In this document: piece after piece, positions 1 to 64,000 of the stretch
Position numbering within the stretch: position 1 is the stretch's first letter
How the letters are laid out: every line of letters starts with the position of its first letter
Source of the DNA: Chondrosia reniformis
Lineage: Eukaryota; Porifera; Demospongiae; Chondrillida; Chondrillidae
Assembly (NCBI GenBank): GCA_947172415.1
Contig: OX359196.1
Coordinates: 3,102,501-3,166,500, forward strand
Length of the DNA: 64,000 bases
Direction: 5' to 3'
Notes under the pieces: generated by a model
What the model was told of the DNA's origin: nothing
Database searches by the model: none
What the model saw: the letters and a program-made list of their open reading frames with translations, nothing else
Translations under genes and position numbers: made by a program

Positions 1-222
1 TTTCTCTTCATTAGCGTAGAACATTGAACGAACAAAATGGACTTAAAAACCATCCTTACTAAAAGAATGTAACATAAAGCTTGCGCAAAAATTGACAGCC
101 TACAAGAGTCGATCTGAAATCAGTTTACCGAATATCCATGAGAACCAGCCAAGTATTTCGAGTTTACTCAGGGTCGGCTAGGGCCCCACGAGTTTTTTAA
201 ACTCGAACTCCTTGTTTTTGCA
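1..222 (+). mobile_element. Interspersed element A, copy 1 (3' part, with terminal hairpin)
   Basis: This non-satellite sequence is cut by the window start. It is closely similar to copies at 3,255-3,560 and 5,964-6,155, sharing for example the stretch AACATAAAGCTTGCGCAAAA. It ends in an imperfect hairpin at 150-214: CAAGTATTTCGAGTTTA pairs with TAAACTCGAACTCCTTG at 15 of 17 positions around a G/C-rich loop. The same kind of terminal hairpin ends element B (4,797-5,174). There is no coding potential. It is a short non-autonomous repeat; a Helitron-like 3' hairpin is one possibility, but I see no diagnostic CTRR end. Confidence 0.7.
150..214 (+). repeat. Terminal hairpin of element A copy 1
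   Basis: The arms at 150-166 and 198-214 are complementary at 15 of 17 positions, with a loop containing GGGCCCCACGAG. The same structure recurs at 6,092-6,155, and in related form at 5,113-5,174, 47,608-47,669, 48,802-48,860 and 52,308-52,369. The stem is therefore conserved across families and is likely functional for mobility or RNA processing (inference). Confidence 0.7.
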
Positions 223-710
223 TCTACTAATTGTATGTTTTTGTAGTTACTAATTGTATGTACTAGTTGTATGTACTAGTAACTAGATATATGCACTAGT
301 TGTATGTAGTAGTTGTATGTACTAATGGTATGTACTAGTTGTAAGTACTAATAAGTAGTTGCATGTACTAGTTATATGTAATAGTTGTATGAACTAGTTG
401 TAGGTACTAGTAACAATCTGTATTTGCTAATTTTATATACCAGTTGAATGTACTAGTTTAAAGTAATTATATGTACTAGTTGTGTTGAAATTGTTGAATG
501 TACTAGTTGTTTGAACTAGTTGTATGTAGTTATATGTACTACTTGTATGTACTAGTTGTGTGTATTTTTCGTATGTACTAGTAACTAGATGTATGTACTT
601 GTTGTATGTACTTATTGAATGTTCTAGTTGTATGTGCTAGTTGTATATGTGTTCTAGTAAGTAGTTGGATGCACTAGTTACATGTACTAGTTTTATGAAC
701 TAGATGTATG
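223..710 (+). repeat. 13-bp satellite, left arm, segment 1
   Basis: This is a tandem array of the 13-mer TTGTATGTACTAG with frequent single-base variants and occasional extra TACTAG-like half units. All units lie in plus orientation, whereas the distal right part of the window carries the reverse complement. No gene is visible. Confidence 0.95.
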
Positions 711-2176
711 TATAGTGCATTTCACCATAAATGTAAAATTTCCAACTGTATAGTGGGGTTTAAAATAGGGCGACAAAAGTGATTAATGTGTTTTGCAAAC
801 TTGCCACAAAAATAATTATGCTCATGTAACCATGGAAACGGCAAGAAAAATTGCGACTTTCGTTGCTATGGCAAAATTTCGATTGCGCAATCGTGAAGAA
901 GAAGAACAGCAGTTAAAGATAAAAGTGAATAGTGCTTGTTGAAGAAGAAACAGAGAAGCCCAAAACGCTGGCTTCTGGTAGCCCTTGTAAGCACTCAAAA
1001 ACCTAAGTAGCGGTTTTATAATATGACATTTTATAAGAAGGTTATTGCGTGTTTCTATATTTCCGTACCTTGACGGCTTTTAATCGGTACTCCTTTCAAG
1101 TTAGTCTAATCAATACAGACTTTTAGTATAAGAATATTTAAGAAATATACTAAATCTTTAAGTAGCCTTTTTGTGAGTTTCGCTCTGTGTGATGAGATAT
1201 AAAGGTTTGAATTTTCATAGTCTATTTAACAACACTTTCAACAACTAATGAAGTATAGTTGTCTTTTAAAGAATCCTATATATTCTAGCCTTCGTATGTG
1301 TCCATTCACAGCAATATTTTAAACACTCAGATATTAATTTTAACTTACTAGACTTTTTGGGTAAGAAATTTAGCAGAAAAGTGGGGTTAATATAGACAAC
1401 CACTAATAACTTTCATTTGACATTTTTTACCAATTAAGACTCCTCGAGATTCCTATACAACTAGGCAGTGACAGTCTTTAAAGGCAGTATTTACTTTATT
1501 ACCATCTGGCTCAAATGATAAACACATTTGAAAGCACATTTTTCTAATCAAATAATAAGGTGTTATGTAAACATTATTTAATTTCTACTTACCATACAGT
1601 TCTTATAACTGTGCATGACAAAGGCACAAACAAGTTCAAATACAGAAAATGATTAACTAAAGTGTACCGTGTGCCGATATTTCACTGGATAGTTCCTCGT
1701 TATCACGATTGCCGACTTCGTCCGAATCTGGGTCGATTTCTGACATAATTTCCTACTTTAAAAGCTTTTGTCTTTAAATCGCCTTAGCTATTATAGCTTG
1801 ACCTTAGAATAAAGTGTTGTCAACGTAACAAGCGTATACCCCTCTAAAAAGCTTAAAATGTGTAAATGTTTATTTGTTTATTTTTAGACATCCATTTTTC
1901 GATAATGGTTATACGCAGGAACGTAGCGTTGTAACTCGATTTCACCTAATTAATTATGCAAAAGTGACTGAATGAAGCCATTTGATTGGCTGAAATAGGT
2001 ACCCTCTTTCAATAACGCCTATCTTTTAAACGATAGCTGCTATCGCAAAACCGAAAAAGGTACGGATTCCCTAATCTTCCCTCTTTCATTTGATACCAAA
2101 TTTGAAAATACACTGAGGATATTTTCCATAAAGCGTCTTAAAAGAAAATTTTACATTTATAGTGAAATGCACTATA
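711..2176. mobile_element. TA-flanked inverted-repeat DNA transposon, non-autonomous, about 1.46 kb
   Basis: A non-satellite block is bounded by terminal inverted repeats of about 30 bp: TAGTGCATTTCAC...ATAAATGTAAAATTT on the left (from 713) and its near-perfect reverse complement on the right (to 2,174). TA lies at each edge (711-712 and 2,175-2,176). Removing the element and one TA restores ATGTATGTACTAG, a perfect satellite unit, so the boundaries and the TA target duplication are well supported. A TA target suggests the Tc1/mariner group, but no transposase reading frame is visible in the 1.4-kb interior, so it should depend on another element for movement. The interior is A/T-rich and unrecognised. 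Confidence 0.85.
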
Positions 2177-3254
2177 CTAGTTGAATGTACAAACTTTATA
2201 TACTAGTGTATGTACTAGTAGTTAGTTGTATTTTCTAGTTGTATGTACTAGTTGTATGTATTAGTTGTATGTACTAGGTGTATGAAGGATTAACAATCTG
2301 TATTTACTATTTGTAAGTACTAGCTGTATGGACAATTTGTATGTAGTTATATGGACTAGTTGTTTGTACTAGTTGTGTGTAATTGTTGTATCTACTTGTT
2401 ATATGTACTAGTTGTATGTTCTAGCTGTTTGTATCAGTTATATGTACTAGTTGTATGTACTAGTTGTACATACTAATTGTATATACTAGTAACTAATTGT
2501 ATGTACTGGTTGTATGTACTAGTTCTATGTACTAGTTTTTATACTAGATGTATGTACTAGTTGTATGTAGTTATAGGTAAAACTGGTATGTTCTAGTTGT
2601 GTGTATATTTTATACTAGTTATATTTACTAGTGGTAGGTACTAGATTAATGTTATAGTTGTATGTTCGGATTGTATGTACTAGTAACTGAATATATGTTC
2701 TGGTTGTATGTACTAGTTAAATGTAGTAGTTGTATGTAGTAACTGTATGTGCTAGTTGTAAGTACTAGTAAGTACTTGCATGTACTAGTTATATGTACTA
2801 GTTGTATGTACTAGTTGTATGTACTAGTTGTAAGTAATTATATGTACTAGTTCTATTTATTATTTGTGTGAAATTGTGGTATGTACTAGTTATATGTACT
2901 TGTTGTATGTACTAGTTGTATGTACTAGTTGTATGTAATACTTGTATGTACTAGATGTATATACTAGGTGTAAGAACTAGTAACAATGTGTATTTACTAG
3001 TTGTAGGGACGAGTTGTACTTGTTGTATGTAGTAGTTGTATGTCCTAATTGTACGTACTAGTTGTAAGAACTAGTAAGTAGCATGTACTGGTTATATGTA
3101 ACAGTTGTATGAACTAGTTGTATGTACCAGGTGTATATACTAGTAACAATCTGTATTTACTAATTGTATGTACTAGTTGTATGTACTAGTTGTATGTACT
3201 AGTTGTATGTACTAGTTGTATGTAACAATATGTACTAGTGTTATGCACTAGTTG
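2177..3254 (+). repeat. 13-bp satellite, left arm, segment 2
   Basis: The array of TTGTATGTACTAG units resumes in plus orientation. It contains one of six copies of a longer higher-order block whose anchor GACAATTTGTATGTAGT lies at 2,331; the related anchors are at 4,561, 5,251, 10,400, 11,441 (variant) and 12,129. Confidence 0.95.
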
Positions 3255-3560
3255 TCTCTAATTAGAGCGCCGCAAGGGCCACAATATTGTTTTCAGAAAT
3301 TATATTAACGTATGGCTTCCTGTTCGTAGTTTTGTAAATATATACGTATATATCTGAAAAAAATGGCGGACGTTGGGGTAGCTTTCATTTTCTAACTTAA
3401 AATCAGCTTTCTCTTCCTTAGCGTAGAACATTGAACAAACGAAATGGATTTCAAAACGATCCTTACTAACACAATGTAACATAAAGCTTGCGCAAAAATT
3501 GACGGCCAACAAGAGTCGATCTGAAATCAGTTTACCGGATATCCATGAGAACCAGCCAAG
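3255..3560 (+). mobile_element. Interspersed element A, copy 2 (lacks the terminal hairpin)
   Basis: This copy has a 5' part not seen in copies 1 and 3. It starts at the perfect palindrome CTCTAATTAGAG (3,255-3,266), followed by G/C-rich sequence and AAAAAAATGGCGGACG. From 3,408 it matches copy 1 closely. It stops at CCAAG (3,560), exactly where the 3' hairpin begins in the other copies, and passes straight into satellite. The hairpin was lost by deletion or template switching, or was not part of this copy. The apparent 70-codon reading frame on the minus strand here is in non-coding repeat and I do not call it. Confidence 0.75.
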
Positions 3561-4796
3561 TATGTTCTAGTTGTATGAACTAGTAAGTAGTTGCATGGAC
3601 TAGTTATAGCTGTATGTACTAGTTATATATATTAGTTGTATGTACTTTTTGTATGTACTATTTCTATGTCCTAGTTTTAGTACTAGTTGTATGTAATATA
3701 TAGTTTCATGTACTGGTTGTATGTACTAGTTGTAAGTACCAGTTGTATGTGCTTGTTGTATTTACTAGTTTTATGTACTAGTTGTATTTAATTATATATA
3801 CGTACTGGTTGTGTGTACTAGTTTTGTGCAATTGTTGTATGTACTCCTTTTATGTACTAGTTGTATGTAGTAGTTGTATGTTGTTATATATATTTACTAG
3901 TTGTGTGTACTAATTGTATGTATATACTAGTTGTATATACTAGTTATATGTACTAGTTTTATGTGCTAGTTGGATGTTCTAGTAGGTCGTTGCATGTAAT
4001 AGTTGTATGTAGTAGTTCTAAGTACTAGTTTTATGTACTAGTTGTAGGCAGAAGTTGTATGTACTAGTTATATGTACTAGTAACTTTCAGTATATACTAG
4101 TTGTATGTATTGGTTGTTTGAATTAGTTTTATGTAGTTGTATTTACTACTTGTATGTACTAGTTGTGTGTATTTTTTATAAGTACTAGTTATATTTACTA
4201 GTTTAAGTTACTAGTTTTATGTACTACTTGTATATACTAGTAACTAGATGTATGTGCTTGTTGTATTTATTAGTTGAATGTACTGGTTGTATGTACTAGT
4301 TGTATGTACTAGTTTTATGTACTAGTTTTATGTACTTGCTGTATATGTGTTGTAGGAAGTTGTGCACTAGTTTTATGGACTAGTTGTATGTACTAGATGT
4401 ATGCACTAGTTGTATGAATTAATGTTAAGTATTAGTTGTATGAAGTAGTAGTTAGTTGTATTTACTAGTTGTATGTACTAGTTGTATGTATTAATTGTAT
4501 GTACTAGGTGTATGAAGTAGTAACAATCTGTATTTACTAGTTGTAAGTACTAGCTGTATGGACAATTTGTATGTAGTTATATGGACAAGTTGTATTTACT
4601 AGTTGTGTGTAATTGTTGTATCTACTTGTTATATGTACTAGTTGTATACTTTAGCTGTATGTACCAGTTATATGTACTAGTTGTATGTACTAGTTGTACA
4701 TACTAGTAACTAATTGTATGTATTAGTTGTATGTACTAGTTCTATGTACTAGTTGTATATACTAGTTTTATGTATTAGCTGTATGTCCTAAGTTTT
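3561..4796 (+). repeat. 13-bp satellite, left arm, segment 3
   Basis: Plus-orientation 13-mers. Most of this segment (3,861 to about 4,790) is also present at about 9,684-10,640, shifted by about 5.82-5.85 kb: matching anchors are 3,881/9,704, 4,051/9,901 and 4,514/10,353. This marks a long-range duplication inside the array. Confidence 0.95.
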
Positions 4797-5174
4797 AGGG
4801 GCTGCCCCAGTCAGCCCCCTCTATTATTTTCATAACACGATTTATGTATGGCTTCATGTTACGGATATATATATAATAGGACTTCATACGCAACTATTAT
4901 AACACATTTTATACGTCAATAGATGTGTAATACGAGTTCATACGCAACTATTGTAACACTTAATTTATACGTCAATACATCGCTTTTGCAAATGGCGGCA
5001 TTCAGGAAGCTATAGTTAACGAAGCTTTTCTGTCACTATTTATAATTTTAGGACACTTAAGCGTCCTCCATCGTTAGGATTAAAAGTAATATGTCAAAGG
5101 CCAACGATACGCCAAGTAGTTCGAGTAAATTTGGGGGGTGGCAGCCCCACGAGTTTTTAAACTCAAACTACTTG
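4797..5174 (+). mobile_element. Interspersed element B, copy 1, with terminal hairpin
   Basis: The sequence begins near GGGGCTGCCCC/CAGCCCCCTC and contains the internal palindrome AGGACACTTAAGCGTCCT and the motif GCAAATGGCGGCATTC. It ends in a hairpin at 5,113-5,174 (CAAGTAGTTCGAGT against ACTCAAACTACTTG). A second near full-length copy lies at 48,459-48,860 in the same orientation, and truncated reverse copies lie at 47,608-47,696 and 52,308-52,513. There is no coding frame. Its 5' end resembles that of element A copy 2 (...TATGGCTTC...), so A and B look like subfamilies sharing both ends. Confidence 0.8.
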
Positions 5175-5963
5175 TTTTTACTAGTCGTATGTACTAGTTG
5201 TACGTACTAGTAACATTCTGTATTTACTAGTTGTAAGTACTAGCTGTATGGACAATTTGTATGTAGTTATATGGACTAGTTGTATGTACTAGTTGTGTGT
5301 AATTGTTGTCTCTACTTTTTATATGTACTAGTTGTATGTTCTAGCTGTATGTACCAGTTATATGTACTAGTTGTGTTTACTAGTTGTACATACTAGTTGT
5401 ACATACTAGTGACTAATTGTATGTATTAGTTGTATGTACTAGTTCTATGTACTAGTTTTTTGTATAAGCTGTATGTACTAGTTGTTGTTACTAGTTTTAT
5501 ATACTAGTAGTTTGAACTAGTTGTATGTAGTTATATGTATTACTTGTATGTTCCAGTTGTGTGTAATGTTTGTGTTTACTATTTATATTTACTAGTTGTA
5601 GTTACTAGTTTTATGTACTAGTTGTATGTACTAGTTGTGTGTAATTGTTCTGTGTACTAGTTATATGAACTAATGGTATGTACTAATTGTGTGTAATTGT
5701 TGTATGTATTACTTATATTTACTAGTTGTAGTTACTAGTTGTATGTACTAGTAGTATGTAATAATATGTACTAGTTTTATGTGCTAGTTGTGTGAAATTG
5801 TTGTATGTATTAGTCATATGTACTAGTTGTATGAAATAATTGTATGTACCAGATGTATATACTAGGTGTAAGAACTAGTAACAATCTGTATTTACTAGTT
5901 TTAGGGACTAGTTGTATGTATTAAGTACTATGTATATATTAGTTTTATGTACTGGTTGTGTGA
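5175..5963 (+). repeat. 13-bp satellite, left arm, segment 4
   Basis: Plus-orientation 13-mers follow element B after a TTTTT tract. The segment contains another higher-order block with its anchor at 5,251. Many units carry the variant TTGTGTGTAATTG. No gene is visible. Confidence 0.95.
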
Positions 5964-6155
5964 AATTGAATGAACAAAATGGGCCTAAAAACCATCCTTA
6001 CTAAAACAATGCAACATAAAGCTTGCGCAAAAATTGACAGCCAACAAGAGTCGATCTGAAATCAGTTTACCAAATATCCATGAGAACCGGCCAAGTATTT
6101 CGAGTTTAATCAGGGTAGCCTAGGGCCCCACGAGTTTTTAAACTTGAACTCCTTG
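5964..6155 (+). mobile_element. Interspersed element A, copy 3
   Basis: This 5'-truncated copy aligns with copy 1 from AACAAAATGG onward and ends in the hairpin at 6,092-6,155. As in copy 1, a TTTTT tract and a variant ATCTACT follow. No coding frame. Confidence 0.75.
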
Positions 6156-6906
6156 TTTTTATATCTACTGATTTTAATTACTAATTGTAGTTACTAGTTG
6201 TATGTATTAGTTGTATGTAGTAGTAACTAGTTGTATGTACTACTTGTATGTACTCTTTGAATGTACTAGTTGTATGTACTACTAGTATATACTCTTTGAA
6301 TGTTCTAGTTGTATGTAATAGTTGTGTTAAATTGTTGTATGTACCAGTTATATCTACTAGTTGTATGAACTAGCTGTGTGTACTAGTTATATGTACTAGT
6401 TGTTTGTACTAGTTGTGTGTACTAGTTGTATGTACTATTATATAATTGTATTTATCAGTTATATGTACTAGTTGCATGAACTAGCTGTATGTACTAGTTG
6501 TATGTACTAGTTGAATGTGCTAGGTGTGTGTAATTTTTGTATCTACTAAGTATATTTACTAGTTGCAGTTACCAGTTGTGTGTACTTGTTCTATATAGTA
6601 GTAATTAGTTGTATGTACTTCTTGTATGGACTATTTGTATGTACTATTTGTATGTACTCGTAGTATATACAGGTTATATGTACTAGTACTATGTCCTAGT
6701 TGTAGTACTAGTTGTAAGTACTACATAGTTGTATGTACTGGTAGCATATACCAAATTTTATGTACCAGTTGTCTCTACTTGTTGTATTTACAAGTTGTAT
6801 GTACTAGTTGTATATAGTGTACTTGTTGTTTGTACTAGTGCGTGCAATTGATGTATGAACTAGTTATATGTTCTAGTTTTATGTACTAGTTGTATGTACT
6901 TATATG
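6156..6906 (+). repeat. 13-bp satellite, left arm, segment 5
   Basis: Plus-orientation 13-mers. A 63-codon open stretch here only reads the satellite (a Tyr/Leu/Val/Cys-rich 13-residue peptide period) and is not a gene. Confidence 0.95.
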
Positions 6907-7351
6907 TACAGTGTAACTTTGAAAATTTGTCACAATTCGTTTTTTGGCAAAATATTGAGTTTGGCGGATTAGCCAAATATCGTCATTATGCAATACTAAT
7001 TATAACCATCTAAATAAAACGATGAACGATATTTGCTTTTGCGTTGCCGTCGAATTCATCCTCTTATAGTCACATATCGGGCAATTTTCAAGTCAGTTTT
7101 GGAACCCTTAGAGGCAATCTCTAAGATTTATTTCGTACGATTAAAATGTTGATGAAAGCGGCGGATTACAAAGGTGGAAAACGCCTATAAGTGTACATTT
7201 GAGGCAAGAAAATAATGGCGGATGGCGGATTTGGCGGTTGGCGGATTACATAGATACTTCTAGTATGTAAATGAATTCGTTTAATACGAACTCAGGCGGA
7301 TTGGGGGGTTGTGCGTATTAAGCGGGGGCGGATTATCCGGGTTACACTATA
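6907..7351. mobile_element. TA-flanked MITE, about 441 bp
   Basis: The element starts CAGTGTAAC (6,909) and ends GTTACACTA (7,349), short terminal inverted repeats with one mismatch, flanked by TA on both sides (6,907-6,908 and 7,350-7,351). Removing it with one TA restores TATATGTACTAG, the satellite unit. The interior carries many GGCGGAT and TGGCGG motifs. A CAGT start with a TA target is typical of Tc1/mariner-type elements. There is no transposase, so it is non-autonomous. Confidence 0.75.
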
Positions 7352-7839
7352 CTAGATTGATGTACTAGTAGCGTGTAATTGTTGTACATACTAGTTTTAT
7401 GTACTAGTTGTATGTACTAGTAGCTTGTTGCATATACCAGTTGTATATACTAGTAGCTAGTTGCATGTACTAGTTGTATGTACTAGTTGTATGTACATGT
7501 TGTATATGTGTTGTAGTAAGTAGTTTTATGCACTAATTTTATGTGCTAGTTGTATGTACTAGATGTATGAACTTGTTGGATGTTCTAATTGTATGTAGTA
7601 GTTGAATGAACTAATAAAAAGTTGCATGTTCTATTTATATGTACTTGTTGAATGTACTAGTTGTATTTACTTGTTGTATGAACTAGTTATATGTACTAAT
7701 TGTGTGTACTGGCTGTATATACTAGGTGTATCTACTAGTAACTCTCTGTATTTACTAGTTGAATGTACTAGTTGTATGTACTAGTACATAGTTGTATGTA
7801 CTAATTGTATTTACTGGTTGTATTTACTAGTTGTGTGTA
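7352..7839 (+). repeat. 13-bp satellite, left arm, segment 6
   Basis: Plus-orientation 13-mers between two insertions. A 60-codon open stretch is satellite read-through. Confidence 0.95.
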
Positions 7840-8603
7840 GAAAAAATAGGGGAACTTTAAGATCTAAAGCCGATCTTAAAGCATCGATGTCATCATCATT
7901 TAACTCTGGGTATTACCCCTGCCCCCTCATGTCCCCTGAGGAGCGCAATGAGCTAATCGGCAGAACCGAAGTTCGCTTGATGGGAAACAGGGTCTCCCCC
8001 TAGCCACTCAAAAAGATGGTTGAGACATAGACAGCTGTTTTGTCCTTATTAGGACTCATCAGTTTGGCATACGATGGAAGTTAGAGTGGCTATTCTGCTA
8101 ATAAGTACTCCCAGAAGCTAAAAGCTTGTGGTTTCCTTATCAGCAGATATGGGAGACAGCCAAAAGTATGACTGACCACTAGTATGGGAAAAATAGGGAA
8201 ATTTAAGATCTAAAGCCGATCTTAAAGCATTCATGTCATCATCATTTAACTCTGGGTATTACCCCTGCCCATTCATGTCCCCTGAGGAGCGCAATCTTTT
8301 TTTCCATACTAGTGGTCAGCCCACTTTTGGCTTTATCCCATATCTGCTGATAAGGAAACCACAAGCTTTTAGCTTCTGGGAGTACTTATTAGCAGACTAG
8401 CCACTCTAACTTCCATCGTATGCCAAACTGATGAGTCTTAATAAGGACGAAACAGCTGTCTATGGCTCGAGCATCTTTTTGAGTGGCTAGCGGGAGACTC
8501 TGGTTCCCATCAAGCAAACTTCGGTTCCGCCCATTAGCTCATTGCGCTCCTCAGGGGACATGAATGGACAGGAGTAATACCCAGAGTTAAATGATGATGA
8601 CAT
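7840..8603. mobile_element. Foldback sequence: long inverted repeat with a partial direct repeat in the loop
   Basis: A forward copy (about 7,840-8,187) is followed by a second, partial forward copy (about 8,188-8,295, restarting at GAAAAATAGGGAAATTTAAG). A reverse-complement copy then runs from about 8,296 to 8,602. The forward and reverse arms are about 300 bp each and pair with a few percent mismatch; the partial direct copy forms the loop. A short local inverted repeat (AGATC..GATCT) lies in both forward copies. The satellite resumes with TTGTGTGTAATTG. A 61-codon open stretch reads into the forward arm (for example FNSGYYPCP) but ends quickly. The unit may be a retroelement 3' end. The forward-partial-reverse order suggests template switching at insertion. 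Confidence 0.75.
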
Positions 8604-11600
8604 AGTTGTGTGTAATTGTTTTATGTACTAGTTATATGTACTAGTTGTGTGTAATGATTTTACGTACTAGTTCTATGTACTAGTAAGTAGTTGCATGTAC
8701 TAGTTGTATGTACTAGGTGTAAGTACTAGTAACAATCTGTATTTACTAGTTCTATATACTAGTTCTATGTACTAGCTGTATGTACTAGTTATATGTACTA
8801 GCAACTTTTATACGTAATACTTGGACGAACTAGTTGTATGTACTATATGTATGTACTGGTAACAATCTTTATTTAAATATTGTATGTACTTGTTGTTTGT
8901 AATTATATGTACTAGTTGTATGTACTAGTTGTGTGTAATTGTTATATGTACTAGTTATATGTACTAGTTGTAGGTACTAGCTGTATGTACTAGTTATATG
9001 TACTAGTTGGATGTACTAGCTGTATGTACTAGTTGGATTATACTTGTAACTAGTTGTATGTACTAATTTTATGTACTAGTTCCATGTATTAATTTTATGT
9101 ACTAATTCCATGTATTAATTTTATGTACTAGTTTTGTGAAATTGATGTATGTAATAGTTATATGTAGTAGTAGTATGGACTATTTGTATTTACTAGTTGT
9201 ATGTACTAGTAATTAGTTATATGTACTAGTTGTACGTACTAGTTTGATGTACTAGTCACTAGTTGCATATACTAGTTGTATGTATTTTTATGTAAATAAT
9301 TTTATGTTTATACTAGTTGTGTGTAATTGTTCTATGTACTAGTTTTATGTACTAGTTCTATGTTTTAATTTTATGTACTAGTTTTGTGAAATTGATGTAT
9401 GTAATTGTTATATGTAGTAATAGTATGGACTATTTGTATGTACTAGTTGTATGTACTAGTAACTAGTTATATGTACTAGTTGTACGTACTAGTTTGATGT
9501 ACTAGTTGGATGTACTAGTCACTAGTTGCATATACTAGTTGTATGTAGTTTTATGTAAATAGTTTTATGTTTATACTAGTTGTGTGTGATTGTTCTATGT
9601 ACTAGTTATATGTAGTAATTATATGTAGTTAACATATGTACTAGTTATATGTATTAGTTGTATGTTCTAATTATATGTACTAGTTGCATGTAGTAGTTGT
9701 ATATTGTTATATATATTTACTAGTTGTGTGTACTAATTGTATGTATATATATACTAGTTGTATATACTAGTTATATGTACTACTTGTATGTACTTATCTG
9801 TACTAGTTTTATGTGCTAGTTGTATGTTCTAGTAGGTAGTTGCATGTAATAGTTGTATGTACTAGGTCTAAGTACTACCTTTATGTACTAGTTGTAGGCA
9901 GAAGTTGTATGTACTAGTTATATGTACTAGCAACTTTAAGTATATACTAGTTGTATGTATTAGTTGTTTGAATTAGTTGTATGTAGTTGTATGTACTACA
10001 TGTGTGTACTAGTTGTGTGTATTTTTTGTGAGCACTAGTTATATTTACTAGTTTAAGTTACTTGTTTTATGTACTAGTTGTATATACTAGTAACTAGATG
10101 TATGTGCTTGTTGTATTTATAAGTTGAATGTACTGGTTGTATGTACTAGTTTTATGTACTAGTTTTATGTACTTGCTGTATATGTGTTGTAGGAAGTTGT
10201 GTGCACTAGTTTTATGTACTGGTTGCATGTACTAGATGTATGTTCTAGTTGTATGAATTAATGTTAAGTATTAGTTGTATGTACTAGTAGTTAGTTGTAT
10301 TTACTAGTTGTATGTACTAGTTGTATGTATTAGTTGCATGTACTAGGTGTATGAAGTAGTAACAATCTGTATTTACTAGTTGTAAGTACTAGCTGTATGG
10401 ACAATTTGTATGTAGTTATATGGACTAGTTGTATTTACTGGTTGTGTGTAATTGTTGTATCTACTTGTTTTATGTACTAGTTGTATGTACTAGCTGTATG
10501 TACCAGTTATATGCACTAGTTGTATGTACTAGTTGTATGTACTAGTTGTACATACTAGTAACTAGTTGTATGTATTAGTTGTATGTACTAGTTCTATGTA
10601 CTAGTTCTATGTACTAGTTTTATGCATAAGCTGTATATCCTAATTTTCTTTAATACTTTTATGTACTAGTTGTTTGAACTAGTTGAATGTAGTTTTATGT
10701 ACTACTTGTATGTACTAGTTGGGTGTAATTTTTGTAGGTACTAGTTATATTTACTAGTTGTAGTTACTGGTTTTATGTACTCGTCGTATATACAAGTTGT
10801 ATGTACTAGTAGTATATATTAGAAGTATGTACAAGTTTTATGTACTAACATCTAGATGTATGCATTAGTTGTATGTACTAGTTGTATCTACTAGTTTTAT
10901 GGACTAGTTCTATGTACTAGTTGTATAGATGTGCTAGTAAGTAGTTGTATGTACTAGTTATATGTACTAATTGTATGTACTAGCTGTATTGATTAGTGTA
11001 TGTACTAATTGTATGTACTAGTTGTATGTACTAGTAACTATCAGAATATACTAGTTATATGTACTAGTTGTTTGAACTAGTTGTACGTAGTTATGTGGAC
11101 TACTTGTATGTAATCGTTGTGTGTATTTTTCGTATGTACTAGTAACTAGATTTATGTACTTGTTGGATATACTTGTTGAATGTTCTAGTTGTATGTGCTA
11201 GTTGTATGTACTTGTTGTACATTTGTTCTAGTAAGTAGTGGATGCACTAGTTATATGTACTAGTTTTATCAACTAGATGTATGTACTAGTTGAATGTACA
11301 AATTTTATGTACTAGTAGTGTGTACTAGTAGTTAGTTGTATTTACTAGTTGTATGTACTAGTTGTATGTATTAGTTGTATGTACTAGGTGTATAAAGGAG
11401 TACCAATCTGTATTTACTAGTTGTAAGTACTAGCTGTATTTAAAATTTGTATGTAGTTATATGGACTAGTTGTATGTAGTAGTTGTGTGTAATTGTTGTA
11501 TCTACTTGTTATATGTACTGGTTGTATGTTCTAGCTGTATGTACCAGTTTTATGTACTAGTTGTAAATACTAGTTGTACATACAAGTAACTAGTTGTATG

Positions 11601-13616
11601 TATTTGTTGAATGTACCTATTCTATGTACTAGGTTTTGGTATAAGCTGATTGTACTAGTTGTTTTACTAGTTTTATATACTAGTAGTTTGAACTAGTTGT
11701 ATGTAGTTATATATATTACTTGTATGTACCAGTTGTGTGTAATTTTTGTGTGTACTAGTTATATTTACTAATTGTGTGTACTAGAGGTATGGACTAGTGT
11801 ATGTACTAATTGTATGTACTAGTAACTATGAGAATATACTAGTGGTATGTACTAGGAACTAGATGTATGTACTTGTTGTATGTGCTACTTGTATGTACTT
11901 GTTGTATATGTGTTCTAGTAAGTAGTTGGATGCACTAGTTATATGTACTAGTTTTATGAACTAGATGTATGTACTAATTGAATGTACAAACTTTATGTAC
12001 TAGTAGTATGTACTAGTGGTTAGCTGTATTTACTAGTTGTATGTTCTAGTTGTATGTATTAATTGTATGTACTAGATGTATGAAGGAGTAACAATCTGTA
12101 TTTTCTAGTTGTAAGTACTAGCTGTATGGACAATTTGTATGTAGTCATATGGACTAGTTGTTTGTATTAGTTGTGTGTAATTGTTGTATCTACTTGTTAT
12201 ATGTACTAGTTGTATGTTCTAGCTGTATGTACTAGTTGTATGTACCAGTTGTACATACTAGTTGTACATACTAGTAAATAGTTGTATATATTAGTTGTAT
12301 GTACTAGTTCTATGTACTAGTTTTTTGTATAAGCTGTATGTACTAGTTATATTACTAGTTGTGGTTACTAGGTTTATGTACTAGTTATATGAACTAATTG
12401 TATGTACTAATTGTGTGTAATTGTTGTATGTATTACTTATATTTACTAGTTGTAGTTACTAGTTGTATGTACTAGTTGTATGTAGTAGTAACTAGTTGTA
12501 TGTAATACTTGTATGCACTTGTTTTATGTACTAGTAGTATGGACTAGTTGTATGTACTAGTTGTGTATAATTGTTCTATGTACTAGTTATATGGAGAAGT
12601 TGCCTGTACTAATTGTATATACTAGTAACTAGTTGTATGTACTAGTTGTATGTACTAGTTGTATGTACTGGTTGTATGTACTAGTTCTATGTACTAGTTT
12701 TTTATACTATGTATGTACTAGTTGTATGTAGTTATAGGTACTACTGGTATGTTCTGGTTGTATGTACTATTAACTGAATGTATGTTCTTGGTGTATGTGC
12801 TAGTTGTATGTCCTAGTTGTATGTAGTTATATGTAATAGTTGCATGCATATACTAGTTGTTTGTAATTATTTTATGTACTAGTTATATGTAGTAGTTGTA
12901 TGTAGTAACTGTATGTGTTAGTTGTAAGTACTAGTAAGTACTTGCGTGTACTAGTTATATGTACTAGTTGTATGTACAAGTTGTATGTACTAGGTGTATG
13001 TACTAGTAACAATCTGTATTTACTAATTGTATTTACAAGTTGTATGTACTAGTTGTAAGTAATTATATGTACTAGTTGTATTTACTATTTGTGTGAAATT
13101 GTGGTATGTACTAGTTATATGTTCTAGTTGTATGTAATATTTCTATATATCAAATGCATATACTAGGCGTAAGAACTAGTTACAATCTGTATTTACTAGT
13201 TGTAGGGACTAGTTGTATGTACTTGTTGTATGTAGTAGTTGTATATAATAATATGTACTAGTTTTATGTGCTAGTTGTGTGAAATTGTTTTATGTATTAG
13301 TTATATGAACTAGTTGTATGTACTTGTTGTATGTACTAGGTGTATGTACTAGTTGTATTTCCTAATAACTAAATATATGCACTAGTTGTGTGTAGTAGTT
13401 GTATGTACTAATGGTATGAACTAGTTGTAAGTACTAATAAGTAGTTGCATGTACTAGGTATATGTAATAGTTGTATGAACTAGTTGTAGGTACTAGGTGT
13501 AGGTACTAGTAACAATCTGTATTTACTAATTGTATATACCAGTTGAATGTACTTGTTTAAAGTAAATTATATGTACTACTTGTATGTACTAGTTGTGTGA
13601 AATTGTTGAATGTACT
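8604..13616 (+). repeat. 13-bp satellite, left arm, segment 7 (longest)
   Basis: Five kilobases of plus-orientation 13-mers without a foreign insertion. Internal higher-order structure includes a local duplication of about 250 bp (anchor GTTTTGTGAAATTG at 9,131 and 9,381), the 5.84-kb-shifted copy of 3.86-4.79 kb, and blocks anchored at 10,400, 11,441 and 12,129. The segment ends at the junction with the 123-bp satellite near 13,617. Confidence 0.95.
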
Positions 13617-16600
13617 ACTGCCGAATCCGAATAAATGGTCCCCGAAGCTCTAAGACCTATCACCGAGTTAAAAATTGCCGCCTATTTTGAAAATATGGGC
13701 TATGAAGCCGTACCGAAGATAGTTTCTAGGATAAAAATTGCCGCCGAATCCGATTAAAGGGTCCCCGAAGCTCTACGACCTATCCCTGAGTTAAAAATGG
13801 CCGCCGATTTCGAAAATATGGGCTATGAAGCCGTAACGAAGACCATTTCTAGTATAAAAATGGCCGCCGAATCTGATTAAAGGTTCCCCGAAGCTCCACG
13901 ACCTATCACTGAGATAAAAATGTCCACCGATTTCGAAAATATGGGCTATGAAGCCGTACCGAAGACAGTTTCTAGGATAAAATGGCCGCCGAATCTGAAT
14001 AAAGGGTCCCCGAAGGTCTACGACCTATCCTTGAAATAAAAATGGTCGCCGATTTCGAAAATATGGGCTGTGAAGGCTTACCGAAAACCTTTCTGGGATA
14101 AGAATGGCCGCCGAATCCGATTAAAGGGTCCCCGAAACTCTACGACCTATCCCCGAGTTAAAAATGGCCGTCGATTTCGAAAATATGGGTTATGAAACGG
14201 TTACGAAGAACATTTCTAAGATAAAATGGCCGCCGAATCAGAATTAAGGATCCCCGACGCTCTACGACCTATCACCGAGATAAAAATGCCCGTCGATTTC
14301 GAATATATGGGCTATGAAGCCGTCCCGAAGACAGTTTCTAGGATAAAAATGGCCGCCGAATCCGAATAAAGGGTCCCCGAAGCTCTACGACCTATCACCA
14401 AGTTAAAAATAGCCGCCGATTTCGAAAATATGGTCTATGAAACTGTACCGAAGACCGTTTCCAGGATAAAAATGGCCGCCGAATCGAAATGAAGGGTCCC
14501 CGAAGCTCTACGAACTATCACCGAGTTAAAAATGGCTGCCGATTTCGAAAATATGGGCTATAAAGCCGTCCCGAAGATAGTTTCCAGGATAAAAATGACT
14601 GCCAAATCCGATTAAAGGGTCCCCGAAGCTCTACGACCTATCCCCAAGTTTAAAATGGCCCCCGATTTTGAAAATATGGGCTATGAAGCCGTAACAAAGA
14701 CAGTTTCTAGGATAAAAATGGCCACTGAATCCGATTAATGGGTCCCCGAAGCTCTACAACCTATCCCCGAGTTAAAAATGGCCGCAAATTTCGAAAATAT
14801 GGGCTATGAAGCCGTAACGAAGACCGTTTTTAGGATAAAAACGGTCGCCGAATCTGAATAAATGGTCCCCGAAGCTCTACGACCTATCCCCGAGTTAAAA
14901 ATGGCCGCCAATTTGGAAAATATGGGTTTTTGAAGCCGTACCGAAGACCGTTTCTAGGATAAAAATGGCCGCCGAATTCAATTAAAGGATCCCCCGAAGC
15001 TCTACGACCTATCCCCAAGTTAAAAATGGCCGCCGAATTTTAAAATATGGGTATTAAGGCTTACCGAAGACAGTTACTTGGATAGAAATGGCTGCCGAAT
15101 CCGATTAAAGGGACCCCGAAGCTCTACGACCTATCCTCGAGTCGAAAATGGCCGCCAATTTCGAAAATATTGGGTATGAATCCGTAAAGAAGACCTTTCT
15201 AGGATTAAAATGGCCGCCGAATCCGATTAACGGGTTCCCGAAGCTCTACGACCTCCTTCCGAGTTAAAAATGGTTGCCGATTTTGAATATATGGGCTATG
15301 AAGCCGTACCGAAGACCTTTTCCAGGATAAAAATGGCCGCCGAATCCGAATAAAGTGTCCCCGAAGCTATACGACTAATACCCGTGTTAAAAATGACCGC
15401 CTATTTTGAAAATATGGGCTATGAAGCCGTACCGAAGACCGTTTCTAGGTTAAAAATGGGAGCAGAATCTGAATAATGGGTCCCCAAAGCTCTACGAACT
15501 ATCACCGAGTCAAAAATGGCCACCGATTTTGAAAATATGGGCTCTGAAGTCGTACCGAAGACCGTTTCAGGATAAAAATGGCCGCCGAATACGAATAAAG
15601 GATCCACGAAGCTCTACGACCTATCACTGATTTAAAATGGCTGCCGGTTTTGAAAATATGGGCTATGAAGCCGTAACAAAGACCGTTTCAAGGATAAAAA
15701 TGGCCACCGAATCCGAATAAAGGGTCCCCGAAGTTCTACGATCTATCACCGAGTTAAAAATGGTCGCCGATTTCGAAAATATGGGCTATGAAGCCATACC
15801 GAAGACCTTTTCTAGGATAAAAATGGCTGCCGAATCCGAATAAATGGTCCCCGAAGCTCTACGACCTATCACCGAGTTAAAAATTGCCGCCTATTTTGAA
15901 AATATGGGCTATGAAGAAGTACCGAAGACGTTTCCAGGATATAAATGGCCGCCGAATCCTAATGAAGGGTCCCCGAAGCTCTACGACCTATCATCGAGTT
16001 AGAAATGGTCTCCGATTTTGAAAATATGGGCTATGAAGTCGTACGTAAGACCATTTCCAGGATAAAAATGGCCGCCGAATTCGAATAAAGGGTCCCCGAA
16101 GCCCTACGACCTATAACCGAGTTAAAATTGCCGCCAATTTTGAAAATGTGGGCTATGAAGCCGTACTGAAGACGTTTCCAGGATAAAAATGGCCGCCGAA
16201 TCCGAATAAAGGGTCCCTGAAGCTCTACGACCTATCACCGAGTTAAAAATGGGCTATGACGCCGAACCGTAGACCTTTTCTAGGATAAAAATTGACGCCA
16301 AATCTGAATAAAGGGTCCCCGAAGCTCTACGACCTATGACTGAGTTAAAAATTGCCGCTAATTTTGAAAATATGGGCTATGAAGCCGTACCGAAGACGTT
16401 TCTAGGATAAAAATGGCCGCCGAAACCTAATAAAGGGTCCCCGGAGCTCTACGACCTATCACCAAGGCAAAAATGGCCACTGATTTTGAAAATATGGGCT
16501 ATGAAGCCGTACCGACGACTGTTTCCAGGATAAAAATTGCCGCCAATTTTGAAAATATGGGCTATGAGACCGTAATGAAGGTCGTTTCTAGGATAAAAAT

Positions 16601-19108
16601 GGCCGCCGAATTTGATAAAAGGGTCCCCGAAGCTCTACGACCTATTCCTGAGTTAAAAATGGCCGCCGATTTCGAAAATATGTGCTATGAAGTTGTAACA
16701 AAGACCGTTTCTAGGATAAAAATGGCCGCCTAATCCGATTAAAGGGTCCCCGAAGCTTTACGACCTATCCCGAGTTAAAAATGGCCGCCGATTTTGAAAA
16801 TATGGTCAATGAAGCCGTACTGTAGATAGTTTCTAGGAAAAAAATGGCCGCCGATTCCGATTAAAGGGTCCCCGAAGCTCTACGACCTATCCCCGAGTTA
16901 AAAATGGCCGCCGATTTCGAAAAAATGGGCTATGAAGCCGTACCGAAGACCGCTTCTAGGATAAAAATGGCCGCCGAATCCGAATAAAGGGTCCCCGAGG
17001 CTCTACGACCTATCCCCGAGTTAAAAATGGCCGCCGATTTCGAAAATATGGTCTATGAAGCCGTAACGAAGACCATTTCTAGGATAAAAATGGCCGCCGA
17101 ATCCGATTAAAGGGTCCCCGAAGCTCCACGACCTAACACCGAGATAAAAATGGCCACCGATTTCGAAAATTTCGGCTATGAAGCCGTATCGAAGACAGTT
17201 TCTAGGATAAAAATGTCTGTCGAATCCGATTAAAGGTCCCCGAAGCTCTACGACCTATCCCCGAGTTAAAAATGGCCGCCGATTTCGAAAAAATGGGCTA
17301 TGAAGCCGTACCGAAGACCGCTTCTAGGATAAAAATGGCCGCCGAATCCGAATAAAGGGTCCCCGAAGCTCTACGACCTATCCCCGAGTTAAAAATGGCC
17401 GCCGATTTCGAAAATATAAGCTATGAAGTCGAAACGAAGACCATTTTTAGGATAAAAATGGCCGCCGAATCCGATTAAAGGGTCCCCGAAGCTCTACGAC
17501 CAATTCCTGAATTAAAATGGCCACCGATTTCGAAAATATAGTCTATGAAACCGTAACGAAGACCATTTCTGAGATAAAAATGGCCGCCGAATCCGATTAA
17601 AGGGTCCCCGAAGCTCCACGACCTATCACCGAGATAAAAATGGCCACCGATTTCGAAAATTTCGGCTATGAAGCCGTATCAAAGACAGTTTCTAGGATAA
17701 AAATGTCCGTCGAATCCGATTAAAGGGTCCCCGAAGCTCTAAGACCTATCCCGAGTTAAAAATGGCCGCCGATTTCCAAAGTATGGGCTATGAAGCCGTA
17801 CCGAAGACCGCTTCTAGGATAAAAATGGCCGCCGAATCCGAATAAAGGGTCCCCGAGGCTCTACGACCTATCCCCGAGTTAAAAATGGCCGCCGATTTCG
17901 AAAATATAAGCTATGAAGTCGAAACGAAGACCATTTTTAGGATAAAAATGGCCGCCGAATTCAATTAAAGGGTCCCCGAAGGTCTACGACCCATTCCTGA
18001 GTTAAAATGGCCGCCGATTTCGAAAATATGGTCTATGAAGCCGTAACAAAGATCATTTCTAGGATAAAAATGGCCGCCGAATCCAATTAAAGGGTCCCCG
18101 AAGCTCTACGACCCATTCCTGAGTTAAAATGGCCGCCGATTTCGAAAATATGGTCTATGAAGCCGTAACGAAGACCATTTCTAGGATAAATATGGCCGCC
18201 GAATCCGATTAAAGGGTCCCCGAAGCTCCACGACCTATCACCGAGATAAAAATTGCCGCCGATTTCGAAAATATAAGCTATGAAGCCGAAACGAAGACCA
18301 TTTTTTAGGATAAAAATGGCCGCCGAATCCAATTAAAGGGTCCCCGAAGCTCTAGGACCCATTCCTGAGTTAAAATGGCCGCCGATTTCGAAAATATGGT
18401 TTATGAAGCCGTAACGAAGACCATTTCTAGGATAAAAAGGGCCGCCGAATCCAATTAAAGGGTCCCCGAAGCTCTACGACCCATTCCTGAGTTAAAATGG
18501 CCGCCGATTTCGAAAATATGGTCTATGAAGCCGTAACGAAGACCACTTCTAGGATGAAAATGGCCGCCGAATCCGATTAAAGGGTCCCCGAAGCTCCACG
18601 ACCTATCACCGAGATAAAAATGGCCAACGACTTCGAAAATATGGGCTATGAAGCCGTACCGAAGACCGCTTCTAGGATAAAAATGGCCGCCGAATCCGAA
18701 TAAAGGGTCCCCGAGGCTCTACGACCTATCCCCGAGGTAAAAATGGCCGCCGATTTCGAAAATATAAGCTATTAAGCCGAAACGAAGACCATTTTTAGGA
18801 TAAAAATGGCCGCCGAATCCAATTAAAGGGTCCCCGAAGCTCTACGACCCATTCCTGAGTTAAAATGGCCGCCGATTTCGAAAATATGGTCTATGAAGCC
18901 GTAACGAAGACCATTTCTAGGATAAAAATGGCCGCCGAATCCGAATAAAGGGTCCCCGAGGCTCTACGACTTATCCCCGAGTTACAAATGGCCGCCGATT
19001 TCGAAAATATAAGCTATTAAGCCGAAACGAAGACCGTTTTTAGGATAATAGTGGCCGCCGAATCGGATTAAAGGGTCCCCGAAGCTCTCCGACCTATCCC
19101 CGAGTAAA
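13617..19108 (+). repeat. 123-bp satellite, left (plus) array, about 45 monomers
   Basis: Monomers are about 123 bp and run in plus orientation. Landmarks in order are GGTCCCCGAAGCTCTACGAC, CTATCCCCGAGTTAAAAATG, GCCGCCGATTTCGAAAATAT and GGGCTATGAAGCCGTAACGA, then a second AAAATGGCCGCC. Each monomer thus has two copies of AAAATGGCCGCC about 60 bp apart. From about 17,160 the monomers form a four-monomer higher-order repeat: variant TTCGGCTATG at 17,171 and 17,661, and AAAATATAAG at 17,411, 17,901, 18,268, 18,759 and 19,003. Open stretches such as 16,473-16,733 are read-through of the 41-codon period, not genes. Confidence 0.95.
17160..18960 (+). repeat. Four-monomer higher-order repeat (about 490 bp) in the left 123-bp array
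   Basis: Diagnostic variants recur at 490-491 bp, which is four monomers with small deletions: TTCGGCTATG (17,171/17,661) and AAAATATAAGCTATGAAGTC (17,411/17,901), with later copies at shifts of three, four and two monomers. The same set of variants occurs in inverted orientation at about 21,140-21,560, on the other side of the centre. Confidence 0.8.
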
Positions 19109-19130
19109 AAATGATCTCCAATTTTAAAAA
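19043..19130 (+). other. Left junction between the 123-bp and 145-bp satellites
   Basis: The last 123-bp monomer carries the private variant GGATAATAGTGG (19,043-19,054) in place of the usual GGATAAAAATGG. It ends in CCCCGAGTAAAAAATGATCT, after which the 145-bp unit begins. The same variant and the same ending occur in reverse complement at 21,020-21,093. Confidence 0.8.
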
Positions 19131-20560
19131 TACAACTTATTTGCCCTCACAGTCCAGTGAGGCCATTAAGACCATCATCGCCAAAAGTGCCGATGAGGTC
19201 GAAAACGGCCATTTTAAAAATGAATCCCTTAACGGCCTTACTAGCCGGTGGGAGTCAAAATGGCTTTTTTCAAAAAACGCCGTTTTTGCCCTCCCAGGCC
19301 AGTAAGGCCGTTTAGACCCTCATCGCCAAAAGTGCCGATGGGGTCAAAAACGGCTATTTTGGAAATGAAGCCCTTAACGGCCTCACTGGCCGGCGGGTGT
19401 CAAAATGACATTTTTCAAAAAACGCCGTTTTTGCTCCCACAGGCCAGTAAGGCCGTTAAGACCCTCATCGCCAAAAGTGCCGATGAGGTCCCAAACGGCC
19501 ATTTTGGAAATAAATCCCTTAACGGCCTTACTAGCCGGTGGGAGTCAAAATGGCTTTTTTCAAAAAACGCCGTTTTTGCCCTCACAGGCCAGTAAGGCCG
19601 TTTAGACCGTCATCGCCAAAAGTGCCGATGGGGTCAAAAACGACTATTTTGGAAATGAAGCCCTTAACGGCCTTACTAGGCGGTGGGAGTCAAAATGGCT
19701 TTTTTCAAAAAACGCCGTTTTTGCCCTCACAGGCCAGTAAGGCCGTTAAGACCCTCATCGCTAAAAGGGCCGATGAGGTCCAAAACGTGCAATTTTGAAA
19801 TGAAGCCCTTAACGGCCTTACTGGCAAGCGGGTGTCAAAAAGGCATTTTTCAAAAAACGCCGTTTTTGCACCGACAGGCCCGTCAGGCCGTTAAGACCCT
19901 CATCGCCAAAAGTGCCGATGAGGTCCCAAACGGCCATTTTGGAAATAAATCCCTTAACGGCCTTACTAGCCGGTGGGAGTCAAAATGGCTTTTTTCAAAA
20001 AACGCCGTTTTTGCCCTCACAGGCCAGTAAGGCCGTTTAGACCGTCATCGCCAAAAGTGCCGATGGGGTCAAAAACGACTATTTTGGAAATGAAGCCCTT
20101 AACGGCCTTACTAGGCGGTGGGAGTCAAAATGGCTTTTTTCAAAAAACGCCGTTTTTGCCCTCACAGGCCAGTAAGGCCGTTAAGACCCTCATCGCTAAA
20201 AGGGCCGATGAGGTCCAAAACGTGCAATTTTGAAATGAAGCCCTTAACGGCCTTACTGGCAAGCGGGTGTCAAAAAGGCATTTTTCAAAAAACGCCGTTT
20301 TTGCACCGACAGGCCCGTCAGGCCGTTAAGAACGTTATCGCCAAAAGGGCCGATTGGGTCCAATGCGGCCATTTTTGTAATGAAGCCCTTAACGGCCTTG
20401 CTGGCCTGCGGGATTGAAAATGGCATTTTTCAAAAAACTCCGTTTTTTCCCTCACAGGCCAGAAAGGCCGTTAAGACCCTCATGGCAAAAACGGCCGATT
20501 AGGTCGAAAAAGGCCTTTTTGGAAAATGAAGCCCTTAACAGCCTTACTGGCCTGTGCGGG
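19109..20560 (+). repeat. 145-bp satellite, plus-oriented part, about 10 monomers
   Basis: The monomer is about 145 bp and contains CCAGTAAGGCCGTTAAGACC, CTCATCGCCAAAAGTGCCGA, AATGAAGCCCTTAACGGCC and TTTTTTCAAAAAACGCCGTT. Shifts of 290 and 435 bp (two and three monomers) give nearly identical stretches, most clearly the 435-bp trimer at about 19,500-19,935 repeated at about 19,935-20,370. Because 145 is not a multiple of three, one monomer is read in all three frames over 435 bp. This explains the overlapping open stretches of 86-115 codons; they are not genes. Confidence 0.93.
19500..20370 (+). repeat. 435-bp trimer tandem duplication in the 145-bp satellite
   Basis: Positions 19,538-19,798 and 19,683-20,000 recur at 19,973-20,233 and 20,118-20,400 with a constant shift of 435 bp and essentially no change. 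The three monomers inside the block differ from each other, including AAGGGCCGATGAGG and GTGCAATTTTGAAATG variants. The trimer was therefore copied as a unit, recently. Confidence 0.85.
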
Positions 20561-20640
20561 CAAAAACGGCGTTTTTTGAAAAAAGCCATTTTGTCTCCCG
20601 CAGCCCAGTGAGGCCGTTAAGGGCTTCATTTCCAAAATGG
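20518..20640. repeat. Inversion centre of the 145-bp satellite
   Basis: On the left, TTTTGGAAAATGAAGCCCTT continues through ACTGGCCTGTGCGGG. On the right, CCCGCAGCCCAGTGAGGCCG continues to TTCATTTCCAAAA. The arms of about 40 bp are reverse complements with a few mismatches, around a spacer of about 35 bp (CAAAAACGGCG...TTTTGTCT). Beyond this point every 145-bp monomer, every 123-bp monomer and every 13-mer is in minus orientation. Confidence 0.8.
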
Positions 20641-21030
20641 CAGTTTTGGACCTCATAGGCACTTTTGGCGATAACGCTCTTAACGGCCTGACTCGCCTGT
20701 GGGGGCAAAAACGGCGTTTTTTGAAAAATGCCATTTTGACACCCGCCGGACAGTAAGGTCGTTAAGGGCGTCATTTTCAAAATGGCCGTTTTGGACCCCA
20801 TCGGCCATTTTGGCGATGAGGGTCTTAACGGCCTTACTGGCCTGTGTGGGCAAAAACGGCGTTTTTTGAAAAATGCCATTTTGACTCCCACCGGCTAGTA
20901 AGGCCGTTAAGGGCTTCATTTCCAAAATGGCCCTTTTGGATCCAATCGGCCCTTTTGGCGATGATGGTCTTAATGGTCTTACTGGACTGTGACGGCAAAA
21001 AAGGTGTATTTTTTAAAATAGATCATTTTT
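20561..21030 (-). repeat. 145-bp satellite, minus-oriented part, about 3 monomers
   Basis: This is the reverse complement of the unit at 19,109-20,560, for example GGCCGTTAAGGGCTTCATTT and AACGGCGTTTTTTGAAAAAT. It is far shorter than the plus side. The last monomer ends at GATCATTTTTACTCGGGGAT, which is the mirror of the left junction. Confidence 0.92.
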
Positions 21031-21093
21031 ACTCGGGGATAGGTCGGAGACCTTTGGGGACACTTTAATCGGATTCGGCGGACACTATTATCC
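21020..21093 (-). other. Right junction between the 145-bp and 123-bp satellites
   Basis: Reading outward, GATCATTTTTACTCGGGGAT is followed by a first 123-bp monomer with the variant GGACACTATTATCC (21,080-21,093) in place of GGCCATTTTTATCC. This mirrors the left junction at 19,043-19,130, so both junctions descend from one. Confidence 0.8.
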
Positions 21094-24000
21094 TAGAAAC
21101 GGTCTTTGTTACAACTTCATAACCCATATTTTCGAAATCGGCGGCCATTTTAACTCAGGAATGGGTCGTAGAGCTTCGAGGACCCTTTAATCGGATTCGG
21201 CGGCCATTTTTATCCTAAAAATGGTCTTCGTTTCGGCTTCATAGACCATATTTTCGAAATCGGCGGCCATTTTTAACTCGGGGATAGGTCGTAGAGCTTC
21301 GGGGACCCTTTATTCGGATTCGGCGACCATTTTTATCCTAGAAGCGGTCTTCGGTACGGCTTCATAGCCCATTTTTTCGAAATCGGCGGCAGTTTTTAAC
21401 TCGGGGATAGGTCGTAGAGCTTCGGGGACCCTTTAATCGGATTGGACGGACATTTTTATCCTAGAAACTGTCTTCGATACGGCTTCATAGCCGAAATTTT
21501 GGAAATCGGTGGCCATTTTTATCTCGGTGATAGGTCGTGGATCTTCGGGGACCCTTTAATCGGATTCGGCGGCCATTTTTATCTTAGAAATGGTCTTCGT
21601 TACGGCTTCATACACCATATTTTCAAAATCGGCGGCCATTTTTAACTCGGGGATAAGTCGTAGAGCTTCGGGGACCCTTTATTCGGATTCGGCGGCCATT
21701 TTTATCCTAGAAGCGGTCTTCGGTAAGGCTTCATAGCCCGTATTTTCGAAATCGGCGGCCATTTTTAACTCGGGGATAGGTCGTAGAGCTTCCGGGACCC
21801 TTTAATCGGATTCGGCGGCCATTTTTATCCTAGAAACTATCTTCGATACGGCTTCATAGCCCATATTTTCAAAATCACCGGCCATTTTTACCTCGGGATA
21901 GGTCGTACAGCTTCGGAGACCCTTTAATCGGATTCGGCGGCCATTTTTATCCTAGAAATGGTCTTCGTTTCGGTTTCATAGCTCATATTTTCGAAATCGG
22001 CGGCCATTTTTAACTCGGGGATAGGTCGTAGAGTTTCGGGGACCCTTTAATCGGAATCGGCGGCCATTTTTTTCCTAGAAACTATCTTCGTTACGGCTTC
22101 ATAGACCATATTTTCAAAATCGGCGGCCATTTTTAACTTGGGATAGGTCGTAAAGCTTCGGTGACCCTTTAATCGGATTAGGCGGCCATTTTTATCCTAG
22201 AAACAGTTTTCGTTACGGCTTCATAGCCCATATTTTGGTTATCGGCGGCTATTTTTATATCGGCGATAGGTCGTAGAGCTTCGGGGACCCTTTAATCGGA
22301 TCTAGCGGCCATTTTTATCTTAGAAACGGTCTTGGTTACGGCTTCATAGCCCATATTTTCGAAATCGGCCGCCATTTTTAACTCAGGGATAGGTCGTAGA
22401 GCTTCGGGGACCCTTTAATCGCAATCAGCGGCCATTTTTATCCTAGAAATGGTCTTGGTAACGGCTTCACAGCCCATATTTTGGAAATCGTCGGCCATTT
22501 TTAGCTCGGGGATAGTTCGTAGAGCTTCGGGGACCCTTTATTCGGATTAGGCGGCCATTTTTATCCTAGAAACGGTCTTCGTTACGGCTTCACAGCCCAT
22601 ATTTTGTAAATCGTCGGCCATTTTTAGCTCGGGGATAGTTCGTAGAGCTTCGGGGACCCTTTAATCGGAATCAGCGGCCATTTTTATCCTAGAAACGGTC
22701 TTCGTTACGGATTTATAGCCCATATTTTGGAAATCGGCGGCCATTTTTAGGTCGGGGATAGTTCGTAGAGCTTTGGGGACCCTTTAATCGGATTCAGCGG
22801 CCATTTTTATCTTAGAAACGGTCTTCGTTACGGCTTCATAGCACATATTTTGAAATCGGCGGCCATTTTTAGCTCGGGGATAGTTCGTAGAGCTTCGGGG
22901 ACCCTTTAATCGGAATCAGCGGCCATTTTTATCTTAGAAACGGTCTTCGTTACGGCTTCATAGCACATATTTTGAAATCGGCGGCCATTTTTAGCTCGGG
23001 GATAGTTCGTAGAGCTTCGGGGACCCTTTAATCGGAATCAGCGGCCATTTTTATCCTAGAAACGGTCTTCGTTACGGCTTCATAGCCCATATTTTGGAAA
23101 TCGGCGGCCATTTTTAGGTCGGGGATAGTTCGTACAGCTTCGGGGACCCTTTAATCGGTTTCGGCGGCCATTTTTATCTTAGAAACGGTCTTCATTACGG
23201 CTTCATAGCCCATATTTTCGAAATCGACGGCTATTTTTATATCGGTGTTAGGTCGTAGAGCTTCGGGGACCCTTTAATCGGATTTAGCGGCCATTTCTTT
23301 CCTAGAAACGGTCTTCGTTACGGCTTCATAGCCCATATTTTGGAAATCGGTGGCCATTTTAAGCTCGGGGATAGTTTGTAGAGCTTCGGGGACCCTTTAA
23401 TCGGATTAGGAGGCCATTTTTATCCTAGAAACGGTCTTCGTTACGGCTTCATAGCCCATATTTTGGAAATCGGCGGCCATTTTTAGCTCGGGGATAGTTG
23501 GTAGAGCTTCGGGGACCCTTTAATCGGATTAGGCGGCCATTTTTATCCTAGAAACGGTCTTCTTACGGCTAAATAGCCCATATTTTAGAAATCGGCGGCC
23601 ATTTTTAGCTCGGTGATAGGTCGTAGAGCTTCGGGGACCCTTTAATCGGATTCAGCGGCCATTTTTATCCTAGAAACGGTCTTCGTTACGGCTTCATAGT
23701 CCATATTTTCGAAATCGGCGGCCATTTTCAGCTCGAGAATAGTTCGTAGAGCTTCGGGGACCCTTTAATCAGTGTAGGCGGCCATTTTTATCCTAGAAAC
23801 GGTTTTCGTTACGGCTTCATAGCCCACATTTTCGAAATCGACGGCTATTTTTATCTCGGTGATAGGTCGTGGACCTTCGGGGACCCTTTAATCGGATTCA
23901 GCGGCCATTTTTATCCTAGAAACGGTCTTTGTTACGGCTTCATAGCCCATATTTTGGAAATCGGCGGCCATTTTTAGCTCGGGGATAGGTCGTAGAGCTT

Positions 24001-25413
24001 CGGGGACCTTTTAATCGGTTTAGGCGGCCATTTTTATTCTAGAAACCGTCTTCGTTACGGCTTCATAGCCCACATTTTCGAAATCGACGGCCATTTTTAT
24101 CTCGGTGATAGGTCGTAGAGCTTCGGGGACCCTTTAATCGGATTGAGCGGCCATTTTTATCCTAGAAACGGTCTTTGTTACGGCTTCATAGCCCATATTT
24201 TGGAAATCGGCGGCCATTTTAGCTCGGGGATAGGTCGTAGAGCTTCGGGGACCTTTTAATCGGTTTAGGCGGCCATTTTTATTCTAGAAACCGTCTTCGT
24301 TACGGCTTCATAGCCCACATTTTCGAAATCGACGGCCATTTTTATCTCGGTGATAGGTCGTAGAGCTTCGGGGACCCTTTAATCGGATTGAGCGGCCATT
24401 TTTATCCTAGAAACGGTCTTCGTTACGGCTTCATAGCCCATATTTTTGAAATCGGTGGCCATTTTAAGCTCGGAGATACTTCGTAGAGTTTCAAGGACCC
24501 TTTAATCGGATTAGGCGGCCATTTTATCCTAGAAACGGTCTTCGTTACGGCTTCATAGCCAATAATTTCGAAATCGGCGTCCATTTTTAACTCGGGGATA
24601 GGTCGTAGAGCTTCGGGGACCCTTTAATCGGATTAGGCAGCCATTTTTATCCTAGAAACGGTCTTGGTTACGGCTTCATAGCCCATATTTTCGAAATCGG
24701 CGGCCTTACTTAAATCGGGGATAGGTCGTAGAGCTTCGGGGACCCTTTAATCGGATTCAGCGTCCATTTTTATCCTAGAAATGGTCTTATTTACGGCTTC
24801 ATAGCCCATATTTGGGAAATCGGCGGCCATTTTCAGCTCGGGGATAGTTCGTAGAGCTTCGGGGACCCTTTAATCGGATTAGCCGGCCATTTTTATCCTA
24901 GAAACGGTCTTCGTTACGGCTTCATAGCCCATATTTTCGAAATCAGCGGCCATATTTAATTCGGGGATAGGTCGTAGAGCTTCGGGGACTCTTTCATCGG
25001 ATTAGGCGGCCATTTTAATCCCATAAATGGTCTTCGTTACGGCTTCATAGCGCTTATTTTTGAAATCGGTGGCCATTTTAAGCTCGGGGATAGGTCGTAG
25101 AGCTTCGGGGACCCTTTAATCGGTTTAGGCGGCCATTTTTATCCTAGAAACGGTCTTGGTTACGGCTTCATAGTCCATATTTTCGAAATCGGCGGCCATT
25201 TTTAACTCAGGGATAGGTCGAAGAGTTTCGAGGACCCTTTAATCGGATTAGGCCGCCATTTTTATCCTAGAAACTGTCTTCGGTATGGCTTCATAGCCCT
25301 TCATTTCGAATTCGGCGGCCATTTTTATCTAGGTGATAGGCCGTGGAGCTTCGGGGAACCTTTAATCGGATTCGGCGGCCATTTTTATACTAGAAATAGT
25401 CTTTGTTACGGCA

Positions 25414-28400
25414 TCATAGCCCATAATTTGGAAATCGGCGGCCATTTTTATTTCTGTTATAGGTCGAGGAGCTTCGGGGACCCTTTAATCGTATTCAGCG
25501 GCCATTTTTATCCTAGAAATGGCCTTCGTTACGGATTCAAGGCCATATTTTGGAAATCGGCGGCCATTTTTAGCTCGGGGATAGTTCGTAGAGTTTCGGG
25601 GACCCTTTAATCGGATTAGGCGGCCATTTTTATACTAGAAGCGGTCTTCCTTACGGCTTCATAGCCCAAATTTTCGAAATCGGCGACCATATTTAACTCG
25701 GTGATAGGTCGTAGAGCTTCGGGGACCCTTTAATCGTATTCAGCGGCCATTTTTATCCTAGAAATGGCCTTCGTTACGGATTCAAGGCCATATTTTGGAA
25801 ATCGGCGGCCATTTTTAGCTCGTGGATAGTTCGTAGAGTTTCGGGGACCCTTTAATCGGATTAGGCGGCCATTTTTATCCTAGAAGCGGTCTTCGCTACG
25901 GCTTCATAGCCCAAATTTTCGAAATCGGCGACCATATTTAACTCGGTGATAGGTCGTAGAGCTTCGGGGACCCTTTAATCGGATTAGGCGGCCATTTTTA
26001 TCCCAGAAATGGTCTTAGTAACGGCTTCATAGCCCATATTTTGGAAATCGGCGGCCATTTTTAACTCAGGGATAGGTCGTAGAGTTTTGGAGACCCTTTA
26101 ATAGGATTAGGCGGCCAATTTTATCCTAGAAACGGTCTTGGTTACGGCTTCATAGTCCATATTTTCTAAACCGGTGGCCATTTTTAACTCAGGGATAGGT
26201 CGTAGAGTTTCGGGGACCCTTTAATCGGATTAGGCGGCCATTTTTATCCTAGAAACTGTCTTCGGTACGGCTTCATAGCCGATATTTTCGAAATCGGCGG
26301 CCATTTTTATCTCGGTTATAGGTTGTGGATCTTCGGGGAACCTTTAATCGGATTCGGCGGCCATTTTAATCCTAGAAATGGTCTTTCTTACGGCTTCATA
26401 GCCCATAATTAGGAAATCGGCGGCCATTTTTAGCTCGGGGATAGGTCGAGGAGCTTCGGGGACCCTTTAATCGGATTAGGCGGCCATTTTTATCCTAGAA
26501 AAGGTTTTCGTTACGGCTTCACAGCCCATATCTTCGAAATCGGCGGCCATTTTTAACTCGGGGATAGGTCGTAGAGGTTCGGGGAGCGTTTAATTGGATT
26601 AGGCGGCCATTTTTATCCTGGAAACTGTCTTCAATATGGCTTTATAGCCCACATTTTCGAAAGCGGCGGTCATTTTTATTTCGGTGATAGGTCGTAGAGC
26701 TTCGGGGACCCTTTGATCAGATTCAGGGGCCATTTTTATCCTAGAAATGGTCTTCGTTACCATTTCATAGCCCATATTTTGGAAAGCGGCGGTCATTTTT
26801 AGCACGGGGATAGGTCGTAGAGCTTCGGGGACCCTTTAATCGGATTCAGGGGCCATTTTTATCCTAGAAATGGTCTTCGTCACGGCTTCATAGCCCATAT
26901 TTTCGAAATCGGCGGCCATTTTTAGCTCGGGGATAGTTCGTAGAGCTTCGGGGACCCTTTAATCGGATTAGGCGGCCATTTTATCCTGGAAACGGTCTTG
27001 ATTACGGCTTCATAGCCCATATTTTCGAAATCGGCGGCCATATTTAACTCGGTGATAGGTCGTAGAGCTTCGGGGACCCTTTAATCGGATTCCGCGGCCA
27101 TTTTTATCCTAGAAATGGTCTTCCTTAGGGCGTCATAGCCCATATTTTCGAAATCAGCGGCCATTTTTATCTTGTTGATAGGTCGTAGAGCTTCGGGGAC
27201 CCTTTATTCCGATTCTGCGGCCATTTTCATCCTAGAAACGGTCTTCGGTACAGCTTCATAGCCCATATTTTCAAAATCGGCAGCCATGTTTAACTCGGGG
27301 ATAGATCGTAGAGCTTCGGGGACCCTTAATTCGGATTCGGCGGCCATTTTTCTCCTATAATCGGCCTTCGTTACAACTTCATAGTCCATATTTTCGAAAT
27401 CATCGGCCATTTTTAAGTCGGGGATAGGTCGTAGAGCTTAGAGGACCCTTTAATCCGGTTCAGTGGCCATTTTTATCCTAGAAATGGACTTCGGTACAGC
27501 TTCATAGCCCATATTTTCGAAATCGGCGGCCATTTTTATTTCGGCGATAGGTCGTAAACCTTCTGGGACCTTTTAATCGGATTCAGCGGCCATTTTTATC
27601 CTAGAAACGGTCTTCGGTACGCTTAATAGCCCATATTTTCGAGATGAGCGGCCATTTTATCTCGGTGATAGGTCATAGAGCTTCAGGGACCCTATAATCG
27701 GATTCGTCGGCCATTTTTATCCTAGAAATGGTCTTCGTCACGGCTTCATAGCCCATATTTTCGAAATCAGCGGCCATTTTTAAGTCGGGGATAGGTCGTG
27801 GAGCTTCGGGGACCCTTTAATCGGATTCAGCGGCCATTTTTAACCTAGAAATGGACTTCAGTACGGCTTCATAGCCCATATTTTCGAAATCGGCGGCCAT
27901 TTTTATCTCGCTGATAGGTCGTAGAGCTTCGGGGACACTTTAATCAGATTGAGCGGCCATTTTTATCCTAGAAACGGTCTTCGGTACGGCTTCATAGCCC
28001 ATATTTTCGAAGTCGGCGGCCATTTTTAACTCAGGGATAGGTCGTAGAGCTTCGGGACCCTTTATTCGGATTCAGCGGCAATTTTTATCCTAGAAACGGT
28101 CTTCGGTACGGCTTCACAGCCCATATTTTCGAAATCGTTGGTCTTTTTTAACTCGGGGATAGATCGTAGTGTTTCGGGGACCCTTTAATCGGATTCGGCG
28201 GCCATTTTTATCCTAGAAACGGTCTTCGGTACGGCTTCATAGCCCATAATTTGGAAATCGGCGGCCATTTTTATTTCTGTTATAGGTCGAGGAGCTTCGG
28301 GGACCCTTTAATCGTATTCAGCGGCCATTTTTATCCTAGAAATGGCCTTCGTTACGGATTCAAGGCCATATTTTGGAAATCGGCGGCCATTTTTAGCTCG

Positions 28401-31059
28401 GGGATAGTTCGTAGAGTTTCGGGGACCCTTTAATCGGATTAGGCGGCCATTTTTATACTAGAAGCGGTCTTCCTTACGGCTTCATAGCCCAAATTTTCGA
28501 AATCGGCGACCATATTTAACTCGGTGATAGGTCGTAGAGCTTCGGGGACCCTTTAATCGTATTCAGCGGCCATTTTTATCCTAGAAATGGCCTTCGTTAC
28601 GGATTCAAGGCCATATTTTGGAAATCGGCGGCCATTTTTAGCTCGTGGATAGTTCGTAGAGTTTCGGGGACCCTTTAATCGGATTAGGCGGCCATTTTTA
28701 TCCTAGAAGCGGTCTTCGCTACGGCTTCATAGCCCAAATTTTCGAAATCGGCGACCATATTTAACTCGGTGATAGGTCGTAGAGCTTCGGGGACCCTTTA
28801 ATCGGATTAGGCGGCCATTTTTATCCCAGAAATGGTCTTAGTAACGGCTTCATAGCCCATATTTTGGAAATCGGCGGCCATTTTTAACTCAGGGATAGGT
28901 CGTAGAGTTTTGGAGACCCTTTAATAGGATTAGGCGGCCAATTTTATCCTAGAAACGGTCTTGGTTACGGCTTCATAGTCCATATTTTCTAAACCGGTGG
29001 CCATTTTTAACTCAGGGATAGGTCGTAGAGTTTCGGGGACCCTTTAATCGGATTAGGCGGCCATTTTTATCCTAGAAACTGTCTTCGGTACGGCTTCATA
29101 GCCGATATTTTCGAAATCGGCGGCCATTTTTATCTCGGTTATAGGTTGTGGATCTTCGGGGAACCTTTAATCGGATTCGGCGGCCATTTTAATCCTAGAA
29201 ATGGTCTTTCTTACGGCTTCATAGCCCATAATTAGGAAATCGGCGGCCATTTTTAGCTCGGGGATAGGTCGAGGAGCTTCGGGGACCCTTTAATCGGATT
29301 AGGCGGCCATTTTTATCCTAGAAAAGGTTTTCGTTACGGCTTCACAGCCCATATCTTCGAAATCGGCGGCCATTTTTAACTCGGGGATAGGTCGTAGAGG
29401 TTCGGGGAGCGTTTAATTGGATTAGGCGGCCATTTTTATCCTGGAAACTGTCTTCAATATGGCTTTATAGCCCACATTTTCGAAAGCGGCGGTCATTTTT
29501 ATTTCGGTGATAGGTCGTAGAGCTTCGGGGACCCTTTGATCAGATTCAGGGGCCATTTTTATCCTAGAAATGGTCTTCGTTACCATTTCATAGCCCATAT
29601 TTTGGAAAGCGGCGGTCATTTTTAGCACGGGGATAGGTCGTAGAGCTTCGGGGACCCTTTAATCGGATTCAGGGGCCATTTTTATCCTAGAAATGGTCTT
29701 CGTCACGGCTTCATAGCCCATATTTTCGAAATCGGCGGCCATTTTTAGCTCGGGGATAGTTCGTAGAGCTTCGGGGACCCTTTAATCGGATTAGGCGGCC
29801 ATTTTATCCTGGAAACGGTCTTGATTACGGCTTCATAGCCCATATTTTCGAAATCGGCGGCCATATTTAACTCGGTGATAGGTCGTAGAGCTTCGGGGAC
29901 CCTTTAATCGGATTCCGCGGCCATTTTTATCCTAGAAATGGTCTTCCTTAGGGCGTCATAGCCCATATTTTCGAAATCAGCGGCCATTTTTATCTTGTTG
30001 ATAGGTCGTAGAGCTTCGGGGACCCTTTATTCCGATTCTGCGGCCATTTTCATCCTAGAAACGGTCTTCGGTACAGCTTCATAGCCCATATTTTCAAAAT
30101 CGGCAGCCATGTTTAACTCGGGGATAGATCGTAGAGCTTCGGGGACCCTTAATTCGGATTCGGCGGCCATTTTTCTCCTATAATCGGCCTTCGTTACAAC
30201 TTCATAGTCCATATTTTCGAAATCATCGGCCATTTTTAAGTCGGGGATAGGTCGTAGAGCTTAGAGGACCCTTTAATCCGGTTCAGTGGCCATTTTTATC
30301 CTAGAAATGGACTTCGGTACAGCTTCATAGCCCATATTTTCGAAATCGGCGGCCATTTTTATTTCGGCGATAGGTCGTAAACCTTCTGGGACCTTTTAAT
30401 CGGATTCAGCGGCCATTTTTATCCTAGAAACGGTCTTCGGTACGCTTAATAGCCCATATTTTCGAGATGAGCGGCCATTTTATCTCGGTGATAGGTCATA
30501 GAGCTTCAGGGACCCTATAATCGGATTCGTCGGCCATTTTTATCCTAGAAATGGTCTTCGTCACGGCTTCATAGCCCATATTTTCGAAATCAGCGGCCAT
30601 TTTTAAGTCGGGGATAGGTCGTGGAGCTTCGGGGACCCTTTAATCGGATTCAGCGGCCATTTTTAACCTAGAAATGGACTTCAGTACGGCTTCATAGCCC
30701 ATATTTTCGAAATCGGCGGCCATTTTTATCTCGCTGATAGGTCGTAGAGCTTCGGGGACACTTTAATCAGATTGAGCGGCCATTTTTATCCTAGAAACGG
30801 TCTTCGGTACGGCTTCATAGCCCATATTTTCGAAATCGGCGGCCATTTTTAACTCAGGGATAGGTCGTAGAGCTTCGGGACCCTTTATTCGGATTCAGCG
30901 GCAATTTTTATCCTAGAAACGGTCTTCGGTACGGCTTCACAGCCCATATTTTCGAAATCGTTGGTCTTTTTTAACTCGGGGATAGATCGTAGTGTTTCGG
31001 GGACCCTTTAATCGGATTCGGCGGCCATTTTTATCCTAGAAACGGTCTTCGGTACGGCT
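25414..31059. repeat. 2,823-bp tandem segmental duplication within the 123-bp array
   Basis: Copy 1 runs from about 25,414 to 28,236 and copy 2 from about 28,237 to 31,059, each spanning about 23 monomers. The shift of 2,823 bp is constant at every point I compared, including 25,428/28,251, 26,599/29,422 and 27,204/30,027. The one difference I noticed is AAGTCGG near 28,012 against AAATCGG near 30,835. Monomers within one copy differ far more from each other than the two copies do, so the event is recent. Assembly duplication must be excluded. Confidence 0.9.
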
Positions 31060-31246
31060 TCACAGCCAATATTTTCGAAATCGTTGGTCTTTTTTAACTC
31101 GGGGATAGATCGTAGAATTTCGGGGACCCTTTAATCGGATTAGGCGGCCATTTTTATCCTAGAAATGGTCTTCGTTACAACTTCATAGCCCACATTTTCG
31201 AAATCGGCGACCATTTTTATCTTGTTGATGAGTCGTAGAGCTTCGG

Positions 31247-31732
31247 CATACCTGCCAAGTCTCACGCATTTGACCGTCATGTCACGCTCACACGCATATC
31301 TGTGCCAGATCTCACGCCTTTTCCTGATTCTCACTCACTGTCACACTCACTCTAGTCTCCCCAGCAGGCAGATCAGCCCTACAGGCTGATGGGGCTATTC
31401 CTTGGCTGTGGAGTATATATCTTTAAATTCTTGTCGATGATCTATCCGTATCCCATTTATTACGACTTATAGACCCATGATCTAGCAGTAATCCGTAAGC
31501 GCAGCGGCGCTTTCTCCTCCATTTTTAATTGACAACGTAATGTATGGTGTAATGTATGATGAGATAGGTAATGTATGGTATTAGCTATCTAATGTTAACA
31601 GTAAGGGTAGTGAGGGAAATGTATGCGAGCGTAGCGAGCGAATTTTTTTGGAAATCTCACGCATTTTTGGGCGGTCTAACTCATTTCTTGAGAAAGTCTC
31701 ACGCATGCTCTAAGCCTAGCCTTGGCAGGTCT
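31247..31732. mobile_element. 486-bp inverted-repeat element with 7-bp target duplication
   Basis: This non-satellite block begins CATACCTGCCAAGTCTCACG and ends CTTGGCAGGTCT, so ACCTGCCAAG and CTTGGCAGGT are terminal inverted repeats. Subterminal TCTCACGCAT motifs occur at both ends. The flanking satellite word GCTTCGG is present on both sides (31,240-31,246 and 31,733-31,739), a 7-bp target duplication (8 bp if one mismatch is allowed). This fits an hAT- or P-like non-autonomous element, but the family is not certain. No transposase is present. Open stretches crossing its edges mix satellite with element and are not genes. Confidence 0.75.
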
Positions 31733-34559
31733 GCTTCGGGGACCTTAATTCGGATTCTGCGGCCATTTTTATCCTAGAAACAGTCTTCGGTACGGCTTCA
31801 TAGCCCATATTTTCGAAATCGGCGGCCATTTTTATCTCGGTGATAGGTCGTAGAGCTTCAGGGACCCTTTAATCGGATTCAGCGGCCATTTTTATCCAAG
31901 AAACGGTCTTCGGTACGGCTTCATAGCCCATATTTTCGAAATCGACGGCCATATTTAACTCGGGGATAGGTAGTAGAGCTTTGGGGACCCTTTAATCGGT
32001 TAAGGCGGCCATTTTATCCTAGAAACGGTTTTCGGTACGGCTTCATAGCCCATATTTTCGAAATCGGCGGCCATTTTTAACTCAGGGATAGGTCGTAGAG
32101 CTTCGGGGACCCTTTAATCGGATTAGGCGGCCATTTTTATCCTAGAAACGGTCTTGGTCACAACTTCATAGCCCATATTTTCAAAATCAGCGGCCATTTT
32201 TAAGTCGGGGATAGGTCGTGGAGCTTAGGGGACCCTTTAATCGGATTCAGCAGCCATTTTTATCCTAGAAATGGTCTTCGTTACGGCTTCATAGCCCATA
32301 TTTTCGAAATCAGCGGCCATATTTAACTCGGGGATAGGTCATAGAGCTTCGGGGACCCTTTAACCGGATTAGACGGCCATTTTTATCCTAGAAACGGTCT
32401 TCGGTACGGCTTCACAGCCCATATTTTCGAAATCGTTGGTCTTTTTTAACTCGGGGATAGATCGTAGTGTTTCGGGGACCCTTTAATCGGATTCGGCGGC
32501 CATTTTTATCCTAGAAATGGTCTTCGTTAGGGCTTCATAGCCCATATTTTTGAAATCGGCTGCCATTTTTAACTCGGGGATAGGTCTTCGATCTTCGAGG
32601 ACCCTTTATTTGTATTCGGCGGCAATTTTTATTTCGGTGATAGGTATTAGAGTTTCAGGGACCCTTTAATCGGATTCGGCAGCCATTTTATCCTAGAAAC
32701 GGTTTTCGGAACGGCTTCATAGCCCATATTTTCGAAATTGGCGGCCATTTTTATCTCGGTGTTAGGTCGTAGAGCTTCAGGGACCCTTTAATCGGATACG
32801 GCGGCCATTTTTATCCTAGAAATGGTCTTCGTTAGGGCTTCATAGCCCATATTTTCGAAATCGGCGGCCATTTTTAACTCAGGGATAGGTCGTAGAGGTT
32901 CGGGGACCCTTTAATCGGATTAGGAGGCCAATTTTATCCTAGAAATGGTCTTCGTTACGGCTTCATAGCCCATATTTTCGAAATAAGCGGCCATATTTAA
33001 GTCGGGGATAGGTCGTAGAGCTTCGGGGACCCTTTAATCGGATTAGACGGCCATTTTTATCCTAGAAACGGTCTTCGTTACAACTTCATAGCCCATATTT
33101 TCGAAATCGGCGGCAATATTTATCTTGTTGACAGGTCGTAGAGCTTCGGGACCCTTTATTCGGATTCAGCTGCAATTTTTATCCTAGAAACGGTCTTCGG
33201 TACGGCTTCACAGCCCATATTTTCGAAATCGGTGGTCTTTTTTAACTCGGGGATAGATCGTAGAGTTTCGGGGACCCTTTAATCGGATTCGGCGGCCATT
33301 TTTATCTTAGAAACGGTCTTCGTTACGGCTTCATAGTCCATATTTTCGAAATCGGCTGCCATTTTTAACTCGGGGATAGGTCTTCGATCTTCGAGGACCC
33401 TTTATTTGTATTCGGCGGCAATTTTTATCTCGGTGATAGGTATTAGAGTTTCGGGGACCCTTTAATCGGATTCGGCGGCCATTTTATCCTAGAAACGGTT
33501 TTCGGTACGGCTTCATAGCCCATATTTTCGAAATCGGCGGCCATTTTTATCTCGGTGTTAGGTCGTAGAGCTTCGGGGACCGTTTAATCGGATGAGGCGG
33601 CCATTTTTATCCCAGAAACGGTCTTCGTTACACCTTCATAGCCCATATTTTCGAAATCAGCGGCCATTTTTAAGTCGGGGATAGGTCGCAGAGCTTTGGG
33701 GACCCTTTAATCGGATTGAGCGGCCATTTTTATCCTAGAAATGGACTTCGGTATGGCTTCATAGCCCATATTTTCGAAATCGGCGGCCATTTTTATCTCG
33801 GTGATAGGTCGTAGAGCTTCAGGGACCCTTTAATCGGATTCGGCGGCCATTTTTATCCTAGAAATGGTCTTCGTTACGGCCTGATAGCCCATATTTTCGA
33901 AATAGGCGGCCATTTTTATCTCGGTGATAGGTCGTAGAGCTTCAGGGACCCTTTAATCGGATTCAGCGGCCATTTTTATCCAAGAAACGGTCTTTGGTAC
34001 GGCTTCATAGCCCATATTTTCGAAATCGGCGGCCATATTTAACTCGGGGATAGGTCGTAGAGCTTTGGGGACCCTTTAATCGGTTAAGGCGGCCATTTTA
34101 TCCTAGAAACGGTCTTCGGTACGGCTTTATAGCCCATATTTTCAAAATCGGCGGCCATTTTTATCTCGGTGTTAGGTCGTAGAGCTTCCGGGACCGTTTA
34201 ATGGGATGAGGCGGCCATTTTTATCCTAGCAACGGTCTTCGTTACACCTTCATAGCCCATATTTTCGAAATCAGCGGCCATTTTTAAGTCGGGGATAGGT
34301 CGCAGAGCTTCGGGGACCCTTTAATCGGATTGAGCGGCCATTTTTATCCTAGAAATGGACTTCGGTATGGCTTCATAGCCCATATTTTCGAAATTGGCGG
34401 CCATTTTTATCTCGGTGATAGGTCGTAGGGCTTCGGGTACCCTTTAATCGGATTCAGCGGCCATTTTTATCCTAGAAACGGTCTTCGGTACGGCTTCATA
34501 GCCCATATGTTCGAAATCGGCGGCCATTTTTAACTTGGGGACAGTTCGTAAAGCTTCGG

Positions 34560-35313
34560 AGACCCTTTAATCGATTTTGGTGGCCATTTTTATCCTAGGA
34601 ACGGACTGGTACAGCTTCATAGCCCATACTTTCAATTTCAGCAGCTATTTTTAACTCCGAGATAGGTCGTAGAGTCTCAGGGACCCTTTAATCTGGTTTG
34701 GCGGCCATTTTTATCCTTGAAATGGTCTTCGGTACGGCTTCATAGCCCATATTTTCAAAATCGGTGGCCATTTTTCACTCATAGATAGGTGGTAGAGCTT
34801 CGGAGACCCTTAAATGACGTTTGGTGGCTATTTTTATCCTAGGAACGGTCTTCGATATGACTTCATGCCCCATATTTTCGAAATTGGCAGCCATTTTTAA
34901 TATGTGGATAGGTAGTAGAGCATTGGGACCCTTAAATCGTGTTCGGCGGCCATTTTTATCCTAGGAACGGTCTTTGGTATGGCTTCATGCCCATATTTTC
35001 GAAATCGACGGCCATTTTTAACTCGGAGGTAGGTCGTAGAGCTCCAGGGACCCTTAAATTGGGTATGTCATTTATTTTTACCCTCGGAAGAGTCTTTGTT
35101 AGAGCTGCATAGACCAAACTTTTACAATTGGCGGCCATTTTTATTTACAGACAGGTCATAGAGCTTCTGGGACCCTTTAATCGAGTACGGCGGCCATTTT
35201 TACCATTGGTAAAGTCTTCTGTACGGCTTCATAGCCCAAAGTTTGGAAATTGGTGGCCATTTTTACTCGGAAATAAGTTGTAAAACTTAGGGGACCCTTA
35301 AATTCAGGTTTGG
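34560..35313 (-). repeat. Diverged edge monomers of the right 123-bp array
   Basis: The last six or so monomers still align (TTCATAGCCCATA, GGCGGCCATTTTTA, GGGACCCTT) but carry many private substitutions and small deletions, such as ATGTCATTTATTTTTACCCT near 35,065. Satellite edges usually escape homogenisation, so this looks like an old natural array end. Confidence 0.8.
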
Positions 35314-35448
35314 CTACACAACTACTACGTACAACTAGTACATACAACTAGTACCACAACTAGTACTACAACTAGGACATACAACTAGTACACACAACTA
35401 TATAGTACTACTACTAGTACACACAACTATTACATACAACTAGTTAAC
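35314..35448 (-). repeat. 13-bp satellite, right arm, first segment
   Basis: Reverse-orientation 13-mers (ACTAGTACATACA) begin directly after the last 123-bp monomer (GGTTTGGCTACACAACTACT). The switch falls within a few bases of the same monomer position as the left junction near 13,617. Confidence 0.9.
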
Positions 35449-35719
35449 CATTTTATTATAATACGATAATTTTACAATAATATGACTCTATATAGATAAT
35501 AGATTTATAGTTGGATAAGTTTATGTCCCAGAATTTGTTACCTCGATGATGTCTGGTACACTTAGCTTTTTGGATTAGTGTCTGGATCCCCTTAGGTATG
35601 TCACGGCAGATCGCAGTAGTGACAAATTGAGCATACATCTCATCCAGTAGATTGTAGTTGCGTATGGTTGCTTCTTCTTTTCTGAAATCATGTGTGCTAA
35701 TCATTTCTAATCGTTTGTA
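35449..35719 (-). pseudogene. Unidentified coding-like fragment, about 88 codons
   Basis: A 270-bp insertion in the 13-bp array is open on the minus strand for 88 codons (35,722 down to 35,456). The predicted peptide has ordinary composition, unlike satellite translations, with segments such as STHDFRKEEA and FVTTAICRDIPKGIQ. HDFRK resembles the H-x-x-R box of tyrosine recombinases, but no following G-H or catalytic Tyr segment is visible, so that assignment is weak. The start codon comes from flanking satellite. It is probably a piece of a transposable element gene; I do not recognise the family. Confidence 0.4.
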
Positions 35720-36937
35720 CATACAACTAGTACATACAACTACTACATAGAACTAGTGAATACAAATAGTAAATTCAACCAGTACATACAACTAGTACAT
35801 ACAACTAGTATCTAGCACATACAACTAGAACATATATACATTATAGTTCATACAACTATAGTACATATAACTAGTACAAACAACAACTATATATAACTAT
35901 TACATAAAAAGTACATACATCTAATACATACAACTAGTGCATACAACTAGTAAATACAACTAGTACACACAACTAGTACATAAAACTAGTACATACAAGT
36001 AGTAGACACAACTAGTATGCACAACTAGTATATACAACTAGTACATACAACTAGTACATACAACTAGTACATACAACTAGTACATACAACTAGTACATAC
36101 AACTACTACATACAAGTAGTAGACACAACTAGTACACACAACTACTACATACAACTAGTACATATAACTAGTACATACAACTAGTACATACAACTATTAC
36201 ATATACCTAGTACATACACATATAATCAGTACATATAAATAGTACGCACATTAAACTACAACTAGTACATACAACAAGTACATAACTATTCCATACAAGT
36301 AGTGCATACAACTAGTGCTAGTACATACAACTAGCACCTACCTAGTACCTAGTATAACCAGTACTAGCACCTACAAGTAGTAAAAATACTAGTATATACA
36401 AATAGTACATACAACTAGAACATATAACTAGTTCAAACAACTACTACATATAACTAGTATATACACATATAGCTAGTACATATAAATAGTACCACAACTA
36501 ATACATACAACTAGTGCATGAAACCAGTACCAACAACTAGTAAATATAACTAGTAAATATAACTAATAAATATAACTTGTACTGGTACATACAACTAGTA
36601 AATATAACTATTAAATATATCTTGTACTAGAACATACTACTAGTCATACACCTAGAACATACAACTAGTACATACAAATGGTACACAACTAGTACCTATA
36701 ACTAGTACCCAACTACTACATATAACTAGTACATACACCTAATACATACAACTAGTAAATATAAATTGTACAACTAGTTCATACAAATATTACATTCAAC
36801 TATTACCTACAACTAGTACCTACAACAAGTAACTATAACCAGTGTAAGTACATACAACTAGTTCATACAACTAGTGGCTACAGTTAGTAAATATTACCAG
36901 TTCTAGTACATACCACTAGTTAATACTACTAGTACAT
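35720..36937 (-). repeat. 13-bp satellite, right arm, segment 2
   Basis: Reverse-orientation 13-mers with variants; nothing else is seen. Confidence 0.95.
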
Positions 36938-37231
36938 GGGGGTGCTTATGGTCTAGAGCAAAGACACAAGATTCAAGATCCAGTGGTTATGGGATGTCCA
37001 TAGTTCTAGCCCAGGCCATGGCAGCAGATTTTCAGTGATTTTTATGGACAAGCACCCCTTGACAACAAACACTGCCCACTGATCGAACAGATTACTGACC
37101 AATTTAATGACTGATTTACTGTATGGGGGTTTATATATATGTTGTATGTACTGGTACTGGCCTCCCTGAAAAGTAGTCCACTGGACTACGTGGAGTTCCA
37201 GCCTAATAATTCAATTCAATTCAAAATTCAG
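36938..37231 (+). mobile_element. Probable tRNA-derived SINE
   Basis: A 294-bp insertion has an A-box-like TGGTCTAGAGC near its start and a B-box-like GTTCTAGCCC about 45 bp further on, spaced as in a tRNA promoter. A body and a tail of short tandem repeats (AATTCAATTCAATTCA) follow, as in many animal SINEs. It is flanked by satellite on both sides; a target duplication is hard to see because the flanks are repetitive. It contains TTGTATGTACTGG near 37,141, one base from the satellite unit and in the opposite orientation to the surrounding array. Confidence 0.6.
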
Positions 37232-38665
37232 ACATACAACTAGTGCATACAACTGGTACATGCAACTATTTTATATAATTAGTACATGCAACTATTACAT
37301 TCAACTAGTACATATAACTAGTACCTACAACTAGTTAATATAACTAGTACTTGTACATACAACTAATGCCTACTTAGTATCTAGTATTATTACTACTAGA
37401 ACTTACAACTAGTACACATAACTAGTACATACACCTAGTACATACAACTAGTATATACAAATAGTACATACAACTAGTACATACAAGTAGTATATACATT
37501 CATCTAGGACATAAAACTAGTTCATATAACAAGTACATAACTAGTACATACAATTATGACGTAGAACTAGTTCAAACAATTAGAATATACCACTACTACA
37601 TACACCTATTACATACAATTATTACATACAAATAGTACATACAACTAGTACACACAACTAGACTATCCAACTATTAACTAGTACATACATCTAGTACATA
37701 CAAATAGGACATAAGAATTGTACTTAAAACTAATAAATATAACTAGAACATACAACTAGTACAACAACTAGTACATACAATTAGTATAAATAACTAGTAC
37801 ATAAACCTAGTACATACAAGTGGTACATATAAATAGTTCATATACCTGCTATATACAACAAGTACATACAACTAGTACCTACAACCAGTACATATAACTG
37901 GAACGCGTACAAAACACTAGTACATACAACTACTACTATCAACAAGTAACAAGTACATACAACTAATACATTGAACTAGTACGCACAACATGTACATACT
38001 AGTAGTACATTCAACTAGAACATGCAAGTTGTACATACAATTAGTACATAAAACTAATCCATACAATTAGTACACAGAACTAGTACTTAAAACTAGTTTA
38101 TATAACTAGTTACATAACATTAGTACATAGTTCAAACAATTAGAACATACAACTAATACCTATAATTAGTAAATATAGCTTGTACTAGTACATACAACTA
38201 GTGAATAAAACTGGTACCTACAACTAGTTCATACAACTAGTACATACAACTAGATATTAGCACATACAACTAGTACATACAACTAGTACCTACAACTAGT
38301 ACATATAACTAGTACACACAGCTAGTACATAGAACTAGTACATATAACTAGTACATACAACAATTACACACAACCAGTACATACAACTAGAACATACAAT
38401 TAGTACAAACATCTAGTTACTAGTACATACAACTAGTTCATAAAACTAGTACCTACAAGTAGTAAATTTAACTAGTATACTAAAAATACACACAAGTAGA
38501 ACAAGGAAGAAATATATATAACTACATAAAACTAGTACATACAGCTATTACATACAACCAGTTACTAGTACATACAACTAGTACATACAACTAGTACATA
38601 TAACTAATACATATAACTAATACATACAACAATTTCACACAATTAGTACATACAAATAGTACATA
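37232..38665 (-). repeat. 13-bp satellite, right arm, segment 3
   Basis: Reverse-orientation 13-mers with frequent variants (ACTAGTACATATA, ACTAGTTACTAGTACATA). No gene is visible. Confidence 0.95.
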
Positions 38666-38850
38666 TAGAGAACAATAACAAGTTTCTACAAAAATAGTGA
38701 AGATGTAGGGATGGTACAAAAAGCATAGAAACTAGAAAGGGATGTTACACAGTGAAGCATTAGCTATATATGCATGAATCATACAACACCCTTGCTTGTA
38801 GGCTTCCCTACATCTTCACTATTTTTGTAGAAAAGTTTTATTGTTCTCTA
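38666..38850. mobile_element. 185-bp MITE with about 46-bp terminal inverted repeats
   Basis: The left end TAGAGAACAATAACAAGTTT... continues to GATGTAGGGA, and the right end TCCCTACATC... continues to TTATTGTTCTCTA. The two are near-perfect reverse complements over about 46 bp. TA at both edges suggests a TA target. The interior of about 90 bp is non-coding. Its right side does not return to satellite but enters an unrelated sequence (38,851-39,296), so the two may have arrived together. Confidence 0.8.
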
Positions 38851-39296
38851 GTTTCTGTTCTTTGTAATGGAGCATAAGCTAGGAATTTGTTGTATTTTAA
38901 ACCACTTTGGTTTTGCAATCTTCGACTGATTATGACGTCATTAAAATGGCAAATTAATTGAGGTCTTGACTCTGGAGGCATGAAAACTATCATACCCAAT
39001 AATAGTGTTATCGCTTTCGCGTTACAACGGGCGAAGAAGATGAAGATGAAGAAGATGAAGAAGATGAAGAAGAAAATGAAAATGGGAGATTTCAAAGTTC
39101 GTTCATTTGCCGACGATACACGGTCGCTTGCTTTCAAGGCCAATTTATAGCATGGCTGTTCTATATTTAACTCTACATAGTCTCGTTTCAGCGATGTTCA
39201 GCCTAATTCGGAAATTTGCTCCTATACCAATGTATGGGGAAAACGAAACAACCCGCACAATCCCTACATAGAGAGTACTACAGTACTCTTTGATAT
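38851..39296. other. Unidentified non-satellite insertion with a GAAGAT tract
   Basis: This 446-bp unique-looking segment follows the MITE. It contains a purine-rich tract at 39,032-39,085 (repeats of GAAGATGAA), a TGACGTCA-like word near 38,935, and the near-palindrome AGAGTACTACAGTACTCT at its right end (39,275-39,292). Open stretches of 101 and 62 codons on the minus strand are low-complexity (Phe/Ile-rich, complementary to the GAA tract) or run into satellite, so I do not call a gene. Confidence 0.5.
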
Positions 39297-42200
39297 ACAA
39301 CAAGTATATAAAACTAGTACATAAAACTAGCATTTTAACTAGTAATTACAGCTAATACATAGAAATAGTACATACAACAAGAACATATAACTAGTACAAA
39401 CAGCAAGTACACACAACTAGTACATATAACTAGAACATGCAACAATATCACACAACTAGTACATACAACTAGTACATATAATTACTTACAACTAGTACAT
39501 ACAACTAGTACATAAAACTAGTTTATACAACTATTACATATAACTAGTACCTGCAACTACTTACTCGTACATACAATTAATACATACAATAAGTACATAC
39601 AACAAGTACATACAGTTAGTACATACAACTAGAACATACAACTAGTACATACAACTAGTACATACAACTAGTAAATACAATTAGTACATACATCTAGTTA
39701 CTAGTACATACAACTAGTAAATAAAACTAGTAACTACAACTAGTAAATTTAACTAGTAAACAAAAATACACACAACTAGTACTTACAAGTAGTATATATA
39801 ACTATGTACAACTAGTACAAACAGCTATTACAAACAACATGTTACTAGGACATACTACTAGTACATACAACTGGTACATACAACTAGTACATATAATTAG
39901 TACATACAATTAATAGATACAACTAGTACATATAACTGGTACATATAACTAGTCCATGCAACTACTTACATCCAGCTAGTACATACAACTAGTACATATA
40001 ACTAGTACATACAGCAATTTCACACAGCTAGTACATAAAACTAGTATATATAACTAGTTACTAGTATATAGAACTAGTACATACAACTAGTACATACAAC
40101 TAGTACTAACAACCAGTACATATAACTAGTACATATAGCAAGTTCATACAACTTCTTCATATAACTAGAACATACAACAATTTCACACAACTAGTACCTA
40201 CAACTAGTACGTAAACTTACGTCCAACTAGTACATACACCTAGTACATTCAACTAGTTCATACAACAATAACATCTAACTAGTACCTGCAACTACTTACT
40301 AGTATATACAACTAATACATACAATTAGTACATACAACTAGTGCATACAGTTAGTATATATAACTATTACATATATACAACTAGTACATACAACTAGGAC
40401 ACACAAATAGTACATACATCTAGTTACTAGTACATACAACTAGTACATTAAACTAGTAACTACAACTAATAAATTTAACTAGTAAACAAAAAATACACAC
40501 AACTAGTACTTACAAATAGTATATATAACTACATACAACTAATACATACAGCTATTACAAACAACATGTAACTAGTACATACAACTAGTACAGATAACTA
40601 GTACATACAGCTAGTACTTACAACTAGTACTTGCGACTAGTACATATAACTAGTACATATAACTAGTACATACAACAATTTCACACAACTAGTACATACA
40701 ACTAGTATATATAACTAGTTACTAGTATATAGAACTAGTACACACAACTAGTACATACAACTAGTACTAACAACCAGTAAATATAACTAGTACATATAGC
40801 AAGTTCATACAACTTCTTCATATAACTAGAACATACAACAATTTCACACAACTAGTACATACAACTGGTACATTCAACTAGTTCATACAACAATAACATC
40901 TAAAAAGTACCTGCAACTACTTACTAGTACATATAACTAATACATACAATTAGTACACACAACTAGTGCATACAGTTAGTATACATAACTATTACATACA
41001 ACTAGTACATACAACTAGGACATACAAATAGTACACATATCTAGTTACTAGTACATACAACTAGTACATAAAACTAGTAACTACAACTAGTAAATTTAAC
41101 TAGTAAACAAAAAATACACAAAACTAGTACATACAAGTAGTATATATAACTATGTACAACTAGTACAAACAGCTATTACAAACAACATGTTACTAGTACA
41201 TACAACTAGTACATACAACTGGTACATACAACTAGTACATATAATTAGTACATACAATTAATAGATACAACTAGTACATATAACTAGTACATACAATAAT
41301 TTCACAAACTAGTACATTAAAGTAGTACACATAATAATTACTGGTACATACAATAATTTCACAAACTAGTACATTAAAGTAGTACACATAATAATTACTG
41401 GTACATACTACTAGGACATACAACTGGTACATACAACTAGTACATATAATTACTTCCAACTTGTACATACACCTAGTACATACAACTAGTTCATACAACT
41501 ATAATCATCTAACCAGCACCTGCAACTACTTACTAGTACATACAACTAATACCTACAATTAGTACATACAACTAGTACATACAGTTAGTATATATAACTA
41601 CATACAACTAGTAGATACAGCTATTACAAACAACTTGTTACTAGTACATACTACTAGTACACACAGCTAGTGCATACAACTAGTACATATAACTAGTACA
41701 TATAACTAGTACAAGCAACAATTTCACACACCTACTACATACAACTAGTACATATAACTACTGCCTAGTATATAGAACTAGGACATACAACTAGTGCATT
41801 CAACTAGGACATATAATTAGTACATACAGCTAGTTACTAGTACATACAACTAGTACATTAAACTAGTAACTACAACTAATAAATTTAACTAGTAAACAAA
41901 AATACACACAACTAGTACTTACAAATAGTATATATAACTACATACAACTAATACATACAGCTATTACAAACAACATGTAACTAGTACATACAACTAGTAC
42001 ATATAACTAGAACATACAGCTAGTACTTACAACTAGTACTTGCGACTAGTACATATAACTAGTACATATAACTAGTACATACAACAATTTCACACAACTA
42101 GTACATACAACTAGTATATATAACTAGTTACTAGTATATAGAACTAGTACACACAACTAGTACATACAACTAGTACTAACAACCAGTAAATATAACTAGT

Positions 42201-45200
42201 ACATATAGCAAGTTCATACAACTTCTTCATATAACTAGAACATACAACAATTTCACACAACTAGTACATACAACTGGTACATTCAACTAGTTCATACAAC
42301 AATAACATCTAAAAAGTACCTGCAACTACTTACTAGTACATATAACTAATACATACAATTAGTACATACAACTAGGGCATACAGTTAGTATACATAACTA
42401 TTACATACAACTAGTACATACAACTAGGACATACAAATAGTACACATATCTAGTTACTAGTACATAAAACTAGTAACTACAACTAGTAAATTTAACTAGT
42501 AAACACAAAATACACAAAACTAGTACATACAAGTAGTATATATAACTATGTACAACTAGTACAAACAGCTATTACAAACAACATGTTACTAGTACATACA
42601 ACTAGTACATACAACTGGTACATACAACTAGTACATATAATTAGTACATACAATTAATAGATACAACTAGTACATATAACTAGTACATACAATAATTTCA
42701 CAAACTAGTACATTAAAGTAGTACACATAATAATTACTGGTACATACTACTAGGGCATACAACTGGTACATACAACTAGTACATATAATTACTTCCAACT
42801 TGTACATACACCTAGTACATACAACTAGTTCATACAACAATAATCATTTAACTAGTACCTGCATATTCTTACTAGTACATACAACTAATACCTACAATTA
42901 GTACACACAACTAGTACATACAGTTAGTATATATAACTACATACAACTAGTAGATACAGCTATTACAAACAACTTCTTACTAGTACAGACTACTAGTACA
43001 TACAGCCAGTACTTACAACTAGTACATACAACTAGTACATAAAGCTAGTACATACAACAATTTCACACCACTAGTACATACAACTAGTACATATAACTAG
43101 TTACTAGTATATAGAACTAGGACATAAAACTATATAGGGCATTCAACTAGTACATACAACTAGTATTAACAACCAGTACATATAACTAGTACATACAGCA
43201 AGTTCATACAAATTGTTTATATAACTAGAACATACAACAATTTCACACAACTAGTACATACAACTAGGACATACAATTAGTACATACATCTAGTTACTAG
43301 TACACACAACTAGTACATAAAACTAGTAACTACCACTAGTATATTTAACTAGTTACTAGTATATAGAACTAGGACATAAAACTATATAGGGCATTCAATT
43401 AGTACATACAACTAGTATTAACAACCAGTACATATAACTAGTACATACAGCAAGTTCATACAAATTGTTTATATAACTAGAACATACAACAATTTCACAC
43501 AACTAGTACATACAACTAGGACATACAATTAGTACATACATCTAGTTACTAGTACACACAACTAGTACATAAAACTAGTAACTACCACTAGTATATTTAA
43601 CTAGTAAACAAAAAATACATACAACTATAACACACAAGTAGTATATATAACTATGTACAGCTAGTACATACAGCTATTACAAACAACATGTTACTAGTAC
43701 ATAATACTAGTACATACAACTGGTACATACAACTAGTACATATAATTAGTACATACAATTAATAGATACAACTAGTACATATAACTGGTGCATATAACTA
43801 GTACATACAATAATTTCACAAAACTAGTACATAAAACTAGTACATATAATGATTACTAGTATATAGAACGAGGACATACTACTAGTGCATAAAACTAGTA
43901 ACTACAACTAGTAAATTTAACTAGTATACAAACAACTTGTTACTGGTTCATCCTACTAGTACATACAACTGGTACATACAACTAGTACATATAATTACTT
44001 CCAACTTGTCCATACACCTAGTACATACAACTAGTTCATACAACTATAATCATCTAACCAGTACCTGCAACTACTTACTAGTACATACAACTAATACCTA
44101 CAATTAGTACATACAACTAGTACATACAGTTAGTATATATAGCCAGTACATACAACTAGTACATACAGCTAGTATATACAACTAGTACATAAAACTAGTA
44201 ACTACCACTAGTATATTTAACTAGTAACCAAAAAATACATACAACTATAACACACAAGTAGTATATATAACTATGTACAACTAGTACATACAGCTATTAC
44301 AAACAACATGTAACTAGTACATACAACTACTACATATAACTAGAACATACAGCTAGTACTTACAACTAGTACCTGCGACTAGTACATATAACTAGCACAT
44401 ATAACTAGTACATACAACAATTTCACACAACTAGTACATACAACTAGTATATATAACTAGTTACTAGTATATAGAACTAGTACACACAACTAGTACATAC
44501 AACTAGTACTAACAACCAGTAAATATAACTAGTACATATAGCAAGTTCATACAACTTCTTCATATAACTAGAACATACAACAATTTCACACAACTAGTAC
44601 ATACAACTGGTACATTCAACTAGTTCATACAACAATAACATCTAAAAAGTACCTGCAACTACTTACTAGTACATACAACTAATACATACAATTAGTACAT
44701 ACAACTAGTGCATACAGTTAGTATACATAACTATTACATACAACTAGTACATACAACTAGGACATACAAATAGTACACATATCTAGTTACTAGTACATAC
44801 AACTAGCACATAAAACTAGTAACTACAACTAGTAAATTTAACTAGTAAACAAAAAATACACAAAACTAGTACATACAAGTAGTATGTATAACTATGTACA
44901 ACTAGTACAAACAGCTATGACAAACAACATGTTACTAGTACATACAACTAGTACATACAACTGGTATATACAACTAGTACATATAATTAGTACATACAAT
45001 TAATAGATACAACTAGTACATATAACTAGTACATGCAATAATTTCACAAACTAGTACATTAAAGTAGTACATATAATAATTACTGGTACATACTACTAGG
45101 ACATACAACTGGTGCATACAACTAGTACATATAATTATTTCCAACTTGTACATACACCTAGTACATACAACTAGTTCATACAACTATAATCATTTAACTA

Positions 45201-47607
45201 GTACCTGCAACTACTTACTAGTACATACAACTAATACCTACAATTAGTACACACAACTAGTACATACAGTTAGTATATATAACTACATACAACTAGTAGA
45301 TACAGCTATTACAAACAACTCAACTTCAAGGACATACTACTAGTGCATAAAACTAGTAACTACAACTAGTAAATTTAACTAGTATACAAACAACTTGTTA
45401 CTGGTTCATCCTACTAGTACATACAACTGGTACATACAACTAGTACATATAATTACTTCCAACTTGTACATACACCTAGTACATACAACTAGTTCATACA
45501 ACTATAATCATCTAACCAGTACCTGCAACTACTTACTAGTACATACAACTAATATCTACAATTAGTACATACAACTAGTACATACAGTTAGTATATATAG
45601 CCAGTACATACAACTAGTACATACAGCTAGTATATACAACTAGTACATATAACTAGTACATAAACTACTATATACAACAATTTCACACAACTAGTACATA
45701 CAACTAGTAACTATAACTAGTTACTAGTATATAGAACTAGGACATAAAACTAGTGCATTCAACTAGTACATACAATTAATACATACATCTAGTAACCAGG
45801 ACATACAACTAGGACATAAAACTAGTAACTACAAGTAAATTTAACTGGTATACAAAAAATACACACAACTAGAACATACAAGTAGTATATATAACTACAT
45901 ACAACTAGTACATACAGGTATTACAAACAACTTGTTACTAGTACACACTACTAGTACATACAGCTAGTACTTACAACTAGAACATATAACTAGTACATAA
46001 AACTAGTACATACAACAATTTCACACAACTAGTACATATAACTAGTTACTAGTATATAGAACTAGGACATAAAACTAGTGCATTCAACTAGTACATACAG
46101 CTATTACAAACAACATGTTACTAGTACATAATACTAGTACATACAACTGGTACATACAACTAGTACATATAATTAGTACATACAATTAATAGATACAACT
46201 AGTACATATAACTGGTGCATATAACTAGTACATACAATAATTTTACAAAACTAGTACATAAAACTAGTACATATAATGATTACTAGTATATAGAACTAGG
46301 ACATAATACTAGTGCATAAAGCTAGTAACTACAACTATTAAATTTAACTAGTATACAAACAACTTGTTACTAGTTCATCCTACTAGTACATACAACTGGT
46401 ACATACAACTAGTACATATAATTAATTCCAACTTGTACATACACCTAGTACATACAAATAGTTCATACAACTATAATCATCTAACCAGTACCTGCAACTA
46501 CTTACTAGTACATACAACTAATACCTACAATTAGTACATACAACTAGTACATACAGTTAGTATATATAGCCAGTACATACAACTAGTACATACAGCTAGT
46601 ATATACAACTAGTACATATAACTAGTACATAAACTACTACATACAACAATTTCACACAACTAGTACATACAACTAGTAACTATAACTAGTTACTAGTATA
46701 TAGAACTAGGACATAAAACTAGTGCATTCAACTAGTACATACAATTAATACATACATCTAGTAACCAGGACATACAACTAGGACATAAAACTAGTAACTA
46801 CAAGTAAATTTAACTGGTATACAAAAAATACACACAACTAGAACATACAAGTAGTATATATAACTACATACAACTAGTACATACAGCTATTACAAACAAC
46901 TTGTTACTAGTACACACTACTAGTACATACAGCTAGTACTTACAACTAGAACATATAACTAGTACATAAAACTAGTACATAAAACAATTTCACACAACTA
47001 GTACATATAACTAGTTACTAGTATACAGAACTAGGACATAAAACTAGTACATATAATGATTACTAGTATATAGAACGAGGACATACTACTAGTGCATAAA
47101 ACTAGTAACTACAACTAGTAAATTTAACTAGTATACAAACAACTTGTTACTGGTTCATCCTACTAGTACATACAACTGGTACATACAACTAGTACATATA
47201 ATTACTTCCAACTTGTACATACACCTAGTACATACAACTAGTTCATACAACTATAATCATCTAACCAGTACCTGCAACTACTTACTAGTACATACAACTA
47301 ATACCTACAATTAGTACATACAACTAGTACATACAGTTAGTATATATAGCCAGTACATACAACTAGTACATACAGCTAGTATATACAACTAGTACATATA
47401 ACTAGTACATAAACTACAACATACAACAATTTCACACAACTAGTACATACAACTAGTAACTATAACTAGTTACTAGTATATAGAACTAGGACATAAAACT
47501 AGTGCATTCAACTAGTACATACAATTTGTACATACAACTAGTAACTAGGACATACAACTAGTACATAGAACTAGTAACTACAACTAGTAAATTAACTTGT
47601 ATACAAA
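39297..47607 (-). repeat. 13-bp satellite, right arm, segment 4, with kilobase-scale higher-order repeats
   Basis: Eight kilobases of reverse-orientation 13-mers with strong long-range order. One block, anchored at CACACAACTAGTACATACAA, lies at 40,741, 42,150 and 44,483, with over 900 bp of shared flanking order. A second block with anchor CAACTTGTTACTGGTTCATC lies at 43,933, 45,391, 46,360 (variant) and 47,140. A 252-bp tandem duplication is marked by TATATAGGGC at 43,131 and 43,383. The variant ACAACAATTTCACACAACTA recurs throughout. Open stretches such as the one near 41,271-41,498 are read-through. Confidence 0.93.
43097..43600 (-). repeat. 252-bp local tandem duplication in the 13-bp array
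   Basis: The block containing TATATAGGGCATTCAA, TAGTATTAACAACCAGTACA and AAATTGTTTATATAACTAGA occurs at about 43,097-43,348 and again at about 43,349-43,600 with almost no change, a recent local event. Confidence 0.8.
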
Positions 47608-47696
47608 CAAGTATTTCGAGTTTAAAAACTCGTGGGGCTCCCGCCCCCCGAATTAACTCGAACTACTTGGCCGTATCGTTGAGATTTAATATATAT
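47608..47696 (-). mobile_element. Element B, copy 3 (reverse, 5'-truncated, hairpin end only)
   Basis: The terminal hairpin (47,608-47,669, CAAGTATTTCGAG pairing with CTCGAACTACTTG) is followed by GGCCGTATCGTTGAGATTTA, matching the 3' end of element B in reverse. The rest of the element is absent. Confidence 0.75.
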
Positions 47697-48433
47697 AGTA
47701 AATATAACTAGTACTAGTAAATAAAACTAGTTCATGCAACTAGTACATCAAAATACTACACACCACTAATACATACAACTAGTACACACTACTAGTACAA
47801 ACAACTAGGACATAAAACTAGTACATCCACCTACTACATATGACTAGTACATACACATATACCTAGAAATTATAAATAGTGCATACAACTAGTAGAGATA
47901 ACTAGTACACAAGCATATAACTAGTACATACACATATAACTGATGCTTATAAATAGTACATACACATTGTACATGCACCTAGTACATGCAATTAGTACAT
48001 AAACTAGAAACTAGTATAAACAAGTAGCTCATAGAACGAGTACATAATACTAGAACGTACAACTTGTAAATACAAGTAGTACATAGCTACTACATACAAG
48101 TAAAAGCAACTAGGGCATATAACTAGTACATTCACCTACTACATATAACTAGTACATACACATATATCCAATTAATATAAATAGTACGTGCAACTAGTAC
48201 ATACACCTAGTTCATAAAACTAGTACATACAATTAGTACATACAACAAGTACCTTCCTAGTACCAAGTATAACTAGTACAAGAACCTACAACTAGTACAT
48301 TCAACTAGTACATTCAACTAGAATATACAACTAGTTTATACATACAACTGGGACATATAACTAGTATATACACACACCTACTACATATAACTAATACATA
48401 AAAATATAACTAGTACATATAAATAATACAAAC
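47697..48433 (-). repeat. 13-bp satellite, right arm, segment 5
   Basis: Reverse-orientation 13-mers, more degenerate than average. No gene is visible. Confidence 0.9.
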
Positions 48434-48458
48434 AGGGGGACCCTTTAATAAAGTTCGG
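48434..48458 (-). repeat. 123-bp satellite fragment, left piece of an island
   Basis: GGGGGACCCTTTAATAAAG plus TTCGGC matches the GGGGACCCTTTAATCGGATTCGGC part of the 123-bp monomer in the right-arm orientation. Element B copy 2 separates it from the remaining island. Confidence 0.65.
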
Positions 48459-48519
48459 CAGCCCCCTCTATTGTTTTCATAACACGATTTATGTATTTCT
48501 TCATGATACGGATATATAC

Positions 48520-48550
<31 letters not shown>

Positions 48551-48860
48551 AGTATATATATAATACGAGTTCATAGGCAACTATTATAACACATTTTATA
48601 CGTCGATAGATGTATAATATGAGTTCAAACGCAACTATTGTAACACTTAATTTATACGTCAATACATCGATTTTGCAAATGGTGGCGTTCAGGTAGCTTT
48701 AGTTAACGAAGCTTTTCTGTCGCTATTCATTATTTTTAGGACACTTAAGCGTCCTCAATCGTTAGGATTAAGAGTAATATGTCAAAGCCCAATGATGCGG
48801 CCAAGTAGTTCGAGTAAATTCGGGGGGCAGCAGCCCGAGTTTTTAAACTCGAATTACTTG
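48459..48860 (+). mobile_element. Element B, copy 2, near full length, with terminal hairpin
   Basis: It aligns end to end with copy 1 at 4,797-5,174: the CAGCCCCCTCTATT start, the palindrome AGGACACTTAAGCGTCCT and the hairpin at 48,802-48,860. It differs by an expanded (TA)n tract at about 48,512-48,562. It sits inside a 123-bp satellite island, which appears to be its insertion target. Confidence 0.8.
48512..48562. repeat. (TA)n microsatellite inside element B copy 2
   Basis: Alternating TA with a few G and C interruptions. Copy 1 has a much shorter tract at the same place, so the repeat expanded in this copy. Confidence 0.85.
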
Positions 48861-49033
48861 GCTACAGATTCATAGCCTATATGTTTGAAATCGGCAGCCA
48901 TTTTAACTCGGAGATAAGTCGTAGATCTTTGGGGACACTTTTATCGAGTTCGGTGGCCTATTTTATCCTAGGAACGGTCTTTGGTACGCTTTCAGAGCCC
49001 ATATTTTCGAAATTTGTAGATTTTAACTCAGAG
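48861..49033 (-). repeat. 123-bp satellite island within the 13-bp array
   Basis: About 1.4 diverged monomers (TTCATAGCCTATATG, CGGCAGCCATTTTAACTCGG, GTCGTAGATCTTTGGGGACA) in the same orientation as the main right array, about 13.5 kb beyond its end. Their divergence resembles that of the edge monomers at 34.6-35.3 kb. Confidence 0.8.
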
Positions 49034-52000
49034 ATATATACAACTAATACATACAACTAGGTTATAACCAGTACATACAACTAGTACATAAAATTAGTTC
49101 ATACAATTAGAACATACAACTATTACATACAACTAGTACATACAACTATAACATTCAACTAGTACAGACAACTTGTACGTACAACTAGTAAATATAACCA
49201 GTGCTAGTATGTACAACTAGTATATACAACTAGTGCCTACAGTTAGTATATATTACCTTTACTTGTACATTCCACTAGTTAATCCTACTAGTACACACAA
49301 CTATTATATACAACTAGTACATAACTAGTACATACAACTGGTACATACAACTATTATATACATTTGACTAGTACATATAAGTAGTACCTACAAATATTTA
49401 ATATAACTAGTACTTGTACATTCACTAATACCTACTTAATATCTGGTATTACTAGTACTAGAAACCTACAACTAGTACATACAACAAGTACATACACCTA
49501 GTATATAACTAGTCCATACAGGTGTTACATACAACTAGTCTATACAATTAGAACATACAACTACTACATACAACTAGTACATACAACTAGTACATACAAT
49601 TAGTACCTACAACTATAACATTCAATAAGTCCATGAAACTAGTACCTACAACTAGTAAATATAACTAGTGCTAGTACATACAACTAGCACCTACCTAGTA
49701 CCTAGTATAACTAGTACTATAACCTACAAGTAGTACATATACTAGTATATACAAATAGTACACACAACTAGACCATATAAATAGTACATACCATATTATA
49801 TATAACTAGTACATACCACTAGTTCATACAACTACCACATACAACTAGTACCTATGACTATAACATACACATTTACCTAGTACATATATATAGTCTATAC
49901 AACTAGTACATTAAACTAGAACTCCCACTATGACGATTAATTATTTCACACAATTAGTACATACATCTAGTACATACAACTAGTCCATACAATTAGTGCT
50001 ACAACCAGTTCAAACAACTAGTAAATATAACTTTTAAATATAACTAATATATATAACTTGTACTAGAACATACAACTAGTACACACAACTAGTTACTAGT
50101 ACGTAAAACTAGTACATACAACTAGAACATATAACTAGTACATGCGGCTTGTACATACAACTAGTACATGCAACTAGTCTATATAACTACTTACAAATAG
50201 TCCATACAGCTAGTACTTCCAACTAGTAAATACAGATTATTACTAAATCATACACCTGGTACATACAACTTGTATATACATCTAGTTCCTATAACTAGTG
50301 CATGCAATTAATTACTACTTCATAAAACTACTACATACAATTATTACATATACCTAGTACATACATCTAGTACATACAACTAGTGCATACAAGTAGTACA
50401 TTCAACTAGTACATACATCTACTTACTAATACATACAACTAGTACATGCCACGAGTACATAAAACTATTAAGTACAACTAGTAAATATGAAAAGTACACA
50501 CAACTAGTACATTCAAGTACTTAATATAACTACATGCAACTAGTTCAAACAACTAGAACATACAACTAGTATATACTGATAGTTACTAGAACACAAAACT
50601 AGTACATGCAACTTCTACATGCAACTAGGGAATAAAACTAGTACATACAACTAGTACATACAATAAGTACATACAACTAGTACATATAACTAGTACATGC
50701 AACCACTAGCTAGTACATACAACTAGTACATACACCTATTACATACAACTAGTATATATAACTTGTACCTAAAACACTTACACACAACTAGTTCATACAA
50801 CTAGTAAAAACAGATTGTTAATAGTACATACAATTAGTACATACAACTAGTACATAAAGCTAGTAGATACAACTAGTACATATAACTAGTACATACAACT
50901 ACTAACTAGAACATATATACAACTAATGCATGTAACTAGTACATACAACAAGTATATACATAAAACTAGTACCTACAACTAATCCATACAACTAGTACAT
51001 TCAACTAGCTGCTAGTACATACAACTACTACATAAAACTAATGCATATAACTAGTAGATACAGCTACTTGCTAGTTCAAACAACTAGGGCATACAACTAG
51101 TACATTCAAGTAGCTACTGGTGCATACAACTAGTTCATAACACTAGTACATATAACTAGTAGTTACAACTACTTACTAGTACATACAACTTCAACATTCA
51201 ACTAGTACATATAACTAGTAAATTCAACTATTGCAAACAACTAGTATTTACAACTAGTATATTCAACAAGTACATACAATTGGAACCTACAATTAGTACA
51301 TACAACCCGTTTATACAACTTTATAGTTCTTACAACTAGTATTACTACTAGGACATAGAACTAGTACATATAACCAGTACATATAACTTGTTCGTACAAG
51401 TAGTACATACAACTAGTTACTTCTACATACAACTAGTACATACAACTAGAAAATACAACTAGTACCTAAAACTAGTACATACAGCTAGTACATACAACTA
51501 GTACATATAACTAGTACATACAACTAGTACATATAACTAGTAACTAGAACATGCAACTAGTACATTCAACTAGGACATACAACTAGTAGCTAGGACATAC
51601 AGCTAGTACATATAACTAGTGCACACACCTATTTCACACAAGGAGTACATAAAAGTTATACATAGAACTAGTACATACAATTAGTACATACAACTAGTTA
51701 CTAGTACATCCAACTAGGACATACAACTAGTACAAACAACTAGTACTTATAACTAGTACAAACAGCTAGTACATACAACGAGTACAAATAACTAGTGCAT
51801 AAAACAATTTCACACAACTAGTACATAGAACTAGTAAATATAAGTACATACAATTAGTATTTACAACTAGTACATAAACACAGATTGTTACAAGTACATA
51901 CACCTTGTACATACAACTAGTTCATAAAACTATAACATACAAATAGTACATACACCTAGTACATATAAGTACATTCAACTAGTATATATAACTAGTACAT

Positions 52001-52307
52001 ACAATTAGTAAACACAGATTGTTACTAGTACATACAACTAGTACATATAATTAGTACATGCAACTACCAACTAGAACATCTATACAACTAGTATATACGA
52101 CTAGTACATTTTACAAGTAACTATAGCTAGTAAATATAACTGGTACATCCAACTACTTACTAGTACATACAACTAATACATACAATTAGAACAAAAACTA
52201 CTATATATACCTATTAGTTACAACAATTACACAGAACCAGGACTTACAACTAGTACATATAACTACATACAACTAGTTCTAACAACTAATACATAAACTA
52301 GTAAAAA
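49034..52307 (-). repeat. 13-bp satellite, right arm, segment 6
   Basis: Reverse-orientation 13-mers with frequent variants; no insertion and no gene is visible. Confidence 0.93.
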
Positions 52308-52513
52308 CAAGTATTTCGAGTTTAAAAACTCGTGGGGCTGCCGCCCCCCAAATTAACTCAAACTACTTGGCCGCATCATTGGGATTTAATATATATATTT
52401 GTAATACTAACGATTGAGGACGCTTAAGTGTCCTGAACTTTTTAAATAATGATGGAAAAGCTTCGTTAACTAAAGCTTCCTGAACGCCGCCATTTGCAAT
52501 ATCGATGTATTGC
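52308..52513 (-). mobile_element. Element B, copy 4 (reverse, 5'-truncated)
   Basis: The hairpin at 52,308-52,369 is followed in reverse order by the palindrome AGGACGCTTAAGTGTCCT and CGCCGCCATTTGC, and the copy ends at TATCGATGTATTG. About half of the element remains. A TTTTT tract flanks the hairpin side, as in the other copies. Confidence 0.8.
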
Positions 52514-55500
52514 CAACAACTAGTACATTCAGATAGTACATAAAACTAGTACATACAACTATTTACTAGTAGACACAACAATCACACACAACTAGTACAC
52601 AACTAGTCCATATACTTACAAACAAATATTCCATACAGCTAGTATTTACAACTAGTAAATACAGAAAGTTACTAATTCATACACCTAGTACACACAAGTA
52701 GTACATACAACTGGTACATATAACTAGTGCATGCAACTAATTACTAGTACATACAAACACCACAAACAATCAGCTCTTACAACTAGTACATACAACTAGT
52801 ACCTCCAACTAGTTCTTATAACTAGTGCATACAACTACTTACTAGAACACATATACAACTAGTACATACAACTAGTACATAAAAGTAGTACATACAACTA
52901 GTAATTACAACTAATAAATATAACTAGTACGTACAACAATTACACGCAACTAGAACATGAAACTAGTAAATAGAACTAGAACATACAACTTGTACATGCA
53001 ACTAGTACATACAACTATTTACTAGTACGTACAATTAGTACATACAACTAGTACATATAACTACTACATACAGCTAGTACATAAAACTAATACATGTTAC
53101 TAATAGATACAAAAATTACACACAACTAGTACAACTATTACATATACCAACAAACAAATATTCCATACAGCTAGAACTTAAAACTAGTAAATACAGATTG
53201 TTACTAATTCATACACCTAGTACATACAACTAGTACATACAACTAGTACATACAATTAGTTCTTACAACTATTACATATTACTAGTAAATACATCTAGTT
53301 CATAAAACTTTATACCACTAGTACATAAAATTAGTACATACAATTAGTAAATACAAGTAGTACATTCAACTAGTTACTTCTACAACAACTAGTACCAACA
53401 ACAATTGCACACAATTAGTAAATACAATTAATACATATAACTAGTGCATACAACAAGTATATACAACTAGTATCTAGTACATAAAACTAGTATATAAAGC
53501 TAGTACATAAAACTAGTACATACAGCTAGAACTTACATCTAGTTACTAGTAAATACAACTAGTTCTAGTTACTAGTACATAAAACTATTAAACAACAATA
53601 GTACATATAACTAGTACATGCAACAACTTACTAGTACATACAACGAGTACATACAATTAGTACATACATATAGTACACACAGCTAGTACTTACATCTAGT
53701 TACTAGTACATACAACTAGTATATACAACTAGTACATATAAATAGTACATACAACAATTACACATAACTAGTACCTATATAAAATTAGTCCATATAACTA
53801 TAAACAAACAACTTGTATATACAACCAGTACATTCACCTAGTACATACAACTGGGACATATAACTAGTGCGTGCAACAACTCACTAGTAGATACAACTAG
53901 TAAATACAATTAGTACATACAAATAGTTTATATAACAAGTGCATACAACAATTACACAAACCTACTACATACAACTAGAACATATCTCAACTTACAACTA
54001 GTACATACAACTAGTACATACAACTATTACACAAAAATAGTACACACAACTAGTACATATAACTAGTACATGCAACTACTTATATACTAGTAAATACAAT
54101 TAAAACTTACAACTAGTAACTACAACTACTAAATATAACTAGTACATACAACAATTACACACAACTAGTACATACAACTAGTACATACAACTAGTGCATA
54201 CAATTAGTACATATAACTGGTGCAGGCAACTACTTATTAGTAAAAACAACTAGTAGAGACAATTAGTACATACAACTACTACATACAGTTAGTACATACA
54301 ATGAGCACATATAACTAGTATATACAGCTAGTACATACATCTAGTTACTAGTACATACAACTAGTACACACAGCTAGTACATACATCTAGTTACTGGTAC
54401 ATACAACTAGTACATACAACTAATACATACAACTGGTACATATAACTAGTACATGCAACTACTTACTAGTACATAACAACTAGTACATGCAACTAGTACA
54501 TGCAACTAGTACATATAACTACTACATACAACTACTTACTAGTACATACAACTATTATATACAATGAGCACATCTAACTAGTACATACAGCTAGTACATA
54601 CATCTAGTTACTAGTACATACAACTAGTACATACAATAAGTACATTCAACCAGTTACTACTACAACAACTAGTACCAACAACAATTGCACACAATTAATA
54701 AATACAATTAATACATATAACTAGTGCATACAACAAGTATATACAACTAGTATCTAGTACATAAAACTAGTATATAAAGCCAGTACATAAAACTAGTACA
54801 TACAGCTAGAACTTACATCTAGTTACTAGTAAATACAACTAGTGTATACAACTAGTACATATAAATAGTACATACAACAATTACACATAACTAGTACCTA
54901 TATAAAATTAGTCCATATAACTATAAACAAACAACTTGTATATACAACCAGTACATTCATCTAGTACATACAACTGGGACATATAACAAGTACGTGCAAC
55001 AACTCACTAGTAGATACAACTAGTACATAAAATTAGTACATACAAATAGTTTATATAACAAGTGCATACAACAATTACACAAACCTACTACATACAACTA
55101 GAACATATCTCAACTTACAACTAGTACATACAACTAGTACATACAACTATTACACAAAAATAGTACACACAACTAGTACATATAACTAGTACATGCAACT
55201 ACTTATATACTAGTAAATACAATTAAAACTTACAACTAGTAACTACAACTACTAAATATAACTAGTACATACAACAATTACACACAACTAGTACATACAA
55301 CTAGTACATACAACTAGTGCATACAATTAGTACATATAACTGGTGCAGGCAACTACTTATTAGTAAAAACAACTAGTAGAGACAATTAGTACATACAACT
55401 ACTACATACAGTTAGTACATACAATGAGCACATATAACTAGTATATACAGCTAGTACATACATCTAGTTACTAGTACATACAACTAGTACATACAGCTGG

Positions 55501-56073
55501 TACATACATCTCGTTACTGGTACATACAACTAGTACATACAACTAGTACATACAACTGGTACATATAACTAGTACATGCAACTACTTACTAGTACATAAC
55601 AACTAGTACATGCAACTAGTACATACAACTAGTACATATAACTAGTACATGCAACTACAAACTAGAACATCTATACAACTAGTACATACGACTAGTACAT
55701 TTAACTAGTAACTCCAACTAGTAAATATAACTAGTACATATACAAATTTTTCACAACTAGTACATACAACTAGTACATATAACTAGAACATGCAACTACT
55801 TACTAGTACATACAACTAATATATACAATGAGCACATATAACTAGTACATACAGCTAGTACATACATCTAGTTACTAGTACAAACAACTAGTACATACAA
55901 CTAGTACATACAACTGGTACATATAACTAGTACATGCAACTACTTCCTAGTACATACCACTAGTACATAAAATTATTATATAAAACTAGTACATATAACT
56001 AGTACATAACACAATTACATACAATTTGTACATACAACTAGTAAACACAGATTGTTACTAGTACATACAACAA
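52514..56073 (-). repeat. 13-bp satellite, right arm, segment 7, with an approximately 1.1-1.3 kb duplication
   Basis: Reverse-orientation 13-mers. A long block is repeated: ACAATTGCACACAATTA at 53,401 and 54,681, CACATAACTAGTACCTATAT at 53,761 and 54,884, and TGCAGGCAACTACTTATTAG at 54,221 and 55,344. The shift is 1,280 bp in the first part and 1,123 bp in the rest, so the copies differ by an indel of about 157 bp. Confidence 0.9.
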
Positions 56074-58312
56074 GGATAGGTTTGGTGTTGTTGAAGAATG
56101 AGCGCCATCAGTGGTCCTGTTAACTGTTGCGAACTGTCAAACACCAAGTTTGCGGACTTGGTGGGGTTGGGAATACCAAGGCCACCCAGTCTAGTGGGAA
56201 GTGCTAACAGGTCTCTCTCTTGTTCCGTGAAGGCACTTCTACTTGTGAGAGCTGGTAAGCATTTGTAGCACATGGCATTCTCAAGAGGCTGAAAGAGGTC
56301 ATGATGTTGGGGATCATTCTCGACAAGTACGTCCACTTACTGGAGAGGCCATGTGTCATAGCAGCGTATGCTGCATGCGGCTGGCTTCTGGCAAGAGCTG
56401 CCAACCGCTCCACTTCTCTTACCCACTCCTGAACCTTGCCTGTCACATATGTCTCCACAAAGGTCTGAGACCCCAGTGCAGCCCCTAGATGTTTCTGCCC
56501 TTCTCTGGTAATCTGCACATCAAGTGCCTTGAAACAGTTCAGCAGCCCGGGCTGTATGTTCCTCCTTGACAAAGAGCCATGACTTTGAGGCATTCGCATG
56601 ATAACCGAAGTCTGGTCAAATCTCCTCCTTTATCCCACCAATGTTTAAGCTGATGGAGTTGGCCACCGGCAGAGGCATCATCAGCGAACCAAACTTGTTT
56701 TACCTGACTCAACTTGTCCAGTTTGTGGATGAGAGGTATAGTGGCAATGGCACACATTGCTATTGCCAGGGGATCACCCTGAGTCGTACCCTCTCTGGAG
56801 TAAATAACTTCTCCGTCAACAAAGAGCTGGGCATCAGCACGGTATGTATTCACTTTTGCAAGGGCAATTGACGGGCAGAGACGCAAGACGTTCTGAAGGG
56901 CAACTTGTCTGTTCAGGGAGTTGAAGGCGTTCATTGCATCTACCAGCAGTACTGCTCCGATGTTGGCATCTTGGACTTGTGGGCCTGCAGCAGCCAACAC
57001 TGCTTTGGCAATAATCCTTCTGACCACTTCACCCATCCCTACTGGTCTAATCCCAGGACATTTGTCTAGGGCCACTAGTCTACAGGCAGTGAAGGCATCC
57101 AGGCCGATGGGATCCACAAATTGCTGGCAGATGTGACGTACTACCATAGTCACTGCTTCACGCAGGTCCACCGACTCCTTTCTAATTGATGACAGAAGGC
57201 GCCTCCCACCAGCAGCATCCATTCCTGATGGCCCTGCAGCCCCATTTGTTCTTAGGGCAATATGATGTATTAGAAGGCCATTAATCTGTTCATATAGGAT
57301 AGGATGGGGAGTCTCTTGGTGGAATATTCTTCATTTATAACTACAGACATCTTGAGGGATTGGGCTTCCGGATGCTTTTCCATCAATACCTCCCGAACAG
57401 TCCTACTTTCACCAGCACCACCTGGGACACAACTGTCTAGGCTCAGTCTCCCTCCTCTGCTGTGATCTCTCAGAAGTCGAATGGCCACTCGAATATTGCT
57501 CATGAACATGAGGTTGGCAAAGGAACCTGTGCTTCGGACTTTTCTCTGGAGAGGGAGTTGGTTCTGGATAGTGCACCCTTCATGAAGGGCATCAATATCT
57601 CCATTTTCCACGATGTCACTCTGCACTCTAGGCATATAGAATGCTCCTTTGTTTTGGCAGATCTATGTGGCTTCTGAAGTAGTAAGGCGGTCATTGTCAT
57701 CACACACTTAAGGGCAATTTGTTCCAGCGGAGAATTCTGGGTATAGGCATGGTATAGGTGACCCATTCTGAAACGAAAGCTTTACCCACCTCACCCGAGG
57801 GAACCTTAAAAAGGTTTCCACGCCAATGGACAGTTTATGCGTAGGCATGATTTATCACTTCTGTTAATGCGGCTCCATCTACCTCACCCCATTTGAAGTT
57901 TGGCTCCTGGACTGCTGTAAATGATGGCAGGATGTTCGATGAGTCCTGGATATCCTCAACATATTCAAGGTTCTGGCCATCCAGGGTTGCTCCTGGGGTA
58001 TCCTGGGTATCTGGTACGGCCAATATACTGACAGGAACAGAGTCGGTTGGGTTGTGTTCTTCTTGAACAGCCGTACTGTCTGATCCATCACCATTTGCAC
58101 CTTGATGGACGTCAATGTTGCAGCAACGTCCTCTTCTTATTGGGAGACAATCAGAGCAGCGATTCCTTGATCAAGGAAAGGAACAATTTAGACATCTGCC
58201 GCTACCATTGCACCGGCAGCAGATTGGTATTCTTCTCGAAATCTCAGTGCGATTCTCAATCAATCACTCAATCAAAACACGAGGTGTCGCCATATATTTT
58301 TCACATATTATG
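56074..58312 (-). pseudogene. Dead LINE-like retroelement: Cys-rich N-terminus plus reverse transcriptase
   Basis: A degenerate coding region on the minus strand. It begins near 58,224 with a Cys-rich, zinc-finger-like segment (CCRCNGSGRCLNC, then CSDC and GRCC), interrupted by a TGA. A linker follows (to ILPSFTAVQEPNFKWGEVDG, ending in TAA near 57,837), then an upstream helical region. The RT domain spans 57,222-56,539: fingers motif PGIRPVGMGEVVRR (residues 56-69 of that 227-codon frame), motif A LLVDAMNAFNSLNR with Asp95, motif B EGTTQGDP (144-151), and motif C FADD (179-182) carrying the catalytic Asp pair. Downstream, HLGAALGSQTF (near 56,480) and LPTRLGGLGIPNPTK (near 56,180) continue the protein in two other frames. 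I count at least two stops and five frameshifts, for example near 57,310 and 56,600. The 3' end is cut at the satellite border near 56,073. The motif set fits non-LTR elements; the clade is uncertain. Confidence 0.85.
56539..57285 (-). pseudogene. Reverse transcriptase domain of the dead retroelement
   Basis: This is the longest uninterrupted frame in the island. Before its first Met (57,222) the same frame already reads ALRTNGAAGPSG, so the true domain starts upstream, across a frameshift near 57,310. The fingers motif (PQVQDA at residues 81-86) passes to motif A after only a few residues. Related proteins, as I recall them, have a longer segment here, so an in-frame deletion of roughly 25 residues is likely. 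The catalytic Asp residues are kept, but the flanking breaks make an active enzyme very unlikely. Confidence 0.85.
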
Positions 58313-59326
58313 CATGCAACTAGTATATACAACTAGTAAATACAGATTCTCACTAGTACATACACCTAGTACATACAACTAGTACATACAACCAGTCTAT
58401 ATAACTAGTTTATGCAACTACTTTCTAATACATACAACTAGTGCATGCAACTAGTAAATACAACAAGTACATACAACTAGTACATACAACCAGAGCATAC
58501 AACTAGTACATACATCTGGTACAACAACTAGGGCATAGAATTAGTACATATAACCAGTACGTATAACTAATCCTTATAACTACTACACATAACTAGTACA
58601 TACAACTATAACATATAACTAGTACATACATATATAACTAGTACATATATATAGTACATAAAACTAGAACATACTACTAGTACACACAACTGATATATAC
58701 ATAAAACTAGTATATATACATAAAATTGTTACATGAAAAACTAGTGCATACAATTAGTACATACAATTAGAACATGCAACCACTACTTACAATTGAGTAC
58801 ATACAACTACAACCTCCACCTAGTGAATATAAGAAGATCTAGTACATACAACTAGAACATACAACTAGTATTGTGTACTTACAACTAGTACATACAACTA
58901 TGTAATACATTCAAATAGTACTTTCCATTAGTACATACAACTAGTACAAACAATTTATATATACAATTAGTACATAAAATTAGTAAATACCACAAATACA
59001 TACTACTAGTATAAACAACTAGTACATGCAACTAGCGAACGCTATTAGTACATACAACTAGTACTACAACTGGGGCATAAAACTAGTACATATAACCCTA
59101 CATATAACTAGTCCATATAACTGGTAAATAACTAGTACATACAACTAGTTCATACGACTAGTACATAGATCTAGTACATATAACCAGTACATATAACTAG
59201 TCCATTTAACTAGTACACATAACTAGTACATACAACTATTACATACAACTAGTACATACGACTGATTCATACAACTAGTACATACAACATGTACATAGAA
59301 CTAGTACATAGAACTAGTACATATAC
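58313..59326 (-). repeat. 13-bp satellite between the two retroelement islands
   Basis: About 1 kb of reverse-orientation 13-mers with variants. No gene is visible. Confidence 0.95.
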
Positions 59327-60582
59327 TTTAGAAACAAAGCCTTAATGGAGAACCTTGTTACTTCTTGCCTTAGTTCACTAAGGCAAGGAGTATCTGGCTT
59401 GGACAACCCTCAGTCAGTTATGTTTTCCTTTCTTTGGGTTTTTAGCCAGAAGCCTCGGCTTTGCCTCCTTCCGGCAGCAGCAGACAGATGCACGTCGGGC
59501 CAAAGTTGACCGTCATAATAGGAGGGAGTACCTCCATACACAAATCCACCACTACTTTCCAGAGGTCGACAGGCAAGGACTGGGACAGGACTACTTATCG
59601 TCCAGGCCCCAATCCCTCAACAGATAGATGTCGCCTCAATATCCTTACAGCCGAGCAGAGAACCGTTCTCTGCATCGCTCTCATCACTTCTACTACACCT
59701 CTTGACAGCTTTGGAATTCTCCTTAGGTCTTCCAGGAGCGTGTCCACTGTCCCCAAAGCACCAATTATCATCGGGACTACCTTAATTCGGTAGCCCCTAA
59801 ATTGTTTCCTCATATCAGCCACCAGCTTCTGGTACTTTTGGAACTTCTCTTGCCATCTTCCATTAATATTGCTGTCAGTAGGAACTGACATCTCAATACT
59901 GAAGATGACCTTACATAGCCGATCCTCAACCACTAAGTCTGGCCTTCTTTCTGTCATTTCTTCTTCTGTAGGGATACTAGGATCCCACAAGATTTTGACA
60001 GCCCTATTCTCATAGACTGGTTTTGCTTCTAGTTTGTACCAGGGCTCTTCCTGCTTGAATCCATATTCTTTCAACAGTCTCAACAACACTATCAGTATTG
60101 CCCGGTCATGTCTCTATTTGTAGAGAGAAAATCCCTTGGGCTAACACATGTTTAGTATGTGTTTGACCATTTCCATAGCCTTGCCACATTCTCTGCACAT
60201 TTGGAGGCTAGAATTCTTCAGAATCCTATTTTGGTTCCACCTAGTATGCAGCACATCATCTTGGGCTCCGAGAATCAGAGCCCCAGTTTGAGGTCTGAGT
60301 CTCCCCTCAGAAAGCTACACATAAGACTCCCTATTTGTGACTTGTCTGTGGTATGAGCCTTAGTGAGACGTTTCGGCTAGGTTACTTTTTAACCTTTCAG
60401 TCTGAGCCTCCCGGAGCTCACATGCCACTCTCCTCCATTCTTGTACACTATTTTGTGATGGATCTGTCTTCAGCCACATTTCCGGTTCTAGTTCTATTCC
60501 GTGGCTTCTCAGTATCAATCTGGCTTTTTTAAGACAGTCCTCCTCTGCTTTGAGCACTCCAGCCACTTTTGGTGTTGGTACA
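59327..60582 (-). pseudogene. Dead LINE C-terminal part: CCHC knuckle and restriction-like endonuclease-type domain
   Basis: On the minus strand, a first frame (60,566-60,360; SHGIELEPEMWLKTDP) stops, then another frame reads TGALILGAQDDVLHTRW (near 60,270-60,220). Next comes a knuckle CRECGKAMEMVKHILNMC (about 60,145-60,198), spacing C-x2-C-x8-H-x4-C. TAG stops follow at the end of the knuckle and near 60,115. The frame then continues as RHDRAILIV into 60,089-59,595: LWDPSIP (residues 35-41), ERRPDLVVED (47-56), FSIEMSVPTD (63-72), QKYQKL (84-89) and VVPMIIGALGT (104-114). The RPD...E...K-x-x-K-Y order matches the C-terminal endonuclease-like domain of R2/NeSL-type LINEs. The RT part is absent, and this is a different element from the neighbour at 56-58 kb. 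At least one frameshift and two stops make it dead. Confidence 0.8.
59364..59387. repeat. Perfect 10-bp stem-loop at the retroelement 3' end
   Basis: CTTGCCTTAG, loop TTCA, CTAAGGCAAG. It lies about 200 bp downstream (minus strand) of the endonuclease-like frame, in the likely 3' untranslated region, where LINE RNAs often carry structure recognised by the reverse transcriptase (inference). Confidence 0.7.
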
Positions 60583-63500
60583 TATAACTAGTAAATACAA
60601 CTAGTCCATACAACCAGTACATACAACTAGTACATACAAGTAGCACATATGCAACCAGTGCATGTATATGGACTGGTTGCATATGTACATATACATATAA
60701 CTAGTACAAGTAGTACAAACAACTACTAACTACAACTAGTACAAATAAGTAGTCCATAAAACAATTACACACAACTAGTACATACAAGTAGTACATACAA
60801 CTAGTCCATAAAACTAGTAACTACAACTGGTAAATAGAACTAGTAAAAACAACTAGTTCGTACAACTAGTACATACAACTACTACATATAACTAGTACAT
60901 TCAACTAGTTACTAGTACAATCAACTAGTACATGCAAAGCGAACATATAACTAGTACATAGAACTGGTATATGGAACTAGTATATTCAACTAGAACATAC
61001 AACTAGTAAATACAACTAGTACATACAACTAATAACTACTACTAGTAAATATAATAAGTACATACAACCATTTCACACATCTAATACATAGTACATATAT
61101 CTGCATACAACTAGTATATCTAACTAGTACATACAACTAGATACTAGCCCATACTACTAGTTACTAGCACATACAACTAGTCCCTATAACTAGCACATAC
61201 AACTAGTCACTTCAATTACTAAATATAACTGGTATATATATTTAGTACATATAACTACATACATCTAGTACATACAGTTGGTATATACAAGTAGTAAATA
61301 CAGATTGTTACTAGTACATTCAAATAGTACATTAAACTACTATATACAAATAGTAAATATAACTATGGCATACAACTAGTTAATAGCATATACAACTAGT
61401 ACACACAACTAGTATATACAAATAGTACTTTCAACTAATTCGAACAACTATTACTATAACTAGTACAAAGAACTAGTACAAAGAACTAATACATACGACT
61501 ATTTCATACAACTGGTTACTACTACAGTCATCCGCTATGCACATCTAGTACATACAATGACTTACTAGTATATACAACTAGTACATACAAGTAGTACATA
61601 CAACTAGTACATACAACTAGTACATACGACTAGTTCATGCGACTAGTCCATACAACTGGTACATAGAACTAATACATAGAACTTGTACATATAACTAGTA
61701 AATACAACTAGTCCATGTAACCAGTAAATACAACTAGTACATACAAGTAGTACATACAACTAGTACATATAACTACCTCATACAACTAGTTACTAGTACA
61801 TACAACTTGTACATACAACTAGTATATACAACTAGTACATAGATCTATCACCTAGAACTAGTATATACAACTAGTACATACAACTAGTACATACAACAAG
61901 TATATACAACTAGTACATAGATCTATCACCTAGAACTAGTATATACAACTAGTACATAGATCTATTACCTAGAACTAGTATATACAACTAGTACATACAA
62001 CTAGTAAATACAGATTGTTTCTAGTACATACAACTAGTACATACAACTAGTAAATACCACTAGTACATATAACTAGTACATACAACTAGTACATACAACT
62101 AGTACATATAACTAGTACAAATACTAGTTATTAGGACATACAACTAGGACTTCAACTGGTACATACAACTAGTAAATATAAATAGTACATACAACAATTA
62201 CGCACAACTAGAACATACAAGTAGAACGTATACCTATGTACCACTAGTACATACTTCTAGTGCCTACAATTAGTACATACAGATAGTTACTAATACATAG
62301 AACTAGTACATAGAACTAGTACATAGAACCAGTAGGTACAACTAGTACATAATAACTAGTACATACAACTAGTACATATAACTAAGACATACAGATAGTT
62401 TCTTGTACATACAACTAGTACTAACACTAAGGCATAGAGCTAGTACATATACCCAGTACATATGACCAGTACATATAACTAGTACAAATAACTAATACAT
62501 CCAACTGGTGTATGCAACCAGTACATATACATATAACTATTACTTATATATAGTACATAAAACTAGAACATACTACTAGTACATAGAACTAGTTTATACA
62601 TGCAACTAATATATATAACAAGTACATAAAACTATTACATACGATCAGAACATACAACTAGCACAAAACTAGTACCTAAAATTACTACAAATAATTACAA
62701 CATGCAACCACTACTTACAATTGAGTAAATACAACTAGAACCTCCAACTAGTAAATACAACAAATGCTAGTACATACAACTAGAACATGCAACTATTAGT
62801 GTGTACTTACAACTAGTACATACAACTGCATTGTACATTTAAATAGTACATTCAATGAGTACAAACAACTAGTACATGCAACTAGTACATACGACTAGTA
62901 CATACGACTAGTAGATACAACTAGAACTACAACTAGTCTATAGACCTAGTACATATAACGAGTACATATAACTAGTACATACAATTATTATATTTAACCA
63001 ATACATATACATATAACTAGTTCATATAAATAGTACATAAACTAGAACAACTACCAGTACATACAACTAGTACACACAACTAGTCCTACAACTAGGACAT
63101 AAAACTAGTACATACAACTAGGACATACAGATAGTTACTAATAAAAGCAACTAGTACATACAATTGTTACAACTAGTAACTACAACTAGTACAAATAACT
63201 AGAACATACAACTATTACACACAATTAGTACATACAATTAGTACATATAATTATTACATAAAATTAGTATATACAACTAGTTTCTAGTACATAAAAAAGG
63301 TACATACAACTAGCATATACAACTAGTATATACAACTAGTACAAATAAGTATACATAGAACAATTGCACACAACTAGTACATACAAGTAGTACATACAAC
63401 TAGTATATACAACTAGTAACTACAACGGGTAAATACAACTAGTACATACAACTAGGATATACAAGTATTAAATGCAGAGTGTTACTAGTACATACAACTA

Positions 63501-64000
63501 GTTTGTACAACTAGTACATACAACTAGTTTGTACACCTAGTACATACAACTACTACATATAACTAGTATATTAAACTAGTTACTAGTACATACAACTAGT
63601 ACATGCAACTAGAAGATATAACTAGTACATAGGACTAATATATAGAACTAGTATATACAACTAGTATATCTAACTAGTACATACAACTAGTACATACAAC
63701 TAGTCCCTACAACTAGTAACTACAATTAGTAAATATAACTAGAATATATATTTAGTACATATAACTACATAAAACTAGTTCATACAACTAGTATATACAA
63801 GTAGTAAATACAGTTTGTTACTAGTACATTCAACTAGTACATAAAGCTATTATATACAAATAGTACATATAACTACTGCATACAACTAGTTACTACTACA
63901 TCCAACTAGTACATACAACTAGAATATACAAAGAGTGCATTCAATTAGTACGTACAACTATTACTATAACTAGTACATACAACTAGTACATATAACATGT
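60583..64000 (-). repeat. 13-bp satellite, right arm, terminal segment, continuing beyond the window
   Basis: Reverse-orientation 13-mers to the end of the window. They contain a few short direct duplications, such as CTAGTACATAGATCTAT(C/T)ACCTAGAAC at about 61,835, 61,911 and 61,948, and one small hairpin (60,645-60,686). No gene is visible. Confidence 0.95.
60645..60686. repeat. Perfect 15-bp inverted repeat in the 13-bp array
   Basis: ACATATGCAACCAGT (60,645-60,659) and ACTGGTTGCATATGT (60,672-60,686) flank a 12-base loop. The right arm of the hairpin is the only satellite-like stretch in plus orientation in this part of the array, so a local inversion-duplication of about one unit is likely. 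Confidence 0.75.

What the first reader, a model, noticed from the sequence alone, without database searches (positions are those of the whole stretch)
223..64000. Three satellites nested in mirror order: a giant inverted structure centred near 20.6 kb
The order is 13-bp(+), 123-bp(+), 145-bp(+), then 145-bp(-), 123-bp(-), 13-bp(-). All three families change strand at the centre and none changes strand elsewhere in bulk. Such order is not expected from independent satellites. Foldback elements with tandem-repeat inverted ends are known (Drosophila FB, sea-urchin TU), but with far smaller arms; here the arms are at least 20 and 43 kb and use three different units. This could be a giant foldback-type element, a heterochromatic palindrome, or the end product of breakage and fusion.
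Basis: partly seen in the sequence, partly recalled or inferred. Interest (0 to 1): 0.87.

Follow-up and report, generated by a model that had tools for sequence, protein, structure and literature searches.

The report
Probable mirror-image centromere of a sponge
The window holds a small core of repeats flanked on both sides by two further repeat families in mirror order, and a block of the same build occurs near mid-chromosome on 13 of the 14 chromosomes of what is very probably the kidney sponge, so it is probably this animal's centromere (the point where the cell pulls chromosomes apart), though no protein-binding data were available.

Summary
The window reads 13-bp(+), 123-bp(+), 145-bp(+), then 145-bp(-), 123-bp(-), 13-bp(-), with the strand switch at about 20,564-20,590.

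It is not unique. The 145-bp unit was found at 14 places, one on each of 14 chromosomes, at 0.38-0.55 of chromosome length. On 13 of 14 the core is 1.4-2.2 kb (10-16 units), switches strand in the same unit phase, and has 123-bp arrays pointing inward on 26 of 26 sides. The 13-bp satellite follows in 57 of 64 samples. Chromosome 3 differs: its 145-bp array lacks these satellites and lies in the spacer of a >=94-kb gene palindrome, ~100% identical where sampled.

Best reading: centromere cores with mirror-polarised pericentromeres; the genome also encodes CENP-A-like histones. Closest precedents: Tribolium satellite macro-dyads, Candida tropicalis inverted-repeat centromeres. Foldback transposon, breakage-fusion and assembly artefact are disfavoured. 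No CENP-A mapping or Hi-C was available.

The parts
248..13617 (+). left 13-bp satellite layer, unit on + strand (interrupted at about 717-2222, 6901-7349 and 7840-8602 by other DNA)
13620..19113 (+). left 123-bp satellite array, pointing to the core
19141..20590 (+). 145-bp core, ten + units
20564..20590 (.). strand switch (dyad centre); same unit phase as on 12 other chromosomes
20564..20998 (-). 145-bp core, three - units
21024..35303 (-). right 123-bp satellite array, pointing to the core
35318..64000 (-). right 13-bp satellite layer (interrupted at about 35,445-35,716 and in 56-61 kb); runs out of the window

Best explanation
This is the centromere of chromosome 8 (C8) of the sponge. Its 1.9-kb core of hairpin-forming 145-bp units is the probable kinetochore (CENP-A) site. 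It is flanked by inward-pointing 123-bp arrays and then by the pericentromeric 13-bp satellite, also mirror-polarised. Twelve other chromosomes carry the same cassette. Proposed working: the dyad-symmetric core and its inverted flanks give a fold-back geometry that favours CENP-A loading at the middle (inverted flanks were shown to matter for this in Candida tropicalis), and exchange through the inverted repeats moves the switch point and keeps the cassette alike between chromosomes. Shown: one 145-bp place per chromosome, mid-chromosome position, polarity, predicted hairpin of the unit, CENP-A-like genes in the genome. Inferred: kinetochore location, fold-back geometry, and a functional need for the polarity.
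For: The 145-bp search gave 14 candidate regions, all 14 scored: one on each of C1-C14 (chance of one per chromosome for 14 random places 7e-6), at relative positions 0.376-0.551. In 13 of 14 the order is 123(+) | 145(+) | switch | 145(-) | 123(-), with n/m units 11/1, 1/10, 7/6, 7/5, 5/6, 1/9, 10/3, 13/1, 1/13, 1/12, 15/1, 7/6, 10/1. The 123-bp flanks point inward on 26 of 26 sides (24 of 24 in the +-4 kb samples; 2^-26 = 1.5e-8 if sides were independent, which related sequences are not). At the switch the last + and first - unit overlap by 19-27 bases on 13 of 13, i.e. the same phase. The 13-bp polarity is as expected in 57 of 64 samples. The 40 best 13-bp matches (the query included) lie a median 0.46 Mb from the core of their chromosome, against a mean of about 2.15 Mb for random places. 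The 145-bp consensus folds as DNA at -41.4 kcal/mol, z -6.5; the 123-bp consensus does not, z +1.4. CENP-A-like histone exons, three residues longer than H3 at loop 1 (six intact, one broken), are present; the four best solved-structure matches are Cse4 and Cnp1, though ordinary H3 chains score only about 2 bits less. In C. tropicalis a plasmid with one flank turned round did not bind CENP-A (PMC4741521, passages).
Against: No CENP-A, Hi-C or cytogenetic data were available. C3 breaks the pattern: its 145-bp array has no 123- or 13-bp arrays in 10 of 10 samples at 4-45 kb and lies among host genes, while a 123-bp mirror pair without a 145-bp core lies 1.1 Mb away. The 13-bp polarity is opposite in 6 and mixed in 1 of 64 samples, on C4, C6 and C14; of the innermost samples 21 of 25 agree; beyond 0.2 Mb only 11 of 30 of the matches agree. 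In one of two annotations C13 has an inner opposite-strand unit. No clear CENP-B-box excess (7 near-matches against 3.4 expected, 5 of 100 shuffles as high).
Confidence: 0.78

Rival explanations
1. Passive layering (shares the centromere location with the best explanation): the mirror polarity is only inherited. One ancestral palindromic cassette was copied to all chromosomes, and satellites expanding in the middle pushed older layers outward. Polarity has no function.
For: Eight cores share one homologous switch and edge unit (edge clade 100/99 support; switch identity 0.884 when oriented against 0.787 as is). Units differ little less within than between chromosomes: 123-bp 0.108 and 0.116, 145-bp 0.154 and 0.177. 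Outer 123-bp units are somewhat more diverged (Spearman -0.32, p 0.04, and -0.29, p 0.002).
Against: Five cores (C4, C5, C6, C8, C13) lack that shared edge unit and their switches are only 79-80% alike, about as generic units (82%), yet keep the polarity. Nearest relatives of units lie on the same chromosome far more than by chance (107 of 171 for 145-bp, 109 of 241 for 123-bp, expected 11.5 and 17.9), so chromosomes also evolve on their own. C3 has a mirror made of other DNA.
Confidence: 0.4
2. The 145-bp core is a fragile hairpin site that makes palindromes: forks or breaks there are repaired by inverted duplication, so what lies beside it becomes mirrored. Centromere function may or may not coincide.
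For: All 14 places found with the 145-bp unit lie at or near a mirror centre, with two kinds of arms: satellites on 13, host genes at ~100% identity in three samples on C3. Strong hairpin potential. In the five class-B cores arms are more alike than other chromosomes (123-bp 0.102 against 0.116; C4 0.084 against 0.122, C6 0.073 against 0.111).
Against: In the eight class-A cores arms are no more alike than other chromosomes (123-bp 0.120 against 0.116; 145-bp 0.228 against 0.167). On C3 the 600 bases sampled 4 kb left of the core are not mirrored on C3, and that palindrome could be an assembly error.
Confidence: 0.27
3. Giant foldback-type transposable element.
For: Inverted tandem-repeat arms round a centre. 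A repeat family often in head-to-head pairs is dispersed in this genome.
Against: The 145-bp unit was found once per chromosome, always mid-chromosome; no common outer end. The AT-rich end of the C3 element was found three times, all in that element.
Confidence: 0.03
4. Assembly artefact (fold-back reads or joined haplotypes) or breakage-fusion palindrome.
For: Palindromes are a known error class (general knowledge). The C3 palindrome has ~100% identical arms where sampled, so an artefact cannot be excluded there.
Against: In the window the arms differ in unit number and sequence, non-satellite DNA is hardly mirrored, and the 300 bases round the switch are only 69-81% self-complementary on the 13 loci. 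13 loci agree (not independent in descent). No N in the window or in the loci fetched by then.
Confidence: 0.03

Closest known systems
Tribolium (peri)centromeric satellite 'macro-dyad symmetries' (PMC13081366)
   Same: Satellite arrays that change strand, mostly once; conserved degenerate units at the inversion site; conserved transitions between two satellites; supposed (peri)centromeric role.
   Different: There: many intermingled arrays (5,764 TmSat2 arrays analysed) in multi-megabase regions. Here: one cassette on each of 13 chromosomes, a core of 1.4-2.2 kb, three nested families with fixed polarity, in a sponge.
Candida tropicalis inverted-repeat regional centromeres, likened there to fission yeast (PMC4741521)
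   Same: Small core (there 3.5 kb on average) flanked by inverted repeats, alike on all chromosomes; inverted orientation shown to matter for CENP-A.
   Different: Their core is non-repetitive and left and right repeats average 93% identity. Here the core is itself a satellite, the arms are tandem arrays, clearly more alike than other chromosomes' arms only on some of five chromosomes, and there are no CENP-A data.
Human alpha-satellite layers (recalled, not read here)
   Same: Older layers lie symmetrically outside younger ones.
   Different: Those layers are not described as strand-inverted mirror images (recalled).
Foldback elements
   Same: Tandem-repeat inverted ends.
   Different: Mobile, dispersed and bounded (recalled); here once per chromosome and without a common outer end in the samples.

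Membership tests
CENP-A (CenH3) centromere | CENP-A nucleosomes on the DNA | not testable with these tools
   no ChIP or CUT&Tag data
CENP-A (CenH3) centromere | genome encodes a CENP-A-type histone | tested here: met
   six intact and one broken CENP-A-like exon copies, loop 1 longer than H3; best solved matches Cse4/Cnp1, ordinary H3 about 2 bits behind; the N-terminal tail was not sought
CENP-A (CenH3) centromere | one site per (monocentric) chromosome | tested here: met
   145-bp unit at 14 places on 14 chromosomes; 123/145 cassette on 13 of 14; C3 unresolved
inverted-repeat regional centromere (C. tropicalis type) | core flanked by inverted repeats on every chromosome | tested here: met
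   13 of 14 with satellite arms; C3 by a gene palindrome with an unmirrored spacer of about 10 kb
inverted-repeat regional centromere (C. tropicalis type) | left and right repeat of one centromere more alike than those of other chromosomes | tested here: inconclusive
   123-bp units near the core: eight class-A cores 0.120 against 0.116 (not met), five class-B cores 0.102 against 0.116 (met on average, clearly on C4 and C6, not on C8); edge units of C4, C5, C6, C13 are left-right sister pairs
Tribolium-type satellite macro-dyad | satellite array with one strand inversion at a conserved inversion site | tested here: met
   single switch on 13 of 13 (12 of 13 with the second query), same phase; conserved edge unit on 8
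Tribolium-type satellite macro-dyad | sequence kinship with Tribolium satellites | not tested
   no such comparison was made
foldback transposable element | dispersed copies with a common outer end | tested here: not met
   one per chromosome; 13 of 18 samples at +-45 kb still in the 13-bp satellite
foldback transposable element | target-site duplication | not tested
   no outer end to test
breakage-fusion palindrome | near-identical arms including non-satellite DNA | tested here: not met
   window; on C3 near-identical gene arms are seen

The most novel reading that the evidence does not exclude
In this sponge the strand polarity of DNA round the core is itself part of the centromere signal: a 145-bp hairpin core marks, and perhaps makes, a mirror centre on all 14 chromosomes. 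Chromosome 3 would be a newborn case: the core moved out of the old satellite region into gene DNA, which is now a ~100% palindrome of at least 94 kb, leaving behind a core-less 123-bp mirror at 2.57 Mb.
Probability: 0.3. Interest if true: 0.93.

Novelty: new variant of a known kind. Interest (0 to 1): 0.82.

Why it matters
My searches listed no paper on sponge centromere DNA (the genome note has 0 mentions of 'centromer'; three sponge or early-animal papers that use the word say only that one Ephydatia chromosome is probably split at the centromere, give centromere positions of unicellular relatives, or name a centriole protein). If this is the centromere, an early-branching animal has very small, fully assembled, nearly uniform cores with a built-in mirror symmetry. 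That makes the old question whether DNA symmetry or hairpins, rather than sequence, help define a centromere directly testable, with chromosome 3 as a natural experiment. The Tribolium authors state that satellite macro-dyads were documented only in Tribolium (PMC13081366), so this would be a second, distant animal lineage.

Tried and rejected
Foldback element: no common outer end, one per chromosome. Recent inverted duplication of the window: arms too different, non-satellite DNA hardly mirrored. C3 array as a copy of a dispersed transposon: its AT-rich end was found three times, all in that element. CENP-B box: 7 near-matches against 3.4 expected, 5 of 100 shuffles as high, not counted as evidence. 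A BLAST comparison of samples taken at equal distances from the C3 core found no mirror; this was a sampling miss, since searching the genome with the samples at -45, -30 and +45 kb found mirror copies, while the -4 kb sample has none on C3; the other six C3 samples were not searched. Literature search for short one-per-chromosome satellite cores with inverted repeats listed one unrelated review.

A pooled statement that arms are no more alike than other chromosomes holds for class A only. The phase at the C13 main switch rests, because measured an inner junction there.

Limits: for the other chromosomes I saw the core and near flanks plus samples, not full arms: 10 samples of 600 bases on C1-C7 and C9-C11, 6 of 200 bases on C12-C14; for C8 the window itself (three stretches counted). 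The places are the first 100 of 697, covering C1, C2 and part of C3. One search scored 40 of 4,963 candidates. One search listed 100 of 2,171 places.
Full report
What is there. The window is C8:3,102,501-3,166,500 of a 117,379,552-base genome in 15 contigs. The 14 nuclear contig lengths agree with the chromosome table of Chondrosia reniformis odChoReni1.1 (C4 is 8.954 Mb here and 8.96 there; PMC12181767, passages); they sum to 117,362,101, which leaves 17,451 bases for contig 15, as the paper's 17.45-kb mitochondrion. The COX1 of contig 15 reads open with TGA as Trp. The identification is by lengths, not by a sequence match to a named record. The mirror order is real: 13-bp marker words 189/1 (+/-) left and 1/459 right, 123-bp marker words 36/0 left and 0/89 right. 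The centre lies at 20,564-20,590.

The same block on other chromosomes. A 581-base piece of the 145-bp array gives 14 candidate regions in the genome, all 14 scored, one on each of C1-C14, at 0.376 to 0.551 of chromosome length. Samples at +-4 kb show 123(+) left and 123(-) right on all 12 other chromosomes that have 123-bp flanks; with the window that is 13 of 14 and 26 of 26 sides. Unit annotation of the cores gives exactly one strand switch on each of the 13, always 145(+) then 145(-), with 10 to 16 units in all (mean 12.5) split as 11/1, 1/10, 7/6, 7/5, 5/6, 1/9, 10/3, 13/1, 1/13, 1/12, 15/1, 7/6 and 10/1 for C1, C2, C4-C14. A second query gives one switch on 12 of 13; on C13 it reads one inner unit on the other strand, ambiguous because the unit is quasi-palindromic. 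At the main switch the facing units overlap by 19-27 bases on 13 of 13, so the phase is the same.

The 13-bp layer. Of 111 sampled places on 13 chromosomes (C3 left out), 64 hold 13-bp repeats (at least 8 marker words): 57 have the expected polarity, 6 the opposite and 1 is mixed; the exceptions are on C4, C6 and C14. The innermost sample of each flank is as expected in 21 of 25. On C1 and C2 the expected polarity holds for 10 of 13 and 21 of 24 places within 400 kb, and for 11 of 16 and 26 of 31 in all. Among the 40 best matches (one on C3 left out), 8 of 9 within 0.2 Mb and 11 of 30 farther away agree, so the polarity is a feature of the neighbourhood of the core. The 40 lie a median 0.46 Mb from the core of their chromosome: the 13-bp satellite is pericentromeric in distribution.

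Two kinds of core. The edge between 123- and 145-bp arrays was aligned for 26 sides. Eight chromosomes (class A: C1, C2, C7, C9, C10, C11, C12, C14) carry on one side a special edge unit that forms one clade (support 100/99), always the side with a single unit before the switch. When these eight are turned the same way, the 300 bases round the switch are 88% identical on average, against 79% unturned. The other five (class B: C4, C5, C6, C8, C13) lack it; in four of them left and right edges are sister pairs (support 73-100), in C8 they fall in one group of five, and the five switches are 79-80% alike. In class A the arms are no more alike than different chromosomes (123-bp 0.120 against 0.116; 145-bp 0.228 against 0.167); in class B they are (0.102 against 0.116; 0.157 against 0.172), above all on C4 and C6. 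Nearest relatives of single units are mostly or often on the same chromosome (107 of 171 and 109 of 241), and in the window mostly on the same arm (126 of 153). So the mirror is old in class A, and arms may have been copied or converted within the chromosome in class B. A nearly constant total with a free switch position fits inversion by exchange between the inverted units; that is inference.

The unit. The 145-bp consensus folds as single-stranded DNA to -41.4 kcal/mol (shuffles -21.0, z -6.5); two window copies z -4.1 and -5.8, the switch 145-mer z -7.2. The 123-bp consensus and two window copies have z +1.4, +1.4 and +0.1. Only the core is strongly dyad-symmetric at unit level. In the window 123-bp units diverge slightly with distance from the core (Spearman -0.32 with 43 units and -0.29 with 110 units).

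Chromosome 3. Its 145-bp array (3,688,266-3,689,718) has ten units with three switches in a 2.2-kb element 81% self-inverted with AT-rich ends. None of ten samples at 4-45 kb holds 123- or 13-bp arrays; several reading frames there look like host genes by eye. Adaptin-domain exons lie mirrored about it: + strand at 3,665,955-3,667,738 and 3,679,994-3,683,300, - strand at 3,693,143-3,696,460 and 3,707,813-3,709,548. The samples at -45, -30 and +45 kb have mirror copies at about 100% identity (3,643,266 with 3,736,842; 3,658,266 with 3,717,943; 3,734,119 with 3,645,983). The -4 kb sample has none on C3, so the element lies in a spacer of at most about 10 kb between the mirrored exons. About 1.1 Mb away, at 2,569,549-2,571,606, nine 123(+) and eight 123(-) units face each other with no 145-bp core. 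The listed 13-bp places on C3 run from 2.53 to 4.15 Mb (list cut there) with many changes of strand. Either the centromere of C3 has moved, or its true core is missing from the assembly, or the 145-bp array there is not centromeric; I cannot decide. A false palindrome is also possible on C3.

What it most likely is. One small, mid-chromosomal, shared core per chromosome inside a pericentromeric satellite zone is what a monocentric centromere looks like, and the genome has CENP-A-type histones: six intact and one broken exon copies on C4 at 2.37-3.00 Mb, with a longer loop 1; best solved matches Cse4 and Cnp1, ordinary H3 about 2 bits behind. In Candida tropicalis a mid core of 3.5 kb on average is flanked by inverted repeats, and a plasmid with one repeat turned round did not bind CENP-A (PMC4741521, passages). 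In Tribolium madens satellite arrays form macro-dyads with conserved, degenerate units at the inversion site, and the authors write that such dyads were documented only in Tribolium (PMC13081366; abstract, passages and whole Discussion). The sponge differs in having one cassette per chromosome, a tiny core, and three nested families of fixed polarity. I therefore file it as a new variant of a known kind. A function of the polarity is not shown. The searches that listed no paper on sponge centromere DNA were made; three listed papers were checked by passages, the rest by listing only.

Noticed in passing
C4:2.37-3.00 Mb (L044, L049-L053, L059): CENP-A-like histone exon present in six intact and one broken copy on one chromosome: a multi-copy CENP-A-like family.
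   Followed up: partly
C3:3,643,266-3,737,441: >=94-kb gene palindrome, ~100% identical in three samples, round the C3 145-bp array; related copies on C11 (98-99%) and more diverged ones on C5 and C6 (86-95%).
   Followed up: partly
C3:2,569,549-2,571,606 (L187): Nine 123(+) and eight 123(-) units face each other without a 145-bp core: possible relic of an older centromere.
   Followed up: partly
window 56,539-57,330 (-): Reverse-transcriptase-like frame (PF00078 E 0.003, below the curated cut-off) inside the right 13-bp layer; a similar frame lies in L146 on C9.
   Followed up: no
C3:3,734,119-3,734,718 (L097): Holds a dispersed repeat often found as two head-to-head copies, like a small foldback element.
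   Followed up: no
123-bp consensus: The 123-bp unit looks like a dimer of two halves of about 61 bp that share their first 14-16 bases (consensus).
   Followed up: no
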